A stretch of 64,000 nt of DNA from Microvelia longipes (lineage: Eukaryota; Arthropoda; Insecta; Hemiptera; Veliidae). Shown piece by piece: positions 1-64,000 of the stretch. Under the pieces are notes generated by a model. That model was not told where the DNA came from. It searched no databases and saw nothing but the letters and a program-made list of their open reading frames with translations. The stretch covers positions 55,240,781-55,304,780 of the forward strand of contig JACMZG010001911.1 in NCBI GenBank assembly GCA_018340805.1. The letters run 5' to 3'. A program made the position numbers and the translations under genes. The stretch's first letter is position 1, and every line of letters starts with the position of its first letter.

Positions 1-467
1 CCTGCCATATATATATTAGAAAATTTAAAAATAGTAAAGAGTAATTTAGATTCATATAAAAGACATACCAACAATCATTCTTACAAAACTAGGCATAGTA
101 ATCAATTATTAACAGCTAAACATCGAACTAAATTATTCGAGAAATCTCCCTACCATAATGGTATAATTTTCTATAATAACCTACCTGAGAGTGTTCAATC
201 TGAAGAGAGCTTTAAAAAGTTCATTAGAGAATGTAAGGAATACCTAACAAGTAAAGTCATATACCAGATTAAGTCCTTTTTATAAATAAAAATATGTTTT
301 GTCCTTTTTCATTGTTAACTTTAGAATTTTAACTATTTATTTAATTAACTTATTTATTTTATTTTTTTGTGTAAGTATGTAAAAGCATGACGATTCTCAT
401 TGTATCAAAAAAGTTGTACTTATTAGAGAATAAACGATTATGTTATGTTATGTTATGTTATGTTATG
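1..467 (+). mobile_element. 3' end of a non-LTR retrotransposon (reverse transcriptase C-terminus, 3'UTR, pentanucleotide tail)
   Basis: An open frame runs from the window edge to a TAA at 283-285. Its C-terminal residues (YKTRHSNQLL, then IIFYNNLPESV and a short basic end) match the tail region of Jockey/CR1-type reverse transcriptase ORFs. A 3'UTR follows with AATAAA at 429-434, and directly after it a (TTATG)n tail of about six units at 438-467. Tail and signal together mark the true 3' end of a retrotransposed copy. The next base onward is BEL/Pao pol, so this element inserted into the BEL copy. A related element lies at 40555-41191 on the other strand with a (TTATC)-type tail. Confidence 0.75.
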
Positions 468-1718
468 GAAAGATCATTTGCGATCTCTAAATCCGTTTAT
501 TGATCATTTAGGTTTATTAAGAGTTGGAGGTCGTCTCGGGTATTCCGGTTTGGAGAATAGGCACCCTATAATATTACCTAAAAAAACTCATACATCTGAA
601 TTCATTGTAAGATACTGTCATGAAAGAATCTTTCATCAGGGTCGAAGTATGACACAGAATGAAATACGCTCACGTGGGTTCTGGGTTATTGGCGCTTCAT
701 ATCATGTAAGAAAACTCATATCTCAGTGCATGATATGCAAGAGAGTTCGAGGAAGATATGAAACTCCAATAATGTCGAACCTACCTGACAGTAGGGGTAG
801 AAAGTTATCCTTTGCCTACAGCGCTGTGGATTGCTTCGGACCATTTTATGTGCGTCTAGGGCAGAAGACAAGAGAAACGTTACGGTGTAATTTTCACCTG
901 TCTTGCATCAAGAGCCATAACATTGGACGTCCTCGACTCTATGAACACGGATTCGTTTATTAATGGATTAAGACGATTTTTATCACGAAGAGGTGAGATC
1001 CGGGAGTTGAGATCTGATCTGGGAACCAATTTTGTTGGGGCCAAAGAAGAGTTACGAAAATCGTTAAAAGAACTACAACTTCAAGACATTTCTAAATATT
1101 TATCGCTCCGTTCATGTAATTTTATCTGGAAATTTAACTGCCCCAAAGCTAGTCATATGAACGGTGTTGTAGAGCGATTAATAGGTTCTGTGAGGAAAAT
1201 TCTCGAAGTTATGCTAATCAATCAACAAGGGTTGCTTACAGACGATAGTTTGCGCACATTTTTTTTGAATGTGAGAACATAGTCAACGGGAGGCCCCTTA
1301 CAATTACAAACATACAGGACCCTAGCTCACTTGAGCCACTAACACCTAACCACGCCATCTTACTTCAACCAGACCTATATTGCCTCCTCCAGGAATATTT
1401 TCCGATAATTATGTTAAGAAAAGGTGGAGACACGTTCAACATTTAGCAGAAGAGTTTTGGAGGAGATGGAGGAAAGAATACTTAACTAACTTACAAAAAA
1501 GAGAAAAGTGGCAAGATAAAAAAAGAAATATAGCCGTAGGCGATGTGGTAATTTGTGAGGACGACCAAATACCAAGAAACCAATGGCCACTTGCTATAGT
1601 TGAAGAAGTTAAGAAGAGCTCAGATGGAACTGTGCGCAGAGTGACTATTCGTAACGGAAACGACAAGACACTTGAAAGACCAGTTTCAAAGCTTATCCTT
1701 CTATTACCTGCAAGTTAA
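468..1718 (+). pseudogene. BEL/Pao retrotransposon pol, integrase region, frameshifted
   Basis: The translation starts in the BEL zinc-binding region (PFIDHLGLLRVGGRL, then a His/Cys block around CHERIFHQG and QCMICKRVRG). It continues through the integrase core: the first Asp in AVDCFGPF, the second in SDLGTNF and the Glu in NGVVERLIG. It ends in the C-terminal module conserved in Pao elements (RRWRKEYLTNLQ, then GDVVICEDD). All three catalytic acidic residues can be seen, but the frame changes near 880 and again near 1265 and 1380. This copy therefore cannot make an intact protein. The 5' part of pol and gag are missing or lie behind the inserted non-LTR element. Confidence 0.85.
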
Positions 1719-1778
1719 GGTTCGATTCCCGTCGAGGAGCCATAGCTTGAAAGTTCAAAGAAGAACTTTGGGGAGCCA

Positions 1779-2074
1779 TGTCGCAGGCGTATATTATTAT
1801 TTCTAATAGTCAAGGCATTTGACTTGTTATTTTATGTCAGATTTGATTTTATTTGTCAGATTTTATTAATTCGTTTATATAGACATCAAGATAAACGAGT
1901 CAAATACCTTTTACGTTAATCATTCACATAATTCGTTCATTAACAAGTTACACAAGTTCATTTTCAAGTTCATGATAGTTAAGTTCTGTTTAATGTAATA
2001 AAATATATGATCAGTAAAGGGTTTAAATGTTAAAGTTTTATTAAAATATCCGTGTTGTCGTAAGGACAGCGACA
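1779..2074 (+). repeat. BEL/Pao 3' LTR
   Basis: The 296-bp segment begins TGTCGC and ends GCGACA, a perfect 6-bp inverted terminal pair of the TG...CA type. It follows the end of pol by 60 bp and is preceded by a purine tract (GAAGAACTTTGGGGAG). An AATAAA lies in its second half (about 1999-2004). No second LTR is visible in the window, so LTR identity and age cannot be measured. The LTR ends 107 bp upstream of the first KXD1 coding exon. Confidence 0.7.
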
Positions 2075-2184
2075 TAAAGGGTTGCTTTCTAGACGATCAT
2101 TCGGAATCTTTTTAAAACTCTTTGTTCGCATTGTCATAAATGACAATTTTTTGATCATCTTTTGCTTTGTTTTTTTTACAGGTA

Positions 2185-5100
2185 ATGGCAGAGATTACTC
2201 CAGACAGTGAAGAGGTTGGAAGTATAGAATGTTTTCAAAACTATACAGCTCCTGAAGTATTTATACAAGGATTAGCCGGAACAGTCGATCAGCAGGATGT
2301 TGAGTGTATTATTAGAGCTCAAAAACAAATGTTAGTGCCTTACTTATTAATTATAATAGTCTTACCTAATAGCTCAAGAGCCAGGTTAAATAAATGTAAC
2401 TCATTTTGTACTACTTCAAACCAAATTTTTCTGAAAATATACCTTTAATTATGAAGGAAAAGCATAGTCTGACTATCTAGAGTGGAGCCTTTCTCTGCGC
2501 TTATGATTGTGCATGCTCAAAATTTTATAAAATCGCACTTATTCCATTTTTCTTACAATAAGTTCCTTGTAGATTGTGTGCAAAATATGAAGAGAAACCT
2601 TTTGGAAGGTGATGAAATAAACAGCTGATAAGTTAAACAGCCGCTTATTGTATTATTTATAAATAAATAAAATTTCCTATAAAACAATTTTTTTGTCAAA
2701 ATCGTATTACTAAAACTAAAGTTATGACATTTGTTAAATGGCCAAAAAAATGCACTAGAAGTGAAAAAATTTTCAAAGAAATTTGATGACTTTGCATAAA
2801 TTGATCATTTTTTTGATGTATTTGAAGGAGCCATATCTATGGCTCCTTTGATGTTGTAGTCATCCGATTTTGATGAACACTCGTTTTAAAGAACATGTTA
2901 TCAACTTTAAAAAATATTCTCTTCATGTTTTGCACACGACCCAGAGAGAACCACTTATTTCAAGAAAACTGAAATTTGTGCGATTTTATAAAATTTTGAG
3001 GATGAGCAATAATATGAAGGGCTCCACTCTGGATAGGCGACTATGTTTTTTCTACATAATTTAGGTATATTTTCAGATAGATTTTGTTTGAAGTAGTACA
3101 TAATGAGTCACATTTTTTCAGGTGCAGCTCTTGGACTATAAGACTATCTATATATCTGATCTTTGAATTTCAAATACTCATTCATTACTTTAAGCTTTTT
3201 AAAATGTCAATCTTTGGGTCTTGTTGTGTTTTCTAAAAACATTTTCATGACATTATTAATAACTGCAAGAATTGCAAAATCCTTATAACTCGTAAAATTC
3301 ATTAGGAAATTTTTGAATGTAGCACTCATCTAAGTCCTTACATAAAACAAAAAATGTATCATGTTTTATCTCATTGTTATCATTAGGTTAATTTTATCAA
3401 ATTACATCAGTGGTGTTTAGCAGCATTTATTTATTATTACTTTTATTTATTTATATTATTATTACATAGCTATAATACATATAGATATAATTTGTCATTA
3501 TCATACATACATATAAAGTTATAAAAACAATAAAATACAATTGATTACATATTTAAATTAAAAAAGTGTAGTCAGTAGATTGATTAAATTGAGCGTAGTC
3601 AGTAGGTGAATGGGTGACCTCTGGGAATAAAACACATTTTTACTGTTTGAAGACAAGCAAACCAAGCCTGAAGATTAATTGAATCATAAATTGGGTGGTT
3701 TTCATGGTTTGAGGATGAGCCAAGTAAGGAAAAATTCTGAGATCTCTCGTACCCAATTTTTTCAAACTTTCAAAACCTTTATATTTTCAAGCTATTGACA
3801 CAAATAGCTTTGTTTTATTTTCCATGCAATTTAAATTATTTTCAATTGTATTTTTCCAGGTTACAGAGGTTTGAAAAGACAAATGAAATGCTGGCTAATT
3901 GCAACACATTGTGTGTAACCAGGTTAAAAACAGCATCCGTTGAGTTTAAGAAACATGTTCAATTGTTATCTGAAATGAGGAAAGATTTAGACAATGTTTT
4001 CAAAAGAATACAGAATATTAAGAGTAAAGTTATCACACAGTATCCTGAAGGCTTAGCAAGTAAGATAATTATTACTATATTCCTAATATTTAGAGTTAAG
4101 TATTAAAATCGAATATCAATTCGATTTTACTTTTCGTGAGTTAAAACGTACACAATGAGATTTCCACGGTCAAATAAAAGTGAACTGTGATGTTTTTTTA
4201 CAAAAGAATAAAGATGTTAACAGATTTAAGGAATTTGTTAAAATTAAATGAAAATGTCAAACAAAAATGACAAATGTCATTAAATAATTGTAAATATAGA
4301 AAAATACATAACTTGGTACAAATGCAACTATGGAGCATGAAGTTATGTAATAAAAGATAGCGTTGTACAGGAGTAACTATCTGAAAATGTTACTCCCTTC
4401 ATAGAGAGGTGGGGAGTAACCATCTAAAGAAGGTTACTCAAAGACCTTCTTTAAATGGTTACTCCCCTCATAGTGTTGTTAGGGAGTAACTACCTTAAGA
4501 AGGTTACTCAGAGACCTTTAAATAGTTACTGCCCTCATAGAGTTGTTGGGGAGTAACGATCGAGAGAAGATTAATCAGAGACCTTCATTTAATGGTTACT
4601 CCCCTTAGATAAGATGCCTTATCTTTGTATTTTCTCCTATTCTAACTCCCAAGAAAAGCACCAATGCTTTTCTACATCCCTGAGTAAGAGCGTATAATAA
4701 GATAAAATATATAAAGATTAGTAATATAATAAAAAAACTAAGGGGAGTAACCAGACTGATTTGTCAAAGGGGAGTAACAATCTAAAGAAGGTCACATAGA
4801 TAAAAAAAAAGCAGTATAGTACTCCCCTAAAAGGGAGTAACTATCTAAAGAAGTGCCATCAGTTTCATAAAATCATTGTCAAAATTTCTATTCAAGACAT
4901 TTTCAGGCCCTATTATCAATTAGATTACCCCAAAATAAAATTTAAAAAAAACTATTTTTTGAAATTAAATCCTTCTGATACAGGTTTTAGAATGTAACCT
5001 CTCTGTGACATTAGCCAAACCCAGTTTATTAGAACTTATATTATGATTGGAATTAATTTACTGTCCTAGTTGGAGCACATAAATAAATATTGAATGTACA

Positions 5101-7493
5101 TGTGTTTAGAAACTATTGAAGAAGTAAGTCTTAGTGAAGAAGAAGTATCAAGTAGTGAAGTAATTCATCAAATCTCACCTTCTTCTGATCAACAGCCTTC
5201 TTTACCTTCGTCTTCTAAACAAACTCATACTCAAGGTAATTGTTTTTATTTTTCTAAGGATGCATTTGCAACTCCCGACCAGACAGAGCACTCTGCTCAT
5301 TACATTCAGTAGTGGAAGAGGGTATAGGGGATATAATTACCCCACCATCGTACTGATCAGAATCAATCTTGGGATCTCGTTTTAACTGTCTTGAGTGATT
5401 ATTGATAAGTTACATTTGTTATCGGTGTTGTTTGTTTTTCTGTTGTGTTAAAAAATAATTAAAGGGACAAAAAAATGATACAAGAAACAAGACAAATTAA
5501 AAATAATTCTGCAAATTTTAATTTTTGCCAACAGGATGGTTTCATTATCAACGGAACAAACTAATAGAGCTTATGTGCACATTACTTTCCCTCCATTTGA
5601 TTTTTTATTTGGCGGGATTTAAGGCTCTGCACTTGGCAACCCCGTTTGAACCTGGTCTGTGCTGTAGAAAACACCTTTAGTTCAAACGCTCTGATCAGTC
5701 AGATCTCGCAAATGAATCCTCTAAGAATTGCATTCAAAGTGTAACTCAATCATTATTTTATACTATAGAGTTTTTCAAAGCATGAATAGTTCTTTAAGAT
5801 ATCCTAGTTATAATTTAGATTCAGGTACCAGTTAATTGTTTCACTAGCTATTGTGAGGATTTTTCTATTGACTAAGGATGAGTAAATAACCAATTACCAA
5901 AGGAGTATCAACACAAAAAAATCTGTCAACACTGCCGTCCCTCAAATTCAACTCGTACCTGAAACTAGATCAGTAATATCGTAATGTATAGTTAATACAT
6001 TTATGTGGGGAAAATTTTCTCACTGGTAACAGAAACTAAATTATTATGGAAATCAGTAATATTGTGATGTAGGATAATATCATCCTTTTGAAAGAAAACA
6101 TTGTCCTTATGAGGGAAAATATCACATTTAATAAAATTCAAATTTTTGAGGATATAATACTATTGAGGCACTTACGAGGTAACCGTTCAAAGTGTTTACA
6201 GAGAAACAGAAACTGTTTTACTCAGTTATAACAGAAAAAGTGTTACTCTGTGAATGACATTTCTTATAAACTTGCTTTTCTATGACTTACCCTAGTTTTT
6301 TTGAGACTAAAACTAAATGAAAGCAAACTAAACTATTTATTGAATTAATAGAATATAAAGTAATTAGTCTATAAGTATTATTAACAACTAGAAAATAATT
6401 TAAAAAAGGAAACAAAATCAAACTACCCTGGTATGCCTACCTACCACTTCAATAGCACGAAACTTACATATACATACATACATAGCACAATAAACATAAA
6501 ATATAATATAATACAACAGATACTATAAAAATTTTAAATATATAATAAAATATTATAATAATTATAACATTAATAAAACACCCAAGTCTCTTCACATATA
6601 ATATTATTGACAGAAGCCAGCTTTCAACATTTCGGTCATCATCAGTGCCGGCGAACGATGTATAAAGGTAGTAAGGATCACTTGTTTGCTTCGACAAATC
6701 GGACCGATTTGTTGAAGCAAACAAGTAACTCCTTACTACTTTATACATTCTCGCTGGCACTGATGATGACCGAAATGTTGAAAGCTGGCTCTGTCAATAA
6801 ATATCATATGTGAAGAGACTTGGGTGTTTATTAATGTTATAATTATTATAATATTAAAAATTTTATAGTATCTGTTGTATAAATAGTATATGTGGAGAGA
6901 CTTGGGTGTTTTATTAATACTATATATACTTCACTTGCGCTTCTTCTTTTCCTGATAATTATAACAATATATAATAATTAACAAATTTTTAAAATATAAA
7001 AATCTTGTTTTTTGGTTGATATAAATCTTTGTTGGAAATCCCACTAGACTGGAGTCTGTGTGTGGGGTTTTCAAAAAAAGTTAAACATACGTAAAGAACA
7101 CTGTATAGTCTTAGAAAGATACAAGCACCCTCAAGAGGAGTACTGCTCTCTTCAGGAGATCAGTTAAATTATAAAAGTTTGGGTAGTCTTTCGGCCACTG
7201 CTGTTTTCTAGAAGAGTTTCGAAGGAAATAAGTTGTACTAGAGAATTACATTGACCAATATGGGATTCATGAAACATTCTTGTTTTTATTTTTTAGCATT
7301 GTTACTTCTACCTTATTAGATGCCACTAAATAATTCTTCGTTATTAGATGTTACTGTATGATTTATGATAATTTGGAAAATACTAAACTCTGTCCTAGGA
7401 GGAGGTGAAATGACTAATGAAGAAAAAAGACTGAGCTCTTCCAGTGAAGATGATAATCAAGATTCTTCTCCAAACACTACTGACAGTGGATAA
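2185..7493 (+). CDS. KXD1: KXD1 (KxDL motif-containing protein 1), complete coding sequence in four exons after a UTR exon upstream
   Basis: Coding exons are 2185-2330, 3860-4059, 5110-5235 and 7399-7493. All introns are GT-AG and the phases (2, 1, 1) join into 567 nt, 188 residues plus stop. KXD1 is a small coiled-coil protein that binds BLOC-1/BORC subunits and acts in lysosome and lysosome-related organelle positioning. Residues 49-65 (LQRFEKTNEML) and the helix ending MRKDLDNVFKRI match the family closely; the C-terminus is Ser/Glu-rich as in vertebrate KXD1 (176 residues in human). The name-giving KxDL reads RKDL here, so the first Lys is Arg. The ATG lies three bases after an acceptor (AG at 2180-2181), so a 5'UTR exon must lie upstream, beyond or inside the BEL debris. 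No poly(A) signal was assigned. Introns carry a foldback element, a repeat fragment, a 69-bp array and a palindrome. Confidence 0.93.
2356..3147. mobile_element. Foldback (palindromic) non-autonomous element, copy 1, in KXD1 intron
   Basis: The two ends are long reverse complements of each other. The left arm (about 2356-2650, containing ACTCATTTTGTACTACTTC) reappears inverted at about 2860-3147 (GAAGTAGTACATAATGAGT). The arms exceed 250 bp and diverge by point changes. No protein is encoded. A second copy is at 61505-62025. The element starts only 25 bp after the exon 2 donor of KXD1. Confidence 0.7.
3560..3775 (+). repeat. Fragment of interspersed repeat family A (3' part)
   Basis: It contains the family hallmarks GACAAGCAAACCAAGCC and a terminal CTCGTACCCAATTTTTT. 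Longer copies at 15430-16175 and 33230-33805 define the family; its right end is usually AGGTACCCCGTACCC followed by a T run. Confidence 0.5.
4340..4860. repeat. GGGAGTAAC/GTTACTCCC tandem and inverted repeats in KXD1 intron
   Basis: Three imperfect units of about 69 bp start at about 4389 with GTTACTCCCYTCATAG. Each contains GGGGAGTAAC followed by GAAGGTTACTCA. Further GGGGAGTAAC copies follow at 4741-4850. Because GTTACTCCCC is the reverse complement of GGGGAGTAAC, each unit is self-complementary and can form local hairpins. No coding capacity was seen. Confidence 0.75.
5236..6510. other. KXD1 intron 4, left part: no gene recognised
   Basis: AT-rich unique-looking sequence. Short open frames here have no recognisable domain, no good splice context and no codon pattern. 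Nothing else is supported. Confidence 0.5.
6511..6880. mobile_element. Near-perfect palindrome P1 with hammerhead-like core in both arms
   Basis: The arms of about 185 bp are reverse complements around a centre at 6703 (AAATCGGACCGATTT). The right arm carries CTGATGATGACCGAAATG; the left arm has the complement. The flanks are TA-rich. A further partial copy of the outer arm (GAGACTTGGGTGTTT) follows at 6890-6920. The CTGANGA...GAAA pattern is known from Penelope-like element terminal repeats, where it forms hammerhead ribozymes. Here the intervening stem is very short, so activity is doubtful. Confidence 0.7.
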
Positions 7494-8276
7494 ATTCATA
7501 CTTTAGATTCTATTTTACCTCACAAGCAGTGTTTTCACTTTAGCTCCCTGCATTGTGGAATCAACAGGTCCATGCTTATCAGTGTGGCAAACTTTTTTAG
7601 CGTGTGAAAATCCTGATATTGTGTCCAACATAAATTATATTTACTATACCAAGTCCAAGTTTTAAGTTTAAAATTGAAAGTATTGTTTAAGTAAACAATA
7701 TTTTTTTCTCGTGAATCTTACTTTTATTACATATTATATTTTCTTAATTGCTTAGAAAAATGTACAAAAATTAATATATTTTCAGTTAATTATTAAACAA
7801 AATATAGATTAAAATTGATGCATCTTCCTCAGTACGCCAGAAGTTACAAGATTAGTTCGAAACCCTATGTGAAACTAGTCTTAAAATAAGTTTGCTATCA
7901 TAACTTTCACAGCATACATTTATTTTAATATTAATTTTATTTATTTAAAAGTAACAAATTATTTAAAAAATGTTTTAAAATAAACTGTTGTAATGCATCA
8001 ACTATTATTGTTTAGATAAAAAAAAATAAAAAATATTTTGTGATGATTTTACATTCCCGTTATATATATTTTTTATGTGGACTGTATATACTTTTTTAAT
8101 GTATCAAGTTATTCTAGTCTAAAAATTAAGAAAAAAACCATAAAAATTTTGTAAGTAGTAAAATATTTGGTAGTAAATATGTATATTTTCTTTTTTTATT
8201 TTATGTATAGTAATTTATTTGTTGAAATTAAAGACATTTTTGACTTATAAAATTTTTATTTAAATTTTACCCAGAG

Positions 8277-8366
8277 GCCTAAGGCCCGTATTCAAAGACA
8301 TCTTCCTAACATTCTCCTTGTTTCTTAAGGAGAATGTCAGTAAGATGTCTATGAATACGGGCCTAA
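8277..8366. mobile_element. Short palindromic MITE with GGCCCGTATTCA ends
   Basis: The left end AGGCCCGTATTCAAAGACATC and the right end GATGTCTATGAATACGGGCC are reverse complements; the whole 90 bp folds into one hairpin around TTGTTTCTTAAG. Both sides show TA, which would fit a TA target duplication. That is inference. Confidence 0.7.
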
Positions 8367-8399
8367 AAATTAAAGGGTTTCCCCTTAAAGAGACATGCT

Positions 8400-8650
8400 C
8401 TAGTGTTAGTAATCAGAGAGAGGTGATAGACCACCTGCGTGGCCAGTAAGTAGGCCATGTTGTTGGGGCCTTTTTGCTGACTCCTTTAGATAGAAGATAG
8501 TGTTCTGCCTTATGAATCCTAGTGTAGGCATTTTACGTCTAATCCACAGAAGAGACGTGACTTTACTCTAAGTTTCTATTGCTTCAACTAGAAACAATAC
8601 GTGCCCCACTTCTAGACCAGGCTTTCCTGCTCACCAAAACCAGAAATCAT
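8400..8650. repeat. SINE body fragment
   Basis: The segment with GATAGTGTTCTGCC, AGTGTAGGCATTTTACGTC and CTAATCCACAGAAGAG matches, with divergence, the body of the tRNA-derived SINE at 36235-36752. The tRNA-like head is not recognisable here. Confidence 0.5.
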
Positions 8651-9440
8651 ATTGTTGTTTTATATTATTTGTTGTTAAATTTAGCAAATTTTCATAGCCT
8701 CGAAAGCTCTTTCTGCAATCCTGTGAGGCTTGCTCTTTTGTTTTAGTATATATTGTAACATGGCATTTTGCCATGTATTTAGCAAGTTTTCATTTCCTGT
8801 CCTCTGGTGATATGGATACACTTTTTAAAAAAATCAATGAAGTTTTCAAAACAATCTATTTTTTTATATACTCCAATTTACATTTTCCCCAATTTAAGTT
8901 ACCAAAAGTGGTAAAAAATTACTATAATTTATTGAGAAATGTCAACCCAACACAGTGCTTTTGGATATAAATAAGAATAACTCATTATAAATTAAAAAAT
9001 ATATGTATTTAAGTCTTTCTTACTCATTTAAAGAAAAACAAAGTTCAAACAATACTATACAATAGGGATAAAAAATCTTAAATATACAACTATATATATC
9101 TAAATCTATCAATACAAGTATTTATAATATAAGTCAAGATTTTTATAATAAAAATTATAACAATACATTATCTGAGATTATCTCTCTTATATACAATTTA
9201 TAATTAAAATAATTTGATGTGAATTTAACGTATGAATTGATTGTATAACTGTGGTGACACATGAATATTTTCATGGTTACATCACAGGGTCAATAGTTTT
9301 GACCTAGGTTTGATTCTGATACCTTTAAGTTTGGAAACAGTAAAAACTAAGAAAAAACATTTCTACTCAAAAACTTAGTCTTAATTTTTACTATTCATTT
9401 TGGTACTTACTAACTGTATCAAAATATTTTTACACACTAA

Positions 9441-12400
9441 TTATTCTTCCTGCATTTTATACTTCCGCCAGACAAGTTCAGCTAGGGCCGATCTCTTTAG
9501 ATCAGCAGCCAGATCTACAGGATCTTCATCATAATCATAATGATAGAGACCACTATCCAGCTCCACTGTAGTATCCATTGTAATATCATACTTGTTATCG
9601 TCATCTTCTAGTAAACAAATGTTATGTAAAACACAGCATCCCATGATGATGTCTTTGATAAACTCTAAATCTAAACTATCTATCATTTTCTTCAAACAAC
9701 CACATCTGAAAATAACAACAAGGTGCTTTATAAACACTTTAAGCAGTGTGCAGATCCCTATTGACTGTGCATGTACAGGACTCTGTATCGTCTCTGCTCA
9801 GTACAACAGAATGCAGCTCCAAACACCTGTTGTACTCTCGAGTTCAGTATATTTACATAATAGGTGTAATTAAGTTTAAGTTTTTTTTATACACAACCTT
9901 CAGAATTGAAGTGAGAAGATATAGAAAGGACTACATGAGACATCAATATGCTGCAGTACCTGTAGCAGGGATAGGATCAATATGTTCCAACGTAAGAAGA
10001 AGAAAAAATCTAATTTTAAGCCAATCTGGGTAAAAAAACAAGAAGCTATGAAGATATGTGAAACAAGGTGCCAAATAAAGAACTTAGCCTCTTCATCTCG
10101 TAATGACTACCACAGAATTAAACTTAAATATTTCAAAAACTCTACAAGCAACAGATGCTGCCGAGGTTTTGTTTTTTGTTTTGTTGTTCTTATCAGTTTT
10201 CGTACCTTATGGGAGAAATGAATGAATCTTATCTCTGATTAGCCTTTTGACTGACAGTCTCTTAGTTCATTGTAAGATATCTCCCAACCACCGTTTGGTC
10301 AAGATAGAGCTTCTTGCCCCTCGGAATTATGTAAACCTTGTTATTTTAATTTAATTTTTGAGTCACAGTTTATATATGACTTTAAGTCTGTCATATATAC
10401 GCGGTGTGTTCAAAAAGTATCGAGAATGTTCACTTAATTGTTGACAGCTGCTTTGCTTGCACGTGTTTTGGATCGGTATTCGATTTTTACCTATTCAAAA
10501 AATGGATCAAAGAACCTGTATCAAATGTTGTGTGTAAAACGAAATTAAGTGCATGGATACATTCCAAATGTTGACTGTGGCATACGGAGAAGCTACCTTG
10601 GACCGAAGCAACAAATCGTGGGTTTATGGTTATGACGTGGAAACCAAAGCTCAATCATCTCAATGGAAGCTGCCTCACTAACCAAGGCCAAAAAAAGCGC
10701 ACCAAGTTCGGTCGAATGTGAAAGTTTTGCTAACAGTTTTCTTTAAATTTAGGGGCTTGATGCATCATGAGTTCTTGCCACAGGTTAGAACAGTCAATAA
10801 GGAATATTACCTGCAAGTTATGAGCAAAAACGCCCGGATTTGTGGAAGAACAAAAATTGGCTTTTGCACCATGATAGCGCCCCTGCTTACACATCGTTGC
10901 TTGGGCAAAAACAACACACTAATGATGCTGTAGCCACCATATTCCCCAGATCTGGCCCCCAGTGACTTTTTCTTGTTCCCTAAACTGAAGAGGCCCATGA
11001 AAGGACGACATTACGCTACGCTTGATGAGACAAAGACAGCATCAAAGGAGGAGCTGAACAAGATAAAAAAATAATTTTTTGAAGTGCTTCGAAGATTGGA
11101 AAAACCGTTGGCACAAGTGTATAATATCTCATGGGGATTTCTTTAAAGGGGACAAAATAGGTATTCATGAATAAATAAATAATTTTTGAAAAGACACAAA
11201 ATTTGCAATACTTTTTGAACACACCTCCTAATTTAATTTCTTTTTATTAAAGTGAGTTTAATAAGGATTTTTATTAAACTGATTTTTATCAGATGTTATA
11301 CTTTTTGTTTCACTGGATTTTCGCTAGTGCCCGCTATTATTGTTTCATTGCACTTCCTCTATTTTATCTTAATCAAAACTTCAATATGATAGATGATGTG
11401 TGAAGGTCAATATGATGGTGTGAAGAAATTCCAGTTCATGTGAATATTCTCGAGGTGCCAAGGCATTTATGTATAAAAATAAGGGGTCTCATTTTTTATT
11501 TGACATTTTAGGAGGTGGAAGATTAATAAAACCAGTATTTACCTTGCTTTTAGTAGAGCAAAGGCACCTTCTATAACCTCCCATGTTGATAACAATGACT
11601 CATTATATTGCTGCTGTTTGACTGTCAGATTACCATCATCAGAGTAAGGTTTCATCAGGTACAAGCTGAGTGGATAAGCACAGTCACCCACCAGATGACA
11701 TTCACTGGGAACAGTGTTAGGTTCTTTTTCCAGAGCTAGGTACATGGGGGATGCTTTCCATACGGTTGAGTCATGTAACGACCCTGGCCAGCCAGCACAC
11801 ACGTCTAGGAACAAACCTGCATCAAAAACAAATAGAATACAGTTAATAAAATAATACAGTTGGTCATTTTTTGTTGACATAATAGGCTTTTAAAAGCCAT
11901 TTTATGTGACTTAGAGGATTAATATGAGATTTCTGACTCTGTACTTTGGACATAAGCAAATGATACAACAATAATAATTGAATTTTAAAAAAGTATACAG
12001 TCAATTTGTGTTCTTGAAAAAACAATAATATAAAGAGACAGATTAATAAATAAAAATTAATAATTGATTAAAAATAATAATAGAAGTTATTACAACATAA
12101 CTAGATAAATAGAGTTGCACTAGATGTAAGGTGCCACAAAAATAATTTTTAAATGAAGCTTTGAGACATTTTTAAAGCTATAATACATTTGTAGTCTAAG
12201 CAGTTTTGATGATAGACTAGTCCAGGTAAGGGTTGGTACAAACTTGCATATTCAGATGACCAATCAAAGTTCCAGCTTGACTTATTAGAAAGGCCAGAGC
12301 CTTCTTGACAACTCTAAAAATGACTCTTCTGACTAAATCATTAGTTGTTTTGATGGAGATTTTGTGTTATAGACTCAGCATGATGTTTAATAAAAAAAAA

Positions 12401-15400
12401 ACACACTAGAATTAAAAAAAATTAATATATTGTCATCCACAATAGTATACTATATTATACTTTTGTGGTTAACAATATATTAATTGTTATTAATTCTAGT
12501 GTGTTTTTTTAATAAACATCATGGTGACTCTTCTGACTCTAAGAGTTTAGTGCCAACTTGATTAATCAGAATTCAAAAAGACATTCTGGCGTGGAAGTTT
12601 GCAAGCCAAGTGAAATTTCTTTGAAATTCACACTTTCTTGCCTTATCAATCCAATTTTTGCTTAAGCTTTCGGTATATATTTAAGAACCCAAGCAGTAGT
12701 GATGGAACTTGTTATTTAATTTGTTCCAAATTTTCAAATAAAATTTCCATATTTATGCTAATTTTTAGAGCATTTTCTTTTAAAAATATTTTTGGTTACT
12801 TACTTATAGCGGTCATATTGACTTTGGACTGATTTTATTTGATTCATTACCCAAAAAACATTAATAAAGACCTTTTCCCAGCAAAAATTTTAAATCTTAA
12901 TTAAAGTGATTTTTTAAAAAAATTGCTGACTCAGCTAACAATGTTAATGACGTCACAACAACCTAGTTTTCAATAGGGTTTGTGAACCTATTTTGATTCT
13001 ATCACCCCTAACTCCACTACACAAACCATCTTATTAGCAAATTTCTTCAAAGAAAATTTGCTTGAATATTACAAAATAAAATACAAGATGTATTTTAAAA
13101 TAAGCTCTATATTTAGTACCCCTGTAGTCGCATACAGCTTGTAGTATGACAGAATGGTGTTTATTATTATTCATATAACTGGAATCAGATGTTTGCTTCT
13201 TGATTGATATGTGTGTGCCGTCCACACAGCCCACAACACCAGGGAAACTTTTCTCTCCTCTCAGAGCATTGAAACCATTCCGCACTGCATCCATTTGAGC
13301 ACCTGGACAATAATTAACATGTAGGAATTGTCTGCTAAATAAACCTAAATGGTTCAAACACAAGGCCTTCTGGAGTGATTAAAAAAATCTACTTTAAAAA
13401 CTCAGTTGTTATTATTTTTTTTTTTTACATTCTGACTGTTCTCTCTATCCATTCTTTTCTCTATCAGTTTAACTATCTCTCATTTATGCTGTAGTTACAT
13501 AAGAAAAACAACTAAACAAGTTATTTAAGTAACTATGAATTATCTATTTCAGGTGTTTAGGAGACCATTTGCGTTGTCTATACCAAGTAGTCTGTCCGTA
13601 TCAGTGGGTGTACGAGTTTGTTACCATCATAGTTCCCAGTGTGCATATGGTACAGAGATGAAACTTGGTACGAAAATAACATCAATAATGACAGCAAGTA
13701 ATTCATCAAAATCAGAAGAATTAACATGTCAATTGGTATTCTGATTCCTGAAATGTGTTTTTTACGGTAACTTTAAAACAATAAATTGGAGCATACCATT
13801 ACATGGATCATTTCTGAAACTGTGTCATACAATGAATAATTTGATACCGAAATCACTGAATTCTGGTAATTTTTCCAGACCTCTATTTTGCCCATACAAT
13901 GTATTAGAAGTGCTAAATTCTGATGTACCAGTAAGCTAATTTTAGATTATAAATAAGTAACAGTCCTTATTTATGCACTGTAATAAGGAAAATACAAAAA
14001 AGCTCCAGATACCCGAGCTTTGAACCGAAAGATACCGAATTTGAAGTTCCCAAAGTGGTCATAGTGATGGTAGAAATAAAAGAGTCATAAGTGCCTTCCT
14101 GACTTAATAATGATTAATTAAAAAATACTACTGCCTTCCATTGGGAAGAAAAGGCTCTTGTAATTAAATCGAGAAAAGTATTGACCAGAGTAGTATTGGC
14201 AGCTAACCTTAACTAAGGGTGGTACACCTGTATTGTATACTCAATTAGCAAAAAAACAATAATGGGTTTTATGTAAATTAAGAATAAAATAAACAGGACA
14301 TGTATATAAAGCTAGATACTAATGAAGTGGATCAATATGAAATATAGATGGGCAACATTAGTGGTGGTAGGACAACATAATTATGATAAGCAGGGCAACA
14401 CTGGATTTGCTATAATGCTGATTTTACTCGTTTTCATGCTGAAGACACCATTAACATAATTTTATTTTTAAAATTATAAAGCCAATTAGACTCCCTCCTG
14501 CAGCACAGATCTCCTGATCTAAGCAGGAGGTATCTTTTGTATATTTTGTAATGAAATTTATACTTATTTATGTATTAATAAAGAATTGTTATTTTATGTA
14601 TAAATAAATAAAAACAGATTAATTACACAAAAGTCCTATATTTTTTAATATATAATTATTAACTAAGCTTTCAATTAAAAAAATCAGTCATCATCAGAGT
14701 TTAACAATATAAAATATAAAAAAAACAATTTTACAAACTACATCATATTAAACCTTGGTATGGTCATTGGTACCAATGGTGTCATGATGTAGTTTGTAAA
14801 ATTGTTTTTTTTTTATTTTATATTGTTAAACTCTGATGATGACTAATTTTTAGACGAAAGCTTAGTTAATAATTATATATTAAAAATATAGGACCTTTGA
14901 GTAATTAATCTGTTTTTATTTATAATTTTATTTATTATTATTAAAAAATAAAAACAAATAAAAACAATACAAGTTCAAAAGACCAAATAAAAATAAAAGA
15001 ATATAAAAAACAAAATACCTGAGGGCCATTTAATATACTTGGCATGTAATTCAGCTATCTTCCTGACCAATATCTTATGAGTTCTATAGCATGTACTCTC
15101 AGATATACCAAACTTAAAAGCAGTGGTCCTGAATGTTTCATTACCATTGCCAAGCAACCATAGAGACATCAAGATAGCTAGATCTTTACCCAGTCTAGGT
15201 CGACCTCCTGATGTGGCGTGGTCAGCTACATACATTATATTCTGCTTTAATATCTGAAATTACGATTCAAAAAGAATAGGTCACAAAGTCAAATGTAGAG
15301 TATAAGTAGTAAACTAATTGGGAAATTTTCAATTAAATAAACCAGAAGAAAATTTTCTTCTATAGCTTAGTAAAGATGTACTTAGTAAACAATGCTAGAT

Positions 15401-16641
15401 TGAAATTCATTGTCATTGTTAACACATTTTTACTTTTCCTCATTTATACCGTAGGTATATAGGAAAAGTATTGTGTTTGCGTAAAATCCAAAATCGGGAT
15501 AAAACCGGAATTATCTATTTCAGGTGTTTTAAGGCCTCCTGAGTGGTTTTCGCAAAGTTGTCTGTCTGTATGTGTGTATCTGTTATCATCATAGCTCCTA
15601 GTGCATTCATACAAGAGAATTGAAACTCTGTACAAAAATCAGTCTGCTACTGAAGTTGTGCTATTCGAAAAATATTTTTTTAAAGATGTCATTAATTGCA
15701 ATAATGACTCAGCAAATACTGTGAAAATCATAAAATGCGGAAAAATTATGCTATCCGATTGAAATTTGGCACCCATGTAGCTATGTATGAGGTTAACATA
15801 TGTGTTAAGTTTCATTTCATTATCAGCATTAGTTCAATTTTTATCAAATGACTTGTGTACGCTTTTTAAAAAATTGTAAAAATCAGAAAATGATTCTATT
15901 GTGTTAAAGTTTAGTACAAATGTAATATACCTTTACTTAATAAATAAGTACACAAAGTTTCATTTCTATACGACAAGTAAATCCATCATTTTTGTTGGAT
16001 TATAAAATTTAAATAGCATAAAGCGTGGTCAGTGCTGTATGGGAGAATGAAACGGATGCATTTACTATCTGAGGACAAGGGAAGCAAGTCCAAAGATATC
16101 TTGCAGTATAAATTTGGCAAATTGTATATATTCTGAGGACGAGCAAAGCAAGTCCGAAGCAGGGAGACATTACTTTAAAAAAAAAAATAATGTCTGTTAT
16201 TAAAATTACAGCACATGATAATAATTGTTTAAGACATTATATTTATTTTCACGGAAAGCAACCTCAACATAATAAAAAAATAATGTTTTGGCAATTTTTA
16301 CAGACTGTAAATCTAAATTCCTGTTAAGTACAGATATATACCTCTCAACCTAATGGCATAAATAACTACTTATAATTTATTTTCAACATTACAGCACTGT
16401 ATTAAGAAGTACCTTAAATATGTCCCTTGATATTCTGAAACTATTTTTGAATTCTCTATCTGAATATTTCCTGATCTGGTCCATGAGACTTGCCCTAGTG
16501 TCCATAAGGTGTAGCTTGTGAGTTTTAGGACCAAATATCGGGCTCTCTACATTCCTAACAGATGAAGACTCTATTGACTCCCTGTCTACAATATTTGATT
16601 CTATAATGGCAGTATTCTCAAACTGATCTCTATCAGAATCA
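9441..16641 (-). CDS. HARBI1-like DDE nuclease (PIF/Harbinger-derived), five exons, 5' end unresolved
   Basis: Exons on the minus strand are 16641-16413, 15253-15019, 13302-13120, 11816-11543 and 9705-9441. All junctions are GT-AG with compatible phases (0, 1, 1, 2), giving about 395 residues, the usual length of the HARBI1 family. Order of features: FRISRDIFK (entry helix), GRPRLGKDLAILMSLWLL and FGISESTCYRTHKI (helix-turn-helix type), WPSGAQM, then the nuclease. The catalytic acids are Asp in GVVGCVDGTHI, Asp in LVGDCAYPL and Glu in EVIEGAFALLKAR. The end IIMGCCVLHNICLLEDD is typical. The protein is expected to be nuclear and, if active, to cut DNA with a Myb/SANT partner. Exon 1 is entered one base into a codon, so either an exon is missing upstream or translation starts at the internal Met of MDTRAS. 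Introns carry mariner and family A copies. No terminal inverted repeats were found, so it may be a host gene. Confidence 0.85.
10400..11228 (+). mobile_element. Tc1/mariner element, internally deleted and frameshifted
   Basis: Terminal inverted repeats share GGTGTGTTCAAAAAGTAT at 10403-10420 and, inverted, near 11205-11226. TA dinucleotides flank both ends (10398-10399, 11229-11230). Transposase motifs of the DD34D mariner type are readable in pieces: CIK at the N-terminus, ETKAQSSQW, EFLPQVRTVNKEYYL, PPYSPDLAPSDFFLFPKLK, ASKEELNKI. The segment between the first helices and the ETK motif is deleted and stops or frameshifts occur, so it is not functional. It lies in the last intron of the HARBI1-like gene. 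Confidence 0.92.
11229..11542. other. Intron sequence without recognised feature
   Basis: AT-rich sequence between the mariner copy and exon 4 of the HARBI1-like gene. Nothing recognisable was seen. Confidence 0.5.
12379..12524. repeat. Palindrome (hairpin MITE-like)
   Basis: The left arm CATGATGTTTAATAAAAAAA...ACACACTAGAATT is inverted at 12490-12524 (AATTCTAGTGTGTTTTTTT, ATAAACATCATGG), with a TA-rich centre around 12450. It encodes nothing and sits in an intron of the HARBI1-like gene. Confidence 0.7.
12780..13015. repeat. Interspersed repeat with a CTCAGCTAACAATGTTAATG block
   Basis: GCTGACTCAGC...GTTAATGACGTCACAACAACC...TTTTCAATAGGG is shared, with divergence, with 31900-31990 and, inverted, with 58745-58810. 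The family is related to part of family A, which has a similar TGACGT segment. No coding capacity was seen. Confidence 0.45.
13430..13730 (+). repeat. Family A fragment (5' part)
   Basis: It carries GAATTATCTATTTCAGGTGT, AGTCTGTCCGTAT and the following block that opens full copies at 15430 and 18235. It is truncated at its 3' side. Confidence 0.55.
14600..14930. mobile_element. Palindrome P2 with hammerhead-like core
   Basis: Arms of about 150 bp are inverted (AACAGATTAATTACACAAAA at the left, AGTAATTAATCTGTTTTTAT at the right) around 14765-14775. The right arm has CTCTGATGATGACTAA and ends the core with GACGAAAGC. The spacer can pair as CTAA/TTAG with a G-C closing pair. Same class as P1, P3, P4 and P5. 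Confidence 0.7.
15430..16175 (+). repeat. Interspersed repeat family A, near full-length copy
   Basis: It starts with TTTTCCTCATTTATACCGT and AGGAAAAGTATTGTGTTTGC, then TATTTCAGGTGTTTTAAGG and GTCTGTCTGTATGTGTG. It ends with GAGGACGAGCAAAGCAAGTC. No open frame was seen. At least eight copies in both orientations occur in this window, so it is a moderately abundant dispersed element of unknown class. Confidence 0.7.
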
Positions 16642-17040
16642 CTGTAACATAAACATAATTTGTAATCAGTCACCAAACAATTCTGATCTCTTTCAGAATC
16701 ACGGTAACACAAACATAATTTGTTATCAGTCATCTCTTTCAGAATCACTGTAACACAAACATAATTTGTTATCAGTCACCAAACAATTCTGATCTCTTTC
16801 AGAATCACTGTAACACAAACATAATTTGTTATAAGTCACCAAACAATTCTGATCTCTATTAGAATCATTGTAACACAAACATAATTTGTTATCAGCCATC
16901 AAACAATTCTGATCTCTTTCAGAATCACTGTAACACAAACATAATTTGTTATCAGTCACCAAACAATTCTGATCTCTATTAGAATCACTGTAACACAAAC
17001 ATAATTTGTTATCAGCTATCAAATAATTCAGGGTTACACA
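16642..17040 (-). repeat. 60-bp tandem array upstream of HARBI1-like exon 1, open in one frame
   Basis: About six and a half copies of a 60-bp unit. Read on the minus strand each unit encodes a 20-residue repeat containing NKLCLCYSDSERDQNC. One unit near 16725-16738 lacks 14 bp, which breaks the frame between the two open halves. Each unit also contains TTTGTGTTACAG followed by TGATTCTG, a plausible splice acceptor. The one directly before unique sequence (16642) is the acceptor used in the HARBI1-like model. Whether any repeat is translated is unknown. Confidence 0.75.
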
Positions 17041-17084
17041 TTGTACGGACCATGTTTATTTTATACAGTTTAGTTTATTATTAT

Positions 17085-17362
17085 GAAGATTTAGGTCTTC
17101 CAAATGTGACCGTGTCAATGTAGATGAAGAATCTGACGTTTCGCTTCCACTGTGGGAGGCATCTTCAGGGATGTAGGACATTATGGATAGAAACACAATG
17201 CTCTACAAAACTGAACTCAGTTCAGTTTAGTTCAGTTTTGTAGAGCATTGTGTTTCTATCCATGATGTCCTACATCCCTAAAGATGCCTCCCACAGTGGA
17301 AGCGAAACGTCGGATTCTTCATCTACATTGACATGGTCACCACCGGAAGACCTAAATCTTCA
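17085..17362. mobile_element. Palindrome P3 with hammerhead-like core
   Basis: Arms of about 135 bp are inverted around 17215-17225 (GAACTCAGTTCAGTTTAGTTC). The left arm read on the minus strand has CCTGAAGATGCCTCCCACAG and then GTGGAAGCGAAACGTC, which is CTGAAGA, a 6-bp stem with one mismatch, then GAAAC. The right arm has one change (CTAAAGA). It sits between the HARBI1-like gene and the Myb/SANT gene. Confidence 0.75.
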
Positions 17363-17763
17363 TGACAATAACCACGGAAGCCTACGCAGTTTATTTGTTT
17401 ATTATTGTTGTCAAATCCAGATATTCTTTATTACACATTTTTAATCTCATTAATTATCTGTATAATAGAACAAATAGCTAGAAGTAAGATTCTGCACACA
17501 ATGTGTTTGATTCGGGGTCCAATTGGGACTCAATCCTTTCGTTATAATGGAGAAAAGATTATGCAAAGTTTTATTCAAATCAAGTTAAGAATTCAGTTCA
17601 CACTCAGACCTTTCGCTCAACCCCCGATAGTAAATAACCGTTTTAAACATATATACATTTTTACAAACTTATTCCAGCATTTGTATTCATAATAAAATAC
17701 TTTAACAAAATGTAACTCAAAATATAAATGAAAAAAATAAATAAAATCACTCCACAAATGAGA

Positions 17764-18067
17764 CTAATATGGAGAGATTTCTTCAGACTCAACTAACTTA
17801 GTCTGGTGCATAAGTCTATTCATAGTTGAAACTCTTTTCTTTTCTAGTGATAACAGCTGCTCCATTAGAGATAACATTCTCTCTTCTCTCTGCTCAGCTC
17901 TCTTATCTCTTTCCTCTCTTCTTTGTAAGTACTCTCTAAGCCAGACATGATGAGGCTGGTTACTACTACTGCTACCACCTTTCCTCCCTTTAGTTTCTTC
18001 TTTAGACGGTTCTTCTTTCAATTGCTCATCAATCGCAAATAGAACAGGATCATCATTATAACCATGC
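17764..18067 (-). CDS. Myb/SANT gene, exon 20: coiled-coil C-terminus and stop
   Basis: It encodes about 101 residues of the six-domain protein: HGYNDDPVLFAIDEQLKEE, a Lys/Gly/Ser linker, then REYLQRREERDKRAEQREER and MLSLMEQLLSLEKKR, a charged helix expected to form a coiled coil. Such C-terminal coiled coils are common in proteins with Myb/SANT-like domains and usually serve dimerisation. It is entered with one base completing a Lys codon from exon 19. No clear poly(A) signal was assigned. Confidence 0.85.
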
Positions 18068-21000
18068 CTGAAAATATAAATTACAATATTACAAGTTTCT
18101 TAGAGTAAATGAAAGAGATTTTATCTTGGTTAATTTTTTTATTGATTATTTTTTATTATTCCTAAAATAGAATAATGTTTATTAGATAGAATTTTTTATT
18201 TTTTTCTTATTGAAATAGTATTGTTTTCAAAAATTCAAAATTATTCATTTTAGGTGATCCATTAAAGGTCAGCTTGGTTATCACAAAGTTATCTGTCTGT
18301 ATGTGTGTGCGTCTGTTAACATCATATCTCCTAATGTATTCATGGTAGAAAGTTGAAACAAGGAACAAAAAACAATCTTCAGGTCAGTTGTACTATTCAG
18401 GAAATTATTTTTTGTGACGTCATTAACCTGCAATCAGGACTCATTGAAAATTTCATAAAAATTCGGAAACATTTGTCCATCAGTTATAGAGATGTTGTCA
18501 TATATAACACCGACATGTGTGCCAAGTTTTATATTATTATCAGCATTAGTTCAATTTTTATTAAATGACTTGTATAAGATATTAAACAATTAAATAATCC
18601 AATTAAGTTGAAATTTGGTACAAAAATATTTCTTTCTGTAATAAATTAGGATACTAAGTTTTGTTTCAATGAGGCAAGTAAGTGTATGGTTTCTGTTGGA
18701 TCATAAAAGTAAAGCAGCATCGAGTGAGGTCAGTGCCTGGATAGGTGATTGCTGGCAAGAAAACTAATGCATTTACTGTCTGAGGACAAGCGAAGGGATT
18801 TTAAAGACATGCTGCAGCACATTTGGTGATTATATTCTGAGGACAAGCGAAGGGAATTTTAAAGACATGCTGTAGCACATTTGGTGATTATATTCTGAGG
18901 ACAAGCAAGAAAGACATGCTGCAGCACATTTGGTGATTATATCTGAGGACAAGCGAAGGGATTTTAAAGACATGCTGTAGCACATTTGGTGATTATATTC
19001 TGAGGACAAGCGAAGGGATTTTAAAGACATGCTGTAGCACATTTGGTGATTATATTCTGAGGACAAGCGAGGGACTTTAAAGACATGCTGCAGCACATTT
19101 GGTGATTATATTCTGAGGACAAGCGAAGCGATTTTAAAGACATGCTGTAGCACATTTGGTGATTATATTCTGAGGACAAGCGAAGGGATTTTAAAGACAT
19201 GCTGTAGCACATTTGGTGATTATATTCTGAGGACAAGCGAAGCGATTTAAAGACATGCTGTAGCACATTGGTGATTATATTCTGAGGACAAGCGAAGGGA
19301 TTTTAAAGACATGCTGCAGCACATTTAGTGATTATATCTGAGGACATGAATGCTGTAGCACATTTGGTGATTATATTCTGAGGACACGAGCTAGTCCAAA
19401 GTAATAAGGATGAGCAAAAATTATATGTGACGAGAAAAAGTTCCGAGGTACCCCGTACCCGATTTTTAATATTTAAATGAATGCAATAAGTAATGGAAGT
19501 TTGGAGGACTACACAATGTCTAGCAAAATTACTCTAGCAGATTTCTTAGCCACTTTTGTTTCAAACCCCTTGGAAAATTATTAGGAATAGATCTTGAGGA
19601 AAGGTTTTGAACTAAGGGATTGGTATGATCAGATAAGAAATCCTGAAACAGCAACAGACAAAGGGAAAATGAAGGTCTAAGTAAAGAGTAAGGTTACATC
19701 TGGGTTTTATCCATATGCCAATTCCATTAGGGGTCTCGTCTTTGAAAATATGAGCATAACAGACTTACTTCTGTGTGAAATATCTGTCCATAAGAAAGAA
19801 CCACTGCCAGGTTTCAGACTCACTACCGAGCTGCTTCCTCCGTTTCACCTGCCTGTATGTTGTGGTTAAATTTCTCCATTTTCTACTACAGTCCTCTACA
19901 GAACCAGGGAAATCTGGGTTTAACTGAAGCATTCTCTCATGAACTTTAACCCACGAGTTGTTCTTACTACCATGGGAAAATGTATCATGGAATTGTTCCC
20001 TACATAAGATTAATAATTTGGTATTGTGACTGTTCCACAGTTCTGAAAAAAATATATAAATATATATTAGTATTAATAAGCAACTGTAAACGATTTTATT
20101 TGATGTCCCTTGGAAGGGTTTTAAAATACACAATTTGGCTCACTCCCTCCCATGTGTTCCTCTATAGCCTTCACTCTGGCTCCACTCCCTCCCATGTGTT
20201 ACTCTATAGCCTTCACTCTGGCTCACTTCCTCCCATGTGTTCCTCTATAGCCTTCACCTCCCACTCTATAGCCTTCACTCTGGCTCCTCCCTCCATGTGT
20301 CCTCTATATACCTCACTCTGGCTCACTCCCTCCCATGTGCTCCTCTAAGCTTCACTCTGGCTCACTCCTCCCATGCCTCCTCTATAGCCTTCATGGCCAC
20401 TCCCTTCCCATGCTCCTCTATAGCCTTCACTCTGGCTCACTCCCTCCCATGTGTTCCTCTATAGCCTTCACTCTAGGCTCACTCCCTCCCATGTGTTCCT
20501 CTATAGCCTTCACTCTAGGCTCACTCCCTCCATGTGCTCCTCTATAGCCTTCACTCCCTCCCATGTGTTCCTCTATAGCCTTCACTCCCCCATGTGTTCC
20601 TCTATAGCCTTCACTCTAGGCTCCTCCCTCCCATGTGTTCCCTCTATAGCCTTCACTCTAGCTCACTCCTCCATGTGTTCCTCTATAGCCTGTGCTCCTC
20701 TATAGCCTTCACTCCTCCCAGTGTTCCTCTATAGCCTTCACTCTAGGCTCACTCCCTCATGTGTTTCCCTCTATAGCCTCACTTAGGCTCACTTCCTCCC
20801 ATGTGTTCCTCTATATGCCCACTCTGGCTCCATCTCCCTCCATGTGCGCCTCTATAGCCTTCACTCCCTCCCATGTCTTCCCCTATAGCCTTCACTCCCT
20901 CCATGTGTTCCTCTAGCCTCACTCTAGGCTCCACTCCCTCCCATGTGTTCCTCTTATAGCTCTCACTCTAGGCTTCACTCCCCATGTGTTACCTATAGCC

Positions 21001-21993
21001 TTCACTCTGGCTCACCTTCCTCCATGTTTCCTTTATTAAGCCTTCACTCTGGCTCACTCCCTCCATGTGCTACCTCTATAGCTTCACTCCCTCCCATGTG
21101 TTCCTCTACAGCCATCAATCTGGCTTGCTTAACCTACACTTTTGTTGCCTTCCGCTAGTGCTCTCCCTTTTACTCTTATACTTCAGATCTTTTTCTATAA
21201 AAATTAATATGTCTCTACAAGAAATAAACGTTTAGGAAGTACATAATTGTTTAATTTCCTATGCTGTCATGAGTTTGAGAGCAGTAATAACCAGTTTTCA
21301 TCAATGGTCATCATCATTGCCTGTGAGATATGTTTAATATCCATGCATATTACCTATATATATTATATTAACTATACTTATTATACGCCTATATATAATT
21401 TACCTACCTATATATATTACCTATGCCAATAACATAGCATAAAAAAGTAGAAGTACAAAATAAAGAAAAAGTAATAAAAACTTCAACAAACTTACTTCCA
21501 CTATTAGTTCCATCGAATTCAAAATCACTTAATCCCATGTTCTCAGCATCTGAAATAGGAAATAACAAGCAATATAAGTTAAATTCATTTTTAACATTAC
21601 AAACTTCTCACAACAATGTTTTGCAGACCTCAGTACTGGTTGTTGTATTTTGACTTAGATGAAGATACACTAGGTCTGGGGTCTCCAAACTGGGGAACGC
21701 AAGACCCTAACTTGGGTCTATCTATTAACAAACATTAATATAAATTAATATAAAATAATAAAACATAAAACAATTATTAGAAAAAAATGTGTAAAGGGTA
21801 GAAAGAAGGTGATCAAAAATAAATAATGTTCTAACTAATATGCATAATAGATAAGATAAGCCTTAAATAAAAGCCGCCAAATTACAGGATGTAATAATAT
21901 AACTAAGATATGAACGTTAATTTTTTGTACCTAAAGGTACAAAAAAAGGAAAAGTGGCTTTAATCCACAGTACAAAATACATAATAATCTATA

Positions 21994-22034
<41 letters not shown>

Positions 22035-25000
22035 TAATATATATATATATATATATAAGTGAAAAATTTGGTCTGCTTATAACTCGAAAACTACTTAAAG
22101 GATCTAGACAAAAGTTTAAACCTAGACTAATCATATATTAGAAGGATCATAAACTATGTCAGATCTTGATCAGTGCTAAACATAACAGTAGGGGATTAGT
22201 GTAAAAAAATCGATTTTGTACACTAATTATAGATCTCTCGGAATAATTAACAATCGGAATCTAATTGATAGATCTCTCGAATCATTAGCTTGGAATCTAT
22301 CTAAGATAGATCTCTCGGAATAATTAGCTTGGAGCTAATGATAGATCTCTCGGAATAATTAGCTTGGAATCTAATTGATAGATCTCTCGGAATAATTAGC
22401 TTGGAAATCTAATTGATAGATTCTCGGAATAATTAGCTTGGAATCTAATTGATAGATCTCTCGGAATATTAGCTTGGAATCTAATCTCTCGGCTTCCTCT
22501 CGGATTAGCTTGGAATCTACTTGATAGATCTCTCGGAATAATTAAGCTTGGAATCTAATTGATAGATTCTCTCGGAATAATTAGCTTCTAATTGATAGAT
22601 CTCTCGGAATCTTGGATCTAGAAGATCTCTCGAATAATTAGCTTGGAATCTAATTGATAGATCTCTCGGAATAAAGCTTGAAATCTAATTGAAGATCTCT
22701 CGAATAATTAGCTTGGAATCTAATTGAATAGATCTCTCGGAATAATTAGCTTTGGAATCTAAATTGATAGATCTCTCGGAATAATTAGCTTGGAATCTAA
22801 TTGATAGATCTCTCGGAATAATTAGCTCTAATCTGGAAATAATTAGCTCGGAATCTAATTGATAGATTCTCGGAATAATTAGCTTCTAATTGAAAATCTC
22901 TAAAATTAGAATCTAATTGATAGATCTCTCGAAAATTAGCTTGGAATCTAATTAGATAGCTGGAATCTATTGATAGATCTCTCGGAATAATTAGCTCGGA
23001 ATCTAAATTGATAGATTCTCTCGGAATAATTAGCTCGGATCTAATTGATAGATCTCTCGGAATAATTAGCTCGGAATCTAATTGATAGATTCTTCGGATA
23101 TAATTAGCTTTGGAATCTAATTGATAGATCTCTCGGAATAATTAGCTTGGAATCTAATTAATTGATAGATCTCTCGGAATAATTAGCTTGGAATCTAATT
23201 GTATCTCTCGGAATAATTAGCATCGAAATCTAATTGATAGATCTCTCGAATAATTAGCTTGGAATCTAATTGAATAGATCTCTCGGAATAATTAGCTTGG
23301 AATCTAATTGATAGATCTCTCGATAATAGCTTGGAATCTAAATTGATAGATCTTCGGAATAATTAGCTTGGAATTCTAATTGATAGATCTCTCGGAAAAT
23401 TAGCTCGGAACTAATTGATAGATCGGAATTGAATCTAATTGATAGATCTCTCGGAATAATTAGCTTGGAATCTAAATTTGATAGATCTCTCGGAATAATT
23501 AGCTTGGAATCTAATTGAATAGATCTCTCGGATAATAGCTGGAATCTAATTGAAGATCTCTCGGAATAATTAGGGAATTAATTGATAGATCTCTCGGAAA
23601 ATTAGCTTGGAATCTAATTGAATAGATCTCTCGGAATAATTAGCTGGAATTGATAGACTTCTCGGAATATTAGCGGAATTAGCTCTCGGAATTAGCTAAT
23701 CTGATAGATCTCTTCGGAATAATTAGCTTGGAATCTAATTGATAGATCTCTCGGAATAATTAGCTTGGAATCTAATTGATAGATCTCTCGGAATAATTAG
23801 CTTGGAACTAATAATGATAGATCTCTCGGAATAATTAGCTTGGATAATCTAATTGATAGAGATCTCGAATTAATTAGCTGGAATCTAATGAAGAATCTCT
23901 CGGAATAGAATCTAGATCTCTCGGAATCTAATTAGCTTGGAATCTAATTGATAGATCTCTCGGAATAATTACTTGGAATCTAATTGATAGATCCTCTCGG
24001 AATAATTAGCTTGGAATCTAATTGGAGAATATCTCTCGGAATAATTAGCTTGGAATCTAATTGATAGACTCTCGGATAATTGATAGATCTCTCGGAATAA
24101 TTAGCTTGGAATCTAATTTGATAGATCTCTCGGAATAATTAGCTGGAATCTAATTGATAGATCTCTCGGAATAATTAATCTTGGAATCTAATTGATAGAT
24201 CTCTCGGAATAATTAGCTTGGAATCTAATTGATATGATTCTCGGAATAATAGCTTGGAATCTAATTGATAGATCTTCTCGGAATAATAGCTTGGAATCTA
24301 ATTGATAGATCTCTCGGAATAATTAGCTTGGAACTAATTGATAGATCTCTCGGAATAACTTGGAATCTAATTGATTCTCTCGGATACTTAGCTTGGAACT
24401 ATTGATAGATCCTCTCGAATAATTAGCTTGGAATCTAATTGATAGATCTCTCGGAAAATTAGCTTGGAATCTAATTGATAGATCTCTCGAATAATTAGCT
24501 TGGAATCTAATTGATAGATCTCTCGGAATAATAATTGCTGGAATCTAATTGATAGATCTCTCGGAATAATAAATCTAATTGATAGATTCTTAAGCTTGAA
24601 ATCTAATTGATAGATCTCTCGGAATAATTAGCTTGGAATCTAATTGATAGATCTCTCGAATAATTAGCTTGGATCTAATTGAATAGATCTCTCGGATATT
24701 AGCTGGAATCTAATTGATAGATCTCTCGGAATAAAATTAGCTTGGAAATCTAATTGATAGATCTCTGAATTAATAGCTTGGAATCTAATTGATAGATCTC
24801 TCGGAATAATTAGCTTGGAATCTAATTGATAGATCTCGGATAATTTAGCTTGGAATCTAATTGATAGATCTCTCGGAAATTACTTGGATTCTAATTGATA
24901 GATCTCTCGGAATCTAAATTGATAGATCTCTCGGAATAATTAGCTTGAATCTAATTGATAGATCCTCTCGGAATAATAATTCTCTCGCTTGGAATCTAAT

Positions 25001-28000
25001 TGATAGATCCTCGGAATAATTAGCTTGAATCTAATTGATAGATCTCTCGGAATAATTAGCTTGGAATCTAATTGATAGATCTCTCGGAATAATTAGATTG
25101 GAATCAATTGATAGATCTCTCGGAATAATTAGCTTGGAATCTAATTGATGAGATCTCTCGAATATTACGTGGAATCTAATTGATAGATCTCTCGGAATAA
25201 TTAGCTTGGAATCTAATTGATAGATCTCTCGGAATAATTAGCTTGGAATCTAATTGATAGATCTCTCGGAATAATTAGCTTGGAATCTAATTGATAGATC
25301 TTGGAATCTCTCTCGGAATAATTAGCTTGGAATCTAATTGATCGATCTCTCCGGAATAATTAGCTTGGAATCTAATTGGAATATAGATCTCTCGGATATA
25401 TTCAGCTTGGAATCTATATTGATAGAACTCTCGGAATAATTACTCTCGGAAATCTAAATTGATAGATCTCTGGAATAATTAGCTGGGAATCTAATTGGAA
25501 TATCTTATCTCTCGGAATAATTAGCTCGAATCTAATTGATAGATCTCTCGGAATAATTAGCTTGGAATCTAATGATAGATCTCTCGGAATAATTAGCTTG
25601 GAATCTAATTGATAGATCTCTCGGATAATTAGCTCTGGAATCTAATTGAATAGATTCTCGGGAATAATTCTTAGCTTGGAAATTAAATCTAATTGATAGA
25701 TCTCTCGGAATAATTAGCTTGGAATCTAATTGATAGATCTCTCGGAATAATTCTCGGAATCTAATTGAAGAATCTTCGGAATAATTAGCTTTAATCTAAT
25801 TGATAGATCTCTCGGAATAATTAGCTTGGAATCTAATTGATAGATCTCTCGGAATAATTAGCTTTCTAATTGATAGATCTCTCGGAATAATTAGCTCTAA
25901 ATTGATAGATCTCTCGGAATAATACTTGGAAATAATTAGCTTGGAATTAATTGATAGATCTCTCGGAAAATGAGCTGGAATGGAATCTCGGAATCTAATT
26001 GATAGATCTCTCGGAATAATTAGCTTGGAATCTAATTGATAGATCTCTCGGAATAATTAGCTTGGAATCTAATTGATAGATCTCTCGGAATAATTAGCTT
26101 GGAATCTAATTGATAGATCTCTCGAATAATTAGCTTGAATCTAATTGATAGATCTCTCGGAATAATTAGCTTGGAAATCTTAATGATAGATCTCTCGGAA
26201 TAATTGGAGCTTGGAATCTAATTGATAGATATCTCGGAATAATTTGCTTGGAATCTAATTGATAGATCTCTCGGAATAATTGAAGCTTGGAATCTAATTG
26301 ATAGATCTCTCGGAATAATTAGCTTGGAAATCTAATTGTAGATCCTCGGAATAATTAGCTGGAATCTAATTGATAGATCTCTCGGAATAATTAGCTTGGA
26401 ATCTAAATGATAGATCTCTCGGAATAATTAGCTTGGAATCTAATTATAGCTCGGAATCTAATTGATAGATCTCTCGGAATAATTAGCTTGGAATCTAATT
26501 GATATAGATCTCTCGGAATAATTAGCTTTAATTGGAATCTCTTCGGAATAATTAGCTGGAATCTAATTTGATAGATCTCTCGGAATAAATTAGCTTGGAA
26601 TCTATTGATAGATCTCTCGGAATAATTGAATCTCTCGGAATTAGCTTGGAATCTGATAGATCTCTCGGAATAATTTGGAATAATTGATAGATCTCTCGAA
26701 TATGATCTAATTGATGGAATCTTAAAATTAGATCTCTCGAATAATTATAGCTCGGAATCTCTCGAATTGAATAGATCTCTCGGCTTGGACTAATCTAATA
26801 ATTAGAAATCTAATTGAATAGATCTCTCGGAATAATTAAGCTTGGAATTAATGAAACTCTCGGAATAATTAGCTGGAATCTAATTGATAGAGATCTCTCG
26901 GAATAATTAGCTTGGGAATCTAATTAGATCTCTCGGAATAATTAGCTTTGGAATCTAATTGATAGATCTCTCGGAATAATTAGCTTGGAATCTAATTGAT
27001 AGATCTCTCGGAATAATTAGCTGGAATCTAATTGATAGATCTCTCGGAATTAATTAGCTTGGAATCTAATTGATAGATCTCTCGGAATAATTAGCTTGGA
27101 ATCTAATTGATAGATCTCTCGGAATAATTAGCCTTGGAATCTAAATGATAGATCTCGGAATAATAAGCTTGGAATCTAATTGATAGATCTCTCGGAATAA
27201 TAGCTGGAATCTAATGATAGATCTCTCGGAATAAATTAGGAATAAATTGATAGATCTCTCGGAATAATTAGCCTTGGAATCTAATTGAATAGATCTCTCG
27301 GAATCTCTAATATAGTGCTCTCGGAATAATTAGCTCGAAATCTAATTGATAGATCTCTCGGAAATAATTAGCTTGGAATCTAATTGATAGATCTCTCGGA
27401 ATAATTAGCTTGGAATCTAATTGATAGATCTCTCGGAATAATGATGGATCTTCTCGGAATAATTAGCTTTAAAATCTAATTGATAGATCTCTCGGAATAT
27501 TAGCTTGGAATCTAATTGATAGATCTCTCGGAATAATTAGCTTGGAAATCTAATTGATAGATCTCTAATTTAGCTCGAATCTAAATTGATAGATCTCATT
27601 AGCTTGGAATCTAATTGATAGATCTCTCGGAATAATTAGCTTGGAATCTAATTGGGATAGATCTTCTCGGAATAATTAGCTTGGAATCTAATTGATAGAT
27701 CTCTCGGAATAATTAGCTCGGAATCTAATTGATAGATCTCTCGGAATAAGCTTGGAATCTAATTGATCTTTCGGAATAATTAGTTGGGAATCTAATTGAT
27801 AGATCTCTCGGAATAATTAGCTTGGAATCTAATTGGATAGATCTCGGAATCGATAGAAATAATTAGCTTGGAATCTATTGGATAGATCTCTCGGAATATT
27901 AGCTTGGAATCTAATCTCTCGGAATTCTAATATAGATCTCTCGGAATAATTAGCTTGGAATCTAATTGATAGATCTCTCGGAATAATTAGCTTGAATCTA

Positions 28001-31000
28001 ATTGATAGATCTCTCGGAATAATAGCTGGGAATCTAATTGAGGAATCTAAATTGATAGATCTCTCGGAATAATTTAGTTGGAATCTAATTGATAGATCTC
28101 TCGGAATAATTAGCTTGGAATCTAATTGATAGATCTCTCGGATAATTAGCTTGGAATCTAATTGATAATCTCTCGGGAATAATTAGCTTGGAATCTAATT
28201 GATAGATCTCTCGGAATAATTAGCTTGGAATCTAATTGATAGATCTCTCGGAATAATTAGCTTGGAATCTAATTGATAGATCTCTCGGAATAATTAGCTC
28301 TAATTGATAGATCTCTCGGAATAATTAGCTTCTAATTGATAGAATCTCTCGGAATAATTGAGCTTTGGAAATCTCTCGAATAATGAGCTGGAATCTAATT
28401 GATAGATCTCTCGGAATAATTAGCTTGGAATCTAATTGATAGATCTCTCGGAATAATTAAGCTTTAGCTCTCGAATCTAATTGATAGATCTCTCGGAATC
28501 TAATCTAATTGATTGAATAGATCTCTCGGAATAATTAGTTGGAATCTAATTGATAGATCTCTCGGAATAATTAGCTTGGAATCTAATTGATAGATCTCTC
28601 GGAATAATTAGCTTGGAATCTAATTGATAGATCTCTCGGATAATTAGCTTGGAAAATCTCTCGGAATAATTAGCTTGGAATCTAATTGATAGATCTCTCG
28701 ATAATTAGCTTGGAATCTAATTGATAGATCTCTCGGAATAATTAGCTTGGAATCTAATTGATAGATCTCTCGGAATAATTAGCTTGGATCTAATTGATAG
28801 ATCTCTCGGAATAATTAGCTTGGAATCTAATTGATAGATCTCTCGGAAATAATTATTGGAATCTAATTGATAGATCTCTCGATCTTGGAATCTAATGATA
28901 GATTCTCGGAATCTAATTGATAGATCTAGACTAAACTAAAACTTAGAATGCTCATAGGTCTGAGTAGTCACCTTTTAAATCTTATCGGGACCCATTAGAA
29001 AATAATATGGGTTTAGTGCAACAGAAAATTTTAAGTGCTCACAGATTGGAATCTAATCAATGGATCTTGACTAAACTCTACACTTATACAACTCATAGGT
29101 CATATGGACCACATTCTATGTCTTAACAAAATTTCTTCACAAACAACAATAGGGGATTAGAGTAAAAAATAACTTTTAGATACTTAAAGATCAGAATCTA
29201 ATTAATGCATCTAAACGTAACTTTGAACTTAGACTACTCATGGGTCAGAATGAACATATTTCATGACTCATCGAAATTCGTGTAAGGAAATCGAATTTGA
29301 AACTTATATCAAGGAATTTAATCAATAGAGCTTGACTAAACTTTAAACTTAGAATCCTAATAGGTCAAAATAAATACATTTTATGCGTCATCGAGATCTT
29401 TTCTAAAATAACTATTGGGGTAAGGGTAAAAATGTTTGAAGCAAACAGATTAGATTGATAGATCTTGACTTATTTTTCAATAATACCACTGACTGATCAC
29501 AATGAAGACTATTTATGTCTAAAATAATATAAATCATAATATTTATATATCTCAAATAATACTATTCTGAGTTCTAAATTAATAGAATAGATTTAATAGG
29601 CGTTATAGAATGGAGACTAATACTAATAATATTACAATCACAAAGGCGTTAATAGAATTGTTCAATTCATGGCCTATTTTGTTAAGAATATTATTGTATT
29701 TTCATAAAAAGTCAAAACACACGATTTAAGAATTCCAGTTGTGATCTTCAACTTATCGAAGCAAGGAACTTACCAAGCAATCATAAAGTACGGCTTGAGA
29801 ATATCCAGAAAACCGGAGGTTATCTGGATATTCTCAAGCCTGAGAATATATATAGATATTTCAAATAAAATATATTGATATCAAGGAATAGAATCAGTAC
29901 AAACAAACCTGGGAAACTATTAGAGTTGTCTTCGTCATCCTCTATATCAGATAGATCAGCTAGTTTAGCTAAACTTAATCTGGGTTTATAATATCTCATT
30001 ATTCTGTCTACATCATCAAACCAAGGCCAATATACATGGTCTCGACCCATTTTGTCTCTGCGCTTCTTGTTTGTTCTGCAGGGAAAATAATAAATTATTA
30101 TATAAAAATACAAGGCTATAATTAGTTGACAGCTTAGGGAAAATAATGCAAAGGAGCCAATGAGGTTTGTCCTGGATGTTAAACTACACCCATTATTTCA
30201 TATCAGGCTAACCTTATTGGTTCCTCAACACTATTTTTCCCACGCTGTCAACTGATTATATCAGTGTGATATACTATAATAGATTCCCATGTAAAAGGAT
30301 AGGCAGATAAAGTTAGTTAAAAATGCTAACAAAGACATTCTATGAAATAAAGCATAATCTTCCAACCATGAAGAGACTGGATGAAAGGATATATTTTTTA
30401 ATCGTCAAATAAATTCTCATTATTGTTTTCTTTTCCAGCTGAAATCCCCAAATTGGAAAAAGACAAGAATCAGTTACACAACAAGTAAGCCTTCAAGACT
30501 TCCCATCAATGACATAGGACTGAGAGACATTGGCAAACCTGATCAATCCTTCTCCCTTTATATCGGACCAGCTTGTTTTTAATAATAACTATAACTTAGT
30601 ACAAAATTTAAGTATTAATATTTATTATAAAATTAAGACTGAAAACTCATTTTAAATAAATGTAATTGAGAGCATCGCCTGAGTACCCCGTTTCAGATTT
30701 ATTGCACTATTAAATTTAAAGAATTAAGTATATATAATAACCGTGTGTTATACTTTAATGACAAAGTTTCATTGTAGTACAGCTCGTATATCAATAGTTC
30801 TTGTCAGATTACTTGAACAAAGTAGCATGCATTGATGACCACTGAGAATAAAACACATTTTTTACTGTCTGAAAATAAGCAAAGCAAGTCTGAAAACATA
30901 CTACAACATAAATTAGGTGATTTCCAATATAAATAGTGGTGAGTGATTTCAGCAAAAATCAGGTATGGGTACCCTATACCTGATTATTCATCTTTATTCG

Positions 31001-32125
31001 TCAATTAACTTTATCCAAGACTCAAATTATAGGCAACATTTTTCATCCTAATAAAACAATTTACCCGATAAAAAAACATGGATTAATGCTGACAGGATTA
31101 CCTGTAGGTTCCAAGGAGGTTTCTAAATTTATCATTACAGTCGTTAGCAGTACCAGTAAAGGTGGGATCCATGGCAACTATCCTGTCTCTAATTATCTGC
31201 CAGACACCAGATAGTTTGCATCCAGTAGTAAAAAGCTCGTTACACTCTTCTCTTACATTCAGTAATAACCTGATCTTCTTAGAAGTCCACATCTCTGAAG
31301 AAATACAATATTAAATATAAAAAATCCATTCGGTGCTTAAGTATCCGATTGGCAACTGCTCAAGTTATGAAGCATAAATTGGATCCTTAAGCACCAAATG
31401 GATTGCTAAGCACGGAAACAAGCATTCCAAAGGAAATTCGCCCGACATGTGGACCCCTGCGTCAGAATTATTTTGTGGATATAAACTTATATAAAAAATT
31501 ATCGTCCTTACCATGATTCTAACCCAGGTACCCTGGCTTTTAGTGCTCTTATCGACATTGGACCACTCTCATTCAACTCACAGGACCAAAAAACATCGAA
31601 AACGACTCCTCAATTGAAGGTGTTGTTAAGCAACCGATTTTAGGTTTTCTGGTATTGACTGGTACTTTTTTTGACTTATTGGTCACTAAGAGAGGCCTTA
31701 TTGACTTCGGACCAAATTCATTCGATTCAGGGCCCAAAAATACATAAAAAACAACACCAATTTATTTTTTACAGACCATAATTATGGTTTCTGGTAATTT
31801 GCCTTTTTTTAAATATTTGGTCAAAGAGTAGTTGTATTGACTTGAGACTGGTTCCTTACGATTTAGCCCTAATTTTTTCCAAAAAATAACCCTGAATTTT
31901 ACTGATTTGTTGAAAATTTTGCTGTCTCAGCAAACTGGGTTAATGATGTCACAAAAACCTGGTTTTCAATAGGGTTCGTGTTCTCCCCCAGGTTGATTTT
32001 TGTACCAATTTTGATTAAAAAATATTAATATGTTCGAAAGATAGTTTTCCCAAGAAAGTGTCCAGAAATACATATATATAAATACACACACACACACAAC
32101 ACACACACATTATTATATATATATA

Positions 32126-32158
<33 letters not shown>

Positions 32159-35100
32159 CCTTCAAAATTTAAAATATATACATATATTCTTTAATTATTT
32201 AACTCAAATAATTAGGTAAACTATTTAACTCAATAGTTCTTTCATCTGAGTAATTTTCTATTTTGGATTTTTGTAGAGCCACACTTAGGCTCTGAAGCAT
32301 TGTGAGTTCAAGCCTTACATTCAAAAATGCAAGAAACAGTTTTGTTTATCTAAATGTTTATATTTTTTAAACTTGAGCATTTTCTTTAAAAATGATGGTT
32401 TTTTTTGCACTTTAATAACACTTAATAGGAGGAAATAAATTTATTTTCCTTAAATCAACCGATCTAAGTAATTAGTAGGTTTATAAAGTTTAAATATTTA
32501 AAAAAATCATTTAGCAGAATTATATTTTACTATCTTAGAATGTACATTTAAATAAAATCTAACCCTTTTTGCCAAACTCACTGACTTATCTGCTAAACAT
32601 AAGAAAAAAATTATCCTATAGTGAACCATCAAAGAAAAAAAAAGAAACTAACCAACTGTTCTTCATAAACAAGAAAGGAAATGGTTTGCAAGTCATTATA
32701 TTATACATGGTTTAACTCAACATTAGATTTTATAAAAAAGATTTGAATTTAATTCTTTAAAAAATTTATAAGTAAATAAGAATGTAAATATGAAAAAAAA
32801 CTTACTTATTCCTTTTTCGTTGGTTTCCTCCTCTGATTCCTGACTTAAGCCCCCTGAAAAATTAAATATTTGATAACAAAGCCTAGTTTTAGGTTGTTTG
32901 GATGGTTTGTTTATAATAATACTTTATAACATCATGTCTGGTAAGGGCACGGCTTCAAATCCTGACCAGAATGGTATTTGTTTCACTTGCTTCAGCAGCA
33001 CATGTTGGGGTCATAGAATTCGAAAATTTATTTATTTATTATAAGCTTGTGGTTGCCTTACATTCTAAGGCCTCACAATAGTCAATTCATGAATACAACT
33101 TAAAACATAAAAAAAAATACAATAAATAAAATTATATAAGATATTATTAAGTTAAAAAGGTACCAGTTTACAAAAATCTTATGGAAGTGAACAACTAAGG
33201 ACCTAAATAAGTAGGCTCCTAACAAGAGTTTGAACAGGAGGTTCCTCACTCCCTTGAGTTGAAATTTGGTACAAGTATATACCTTTACATAATAAATATG
33301 CATACCAAGTTTTTGTTTTAATAATAATAATAATAATGCCCGTATAGAGCCTTTCAACTCATCAGGGATAAACCTTGTGGGGACCACCTCGGGTGGTAGT
33401 AGCAACCGTTACGCTCAAAGTGTGTTCTAAAGTTGATGATAATTTATCTAAACAATAATTTTATATAAACTAAAAGCGTAACCTGGGATGCGAACCCCAG
33501 ACCTCCATGGTGTCAAAGGTCAGTGTAAAGACTAACGCTCTAACGACCTCGGCCACGGAGGCCGTCCTTAGTATTATACAACAGCAATATCCATGATTTT
33601 TTTGGATATTGCAGCATGATATTATTTGGAAAAGTTAAGCAGCATTGAGCATGGTCAGTGCTATATGGGTGAGTGCTGAGAATGAAACAGATGTATTTAG
33701 AATCTGAGGACAAGCGAAGCAAGTCCGAAGTAGGGAGGATGAGCGTAGCATATCCGATGTGATAAAGAATAGTTCCGAGGTACCCCGTACCCAATTTTTT
33801 TAAACTGAGAGGGGCCAGGCTGATGATAGTTTCTCTGATAAGTCAGTTAATAAAACAATTTTAGTATTTCCAGTAGCACACTCACCATTTTCATGATCGG
33901 TGTAAGGATCATCCGGAACAGTCTGTCCCGTCATAATTTTATCAATAGGTATAAACCACTCCCATCCAACAGCTTTAGGTCCTAATTCTTCAGCACGTCT
34001 CTTGTTAACATTGTAAGTTTGCACCAGGTTACGCCACTTGACCCAGCACTGTTCGGCTGTGCCGGGGAAAGATGGATCTTCAAGTAGGATACGTTTTCGA
34101 ACATTCCTCCAAAACATTTTCTTTCTACCGTGAGACTCATAGGTTATAGAACCCCGGGCTTTGATCAATAAAGCTATATTACGTTCATTCCACATTCCTG
34201 AAAAAATATTTGCTATCAACTCTTATGCCTAATTATAAAAATCATCAAAATGAAATGCCTAAATGAAATAATCAATATTAGGAAATTAAATCCTTTTAAA
34301 ATCAAATCAGTCTAATTATAATCCCTAATTCCACTGTTAAAATGTTTCTGCATTTTCTAGTGGCGTCAAATGATCTTAGAAACTAACATAAATATACTAA
34401 TATATTATTAGTATATTAATATATTAGGATAATGAACCAAATAAAATTATTTGGTTCATGTAATATCTTATTACACCAAATAACGTTTTCTAAAGCAGAG
34501 CCAGCTTTCGACAGCAATGTCATTTACAGTGCTACTGAGAGACATTGAAGCCTTTAATTCCTGAAACCTTACTAAATTGATCCGCATTCTTATATCCAGT
34601 TTCACTATCAAAAAAGCAGTGGTTGACTTGGTGATCTAAGATGAAACAATACTTACTATTTGAAGTATTAGGAGTTTGATGTTGAGAAATCATAGAGGTA
34701 GACATAGAGGTAGATGGGGTTTCAGATATGAGAGTCATGTTGCCTGAACCAGGGGTGTCTGCTACTATTGTATAAACAGCTATCAAACAAGCAAAATAAA
34801 AAAAAAAATAAAAAACTTGGATAGTGCTAGGTTTTTTCATTTAGGTATTTGCTTTTAAGAAAATGCATTAAAACATTTAGGAGATTGCATAACCTAAGCA
34901 TGAGTGTAAGAACCAGGGGGGGGGTTAACTTAAAAGAGGAAAAGTTTGGATTCCGTTATCGCAAGCTACTAAAATTTAGCGCTGCGGCAGACCGGTGCGA
35001 ATAACTCATGAACCAATTAAATTAAATACCTGATTGAATCAATTAAATTAATAAATTACTTGAATGAAAAACTTAAAAGTAATCAGAAGCGTTCTGTGTA

Positions 35101-38100
35101 AGTTTTAAGACGATGAAGGCTGTGCAAAGTAAAAACATTTAATTTCAAACTGACTGTGGGCAAAAAGCGGGAAATTAAGCCACATCCACTCAATTTAAAG
35201 GTAGGTCCCCGCCGCGCTAGTGTCGACAAGAATCCAAATTTCCCCACCATTGAGTCGACAGACTTACTGTTTAAGTATCTATAGTCTCTGGTCAGAACTA
35301 AGCTTTGTATGAGTGCCCAAACTAATCTTTGTATGAGTGCCCAGAATGTTGTGAAGAACAAAGCTTAGTTTTGTACAACCAAATGAATAATCAGGCAAAC
35401 AATTTTTAAAGTCCGCATCAAAAAATTGGGTACAGGGTACCTCGGAACTTTTCCTCATCTCGTCAAATTTGTTACACTCCTCCTCCCTACTTTGGACTCG
35501 CTTTGCTCATCCTCAGAATATACCATTCTTGCTGCGCTCACAGTGGTCACCCATACAGCACTAATCACGCTCATTGCTGCTTAACTTATATGATACAACA
35601 AAAACCATACATACACTTGTTGTATTAAAACAAAAATTTGTTCTAATAAACCCTTGTACCACCTGCTTGTACCGAATTTCAACCAGATTATTATCCGATT
35701 TTTTCAATCACAAGTCATTTGATTCAAATTGAACTAATGCTGATAATGAGATAAAACTTGGTACATGTGTTAGTGTTATAGATGACATGTGTGGCAAATC
35801 TCAATCCGATGACATAATTTTCTGCATTAAATGATTTTTCAAAAATTTTGCTGAGTCATTATTGCTGACTAATGACGTTATATGGAAAAAAAAATTCTTC
35901 AAATAGCACTACAACGGTAAACTCATTTTTGTACAAAGTTTCAACTCTAGTAAAAATACACTAGGAGCTACGATGATAACAGACACACACATACAGACAG
36001 ACAACTTTGTCAAAACTTCTCAGGAGGTCTTAAAAACACCTGAAACAGATAATTCCAGTGACGTCCTGGTTTCGGATTTTTTTTTGTAAACACAATACTT
36101 TTCTTAAAATGAGGAAAAGTAAAAATATTACATTATAACCGAAACTAAAAAGTTTTATGACAGCAAACCCTTCACAAAGAAACAATTACATGTGGATATA
36201 GCTTTAGGTAAGTTATCTGACATGTAGTAGTAGTAGTAGTAAGTAGTAATAAACTACCAGGCTTTTTGCCAGCTCCCTAAGATAGTGTTCTACTCCTTTT
36301 AATTTCAAGTGTAGGTATATTTCATCTAATCTAGACAGAAGGGCGTGAATTTCTATGGTTCCTCTCATGCTTTTTCAAGCAATCATACATATTTTCACTG
36401 ACTCATATAGTCTAGTAAAAACTGGGAACAACACGTGCTCTCACTGTTAAACCAAACCTCCACACACTTTAAACAACAAGGCAGAAACAGTTTGTAATGA
36501 ATCTACAATGAGGGTCCTAAATTTTGCATATACCCAGTTTCATTTAGAGTAAGGGATCTTTAACGAGTACCTGACAATGCACAGGCTCGAGACCACCGGC
36601 TTTACATCCCTTCTGAAGAACGTGGTACGCAGAATTTTTATCCCTCTCATAAAAATCCTAGAGGCCCGTGCTGGGATTGAACCCATGACTAAAGTCCATT
36701 CATTCTGTGTATAGGCCGCGTACCTTAACCACTACACCACGGGTGACTCTTTTATCTGGCATGTAATACAGATAGACATAAACGAGAGAAGAAATTAAAA
36801 GGTATAGAACTATCATTTACCTGAGGGATCTCCATGCTCAGTAGTGGCAACGTAACTGCCATCCTCAGTCTCCTGTATAACTATAACATTGTTAGCAACT
36901 GTATGATCAATATGAGCAGCTTGATCATGAGTATCTATCATTTGTTCCATGATAATATCATTGTGCTGAACCTTATCATCAGATTTATTAGGCCAGAGTG
37001 CTTTATCCATGGCGTCATACCACTCCCAGTGTAAATCTCTTTTAGACGTCTTTTTTTTCTCGTTTACCTGTAATAAATGTAACAGAAAAATTTCTCAGGA
37101 AAAGAGTAAGCATTAAAACTAGAAGGATTCCCATTTTTGACATAGAGCTTATCACTTAGTGCTTTATCACCATAGAGATATATTACTATACAATACACTT
37201 AAAGGCCTGAAACACCATTTCGGGGCTCTCAAGGGCTCTGTGTAACCTCATTGAAAACTCCTTCAGAAGTTAGTTAAAATTAAAATAAATCAATTGATAT
37301 CGGCTTCCCGAACATTTTTTGTGTTATGTTTTGTACTCTAAACATTCTACTATAATAACTATGATAAAAAGTAATTTTTATATTGTTTATTTGATTATAT
37401 TTCATCAGTCAAAGATGGTCAGTGGTCAGGTTACTTTTTCGATGTTTAAAAATTTAACCAATAGGGCCCCTCTAGTAATAATATCTTTATGTTTATCACT
37501 ACATTGTTTTAAGTAAAATGGAAAGTTAGCTTTAAAGAAATGGTCTATTAGAGCGGAAGAGGAGTAACAATTGCAAAGGAAGAGAGAAACCACTAGTTTA
37601 AGGCATTATGATTGTAGAACACTATGAGCACACAAGAACCATGTGCGGCACATTCAAGTGAAAATAATACCAATCAGATCAGAATCTGAACCCTAGCCAG
37701 GACAGACATTGCTGCTTAGCAATGCTCAATAATAGAGGCTATTTTCATCCTCCATTTTTAACAAAAATTTATGTCTCTACAAAAAGTTCCTCTCCAGTAG
37801 TTTGACAAAACATGTCTTGATTCAAAATAAATAAGATTAATTACAAAATAAATTATGGCTCAAAACTAGGGGTATCGGACTTAAAAAAAACCAAAGAGAA
37901 GGTGTCAACATGTTAGACTAACACTAGCGCTGCGTGGCCACTTTGGTAGCTAAAATGTGACCTATTTACGTCAAAACACAGCTATCTTTTAACACGTTTT
38001 TTCCTTTTTAGAAAAATAATTTATTTTAGATAGTTTTCAAATTGCTAGGCAACCGATATTATTTTTTACAGCTGTATTTTAAAAAATAATTGTCAAAACA

Positions 38101-41100
38101 TAATTATGACTAAATTATTTTTGTTCAAAAAGCTAATGTGTGTTAATTTAAATTTATTTCAAAATTAATATAAATCAATTATAATAATTCATCAATTAAT
38201 ATAAAAGTTTTACTAATTGTTCTTATTTGTTAATAGAGCATTCAGTATCTCAAGGGCTTAAGCTACAACTTTCAACTACCATTAATTTCTTCAATAACCC
38301 AGTTCACAATGAATTGTTTGAGATGTAAAAAACAACTTGAGATTTTAAGACATAAAGTGAGCCTGTCGTTTTCTCGTTATAATTATGACTTATTAATTTA
38401 TGGTTAAAATTAATAAATTCAATAGAGTAAGTGAAGTAACTAACAGGGTGGGATTATAGGGCAAATCTAAAAGGGTGGGATTATAGGGCAAATTTAAAAG
38501 GGTGGGATTAAAGGGCAAATTTAAAGGGTAGGATAAAAGGGCGAATTTAAAAGCGTGGGATTATAGTGCGACTTTAGAAGCGTGGGATTATAGGGCGAAT
38601 TTAAAAGGATGGGATTACAGGGCAAATCTAAAAGGGTGGGATTATAGGGTGAATTTAAAAGGGTGGGATTATGGGGCAAATCTAAAAGGGTGGGATTATA
38701 GGGCGAATTTAAAAGGGTGAGTTATAGGGCAAATCTAAAAGGGTGGGATTATAGGGCGAATTTAAAAGCGTGGAATCATAGGGCGAATTTAAAAGGACGG
38801 GATTGTAGGACAAATTTAAAAGGGTGGGATTGTAGGGAAAATTTAAAAGGGTGGGGTTATAGGGCAAATTTAAAAGGGTGGTATCGTAGGGCGAATTTAT
38901 TATTTTAACTAACTCATTAGTTGTCCATAGTGACCACCCAGAGCTGCAGTTGTATTCCTTATTGACCAGATGTTCCTAGGTTACATGATCGGTTCTCAAA
39001 ACCCTGCACAAGCCAATAAAAGTCAAATTATTGAAGTTGTATTTACCATATGATAGACTTTGATCAGAGCTTTCCACTTGTCAGCACACGCTTGATAAGT
39101 ACCAGTAAATTCATTATTATGCATCTGTATGGTGTCCCTGACCAGGGTCCAGTTATCCTGATAGTTCCCTTCTGGTTCCTGAAACTGTTCTTCGCATTGA
39201 CAGCGAGCTAATATCAGCAGTTCTATGTTTCTTTTTGTCCACAAACCTGAAACAGATAAATAAATAATAAAGTTAATTTTCTTGTTTACCTGATCCAGTA
39301 AATAAGGACAGTCTCACAGAGTTTTATAAAGATTCCGCAACCTGTACCTTTTTTTGAATTTTCTTAATCGCTTTGTCACTATTTGATACAGAAACTTTGA
39401 TTTATCTAAAATTTATTTATTTCTTTTATTTTATTCATTTATTCTATTTTAACATTTATTTATAATCAAGTAAAAACAAGATGTGTCAATTTAGAAAAAA
39501 AGTTCATATCTTACAAAATAAATATGTATAAATAGGTTTTATTCCTGGATGTGGTGAAAAAAAAAATCCATTAAAAATAGGATATAAATTCAAAGTTAAT
39601 AAATAAGTTTTCATTGTTTTACTCAGTGATTTATAGTATGTGATAAAATGTTACTATAATATAACACACGGCTAAAGTCAGTTGACAGCGTGCAAAATAA
39701 TGTGGGAGGGAAAGAATTCTATTAGTTTAGACCGACCGCGCCCCTTCCCCCTCCACCTCATGCCAACCTCAGTACAAAAAAAACTTTTTTCGTAAATAAA
39801 ATAATAAAAAGGCAACACTGGTTGTAAACATTCTAACCTCGCTTCGCTTTTATTTCCCTGTGTGCATTTTGATCTGTTTGAGTTCGTTTTGTTTCATTTC
39901 AATCAGTTCAATTTTATTCTTTTATTCATTTTTATTCTAAATTTAAATTAGTTAAAATTAAATAAAATTCAATTGTATTCTAAATTTAAGTTAAGATGTA
40001 TAATTTTTACTTTTACTTATTAATTACTTATTATACTTATTAATTAAATAAATAAATATATTTGTTTAAAAAAAATCATCCAATTATTGCAGAGTTATAA
40101 TATGATCTGAGTGCCTATATTTGACACATGGACAGTGATGTATTCGTCAAGCATTTTTTGCTCTTTGAGTATAGCACAGAGTCAGACAACCAAGAAATAG
40201 CATTGTTCTTGCAAAATACCATGTCTTTCAATAGATCACAGTCAGTCTTGACTTTTTAAAGTCATATTATTTCTATAATATGAAACAATAAGCATTCAAT
40301 TATACAAAGTTGACACAAAAAAGCAGCTAGTTTAGAAAAAAAAGTAATTATAGCTGACAATTTAAATAAAGTAAAATAATAATTTTTAAAAAATAAAAAA
40401 AAATGCATTATCAAATAAAACAAATAATAAAATTCAAAACAGAGTAGGTAATTTTCTTCGTTAGTTAAAAGAAGGGATTATTTTGTTAAAAAAAGAGGGT
40501 TGAAAGCATTGAGATTTCGGTGGGCTGTCAACTGATTTTAGCCGTGTGTTCTACAATAAGATAAGATAAGATAAGATAATTAATCAACTAGAAAGTAAGT
40601 TAAATTACAATAGCCTTGTCAAAAAAGAAAGTTAATCATTTTCAGTTAAAATTTAAAGTTAAAATACTCTTCAACATTATAAAAAACATTCTCTAGGAGA
40701 AAGTTCATAATTTCTTTAAAAAAAGAGTCCAAAGGTAGATCAGTAACGCTATTAGGGAGCTTATTATAGAGTTTTATGCCCAGTACACTATTTCCAACCT
40801 CAGATTTCTTCAATCTATGTTTCGGTATTGATAAGACATTACTAGTCCTAGTTTCATAGTTATGATAATTATTGTTTTTCAAAAAACTATTGAGATTATT
40901 TTTTATATAAATCAAAGAATGAAAAATAAATAGGTTGATAACCGTCATGACTCTATGTTTCTTAAAAAGATCCCGGCAAGATTCTATTTGATGAACTCCT
41001 TCAATGATGCGCAGGGAGCGTTTCTGTAGAATAAGGATCCTCTCGGTGTTGATATGTCCCCATATCAATATTCCATAGGCGCAGTGAGACTGGATGAAGG

Positions 41101-43285
41101 CGAAGTAAATATCCTTCAAATTCTTCTGAGGTAAGTAATCCTTTAGTTTTCTAAGTACATAAACTCCTGTATTGATTTTCTTACAAACCATATCAACTTT
41201 ATAACAGACATTTAAATATTAAAGGAACTGAAGGAGAAGAAAATATAAATTTGAACTATAATATCTCTCCGCCACTGTGTCTTCAGCCACTAAGGAGGAT
41301 AATTTGGAATGGTTTGAATAAATTAAAACAAATAATCTTTACCAGGGTTTTTATCCTGAGCAACTTTGTCTTCACTAAAAAATTCTGTCTTAACTGCTTT
41401 AAATGATTGGTGACCTTAAAACAGACAGAAAAATAAAAGGAAATGAACATATTAAATCTACAATCTAAGCAGAATAGAATAAGAGGAAACATATTTATCA
41501 TTTGATACTACCGAGTTTTGCAAAACATGAATAGTTGACACAATATAATTGTGCGAGAGACACCTAGGAAATGTAACAAGCAAAATGCAATGGTACATCT
41601 GGGAACTGTTCCATCATTCGACATTCGTCATCATTGATAGCTCGACATAATGTCATGTCCCACTCTGTTTCGTTACATCTAACTCATCAGGGCGCCGACA
41701 GAGCCTGAACTCACTCTGACCTTCAATTAATTCCGAAGAATATAATGTGAAGTACTAACCAGAGACGAGCGGTGCTCTCTTACCGCCATCATGCATGGCA
41801 AGCAAAACATGTATCATTTAATACTACTGAGTTTTGCAAAACATGAATATTTGACACAATATAATTGTGTGAGAGACACCTAGGAAATGTAACAAGCAAA
41901 ATGCAATGCTACATCTGGGAACCAAATGTAAAACTCGGTAGTATGGAATGATGGAATGGCTCCCAGATGTAGCATTGCATTTTGCTTGTTACATTTCCAA
42001 GGTGTATCTCGCACAATTATACTGTGGAAACATATTTCATCACAATTATTCCGGAGGTAATCTAATACAAGAGTTGCCTGATTTCTGAATAAACCAAATG
42101 TCCAGTCGGAAATCAGATAACATTCACACATGACTTTCATGGGATTAACTATAATGATCATTAGCACTGTGCTTCATAAATTCTCTCACATATTAAACTG
42201 GTGAGAGTGAGAGTTAACTCCTAAAAAGGATATTCATTTAAAGTTCATGAATAATTGTTTTAAATGATGAATTAATACTCTATTTTGCCATAAGGGTACT
42301 TTATTTAAGTACACTTATGAGTGTACTTATTTAAGTTCTGGTAAAGTAAGTTTTTTAAATTCTTGTATAATTAAATTGAAGTATATATTTATTTACTTTA
42401 TTATTTGTAAATAGAGCTATGGAATCCTAATTAAGACTAATAATAATAAAGACTATAGCATGAAACTCACTATTTCACTATCGGCCCATCAGGGTATTCA
42501 CCCTGCGGGAACAACCTCAGGTGGGTTGAGTCTACTATCCTCTAAGTATCAATTAAAGTTTGCAAAATCTTTTTAATACAAATACTATTCATATAATCTT
42601 AGAGCATAGCCTGTGTTGCGAACCCCGGACCTCTGGTGTCGAAATCGAGCTTTTTGTATGTAATTTCGATTAACTTTGCTTCTGAACTTAAGATGTGTGG
42701 AAATTTTAAATTTAAATTATTTAAATTTCTCAAAATGCTTGATAAAGATTTAAGAAAAATATATCACTTACATAATACAGTCATTATATTATTGTTAGAC
42801 ATATATATTTTCATGATACAAATAATGAATCATAAGTTGTCAATGAAGTCGTTATAAACCACTAATTTTTCATATCAGAGGCAATATTCAGGAGATCAAA
42901 TTAAAATATTGCAAATTTGACAATTTTTCCTTGCTTTATCAAACAAACCCTACCCTCATTCCAAATTTCAAGTTTCTACAATTATTAGAAGTACCTTGGA
43001 ATTATGATGAGTAAGTCAGTCAGTCAGGGTCAAAATTAGTAATTTTCAAAGCGAAATTTCTCGTGTTCTATAAAAGATAAAGAATTATAATTTCACGAGT
43101 AATATTGCTTTGATATGATCTTTGCGTCAGCCAAATTGAAAGATTCTAGGTTTATCCAGTCAAAAGATACAAGGGGGTAAAAAATGCTCCGAATTGCTTC
43201 GGGAAAAGGGTGTCGTCAGTGCAAGCCTTGGATATGAAACTTGTACAAGCAAGACTTGGCTGGGGCACTGCCGTGCCCCCAGGTA

Positions 43286-43317
<32 letters not shown>

Positions 43318-46300
43318 GGTATATTAATTACTTTAATAATACTTTATGATACCTTTATTAATATTACTTTCAGAAATATAATCCTCATCATCGTCATTCT
43401 CCTCGACATACTGTTCAGGCACATTATCAGTCTCCGTGTCCCATGATTCTTCTATATTCCACGACTGAAGCAGATTATCTAGAGCATTGTGCCATGGAGG
43501 AGTTTCTATCTTAACTTGAGCTCCATCTAAATAACGCTTCCTCATAGCACGACTCGTTGTTTTATATTCTTTTACCTATGAAAAGAAAAAAATATTACAT
43601 TAGATATATAAATAAGACAGATTAAAAAAGGATTTCAGCCAAGCTATGTAAATAAAATTTAAAGTCTTTTACAATTAACTTAAAGATAATTTTGAAAAAA
43701 CTAGTATCCAAATTTTAGAATAATATTATTTTTATATTTATAAATAAAAAATATTGGGACCTCTATTTTAAATAATTAATAAAAATTAGGAAGAATATTG
43801 AATATTTTTTTTAATATATTGGACCTATTCCTCCTAAATATAGAAAATCTCATAGATTGAACTTGAAAACTGGCTTAGAAGTCCAAATTAAATAATAGAC
43901 TAATACACTCCTCCCTCATTTTAATGTCAGAAAGTGGTAGACAAAGGTCTCTTTGATGATCAGGCACCCAAACAACTGTTACATCATTAAGTATATACTC
44001 ATATAAAGTAAGATAATTATGTGTCAATTATTAATTGCTTCTAGCTTACGCTAATTTATCAATATGTTTCATTTATAATTATTCATGTATTTTTTTTTTG
44101 TGATCATTTATTTATTTTTAAGTCAAGAAATATAGTTTTCATTTTGTTACACAAGCAAAAACAAAAAGCAGGTTACAAATAGTTACACATAAACTGCTCC
44201 AGCCATCCTCGAGCACGACTCATTCCAAGATGTGCTTATAAAATAGAAGTATTTTGTAATATTTTATTTTGATTTTGTAAAGCAGAATAAACATATTTTA
44301 TTTATTTATTTATTTTTATCAATTTTCACAAATAAACAAACACACAAAAGGTGCAATGTCAAGACCAGAACATGTCAGAATCATCTTTTTATCTGATACA
44401 GAATAAAGACTTAATGTTTTATTTAACTATAATGCAAATTTTACAGTATAATATATTTTACAAGAGGAATACTAATCTTTAAATGCAACAACTGACATAA
44501 TTATTATTAGTGAAATTCCACAAGGACAAGTCGTGTGTGAGGAAAAATTAGTTAATCTAATCTAATCTAATGTAATAATGTAAAAAACATGAGACTAAAG
44601 TATCTTTAAGAAACAAACTGTATTCAAGCACCAAATAACAATACTTTATTTCATATATCGTGAAATACATCAGTTTTACCCTTTGTAAAACTAAATACAC
44701 ATGATATGTGTAATAGAATAAAGTAAATTTCAAACTGAAGTAACAGTGCATTAATGAAACATTAAGTTAAACAAATCGAAGAGCTAAAAAAAAGAAACGC
44801 TATTCTAAAACAAGGCTTACAAGAGCTTTCCACTGACTGTAGACTTTCATGTAAGTTTTCCTGAATTCAGGGTCCAAGTGTGTCATTCGAGATTTAATAG
44901 CCTTCCACAGCTTGACTTTCCTTGGATTGTTTTTCAAATCATTTGAAAATTGCTGACAGACGTTTATTAAAAGGGTTACATTGTCTTCTGTCCATCCTAG
45001 AAAAATAATGTATGACTAGAGCAAAAATTGCTTATGCAGATAATCTTATAAGGCAAGCCAAAAATAGACATACAATCCATGTGATGAACAACAGGTGTTT
45101 AAATAAATGTAAAATCATCACATGTTCAGTTAAGCCTTAATATTAGTAAGGGTGGAGAGGTCAAGGCTGGTGAGTGGACCTCACTTTTGGATCCTTTTCA
45201 CTTACCCCAACATCGCCCACCAACCACTACGCCACTGTTACTTCCCAGCTGTAAAGCTGAGAAGGTCCTGCCATCTTAGAGATTCCAGATCCTCCTTACA
45301 CAACTCTATTGCTCCAAAAAGTTAAAATCGGAGCCTTCCTAATCCTTCACATTTTTGATAACCTATTCTGGTCCTGTCAGAATGCTTACCATAAGCTTGA
45401 GACTGGGCCTTTTAAGATCAAGAAGCCATCTAGATTTGCTGCAGTTCAATCCAGGCAGAGTCATTTTGGATTGCCTACACCTATTATTATTTCCCATACA
45501 AGTTTAGGCTTTTTCCAAATCCATTGTTTGACAAGTGATTTGGCCTGCCTTCTAAACCAATCCATTGCAGGTTTTGGCCCACAAAAGTGAGTAGAAGCTC
45601 CTTCTTTGGCTATTTCGCCAGCCTTTCCATTTCCAGGTATACCAGTGAGTCTGTGGACCCACATTGCCTTTAATTTTAAGTCCTTACATAAGTTTTCTAA
45701 AACAAGAGCCTAGAGTGCAACTTGACTGTCAGAACAAATTGCAATATTACCTTGTATTTGGAGTAAGTAATCTTCTGTTAAGCCTTAATCATGAAGTTTG
45801 AACTTCCTTCTTATTACTTTCATGAAAAGAGGAAATGGGTAAAAGTACGAGGGATCATAGATATTATAGAAAATGAAACTTTGTTTCAATTAATGAAAAA
45901 ACCTCAATACTGGATATTTAAAATAAATGGAATCCTTGGGTATGAGAGTAAGATACATTTTTAATTCATAAAGGAAGTCAAGCAGCGTCAAGTACTTGAA
46001 GGCAAGACCATCCAACAGAATAATAATCACGCGGGGTAGGTGCAAACCTGGAGTTAGTGTGGTCTGGATATATCACCCATAACCATCAATGTTTCATAAC
46101 AATAATATTATCATTTAAAACTAACACAGTATAAATAACATCATAAATAAATTAGAAAAGCTTATCGTAGATTATAAAATTCTTTAAAATTAAATTCTTT
46201 GAGCAACAACTGTGAAGTCTTTAATGCTTTAGCACAGGTTGCTAAATAAGTAATATTTGAGTTTGGTCCTAGTTAGACAATTCCAACAGAACATAACAAA

Positions 46301-49300
46301 AGTAAATTGATTAGTAAGATAAGGATATATGCTGTGTAGAAATGTTCAAAGTGCTTGTTGTTAGGAGCTAGTAATCAAAGTTTTGATCACATCTATAGTG
46401 TGATTAAATCTTCCCAAGAGTTTTATTGTCCAAATGTGCAGTTTTTTCCAACAAATTGTTGTAGACATGTAGTCAATAGTTTTTGCTGAGTCATGATTGT
46501 GGGTTAATGACGTCATAAATAAATTATTTCCCAAATAGCACAATTACATCTGTAGACTGATTTTTGTACAAAGTTTCAACTCTCTAGCATAAATGCGCTA
46601 GGAGCTACAAAGATAACACACACACACAGACAACTTTGCGAAAACCACTCAGGAGGCCTTAAAAACACATGAAACTAATAATTCCGGATTTTTTTGCAAA
46701 CACAATAATTTTCCTATACACCTATGGTATAAATGAGGAAAAGTAATAAGGTTGTACTACATACCATCATATAAAGCTTTGTTAAAATGTTTAGAAGGGC
46801 TAAAAGTGGCTTCATTTAGTTTTCCCTCTAAAACTAAACGATGCATTGCTGGATAGTATCCTTTAGCTGGTTTCTTTTTATCTTTATAACCTGAGCAACA
46901 AAAATAACATGTTTTTTAAACTATATTCTATTAAGTTTTATATTCTATATAATACTTGTAATAATTATTTGTTGATGTATTGTTCAATAAATAATGTCAA
47001 AAAGATCAATTTCATCATTTAGATTGTTCCTTTAAATAAATCCAAAACATCTTATTCTGGGAAGAGGTGGGGGAACGCACTAATTTAATGTAATCAATAA
47101 ATAAGAAATTAAGAAAAATTAGGGATTGCATTTAATTTCTAATTATATATTTGTGCTTTAAAGCTACAAGTATTTCATTTAATATATTTTTGTCAAAATT
47201 AACAGGAATGCCAACAATTTCAACAGCCTAAAAGATGTAGATAAATAAAATTTTATTTTATTTCTTTGTTTAAGTAGAGAGATAAATTTTTGTAAACCAC
47301 TGCAACAAAAAGATTAAAGGTGCATAACATTATAACATTTCATCAGGCAAAACATATGTTATATGTAAACTGGTGCAAGCTCTCATATTTTTATAGTTTC
47401 TTTATAGATCACTTGCTCAAGAACCAATTTCTTACTAACCAAATATGAAGGGAGAACGTCCTAAATTGTATTTCTAACAAATAGAATCTCTGTAATTAAT
47501 GTTTGGATGCTAATTTTTTCGGCTCTCTAACTAACAAAAGGAAATATATATTATGTTTAATAAGTCACTTATAAAAACCAATAGAAACTTAGAAACTTAG
47601 TTGATAATTTCTTGGTTCATAGACTTCTTTAAAACATTCATGTAATTACTCATTTTTAATTTACTCACACTTAAAATAATTAATTAAGTAATTAATCAAT
47701 AATTACTCACAAAGCTCATTTTTTCTTTGAAAATTCACTAAAAGGATATTAGAGCTTATAAGAGTCATAATAATTAATAATAATAATATATTTATTTGTC
47801 ATAGATATACACTCTATACAAAGGGGGTGTCCTCATAGGACATTACAAATTGTGAGAAAAATTATAAAAAAATAAACTTAAAAATATCTGCTTTTAATGA
47901 AATTAAAATGAACCTAAAGAGAATCATAAACATAATAGAAATAAGATCAATTTAAGATCTAATATTATTAAAAAAATACTTAAAAGAAAGATACCAATTT
48001 TTGATTTCCTAACAAGAAGAATAAAAAAATTTATTGATTTTTGTTATACAATTATAATAATAAAGTTAATTAATCAATGTTTTTACAAAGTTGCTATATT
48101 ATTTTGTCTATAGCTCACGGACCCTCGGGGGTCTTTGGACCACACTTTGCGTAACCCTGTTTTACTTACAAAGCATACTATGCAAACGTAAGCATACTAT
48201 GCAAACGTAAGCATACTATGCAAACGTAAGCATACTATGCAAACGTATAGTCTACTTACTAAGGATACGATGCATATCCCTGAACCAAGGCCAAGTGACG
48301 TTATCATTGGAATGAAGTGCATTTTGTCTGTAAGTACCACATAGATTACGAAACTTCATTCCAATCTCATTCTCATTACAAGGGAAGTCAGGTTTTTTCA
48401 GCTTCATCTTCTTCAGTATGTGCTTCCATGGTTTCGAGCTACTTGTCGGCACCATGAATAAATCTCGACACTCCCACCGAGCATCCAGAAGTAGCTTAAT
48501 GTTTTCATCAGTCCAAACTGTTTGTTCTGTAAATAACAAGTTTATATTTTTAAATAAATTAATTTGATTGAAATTAATCAGAAAGATAACACTGATTATA
48601 TTGGTGATCAAACCTATAAGAAAATATAGAACTGGGCTTCCTTATCAATCCAAAAATCATAGGGTGCCATGCTACCTGCTTTTTTACTGAACTATTTTGA
48701 GAACTGTGCTAACTAAAGTGGTAGTCAAGAACTTATTGGACTAGGAACACCTTTAAACTAGAACTAAATGCTTTTTAGTGCATTTTTTTTATTTCCAATT
48801 TTTTCAAAATAGGAATTTTGAAAAATGTCCACTTCCATCAAAGCGTTATTTTTTAATGAAAATTAGCTATCAATAAAAATTAATTCAAATTAATAAGACA
48901 ATAAACACAATTTTTCACGTAGCTTTTTAAACACAAAAAAATGTCAACCCAGCATTTGACTTTTATTTTATTAATTGTTAAAATATGATGAAACATTAAT
49001 AAGTCATCAAAAAAATAATAATTTTTTACTGAAATTTCAAATTCTGTTCTAATTGATAAATATTAAATATAAAAATTTACTTTTATCAGATTTAGAAGAT
49101 GACTCGGTGAACGTATTATCATTGAAATCTTCTTCATACAGATTTTCTTCTTCATCTTCAATTAACTCATCATCCTCTGAAATAAAAAAAAAATAAGCCA
49201 AGAAAGAACAATATGACAAAGAAATTATTAATCATACTTCAGTTAAATGGTACTCCATCCGTGACTTTTTTATAATTTTTTACAACTTTTATACAAGATA

Positions 49301-52300
49301 AAAGGCAAAATAGAGGAGGCTTTTGTACACCTGTAGATTAAAAGGATGGGTTTTTATCAATTGATAAGAATTTGTATACTCACTCATTAAAATGATGTCC
49401 AAAAAATAACCTGACTTTACTGATATAAGTTAAAATAAAGAAGTGTTGGAGTTAAATACCTTTGTAGAACAAATAAAATTACATCAAAATTTCAAGACTT
49501 TTTCAAGAATATAAAGAATTTTTAAAGCTTTAAGTTTAGTTTTTTGTTATGATTCGATTTAAAAGTAATTAATAGTTACCAGTCGTGACTTCCTGCTTTA
49601 TTTTTTTCAATGTTGGTACATGAGCTTCATCAATTACTGTTTCCAGCAAAACTGAAAATTAAACACAAACAATGCTGACAAAGTTTATATAATAAGAAGA
49701 GTAATAATAATGATAATGCCCGTTTAGAGCCTTGCAGCTCATCAGGGATAACCCCTGCGGGAACAACCTCGGGTGGTAGTAGCAACCGTTACGCTCAAAG
49801 TGAATTCTAAAGTTGGCGATAATATATCTAAACAATAATCTTCTATAAACTGAGAGCGTAACCTGGGATGCGAACCCCAGTCCTCCGTGGGTGTCAAAGG
49901 TCAGTGTAAAGACTAACGCCTTAACGACCTCGGCCACGGAGGGGGTTAATAAGAAGAGTAATATACTAATAATAAAGTTTAATAAATTTAGTTTAAGTTA
50001 ATAAGTTTAAAATATTTGACATAAAGTTAAATAAAGTTATACATAAATTAATGTATAAAATTGTATAACAATTAACCTAGTATATAAGTTTTAGAACCTA
50101 TAAATTTCATTTTATAAAAGTTAAAATAATTTAAAAATATACCTTCTTCTGCTTCTATGTTGGGAACAATGATTTCATCCAAGAAAACTTCTAAAAAGAA
50201 GACAAATAATTAGATGGTATAAAGAATATATACTGCTATTTCGTAAGGCTTATAGAGTGAGACCCTTAATTCTACAAACAACTTTTGTCATAATTTATTA
50301 TTATTTCAAATTTGGCAACACACTCCACAGGAGTGTGCTATGAGAGGAGTGATTATGTTAAAAATTACTCTTATAACCTCTCATTAGATCACCATTACTG
50401 TGGCAGAACTGTCACTTGATTCAGCACTCCAAATAGAAACTATTTCCTAAATAAAAATTTATTGATTTTTCAAAAAATCGTTAACTCATTTATGGATATG
50501 ACATTATAAATTTTTCAAAAACAGAAAGCCTAAGTAGATATAATTGATTTTTGTGCAACTATCAAAATTTAAAATAATGGAGGTAAAATAGACAGCTGTA
50601 TTAAATTGGCAAGCCTGATTAATGATAAGGTTGGTTAAGCCTCTCCCATTTTCCAAACTAACCGACTATATGGCAAAAGTCAATTTAAGTAAATAAGATT
50701 TACTCTTATCATTAAACGAGATTTCATTATTTTGGTTTAGCATGCTCATGTATTGATTCCAAAATAATAAAAGTTTAAATATAATTTTCCACAAATACAA
50801 GTCAGTAAAGGATGGGTTGTATGTAAGAAAGAGTTTTATGTAGGGAACCTGAAAACTTCTTCTAAAGGTTAGCCCTGTTTAACCCTCTATTGCATATGTG
50901 AGACAACATACACTAAATGAAAAGTAAAAAAGAGAAATATAATAGAGAGGAAGGTGCAACAAGACTGTTTACGTAATATTCTAGAATTGTTTATGACAAT
51001 AAAAATGTTTACCTTCATTAGTTTGATGAGACGGATCCTGCTTGTCATCATCAGTCTTACTGCAGTAGTCGTGTATGTCATGCACTTGTTGACTAACTCC
51101 TACATAAACAGACATACAGTCTTAATTTGAGGCAGACATTTATTTAGATGAAAATTAATCTTTGTAATAAACAGCAATAAGTGTGAGAAGATAAAGAAAA
51201 AGTTGAAGCAAATAAGTGTCACAGAACCCTGGAATAGACCAGATTGGCAAAAAAGAGCTCTGGCCTATCTTGATATGGAATGATGTGATCTATACTTATA
51301 AGTAATGATCTGACCCATACTTATTAGGAATGATCTGACCCATACTTATTAGGAATGATCTGACCCATACTTATATGGAATGATCTGACCCATACTTATA
51401 TGGAATGATCTTAAAATCCTAAAATTTGAAAGATCCACTTTTTTTGAATCATGTTATAGACCACCCTTAAAGGACTAGACATTGGGGAGAGAAAAAACTG
51501 CCCCCCCCCCCCCCGGATTTGTTCTTTTCTTTCAAAACAATTCAATTCTTCTCTACCCTATGATTAACTATTGTAGTTTACATTCTTTTAATATTTTGAT
51601 CTCTCTATTCAATTAAACAATAAAAACAAGTAGACAATAGGCTAAACTAAAAAAAGACTCATAAAACTATAAGACATTTGTATTTATAATATTTTATAAA
51701 CTTTAACTTTTTAATTATAATACTTTATTAAACTATAAGATAATAACAATTAAATTGATGAAGACTTCAGTCCTTTTTTAAAAAAAATATTTAAGATAAC
51801 TTGATGAAGAGCTTTTGCCCAGGGATCCTGTGCTTCGTCAGTTCTTAAAATTGACAAAAAAGAAAAAGTTTGAAAATTTGTATTTAGGAAAATATTTTCA
51901 TTTTTGTCAATGTCAAGAACTGGCAAAGCTCTTCATCAATTTATTTTAAATTATGTTTTTAAAAAATGACTGAACTCTTCATCAATTTAATTGTTATTAC
52001 AATCTATATCAGTCCAAAAGCTCTAAAGTTATTAAACTATAAAATAGATAAGATATTTTAAAAATATTGGCATAAACAGTATTGGCTGCTTAGTAAGACC
52101 AGTAAGCAATTAATACCAAATGCGTAAGGTGTTCCGAAATCAGATAAGATTCCTACCTTAACATGTTCCTTTCTAAACATACCTACCAACATTTATTTGT
52201 TTAAGAACATAGTCCTCCAAAAATGGAGTCTTGCTTTACAAAAATTATATATAACTTAATACAATTGTTGCAAAAAAAACAAGAATTAATAAAACATGGA

Positions 52301-53924
52301 ATCGAATAAAGAAAAATTAATCTTCTTAAAGTATTAATATCTTCTTAAGTAGTAAACACTTAAATTTAAATTGCTCAACAAGAGGAAAAGTGAATGCAAG
52401 AGATCTTACAAGATAAATGAAGAACAAGGTTATTTAATAAGTTATTTCATTAACATGCCTTAGCTTAATTGCTGTTGAAGTAAAGTAATAAACGTTATTA
52501 ACAGAGAGTTGGTTCATGTTGTAGAGTAAGTCAGTCAGAGTCAGTCTGTAAAGGTTGAATATATTTTTGCCTGAGAACATTTGTTACTGGACATTCAAGG
52601 AGGAAGTGGTGTAGAGTGTCTAAGTGAGATGTATACGTGGGACAGATTTCATCACCTCGTAACATGTAAACTTTAGTATGTAGATATATTTTAACTAAAT
52701 TAGAGCAAGAGAGTCTGAGCTGAGCAAGTACTCTAATTTTATGAATATGGCCTCTGACCTGTAAGTAAGGTTCTCCTAGAGAACAGAAGAGAGAGAGATT
52801 TCTGTATATTTAGTGTGGAGTGCTACGAGGCAGAAATAATAAACTTTACCAACATTTATTTTCTTAAAATACGTTTCTTTTAAAGCAACTAAATCAATCA
52901 CATATTTAGATCATAATTCAAGAATAATACAAATTAATAATAATCACACGTCACCAACATTACTTTTAAATTACTTAGTATTTACTAGGTAAATAACTTT
53001 TAGATTAATTAGGATTTCAATTTAAATGACCCCTTCAAAACATCGTGTCTTTTATTGTGTAGGTTTACTTAGGTTATAAGGAAGTTAAGAACAAAAAATA
53101 TGATTAATTAAATTGTCATTTCTTTGCATAATAACAAATTTACACTGAGAATAATTATATTTGAAAAGTTATTTGGTGGAAATTTGTATTATTTAAATGA
53201 AATAATACTTTGTAGAGAAGGTAATTCATTTAATACAATCGCCTCTCAAGGTACATAAAGCTTATCAGAGGATCAATCTAGATTCTTATAGCCTATTTAA
53301 CTAGCGTACTTAATATGATCCACATATTTAGTTTGCTGTGTGTATGTAGTAATTGTGTACTTAAGTTCTTCAGTCACACCGGGAATACACAAGTCAGACT
53401 GATTACAACTGACAATTTTACTATTCACTCAGCTACTTTGGAGAGCAACCAAATTGGTAAAGTGAACCCCCCCATTCAAAAATGAGAGGCTACTAAACAT
53501 TGGTATAACCTTCTCTTTGGTTACAATAGCTGCTAAAATGTTCTTCTTTTAACGCAGTCAAATCGACAACCCCAAATACACGGGTAAAGTCGCTTGTTAA
53601 TTCAATTCGACAAAATCTAGGGAAAACAAAAGTAAGATGCTCATATTTTCAGGCATCCTACACCTTTAGAATAAACTGTGACGCGCAGCCAAAGAAAAAT
53701 AAACAAAAACCATCAATACCAATGTAGTGATTACAGTATCTTATCACACACAAAATAAACAGACTGATCTGTAATCTCACAAATTATTTCCGTCATGTTT
53801 AGCATTTTTATAGCTTCATAATTATCAAATAAACTGAATAAGACTCATAAAGTTCGAAAACTACTAAAACTATTAGAAAAAGTTTACCATCAGGATTTTT
53901 AGCAGGGATTTGTTTCTTTGGCAT
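17764..53924 (-). CDS. Six-domain Myb/SANT-like (MSANTD/trihelix type) DNA-binding protein, 20 exons, 1030 residues
   Basis: Exons on the minus strand: 53924-53888, 51099-51013, 50190-50143, 49651-49580, 49176-49081, 48526-48260, 46890-46765, 44996-44821, 43575-43368, 41414-41343, 39246-39047, 37067-36821, 34761-34657, 34197-33886, 32853-32806, 31294-31102, 30075-29909, 21549-21496, 20042-19769, 18067-17764. All 19 introns are GT-AG. Lengths sum to 3093 nt, an exact multiple of three, with no internal stop. Start MPKKQIPAKNPD; acidic leader to residue 113; Myb/SANT-like domains at about 114-202, 245-330, 397-500, 581-684, 701-820 and 839-929; coiled-coil end to 1030. Each domain has the Trp of helix 1 (W-T/N-x-x-N/K-I), a central W or F and the K-W/F-R-N-L helix. 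Proteins of this class bind DNA in the nucleus, often as partners of PIF/Harbinger nucleases. I know of no named gene with six such domains. Single small linker exons could be wrong, but phase agreement across all junctions is strong evidence. Confidence 0.85.
18235..19465 (+). repeat. Family A copy with internal 57-bp tandem expansion (18777-19390)
   Basis: The left half matches other family A copies (TTAGGTGATCCATTAAAGG, GTCTGTATGTGTGTGCGTC) and the right end has GGTACCCCGTACCCG. The middle is a tandem array of about ten units of 57 bp starting TTCTGAGGACAAGCGAAGGG and containing CATGCTGTAGCACATTTGG. The unit is the family's own TGAGGACAAGCGAAG segment, so the array grew inside the element after insertion. 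It fills the last intron of the Myb/SANT gene. Confidence 0.85.
19769..20042 (-). CDS. Myb/SANT gene, exon 19: sixth Myb/SANT-like domain
   Basis: It begins KLWNSHNTKLLILCREQF, then NNSWVKVHERM, then DFPGSVEDCSRKWRNLTTTY, and closes with ETWQWFFLMDRYF. These are the helix 1 Trp, helix 2 and helix 3 with the K-W-R-N-L signature, plus the extra aromatic helix typical of trihelix-type domains. The domain is encoded in a single exon. Entry is phase 1 and exit phase 2, so unlike most other exons it cannot be skipped without a frameshift. Confidence 0.88.
20138..21130. repeat. 41-bp pyrimidine-rich minisatellite
   Basis: About 24 imperfect units containing CTCCCTCCCATGTGTTCC and CTATAGCCTTCACTC fill the intron between exons 18 and 19 of the Myb/SANT gene. 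The plus strand is strongly pyrimidine-rich, so the pre-mRNA of the minus-strand gene would be purine-rich here. Open frames across it are repeat translations and not genes. Confidence 0.92.
21496..21549 (-). CDS. Myb/SANT gene, exon 18: short linker
   Basis: An 18-residue linker (DAENMGLSDFEFDGTNSG) between domains five and six. The acceptor is TATTTCAG and the donor A|GTAAGT. The phase is 1 on both sides. The intron upstream of it is the 8.4-kb one holding the satellite. Confidence 0.7.
21980..22060. repeat. TA microsatellite
   Basis: Nearly pure TA dinucleotide run at the left edge of the satellite-bearing region. Confidence 0.9.
22075..22235. repeat. Roughly 140-bp repeat monomer at left flank of the satellite
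   Basis: AAAAGTTTAAACCTAGACTA, ATAACAGTAGGGGATTAG and GATTTTGTACACTAATTATA match in order the monomers at 28925-29480. Thus the 37-bp satellite is bounded on both sides by the same older repeat. Confidence 0.65.
22236..28925. repeat. 37-bp satellite array, about 6.7 kb
   Basis: Some 180 tandem units of about 37 bp with core ATCTCTCGGAATAATTAG followed by CTTGGAATCTAATTG. Many units carry one- or two-base indels or partial deletions, interspersed with perfect ones. It lies wholly in the intron between exons 17 and 18 of the Myb/SANT gene. No coding capacity. The dense random-looking indels may partly be sequencing or assembly error. Confidence 0.97.
28925..29480. repeat. Array of about four diverged 140-bp monomers
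   Basis: Successive units carry GACTAAACTYTAMACTTA, CTCATAGGTC, TCATCGAAATTCGTG-like and AATAGGGGATTAGAGTAAAA blocks in the same order. Inverted relatives occur at 56150-56620. The segment TTGGAATCTAATCAATGGATC within the unit resembles the 37-bp satellite core, suggesting the satellite derives from this repeat. Confidence 0.7.
29792..29840. repeat. Short perfect hairpin
   Basis: GGCTTGAGAATATCCAGA and TCTGGATATTCTCAAGCC are exact reverse complements (18 bp) separated by 13 bases. The hairpin lies about 70 bp from the exon 17 donor of the Myb/SANT gene. Confidence 0.85.
29909..31294 (-). CDS. Myb/SANT gene, exons 16 and 17: fifth Myb/SANT-like domain
   Basis: Exon 16 (31294-31102) gives KMWTSKKIRLLLNVREE, SGVWQIIRDRI and CNDKFRNLLGTY. 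Exon 17 (30075-29909) continues RTNKKRRDKMGRDHVYWPWF, DDVDRIM and an acidic linker (DLSDIEDDEDNSNS). The intron splits the Arg codon after GTY in phase 2. The YWPWFDDVDRI end matches WPWFRDMHRIL of domain one, the strongest sign that the domains are internal duplicates. Confidence 0.88.
30118..30262. mobile_element. Short MITE with AGTTGACAGC ends
   Basis: The left end ATTAGTTGACAGCTTAGGG and the right end CACGCTGTCAACTGATTATA are inverted. The first internal bases (AAAATAATG) match the larger element at 39660-40552, so both belong to one family. Confidence 0.65.
30660..30995 (+). repeat. Family A fragment
   Basis: It carries TGACCACTGAGAATAAAACA, GAAAATAAGCAAAGCAAGTC and GGGTACCCTATACCTGATT, corresponding to the 3' half of full copies. 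Confidence 0.55.
31330..31490. repeat. Conserved 145-bp dispersed repeat, copy 1
   Basis: CAACTGCTCAAGTTATGAAG, CCTTAAGCA, TGCTAAGCACGGAAAC and GGAAATTCGCCCGACATG occur in the same order, inverted, at 59345-59490. Class unknown. Confidence 0.6.
31500..32090. repeat. Diverged interspersed repeats
   Basis: GCTGTCTCAGCAAACTGGG, TTAATGATGTCACA and TTTTCAATAGGGTTCGTG are shared with 12780-13015 and 58745-58810. No gene seen. Confidence 0.4.
32085..32160. repeat. AC/TA microsatellite
   Basis: An (AC)n run followed by (TA)n. A region without recognised features (32160-32800) follows up to exon 15 of the Myb/SANT gene. Confidence 0.9.
32806..32853 (-). CDS. Myb/SANT gene, exon 15: short acidic linker
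   Basis: A 16-residue exon (GGLSQESEEETNEKGI) between domains four and five. Acceptor TTTTTCAG, donor A|GTAAGT, phase 1 on both sides. Its acidic composition matches the other linker exons. Confidence 0.7.
33230..33805 (+). repeat. Family A copy interrupted by a SINE (33328-33562)
   Basis: Left part: TTGAAATTTGGTACAAGTAT and CATACCAAGTTTT. Right part after the SINE: GAGCATGGTCAGTGCTATAT, GAGGACAAGCGAAGCAAGTC and AGGTACCCCGTACCC. The SINE is thus younger than the family A insertion. Confidence 0.7.
33328..33562 (-). repeat. tRNA-derived SINE, family S, copy 1
   Basis: Read on the minus strand it opens with TGGCCGAGGTCGTTAGAGCG (box A type), then ATGGAGGTCTGGGGTTCGCA with box B GGTTCGCATCC, a class II tRNA-like head. 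It ends with an (ATT)n-type tail. Copies with the same layout are at 49712-49943 and, more diverged, 42440-42660. It inserted into family A. Confidence 0.85.
33886..34197 (-). CDS. Myb/SANT gene, exon 14: fourth Myb/SANT-like domain
   Basis: RMWNERNIALLIKARGS (helix 1), KMFWRNVRKRILLEDPSF (helix 2), then EQCWVKWRNLVQTYNVNKRR (helix 3) and VGWEWFIPIDKIM, followed by an acidic tail. The whole domain is in one 312-bp exon flanked by phase-1 introns, donor G|GTGAGT. It is the best-preserved domain of the six. Confidence 0.9.
34657..34761 (-). CDS. Myb/SANT gene, exon 13: Ser/Thr-rich linker
   Basis: A 35-residue exon (ADTPGSGNMTLISETPSTS and following) with acceptor TAGTAG and donor A|GTAAGT. 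Phase 1 on both sides. Its low complexity means only phase and splice sites support it. Confidence 0.6.
34830..35400. other. Intron sequence, no gene recognised
   Basis: A G-run (34917-34924) and unique-looking sequence with a few CG-containing segments (CCCCGCCGCGCTAGTGTCGA at 35207). No domain or splice-supported exon found. Confidence 0.45.
35405..36120 (-). repeat. Family A, near full-length copy, inverted
   Basis: Starts at 35430 with GGGTACAGGGTACCTCGGAA (inverted right end), passes GACTCGCTTTGCTCATCCTC and ACAGACAGACAACTTTGTC, and ends with CACAATACTTTTCTTAAAAT (inverted left end). No open frame. Confidence 0.75.
36235..36752 (-). repeat. tRNA-derived SINE (second family)
   Basis: On the minus strand the head is GTGGTGTAGTGGTTAAGG (box A type), and GGGTTCAATCCCAGCACGGG (box B GGTTCAATCC) follows. 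The body has GTGGTCTCGAGCCTGTGC and a segment shared with 8400-8650. It lacks a tRNA acceptor stem pairing, so it is a SINE and not a tRNA gene. Confidence 0.8.
36821..39246 (-). CDS. Myb/SANT gene, exons 11 and 12: third Myb/SANT-like domain and acidic linker
   Basis: Exon 11 (39246-39047): GLWTKRNIELLILARCQCEE, DNWTLVRDTIQ, then ACADKWKALIKVYHM. Exon 12 (37067-36821): VNEKKKTSKRDLHWEWYDAM, DKALW, then an Asp/His-rich linker with IDHTVANNVIVIQETEDG. The intron interrupts helix 3 in phase 0 at the same place as in domain two. It holds the 27-bp array. Confidence 0.88.
38447..38900. repeat. 27-bp tandem array
   Basis: About 17 units containing GGGTGGGATTATAGGGCAAA then TTTAAAA. Because 27 is divisible by three, the array stays open as a nine-residue repeat, but it lies in an intron of the opposite-strand gene and has no coding signs. 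Confidence 0.95.
39660..40552. mobile_element. Non-autonomous DNA transposon with terminal inverted repeats
   Basis: The left end ACACACGGCTAAAGTCAG, then TTGACAGCG, is inverted at the right end as GCTGTCAACTGATTTTAGCC and GTGTGT. The 0.9-kb interior is AT-rich and encodes nothing recognisable. It is related to the 145-bp element at 30118-30262. Confidence 0.75.
40555..41191 (-). mobile_element. 5'-truncated non-LTR retrotransposon: reverse transcriptase C-terminus with pentanucleotide tail
   Basis: A 181-codon frame (41191-40646) starts inside the reverse transcriptase thumb: INTGVYVLRKLKDYLPQKN, IYFAFIQSHCAYGILIWGH, then LQKRSLRIIEG and the end ETRTSNVLSIPKHRLK. It is intact to its stop. 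A (TTATC)n tail (plus strand ATAAG repeats, 40555-40578) marks the 3' end. It directly abuts the right end of the transposon at 39660-40552. Same clade as the element at 1-467. Confidence 0.88.
41343..41414 (-). CDS. Myb/SANT gene, exon 10: short linker
   Basis: A 24-residue exon (SHQSFKAVKTEFFSEDKVAQ and four more) between domains two and three. Acceptor TTTTAAG, donor G|GTAAAG, phase 1 both sides. The acceptor is weaker than the others; this exon is among the less certain ones. Confidence 0.5.
41500..42050. repeat. Inverted-repeat element with one direct duplicate
   Basis: GAGTTTTGCAAAACATGAAT, ATAATTGTGCGAGAGACACC and AAGCAAAATGCAATG occur at 41510-41610, again at 41825-41920, and inverted at 41955-42025. 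The pair 41825/42025 forms a hairpin with a centre near 41930. Confidence 0.65.
42440..42660 (-). repeat. tRNA-derived SINE, family S, diverged copy
   Basis: CATCAGGGTATTCACCCTGC, GGGAACAACCTCAGGTGG and GTTGCGAACCCCGGACCTC match the family S copies at 33328 and 49712; the tRNA-like head is decayed. Confidence 0.65.
42880..43320 (+). repeat. Dispersed repeat ending in a GT microsatellite
   Basis: AGTAAGTCAGTCAGTCAGG followed by TCGGGAAAAGGGTGTCGTC, GGCACTGCCGTGCCCCCAGG and (GT)n/(ATGT)n. The GTCAGTCAGTCAG motif is common in dispersed invertebrate elements. No protein seen. Confidence 0.45.
43368..44996 (-). CDS. Myb/SANT gene, exons 8 and 9: second Myb/SANT-like domain and acidic linker
   Basis: Exon 8 (44996-44821): GWTEDNVTLLINVCQQF, KLWKAIKSRMTHLDPEF, VYSQWKAL. 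Exon 9 (43575-43368): VKEYKTTSRAMRKRYLDG, PPWHNALDNLL, then a strongly acidic stretch (EENDDDEDY). The intron falls inside helix 3 in phase 0, as in domain three, which supports an ancestral duplication of the exon pair. Confidence 0.87.
45180..45790 (-). pseudogene. Non-LTR retrotransposon remnant (RNase H end)
   Basis: On the minus strand IAICSDSQVALQAL, then MWVHRLTGIPGNGKAGEIA with KEGAS match the end of the RNase H domain of R1/I/Jockey-like elements (SDS and WV-GH-GI-GN-AD patterns). Downstream residues (MDWFRRQAK) belong to the following connection. Stops interrupt the rest. Confidence 0.8.
46395..46745 (-). repeat. Family A, 5' half, inverted
   Basis: GAGTCATGATTGTGGGTTAA, CTAGGAGCTACAAAGATAAC, GGAGGCCTTAAAAACAC and ATACACCTATGGTATAAATG are the inverted left half of family A. 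Confidence 0.65.
46765..48526 (-). CDS. Myb/SANT gene, exons 6 and 7: first Myb/SANT-like domain and following basic segment
   Basis: Exon 6 (48526-48260): QTVWTDENIKLLLDARWE, SSKPWKHILKKMKLKKPDF, GMKFRNLCGTYRQ, then TWPWFRDMHRIL. Donor A|GTAAGT. Exon 7 (46890-46765): SYKDKKKPAKGYYPAMHRLV and NEATFSPSKHF, a basic segment that keeps an aromatic-His pattern like a decayed domain end. Both exons are phase 1-1. Confidence 0.87.
46905..48165. other. Intron sequence, no gene recognised
   Basis: AT-rich sequence between exons 6 and 7. Near 48110-48150, CACGGACCCTCGGGGGTCTT is unusually GC-rich but matches no gene I recognise. Confidence 0.45.
48173..48247. repeat. 19-bp tandem repeat
   Basis: Four near-perfect units of GCATACTATGCAAACGTAA. 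The array ends 12 bp from the exon 6 donor of the Myb/SANT gene. Confidence 0.95.
49081..49176 (-). CDS. Myb/SANT gene, exon 5: acidic linker
   Basis: A 32-residue exon very rich in Asp/Glu (EDDELIEDEEENLYEEDF, then Ser-rich). Acceptor TTATTTCAG, donor A|GTAAAT, phase 1 both sides. The composition resembles an acidic activation or chromatin-binding segment; that role is inference. Confidence 0.75.
49580..49651 (-). CDS. Myb/SANT gene, exon 4
   Basis: 24 residues: VLLETVIDEAHVPTLKKIKQ and EVTT. The IKQEV end resembles a sumoylation consensus (I-K-x-E). Acceptor AATTTTCAG, donor G|GTAACT, phase 1 both sides. Confidence 0.7.
49712..49943 (-). repeat. tRNA-derived SINE, family S, copy 2
   Basis: On the minus strand: TCCGTGGCCGAGGTCGTTAA (box A type), ACTGGGGTTCGCATCCCAGG (box B), body with CGTAACGGTTGCTACTACC and a tail of ATT/ATC units. 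Very close to the copy at 33328-33562, so the family was recently active. Confidence 0.85.
50143..50190 (-). CDS. Myb/SANT gene, exon 3
   Basis: 16 residues: EVFLDEIIVPNIEAEE. It resembles exon 4 (LLETVIDEAHVPTL), so the two look like duplicated micro-exons. Acceptor CTTTTTAG, donor G|GTATAT, phase 1 both sides. Confidence 0.7.
51013..51099 (-). CDS. Myb/SANT gene, exon 2
   Basis: 29 residues: GVSQQVHDIHDYCSKTDDDK and QDPSHQTNE. Acceptor TTATGTAG, donor G|GTAAAC, phase 1 both sides. No known domain. Confidence 0.7.
51270..51420. repeat. 25-bp tandem repeat
   Basis: About five units of AATGATCTGACCCATACTTA plus five bases, in intron 1 of the Myb/SANT gene. A run of about 16 C follows at 51501-51516. 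Confidence 0.92.
51740..52060. mobile_element. Palindrome P5 with hammerhead-like core
   Basis: Outer arms AATAACAATTAAATTGATGA and TCATCAATTTAATTGTTATT are exact complements. Inside, the minus strand has ACTGACGAAGCACAGGATCC and CTGGGCAAAAGC, i.e. CTGACGA, a 7-bp stem with one mismatch, then AAAA in place of GAAA. The centre near 51870 is poorly conserved. Confidence 0.65.
52530..52760 (-). pseudogene. Non-LTR retrotransposon remnant (C-terminal zinc-binding end)
   Basis: On the minus strand MLRGDEICPTYTSHLDTLHH and FLLECPVTNVLR follow the C-x-x-(x)-H-C pattern at the end of RNase H-bearing non-LTR ORFs. It is a short relic in intron 1. Confidence 0.7.
53000..53300. repeat. Diverged copy of the transposon interior at 56847-57292
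   Basis: GGTTATAAGGAAGTT, AATTAAATTGTCATTTCTTT and GCATAATAACAAA occur in the same order as at 57005-57090; later blocks (CTCAAGGTACATAAAGC, GATCAATCTAGATTC) also match. The terminal inverted repeats are not recognisable. Confidence 0.6.
53888..53924 (-). CDS. Myb/SANT gene, exon 1 with start codon
   Basis: ATG at 53924-53922 opens MPKKQIPAKNPD, a short basic start, then donor G|GTAAAC in phase 1. Of the ATGs near the promoter it is the one whose downstream phase fits exon 2. The basic residues may help nuclear import. Confidence 0.72.
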
Positions 53925-54119
53925 GATTCCTATATTCTTGCTCACTATTTTTTTAACACATCAAACCGTAATAAAATCAAAATAAGAAATTATTTCTTAA
54001 ACGCATTATAAATTGCATTAATTAAATTAATAATAATTAATAAAAACAAAACACACTTTAAAATATTTGTTTAAAAAAAATTAACCGCCGAAATAGAAAT
54101 AATTTTCAACAAAATGCAA

Positions 54120-54245
54120 GTTGAAAGCAGATGAGAAAACGAGTTTGGACCTCGGATTTCAGAAATAATCGAAGAACAGACGCTGCAACATGGCGGACAC
54201 CGGAGCAAAGCGGACCTCGCACGAGGCACCCTGTGACGTCACACT
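54120..54245 (-). promoter_or_regulatory. Probable promoter of the Myb/SANT gene, with CRE and ATGGCGG motif
   Basis: About 120 bp locally rich in C, G and CpG in otherwise AT-rich DNA, 200-320 bp upstream of the start codon. It contains the palindromic CRE TGACGTCA at 54234-54241 and CAACATGGCGGAC (YY1-like) at 54187-54199. Both motifs are typical of CpG-type housekeeping promoters. Direction is inferred from the gene on the left; a short frame begins to the right at 55240, so it might be bidirectional. Confidence 0.5.
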
Positions 54246-54499
54246 GACTCAACAAAATTTATTTACTTGAAGTAAATAAATTTATTAAATTACCTTTTAC
54301 TTAGTATTTAAATTTTATAAATTAAATATCCTTGATAGATGTTTTAAGACGTCTTTAAACAAATAAACAAGATTTTGTTGCTTTTTTCGACTTTTGATAA
54401 AGGTTGATATTTTCCCGCCTTTATTTAACAGGTTAGTTCTAATCTAAAATGAGCTCATTTTTCCTTTAAAAAAAATTACAAATCATCTCACATAATAGT

Positions 54500-54960
54500 T
54501 ATTTGTCTATTATATGAGATAAATAACAAGGCCGGGAAATGGAATATTACTGATTAGTTAAACATTTTGTCCTAGTGCCAAAGGCAAGGGTAGGTTACAG
54601 AAATTAGCTGAAGAGGTGCAGCCATGGAAGGTAATATTAAATTGACTATTAATATAATATTAAATTTGTAATATTAAGTCCAAGAGAAATTGCTGTATAC
54701 GCGTCAGTAATGTTTCCTTTCCTGCCTTGATGCATACAATATTTTATCTGACCACACTCGGAGGACCCGACCCTTAAAAATTCGAAAGATAAAATTATTT
54801 ATCTGCTCACGGCAGGAAAATGAAGCATTACTGAACTAATTTTAGGCGAGAAAGTAGCATTTCCCAGATCGGCTGGTAATTAGTCATGAATGACTGCACT
54901 TTACCTGCCTAAGCAGGAAAGTAACATTTCCCAGCCGCCCCTGCCTATGCTGGTAAAGAA
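54500..54960. repeat. Cluster of related GGGAAATG/CATTTCCC segments
   Basis: GCCGGGAAATGGAATATTAC, GGAAAATGAAGCATTACTG, GAAAGTAGCATTTCCCAG and GAAAGTAACATTTCCCAGCC are variants of one 20-bp block in both orientations. Class unknown. Confidence 0.5.
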
Positions 54961-55239
54961 AGTTAATAGATAATTTCTGTAAACACGATTAGTTAAAAAT
55001 AAAAATCCTGTTGAATTTATTTAATAATTTATATAATTAAAATTAAAATAAAACAATTTGTCATGTAAATCTTTAATTAGAAATAAATTTTATTGATTAT
55101 ATTAAAGACAACACTTTTTGTCTTGGGTTTATTATCTCATCTTTTTTTGTCAAGTCATTTACTACTTTTATCATACGAACCCGTATTTAATACAGTTTAA
55201 AAGTTAGTTTATTCTATAGCGATTCTATAGTGTTTTGTG

Positions 55240-55413
55240 ATGAATATCGTCGAAGATATAGACGAACTTTTGGAACATACTCCGCCGGATGTTTTAGAAA
55301 TAGCTACAAATGCCAAAGAGAGCCTACTACCCGGCAAATCAGGAAGTAAGTACCTCAAAGCATATGAAGTGTTCAAAGCGATTGTTAAGTTTGTAACTTA
55401 TGAACAAGAAACT
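55240..55413 (+). CDS. Short ORF like the N-terminus of tyrosine-recombinase (Crypton/ZMYM-type) proteins; fragment
   Basis: 57 residues. ATNAKESLLPGKSGSKYLKA then YEVFKAI follows the pattern A-x-x-LLP-x-KS-x-x-RYE-x-x-Y-x-x-F seen at the start of many insect proteins derived from tyrosine-recombinase transposons. It ends at a TAG after VTYEQET, so the core-binding and catalytic parts are absent. A GTAAGT inside GGAAGTAAGT could act as a donor in phase 1, but the frame continuing across it fits the family better. Likely a transposon relic, or a first exon. Confidence 0.5.
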
Positions 55414-55419
55414 TAGTCA

Positions 55420-56150
55420 AGTTTCTTGTTTTGAATGTCAATTCTCGAGGAATAGTTTTTATTCTTATCATACCATATTTTTGGGTAAATAAAAGTAGTA
55501 GTTGTGGGACAGAAGGTCCAAATTTAATTATTTTTGTATCTTTTGTACTCTGTTATTGTATTTTATACTAAGTGGGGGAAAAAATAAAAGTGGTCCTTTT
55601 TGATTTTTTCTTGATTTGATAAGTAGACAATCAACAATGAAAATCTTAAATCGTTTCTGACTTTTACTGAGAATACAATAATTTTCTTAACTATATAGGC
55701 CATGATTAAAAAAAATTCTGAGGCAAAATACAACAATTTATTTAGTATTACTTTAGCACTTATCTACACCGTTGCGTTAATTATAATAATTTTTCCTATG
55801 TATCATATTTATTATATCCTATGTATAAATATTTATAAATTAATAAAATTCCATTATATTTGCATATCTTCCTAAAAAAAATTTAAATAAATAATTTTTT
55901 CAATAAAACAATTATATGTCATGCAAAAACACTGGTTCCCTGTAAATTAAACCAATTTCAACAAATTTCTTGAAAAATTATATCTATTATATATGAAGCT
56001 TTGTAGCCTAATCATATTAAACCCGCTTTATTTTAAAACAGACCTCAATTAGACAAATAATGTGACTATTTTGACCAATGCGTTACTAAAAACCTTGTAT
56101 TCGCAAACAGAGACTAAGAAGATGACTGTTCTGCCCTATAAGTATAAGCA
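55420..56150. other. AT-rich region, no gene recognised
   Basis: Very AT-rich; short frames without recognisable content. Confidence 0.5.
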
Positions 56151-56620
56151 CTTAAAGTTGAATACCTATGTAGTCATGGCTTTTCAATTAGATTCCAAGC
56201 TGTATTCAATAAGAATTTTATTTTGGAACAGCTCTCAATCGAACGAGTTAATCCTGACCTATGAATAGTTGTAGTTAAAAGTATGGTCATGATCCGTTGA
56301 TTAGATTCTGAGCTGTAAGCACTCAAAATTGGGATTACACTTCCCTATCATTTCAAAGCGAATCTTGATGAGACATAATAGAGAAAGGTATCTATTGTGA
56401 CTAATCACACTCAGACTTATTAGCATTTGAAGTTTTAAGTTTAGTCAAGATCTATTGATTAGATTCTGAGCTTTAAGCATTCAAAACTTATTTTTTACTC
56501 TAATCTCCTATTGCTATTCATGAACAAATTTCGATGAGACATAAAAAGTGTTCATTATAAGTCGTCTAAGTGTAGACTTTAGTCAAGATCAATCAAGATA
56601 GATGACGGTATAATTTTTTT
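56150..56620 (-). repeat. Inverted array of the 140-bp satellite-flanking repeat
   Basis: GTTTAGTCAAGATCTATTGATT, shortened to its core TCAAGATCTATTGATTAGAT, plus TGATGAGACATAATAGAG and CTCTAATCTCCTATTG, recur about every 130-150 bp and are reverse complements of blocks in 28925-29480. Thus a second, inverted cluster lies 27 kb away on the other side of the Myb/SANT gene promoter. Confidence 0.6.
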
Positions 56621-56742
56621 AATTTTTTAACTCGTTAAAAAATTAAAGTGGATCGGCCAAATTTTATCAACTTATTGATCTCTATTTTATTTAAGTTGCT
56701 CGGGTGTAAATTTAATGTAAATACATTAAATGCCAGTAAACG

Positions 56743-57420
56743 TTAGGGGTTTAATGAAAGACAGGACCCAATCAAATGTGATGGCGTTTCATCTTCCTCA
56801 TCACAAAGTCTGCAGATTGGGCTGTTCACTAGACTCATTAAGTACGTTAGTACGTTCACACACACTCTAGATCCGCGGATCGTATAGAATACGTATACGA
56901 TACGGTCAACTAACTTCACGGTTCTTACAGCGTATTTGTTTAGTCGATCGAGTGATAACTGATCCTGCCAAAACATGGCGTCTTGTATAGTGAAGGTTCA
57001 CTTTTGGTTATAAGGAAGTTTAATACAAAAAATATATTTAATTAAATTGTGATTTCTTTGCATAATACTAAAGTTACACTAAAAAAATAATATTCCAAAA
57101 GTTATTTGATCAAAAACGGTTAAATAGAAGTGAAATAAAGGTTCGACGAGAAGGTTATCCGTTAAATAATATCGTCTCTAAAGGTACACACACAAAAATA
57201 CAGCGTATCGGGGGATCCATTTAGATTCCATCTCCCTAGTTCTAGAGTATGCGATCGGATCCGCGGATCTAAAATAAGTGTGAACATACTAATTTAGATC
57301 CAAAAGTCTTTTGAGTCTGCAGTGACCAGTCAGAACTCTCGTAATGTCATGACAAATTCTCTTTGTTTGAGACAATATTGTCTTAGCTCGTTTTTGAGAA
57401 AGACTAGAAAACTTTGTCTT
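56743..57420 (-). pseudogene. Non-LTR retrotransposon RNase H end, split by a transposon
   Basis: On the minus strand, 57420-57293 gives ITRVLTGHCRLKRLLDL and 56846-56743 continues SLVNSPICRLCDEEDETPSH and LIGSC. Together they match the LTGH...CR-C-EEEET--H---C end of non-LTR ORFs. The junction is interrupted exactly by the 446-bp element at 56847-57292. Confidence 0.82.
56847..57292. mobile_element. 446-bp non-autonomous transposon with TTAGTAYGTTCACAC inverted ends
   Basis: The left end TTAGTACGTTCACACACACT and the right end GTGTGAACATACTAA are inverted, with AGATCCGCGGATC just inside both. The interior is related to 53000-53300. Its insertion split a retrotransposon ORF, which fixes the boundaries. 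Confidence 0.85.
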
Positions 57421-57429
57421 TTGATTGTC

Positions 57430-58100
57430 TTGATCCAAGAAAAATACTCCACCTGTCACTAAAGACATTGTTAAGAGATTGTTTAAGCTGAGGCCTTACA
57501 TCACATTTTATATTCCTATATTGGGTTGTGCTTATAGGGGGTTGAAAAGATCCTAAACGTGCCAGTAGGTAATCATTTTAATTGCCTTGAATTCCGAAAT
57601 GATAAAGAAATTAAATATCATGGAGTTATAATCGATTGAATCACTAATAACGTAACAGATAAGCAACAAGTAGAAATCTTATGATCAAAAAGCGGATCTT
57701 TTTCAATCAATGTTTAATTACATGAAAACACTTGAAAACCAAAAGGAAAAATTATAAATATTCCTGGCTATACTGCATTTTCCTCAGTGAGATCCTCCAC
57801 ACAATAAAGATACGTCACTGAACATAGATTTCAGTCAAGATTACGATTACTAACGGTATAAATCTCAGATTAATCTGTTATAAATTTATGTTGACATTAT
57901 GTTATCTCTGTACTGTTTAGGATTCTATTGTACTTGAAGAGACGCGTCTGATAACGGACTCATATTTGTAATTTCGTTAAATAATTTCATATTTACCTTG
58001 TGCACGAGTTAAAATAGAACTGTGATTCGAATTATGTCCACCAGCTAGGAGCGCACGAGTAAATACGTTTAGTCGACTCTAGTATTTATATTTAAGTGAT
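57430..58100. other. No gene recognised
   Basis: Mixed AT-rich sequence; short open frames only. The last 100 bp (58010-58095) is less AT-rich and may belong to a promoter of the candidate exon at 58101. Confidence 0.45.
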
Positions 58101-58157
58101 ATGGCAAACATTAAAACGAATATATGGGCTGTTATTGGATTTATAATCGTACATAAG
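58101..58157 (+). CDS. Candidate first exon with signal-peptide-like start
   Basis: ATG opens MANIKTNIWAVIGFIIVHK followed by G|GTATGA: a basic N-terminus and a hydrophobic stretch, as in secreted proteins. No following exon was identified, so this rests on pattern only. Confidence 0.22.
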
Positions 58158-58409
58158 GTATGATATAATACAGTATTTATTTTTTTATTATATCCTTTTT
58201 CATATAAGTATTATTACCGCAATTTGTATCAAAAATGAATTGTCACCACAAAGTATTATTGTTCGTACTAGCGAAAATTTCACTCGTAATATTAACTTAT
58301 TCATACGCTCAATGCATTGATATTTTAATTTATTTTAGTTACATACCTTACGCATTTCAATTCTTCCCTTGCTGCGTTATTTATATGTATATTTTAGCGA
58401 ATTTCACAT

Positions 58410-58411
58410 AC

Positions 58412-58454
<43 letters not shown>

Positions 58455-58460
58455 ATATAT

Positions 58461-58518
<58 letters not shown>

Positions 58519-58583
58519 ATAATATATACATATATATATATATATATATAATTATATATATAATATATAATATATATATTATA

Positions 58584-58638
<55 letters not shown>

Positions 58639-58650
58639 AATATATAATCC
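58410..58650. repeat. Long TA microsatellite
   Basis: About 240 bp of TA/ATA repeats. Open frames on both strands are repeat artefacts. Confidence 0.95.
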
Positions 58651-59340
58651 ATTTTATCTAATTAAAATATATTTCTACACTTTCTTATAAACAAGCTATT
58701 TTTGTATATGGCTTTAAGATTCAAAACATTAGAGAGGCACGAACCTTATTGAAACCCAGGTTGTTGTGACGTCATTAATTCGGTTTGCTGAGACAGCAAT
58801 ATTTTCAAAAAATCAGGAAGGAAATACGTGTCGTTTGAGGTTTGTACTACCAACCAGATGTGAGAGAAATATTCGAAGTTGAATTTATTTGTATGGAATA
58901 AATTGTTATTTACCCTACTTGTACACTAAGCTATCCGTTTAACAAAACCATAACAATTAAAAATCTGTTGAGATTTGCGCTCCAAATCGGTATGCAGGAA
59001 CAACATGAAGTGGATTTTATTCGTACCTACTTAACAAATTACCAATTTTCATAAATATTCTTACACTAATACCTATTACTTATAAAATGCAGTTGAAAAA
59101 TCAAAAAGAGCGAGTTGTGGAGTTGATTATTAAAATTATCAAAAGAAACTAACTAAAGAAAAAGAACTAACTAAAAAGAAAAAGGAACTAATATTTTCTT
59201 TTCGGAGGAGGGGGATTATTTACTTATATTTATCGTAGAAGTAAATAGAATTATGTATTATAATTTTATTTGTAAATGTATAAAAAGAGTTATCTGTGGA
59301 ATATTAAATTCTATTACGCATAACAGGTAAGAAGGGACGG
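58651..59340. other. No gene recognised
   Basis: It holds a short inverted copy of the repeat seen at 12780 and 31900 (58745-58810, AACCCAGGTTGTTGTGACGT) and otherwise nothing recognisable. Confidence 0.45.
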
Positions 59341-59344
59341 CATC

Positions 59345-59490
59345 TAATAAGAAATAATTCTGGCGCCTAGGTCCGCATGCCGGGCGAATTTCTTTCGGAA
59401 TGCGTATTTCCGTGCTTAACAATCCTTTTACTTGCTTAAGGTTCCGGTTTAAGCTTTATAACTTGAGCAGTTACTCAATTATCAAGTACT
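59345..59490. repeat. Conserved 145-bp dispersed repeat, copy 2 (inverted)
   Basis: CATGCCGGGCGAATTTC, TTTCCGTGCTTAACAATCC and TTATAACTTGAGCAGTTAC mirror 31330-31490. The conservation exceeds that of the surroundings. Confidence 0.6.
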
Positions 59491-60064
59491 ACTTGTAAAT
59501 CAGTTTTCTGTATTTTTCAAAAGAAATGTGCAAAACCTATATAAAGATAAACACTAACTTAACTTCAATCTTGTGCAAATAATGGTGTGCGCAGCCAATT
59601 TTAGAGACATACTTTATACCTCATATCTGGTCCGAAAGGTTCTATTTTCCATCCTCTTAGTTAAACGTAAGATTTTCCTTCACGGCGACCTTGATAAGAA
59701 TATGTTCTGTAAGAACAAATAATATTCACTTCGTGTGTTTCCCGCATACCTTGTCACGTCGGAAAAATGCTTGTATCCTACAACACAAGAAATCTGTAGA
59801 AAGGGTTCATTTTATACGGGTAAATTTTACCCGTGTTACGTTTTTATGACGTCATTAACTCTATTTGATAACGCCATTGAAATAAAACAACGTATTTATG
59901 AGAAGGGGATAAGCTAAATACTGATATTTCTAGTTTTGACATTCTAAATCCAATGAGACCATTATCAGCTCAATAGGACTATTGATAGTCCACCGAACCA
60001 GATTTGATCGAATTTCCAAATAAAAATGAGCAGAGCAAATGATATTAGGGCGATGGAGGGGAAT

Positions 60065-60072
60065 AAATATAT

Positions 60073-60149
<77 letters not shown>

Positions 60150-60150
60150 A
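60065..60150. repeat. TA microsatellite
   Basis: Almost pure TA run. The following 60150-60550 is AT-rich with no gene. Confidence 0.95.
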
Positions 60151-60554
60151 TTTGATTTTAATTAATTTTAATCATTTTTATATTAATAATTATTTAATCT
60201 ATTGTTTAATACCAGTTTCTAATAGTTTATTTTTTTTTTAGGCATGCTTAATAATTTTTTTGTTAATAATTTCTATGTTCTAACTAACAACAATTTTATT
60301 TATTTTAATAATTTTTCATAATAGCTTCTTTACTTGAATCCTGAAAAATACTAAAAAAGTAAAAATATACTTTAATACAACAAAACTATAAATAAAGATG
60401 AATTTTTCGAGACAGGGACCTCGCTCTAGATTCCTCAAATCTACTGAGGGCCTTCACTTTAAATTATTTTTAAAAAAGTATTTCAATTCATAATTTACAA
60501 AACTGTAAAAATAATTGTATTATGTAAAAAAACCAATAAGTGGAAATAAAGAAT

Positions 60555-60625
60555 TTATTATATTATATATATATATATATAATATATATATATAATATAT
60601 ATAAATATATATTATATATATAATA

Positions 60626-60662
<37 letters not shown>
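60555..60662. repeat. TA microsatellite
   Basis: TA/ATAT run directly left of palindrome P4. Confidence 0.93.
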
Positions 60663-60663
<1 letters not shown>

Positions 60664-60925
60664 ATATTAAACAGAACAGAATCAGCCTCAGAACATAACT
60701 TACGAATGAATCAGGATAAGGCTTGTAAAAACACACTCACTTCTCTCGTGCAACGTTTATATATAAATGTGCTTTTATTTAAGTTTACTTTTATTGTAAT
60801 TTTTAATTTTATGACTATACCTTAACGTAGTTCTCTGTTGCCCTGATGAAGAGCATGTCCATGCTCGAAACGTTGGCACGAGAGAAGTGAGTGTGTTTTT
60901 ACAAAGCTTATCCTGATTCATTCGT
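60663..60925 (+). mobile_element. Element P4 with well-formed hammerhead-like core, inserted in a TA microsatellite
   Basis: Inverted ends: AATGAATCAGGATAAG at the left, CTTATCCTGATTCATTCG at the right; inside them, AAAACACACTCACTTCTCTC and GAGAGAAGTGAGTGTG are also inverted. At 60843-60873 the plus strand has CTGATGA, A, a perfect 7-bp stem GAGCATG/CATGCTC with a TC loop, then GAAACG. TA repeats on both sides suggest insertion into the microsatellite, as Penelope-like terminal repeats often do. Confidence 0.75.
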
Positions 60926-60926
60926 A

Positions 60927-60942
60927 AGTATATATATATATA

Positions 60943-61006
<64 letters not shown>

Positions 61007-61024
61007 ATATATATTATATATATA

Positions 61025-61078
<54 letters not shown>

Positions 61079-61120
61079 GTATATTATATGTAGTAGTATA
61101 TGTGTGTGTGTGTGAGTGTA
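60927..61120. repeat. TA and GT microsatellites
   Basis: A TA run to 61078, then (GT)n around 61100. Confidence 0.93.
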
Positions 61121-61154
61121 TGTGTGTACGAGATTTTATATTATGTACTGTATG

Positions 61155-61245
61155 TATAAGGGCGAAAAACGGCCACACGATGGCGCGGGGGCCGCGAAGT
61201 GCCCCCCTCCCCTAGCGCTGACGCTACGTAGCGGACGAAAGGCTC
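61155..61245. other. GC-rich islet
   Basis: About 90 bp with GATGGCGCGGGGGCCGCGAA, GCCCCCCTCCCCTAGCGC and the palindrome GCTACGTAGC, in DNA that is otherwise very AT-rich. It follows a GT repeat, as does GTGCCCCC at 43270 (there preceding it), so it may be the end of a dispersed element. Confidence 0.5.
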
Positions 61246-61504
61246 TTGTTTTCCTTGATTGATTTCTCATTTAGAAGAACTATTGATAATGCACTTATGA
61301 CTAATCACATCATGTAGCAATTAAAGTTTGATAAAAAAAAATAAACTTTTTTTTATCATGATAATTAGCACTCATGTTTACAATGCAATAAATATGAGTA
61401 ATGCTCTTATATTAGCAGTAGGAAAAAATTGTAAACATAATTAAATTGCCATAGATTGATTTATTTTACATTCTTTAAGTTATGTTAAATCAAATATTAT
61501 TAGC

Positions 61505-62025
61505 TTTAAGAACTCTATACTCCAAGAGCCAGAGTCACATTTTATGGCCTATAAAATGTGACTCATTTTGTACTACTTCAAATCAAATTTTTCTGAAAAT
61601 ATACCTTAAATTTTAAAGGAAAAGCATAGTCTGCCTATTCAGAATGGAACCCTTCATATGATTGCGCATGCTCAAAATATCATAAAATGGCAAAAATTTC
61701 AGTTTTCTTGAAATAAGTGGTTCCCTGTGGGTCGTATGTAAAACATGAAGAGGACATTTTTTAAAGCAGATAAAATTTCCAAACAAACGAGTATTTTTTC
61801 ATTATAATCGGATAACCACAACAAAACTCATGCATAAACTAACCATTTTTTTGTGTTTTTGAAAGAGCTACTATAACTATGGTTGTAGACATCCGATTTT
61901 GATGATTAAATACTCGTATTTATATATAATTTTATCAGCTTTAAAAAATGTTCTCTTCATGTTTTACACACGACCCACAGGGAACCACTTATTTAAAAGA
62001 AAACTGAAATTTGTGCCATTTTATT
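61505..62025. mobile_element. Foldback element, copy 2
   Basis: ACTCATTTTGTACTACTTCA, AAAAGCATAGTCTGCC and ATTGCGCATGCTCAAAAT match copy 1 at 2356-3147. The right arm is truncated after ACTGAAATTTGTGCC. The centre has CATCCGATTTTGATGA as in copy 1. Confidence 0.75.
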
Positions 62026-62404
62026 TTGTTACAACATGAATGCACTCCTATCGTCTTTTTTCAGTGAACTACTTCTGGCAGGACAAAGATTTATCCAAAT
62101 ATTTTCAATATAATAATGACAAACTTCAAGTAGATATTCATGTCGTAAAATCTAAATAAAGAACGAGATAATTTCATAGCAATAACTTAAAAAAAGTGGA
62201 AAACATGTTATGGTAAGGAGGGTTAGTTTCAAAGATGCCGGTAGAGATCAGCACAACGTTCAACCCTACCCTCTGTCTGATGCTCTTGTATACCTCCTGA
62301 CATTCTATACCTAGTCTTTAGGTTATAGAAATTGTGATGTTGGATTATTTAGTAAATAAACATATTATTATTGCGTGCCCTGTTCCCTAAACTTCTGTTC
62401 AGAA

Positions 62405-62560
62405 ACTCGTCCATAAGAATAGAATAAGAATAAGAATCAGAATGCTTTATTAAAATCATAAAAATTTTACAGAACTGTAAAAGGAGAATATGTAATAAAA
62501 GCTCTACTCTTCACGGTCAAGGAGAACCGTTTAGGAGGAGTGTTACATTATTCGTTTTAA
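62405..62560 (-). mobile_element. 3'UTR and tail of a non-LTR retrotransposon
   Basis: On the minus strand AATAAAGCATTCTGATTC followed by (TTCTTA)n, preceded by CTTTTACAGTTCTGTAAAA. AATAAA next to a short tandem tail is the typical 3' end of such elements. No coding part is joined. Confidence 0.65.
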
Positions 62561-62589
62561 TTGGCTTTCTAGTTATTTATTATAATTAA

Positions 62590-62601
62590 TACTGCATATA
62601 T

Positions 62602-62632
<31 letters not shown>

Positions 62633-62790
62633 TATCATATATATATATAATAATATATATTATATATATATATATATATAATATTATACATACATATATA
62701 TACATACATACACACATACATATATCTCATTACACACTAATACGTAATACACACACATCATTCATTCATACTAATTACAGTATATATATA
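62590..62790. repeat. AC/TA microsatellites
   Basis: (AC)n then (TA)n then CATA repeats. Confidence 0.9.
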
Positions 62791-62949
62791 CAACAGACCT
62801 GAATACTTTTGAGTGCATTTTCATGTCTCACTTTTTTGTGAAGCTGAACATTAGCTTAATTATTTAATTAAGTCGTTAAAGATAGTTTATTTTTATTATA
62901 GAAACTGAAAAAGGTTTAGATTTTTATTGAAAGTTAAATTCTTAAATAA

Positions 62950-63250
62950 GGTAGGATCTGTATTTACAGATTGTTTTATATATGAAGGAAAGGAAAACAG
63001 ATCTCCCAAACAGGGGTTATCCAACAGTTTTTAGATATTCACTTTCAGTGAGTATCTATTTTCCCTAGTGAAGCCAATCTGAATTCAGATAGCACTGGAC
63101 AAACTGCTACAAAATGGAAATTATCTTCAAGTGCCCCCATATTGCATAGTGAGCATCTGTGATCCAACCTACCATATCTGCAGTTTACAGGGAGTAATTG
63201 GCCTAGCTTTAAATATTACTTTAAAAATATATTTGTGCCTGGATAAGAAA
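62950..63250 (-). pseudogene. Non-LTR retrotransposon remnant, C-terminal zinc-binding end
   Basis: On the minus strand LLPVNCRYGRLDHRCSLCNM, GALEDNFHFVAVCP and EFR fit the C-x-x-C...H...C end of CR1/L2/Jockey-type ORFs. Only this end is left. Confidence 0.72.
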
Positions 63251-63356
63251 TAAATATTTTGGCACTGTTTACCTTGTACTAAATAAATAATAAGTGGGTG
63301 GAAATAGTGAGTTACTGGCTTTTTCAAATGCTTCCCTGTCTAGAGCCACTTCCTAC

Positions 63357-63431
63357 CTTTGTCACTAAGTTAGTAAGTTGACTTTTGAGCTCCTCCACTC
63401 TGAGTCCATTCAAGTCCAGAACCTCGTCCAT
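63357..63431 (-). CDS. Candidate first coding exon of a SAP-domain protein
   Basis: MDEVLDLNGLRVEELKSQLT and five more residues, then donor AAG|GTAGGA in phase 0. LNGLRVEELKSQL fits the first helix of the SAP DNA-binding motif. The ATG follows ACATAACAG, a possible acceptor. The second half of the domain would lie to the left in an unseen exon, and none was found. Confidence 0.35.
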
Positions 63432-63457
63432 AATGCTCTGTTATGTTCAGTTTTCAG

Positions 63458-63606
63458 AAGTATGGAGTGAGAACTATTATGCAGCTGTTGTAGAATATTA
63501 TTACGATCAAAATGCGCATATGGACTCTACTAAATTAATGAACAACAACCTAGATGAGTTTATTAACATCATTCAAAAATTCGGCCAGTTGGAGCCCCGT
63601 GATCTT
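63458..63606 (+). CDS. Candidate internal exon, function unknown
   Basis: Acceptor TTTTCAG and strong donor CTT|GTGAGT enclose about 50 open codons with ordinary composition: VWSENYYAAVVEYYYDQNAH, NNNLDEFINIIQKFGQLEP. I do not recognise the family. The phase would accept the donor at 55346, but nothing else links them. Confidence 0.35.
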
Positions 63607-63684
63607 GTGAGTATTTTAATCTCCGATAACATAGTTAAGAGACCAAAAATATAACTTCTGTAAACGGAAAATAGTATATGGTTT

Positions 63685-64000
63685 TTGCCATATACTATCC
63701 GGGTTCAGGGTACCTCGAAACTTTTCCTCTACACGTCAGAATTTGCAATGCTCATCTTCCCTACATAAAATTCGCTTCCCTCGTCTTAGAATTTACAATT
63801 CGCCAAATTTATACAGCAAACATCTTTGGACTCACTTCGCTCGTCCTTGGATAGTAAATACATTTGTTTTAATCCCAGCAGTCAGCCATCCATCACTGAC
63901 CATGCTCAATGCTACTTAGCTTTTATGATTCAGCAAAAACTATAGATTTTAATTCATGTTAAACTATACTTTTTAAAACTTGTCGTATTAAAACGAAACT
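63685..64000 (-). repeat. Family A, 3' half, inverted, cut by the window end
   Basis: GGGTACCTCGAAACTTTTCC, GGACTCACTTCGCTCGTCC and AAAACTATAGATTTTAATTC are the inverted right half of the family. Confidence 0.7.

Follow-up and report, generated by a model that had tools for sequence, protein, structure and literature searches.

A predicted six-domain Myb/SANT-like gene

The window (the whole 64,000-nucleotide stretch analysed here, C562:55240781-55304780) is rich in A+T and dense with repeats. Its minus strand carries a gene that can be read as 14 exons, from 53924 down to 17764, joined through GT-AG introns with matching phases into 2,670 nt that encode 889 residues and a stop. The original prediction had put this minus-strand join at 20 exons and 3,093 nt; the GT-AG borders, the phase matching and the freedom from stops hold for the 14 exons, but exon number and length find support up to 14 to 16 exons and no further, the surplus seeming to consist of short frame-neutral candidates. 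Exons were scanned with approximate consensus splice weights (not trained on this species) combined with codon scores that had the SANT, C and transposase exons as their training set; the leave-one-out codon score of each SANT or C exon lies between 6.0 and 27.5 bits. Among minus-strand candidates the scan regained every one of the 12 internal core exons at its exact borders, and coding scores are positive in 14 of 14 exons. Ten of the 12 internal core exons score above 18.5 (S2a barely), with x32 and x46 below; this value is the top score of any plus-strand candidate once a frame at 1393-1631 (25.5), by eye an extension of a retroelement, is left out. When stretches of SANT-exon length are drawn at random from the minus strand (9-56 kb outside satellite, exons unmasked, profile matches not counted in), 0.65 to 4.35% of them are open; the open SANT exons are more than chance.

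The predicted gene begins with a weak putative start exon, e1 (53888..53924, as all exons that follow on the minus strand), which has an in-frame ATG, a GT donor and a coding score of 4.3 bits over 12 codons. An acidic linker exon, x49 (49081..49176, scan score 24.1), precedes S1 (48260..48526), which encodes the first SANT domain and matches Pfam at 38.5 bits. Behind it, the linker exon x46 (46765..46890) has a weak coding signal, with a scan score of 12.6 that is within noise and a coding score of 0.1 bits. The second domain is divided between S2a (44821..44996; scan 18.7), with its first part, and S2b (43353..43575), with its end and an acidic linker; the third, an acidic domain, is similarly divided between S3a (39047..39246) and S3b (36821..37067), the latter extending into a linker. 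S4 (33886..34197, 39 bits) encodes the fourth domain and is followed by x32 (32806..32853), a weak acidic linker exon whose scan score of 15.9 is within noise. The fifth domain starts in S5a (31102..31294) and ends in S5b (29909..30075), which adds a KKRR cluster and an acidic linker; S2b, S3b and S5b were placed by the exon scan and the joined profile. S6 (19769..20042) encodes the sixth domain and gives the best Pfam match of all (51.2 bits), and the last exon, C (17764..18067), supplies a C-terminal helix and the stop. Between S5 and S6 lies a 6.7 kb array of a 37-bp repeat (22223-28881) with about 180 copies of the unit, and other gaps of the gene contain arrays with 57-, 42-, 27-, 25- and 19-bp units.

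Beyond the 14 exons there are five additional phase 1-to-1 candidates, together 396 nt, all of which keep the frame open; they are symmetrical, and so the open frame does not count in their favour. One at 51013..51099 (scan score 21.8) is a probable extra exon, and another at 21496..21549 (17.8, borderline) is a possible linker exon, or alternatively the start of a separate one-SANT gene. Candidates at 50190-50143 and 34743-34657 reach scan scores of 10.6 and 10.2. A candidate at 52775-52656 was rejected (scan 10.6, with a negative coding score); its frame resembles what we take to be the end of a LINE reverse transcriptase. The model best supported by these scores is probably the 14 exons plus one or two more, 14 to 16 in all, of which the first exon and two linker exons are weak, and the row from S1 to C would form a single transcript. 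As for the 423 nt by which the original prediction exceeds the 14-exon join, our guess is that they correspond to the five phase 1-to-1 candidates (396 nt) plus one further exon of 27 nt, which would also bring the number to 20.

Domain content

The Pfam profile Myb_DNA-bind_4 matches each of the six minus-strand open-frame pieces singly (E = 1.6e-9, 2.1e-5, 4.7e-6, 1.1e-9, 1.9e-7 and 1.7e-13); five of the six pass its curated cut-off alone and all six do so after the split domains are joined, and the joined 889-residue protein is matched in six stretches with 182 bits. With the following exon joined on, the three split domains score higher, S2 going from 25.3 to 32.5, S3 from 27.3 to 36.2 and S5 from 31.8 to 43.9 bits; because the joined domains outscore their first exons, the S2, S3 and S5 junctions are supported independently of the splice weights. 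The six Myb/SANT-like domains are real, as had been read in the original prediction, which was to be given up if fewer than four of the six segments drew HMM matches; all six do. The related MADF profile (MADF_DNA_bdg, cut-off 22 bits) is exceeded by one of the six pieces (S6, 29.8), with S4 at 17.6 and the other four unlisted, and gives 59.5 bits in sum on the joined protein. An AlphaFold2 model of S4 (pLDDT 82.8) has four helices, a three-helix fold with a further helix, which, together with the Pfam matches, agrees with the earlier assignment to the trihelix/MSANT family. Foldseek alone found no significant structural match (best E 0.94); Sap1 and GT-1 came up only on a second look, and S6 matches GT-1 (2ebi) at E 3.1e-4. 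GT-1 is a plant light-response factor, of the trihelix class, whose solved chain has one domain, compared with six here.

Five of the domains are basic (pI 9.4 to 10.2) and S3 is acidic (6.3). The stretches preceding the domains are acidic in five of six cases, with net charges of -5 to -13, that of S2 being basic (+5). Basic clusters (KKRR, KRRK and others, by a simple pattern search) are present in the SANT protein and absent from the transposase-like protein described below. The idea in the original prediction that six domains in tandem recognise long or repeated DNA sites stays an inference, to be set against the acidic S3 and against Drosophila Mzfp1, for which, in the portions of PMC11229372 drawn on here, no specific DNA binding of the basic MADF domain could be demonstrated in vitro, the MADF domains serving mainly for protein contacts. 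Mzfp1 resembles the present protein in having more than one SANT/MADF domain, with acidic and basic types together; it differs in having two MADF domains plus zinc fingers, and no transposase gene is mentioned with it in those portions (PMC11229372).

All six domains share a phase-1 intron 0-3 residues ahead of the helix-1 Trp, which suggests that they arose by exon duplication. For a one-SANT gene elsewhere in the genome, on C629, one possible reading likewise puts a phase-1 intron ahead of the Trp, at a distance of four residues. Introns within or behind the domains vary, with phase 0 in S2 and S3 and phase 2 in S5 and S6. Pairwise identity among S1-S6 is 22 to 42%, and 14 of the 15 domain pairs reach z >= 10.6 (300 shuffles), the lowest being S1-S2 at z 5.5. 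The simplest reading would be an ancient duplication of a linker-plus-SANT module, with the copies kept open for a long time. A domain tree recovered no S1-S6 clade and paired S4 with S6 at 72; its supports are low, and it was therefore set aside as too weak to prove module duplication.

A neighbouring PIF/Harbinger transposase gene

On the same strand, 1,258 bp past the SANT stop (measured from stop to inferred ATG), lies a five-exon PIF/Harbinger transposase-like gene of 349 residues. It is the best clue to the origin of the locus and was absent from the original prediction. Exon H1 (16413..16505) carries the inferred start and is joined to H2 (15019..15253), recovered by the exon scan, through a weak acceptor with a score of -1.5. 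H3 (13120..13302), placed by profile and alignment, encodes the first catalytic Asp; H4 (11543..11816), with a DDE_Tnp_4 match of 63.7 bits, encodes the second Asp and the Glu; H5 (9441..9705), again from the exon scan, ends in the stop. In the joined protein DDE_Tnp_4 is covered over its full profile (E 2.6e-33), and D137, D186 and E253, which we take to be the catalytic acids, are invariant in a 12-sequence alignment of the window protein and 11 chosen from 88 relatives. The frame appears intact, given the predicted splicing and the inferred start codon. A minisatellite with a 60-bp unit (16626-17029) lies upstream of this gene, some 120 bases from its inferred start, and is partly open in the frame of H1.

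A protein database search with the transposase returned these 88 PIF transposases, the best relative being 41% identical over 82%; a scan of viral contigs with the same protein gave no relative. In a tree of 58 transposase sequences the window gene falls near insect sequences (84) and the transposase gene on C629 falls elsewhere (67), a placement that speaks against the two pairs being duplicates of one.

Copy number and related loci

In the genome searched (664.6 Mb, 1,470 contigs) DDE_Tnp_4 has at least 30 matches, one of them in the window and the other 29 in 28 loci. Thirteen of these 28 loci give a match to the window protein with E no higher than 0.001 and 15 give none; the closest among the at least 29 other matches is at most 41% identical, counting pieces of at least 66 residues. 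The S4 exon occurs once in the genome by DNA search, and no near-identical second copy was seen either there or among the at least 29 other DDE_Tnp_4 matches. Three tests of 2 kb flanks for terminal inverted repeats gave best matches of 16, 17 and 16 of 18, none above the 14 to 17 found in 30 control pairs, a comparison that short or decayed ends could escape. Within these searches the pair appears as a single copy without recognised transposon ends, which is what excerpts of PMC9710019 require of co-domesticated PIF pairs in insects.

Within 10 kb of one another there are two SANT/DDE pairs, compared with 0.011 expected for 13 SANT and 28 DDE loci, and within 20 kb there are three, compared with 0.022 expected; the statistic was computed post hoc, assumes a uniform genome and uses locus counts that are lower bounds. 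The other 11 of the 13 SANT loci are without a DDE match inside 10 kb. The second close pair (C629:19265617-19277112, loci L013-L015) consists of a one-SANT gene on the plus strand, 248 residues as joined, and a spliced transposase-like gene on the minus strand, arranged tail to tail. In the frames of this transposase the third acid reads, by eye, as Asp and not the expected Glu (VIDTMRA), and the C629 locus may be another co-domesticated pair, one with altered catalysis.

Exon C is similar to the C-terminal end of the SANT gene on C629 (score 77, z 7.0, reached by 0 of 1000 shuffles) and to that of the SANT gene on C707 (z 5.6, 0 of 1000 shuffles), whose nearest DDE match is 17 Mb away; the likeness is absent in the SANT genes of C558, C518 and C505 (z 1.7, 1.9 and -0.2). 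Since C707 shares the C-terminal helix without a DDE match nearby, the helix is not special to PIF neighbours. At a further locus, L019 (C505:7689902-7691077, minus strand), an open frame of 392 residues contains three Pfam stretches of the Myb/SANT-like domain, with the nearest DDE match 128 kb off. Multi-SANT proteins are thus present elsewhere in this genome, and the statement, made with the original prediction, that known animal genes of this class have one or two such domains is not a safe one. A third SANT/DDE neighbourhood (C562:47312402-47328431, 15 kb apart, counted only at 20 kb) lies in retroelement-rich sequence and has a duplicated SANT frame of which the second copy is broken.

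Comparison with known systems

In PIF/Harbinger elements a transposase gene is accompanied by a Myb-like gene (gene 2) for about 300-400 residues with a Myb-like domain, and Drosophila, Anopheles and Lepidoptera have neighbouring genes that were co-domesticated from such elements (PMC9710019, excerpts). As here, the transposase gene adjoins a Myb/SANT/MADF gene in APLG1-APM1, APLG2-APM2, LPLG2-LPM2 and DPLG7-DPM7, and the Anopheles and Lepidoptera pairs are single copy with no terminal repeats found (excerpts of PMC9710019). APLG1 and APM1 of Anopheles are annotated with a transcript in common. Side by side, both open and on the same strand (with inferred splicing), the transposase and Myb/MADF genes of the window show the adjacency by which the same excerpts recognise such pairs. 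In contrast to the six domains over 36 kb found here, the parts of PMC9710019 concerned report no multi-domain partner for the insect pairs; the word "Hemiptera" is absent from the main text of that paper, and the order may be unscreened.

HARBI1/NAIF1 in vertebrates and ALP1/ALP2 in Arabidopsis likewise combine a transposase-derived protein with an interacting Myb-like partner; these are not called neighbouring genes in the excerpts of PMC9710019, whereas the genes here are adjacent. According to the same source, HARBI1 enters the nucleus only with NAIF1 (as cited there), and a signal was predicted in only one protein of the co-domesticated pairs in 33 of 42 species. PIF elements are given as the source of MADF genes, which expanded in Aplysia, with no domain counts stated in the portion of PMC10027918 used, and nothing on the number of Myb domains was found in the corresponding portion of PMC9179366. 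No six-SANT animal protein is named in the titles and abstract openings listed for tandem or multiple SANT/MADF proteins and for PIF pairs, two of these listings covering 10 of 919 and 10 of 116 papers. The six-SANT protein itself found no relative at E 0.001 among 5142 protein-database candidates, and S6 plus C found none at E 1 among 40, in a search that needs shared 5-letter words and similar length and that distant orthologues could escape. The database does hold eukaryote proteins, since it gave the 88 PIF transposases, many of them from named animals. With no outside relative of the SANT protein, what connects it to PIF gene 2 is its position beside the transposase gene. NAIF1 and ALP2 have one Myb-like domain each.

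Origin of the gene pair

We favour, with moderate confidence, a co-domesticated PIF pair in which the Myb-like gene has grown from one domain to six. Both minus-strand genes would stem from one PIF/Harbinger transposon retained by the host. Its gene 2, with one Myb/SANT-like domain and a C-terminal helix, would have reached six domains and about 890 to 940 residues through duplicated exon modules starting at phase-1 introns, and its gene 1, the transposase, would persist with five exons and its D-D-E residues. The SANT domains may be arranged as beads on mostly acidic linkers, with the five basic domains touching DNA and so binding with avidity where sites are clustered or repeated, the acidic S3 serving as a protein-binding domain, and the C-terminal helix either oligomerising or holding the transposase-like protein. 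The latter, without basic clusters, would depend on the SANT protein to reach the nucleus and DNA, an arrangement shared with other PIF pairs. Descent from one insertion, the partnership, and any regulatory or nuclease role are what we infer from the arrangement. If the co-domesticated pair is correct, the DNA-binding half of a domesticated transposon was built up by exon duplication with the transposase half intact alongside, which would be a natural case of a multivalent DNA address evolving for a transposase-derived partner and would test the proposal that PIF transposases usually stay with their Myb-like partner. A bolder version, in which the two proteins form a working two-part machine whose six-unit SANT array directs a PIF nuclease, owned by the host and still catalytic, to repeated DNA (such as satellites like those of its own introns) for programmed cutting or repeat silencing, is consistent with the intact D-D-E residues, frames and adjacency, and we consider it highly improbable.

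The co-domesticated pair has to be weighed against an unlikely yet serious competitor, a separate history for the SANT gene as a host trihelix/MSANT factor, with a PIF transposase that happened to insert beside it and has either been retained or had too little time to decay. Neither of the two protein searches found a relative outside this genome that would tie the SANT gene to PIF gene 2, and the 11 of 13 SANT loci without a DDE match within 10 kb include L019, at 128 kb, and C707, with its helix like that of exon C. Such chance insertion sits poorly, however, with two SANT/DDE pairs within 10 kb where 0.011 were expected (post hoc), with exon C being closest to the SANT gene of the other pair, on C629 (z 7.0), and with basic clusters confined to the SANT protein.

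It may also be that two genes have been merged in the model, an upstream five-SANT gene and a one-SANT gene of about 206 residues (starting in 21549-21496 and going on through S6 and C) that adjoins the transposase and would itself be a classic PIF gene 2. The distance from S5b to S6, 9.9 kb across satellite arrays, would suit such a division, as would the in-frame ATG of exon 21549 and a length of 206 residues, not far from that of the C629 gene (248 as joined); the S5b phase-1 donor (6.6) nevertheless fits the S6 phase-1 acceptor (2.8), and module borders are similar throughout the row, so that we regard two genes as decidedly improbable. That the locus is a PIF/Harbinger element still behaving as a transposon, and very large owing to repeat-filled introns, we hold to be barely credible. 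The two genes of the element do lie side by side in open frames, and D-D-E is conserved, but the element would span 45 kb with many introns, the flanks tested gave no terminal inverted repeats above control, and no second copy was seen, the S4 exon occurring once in the genome and the closest of at least 29 other transposase matches being 41% identical.

Other features of the window

An exon on the plus strand at 3741-4103 encodes a KxDL domain (E 2.9e-20), presumably of the BORC/BLOC-1 subunit type, and belongs to an ordinary host gene. A retroelement occupies 427-1715 and locus L047, seemingly running on from the left flank; within it an integrase zinc-binding domain (Integrase_H2C2) is matched at 427-960 with E 1.2e-5. 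A word resembling TTAATGACGTCA recurs at 12943, 18427, 46503, 58778 and 59859, in both orientations, and is perhaps a piece of a short dispersed repeat.
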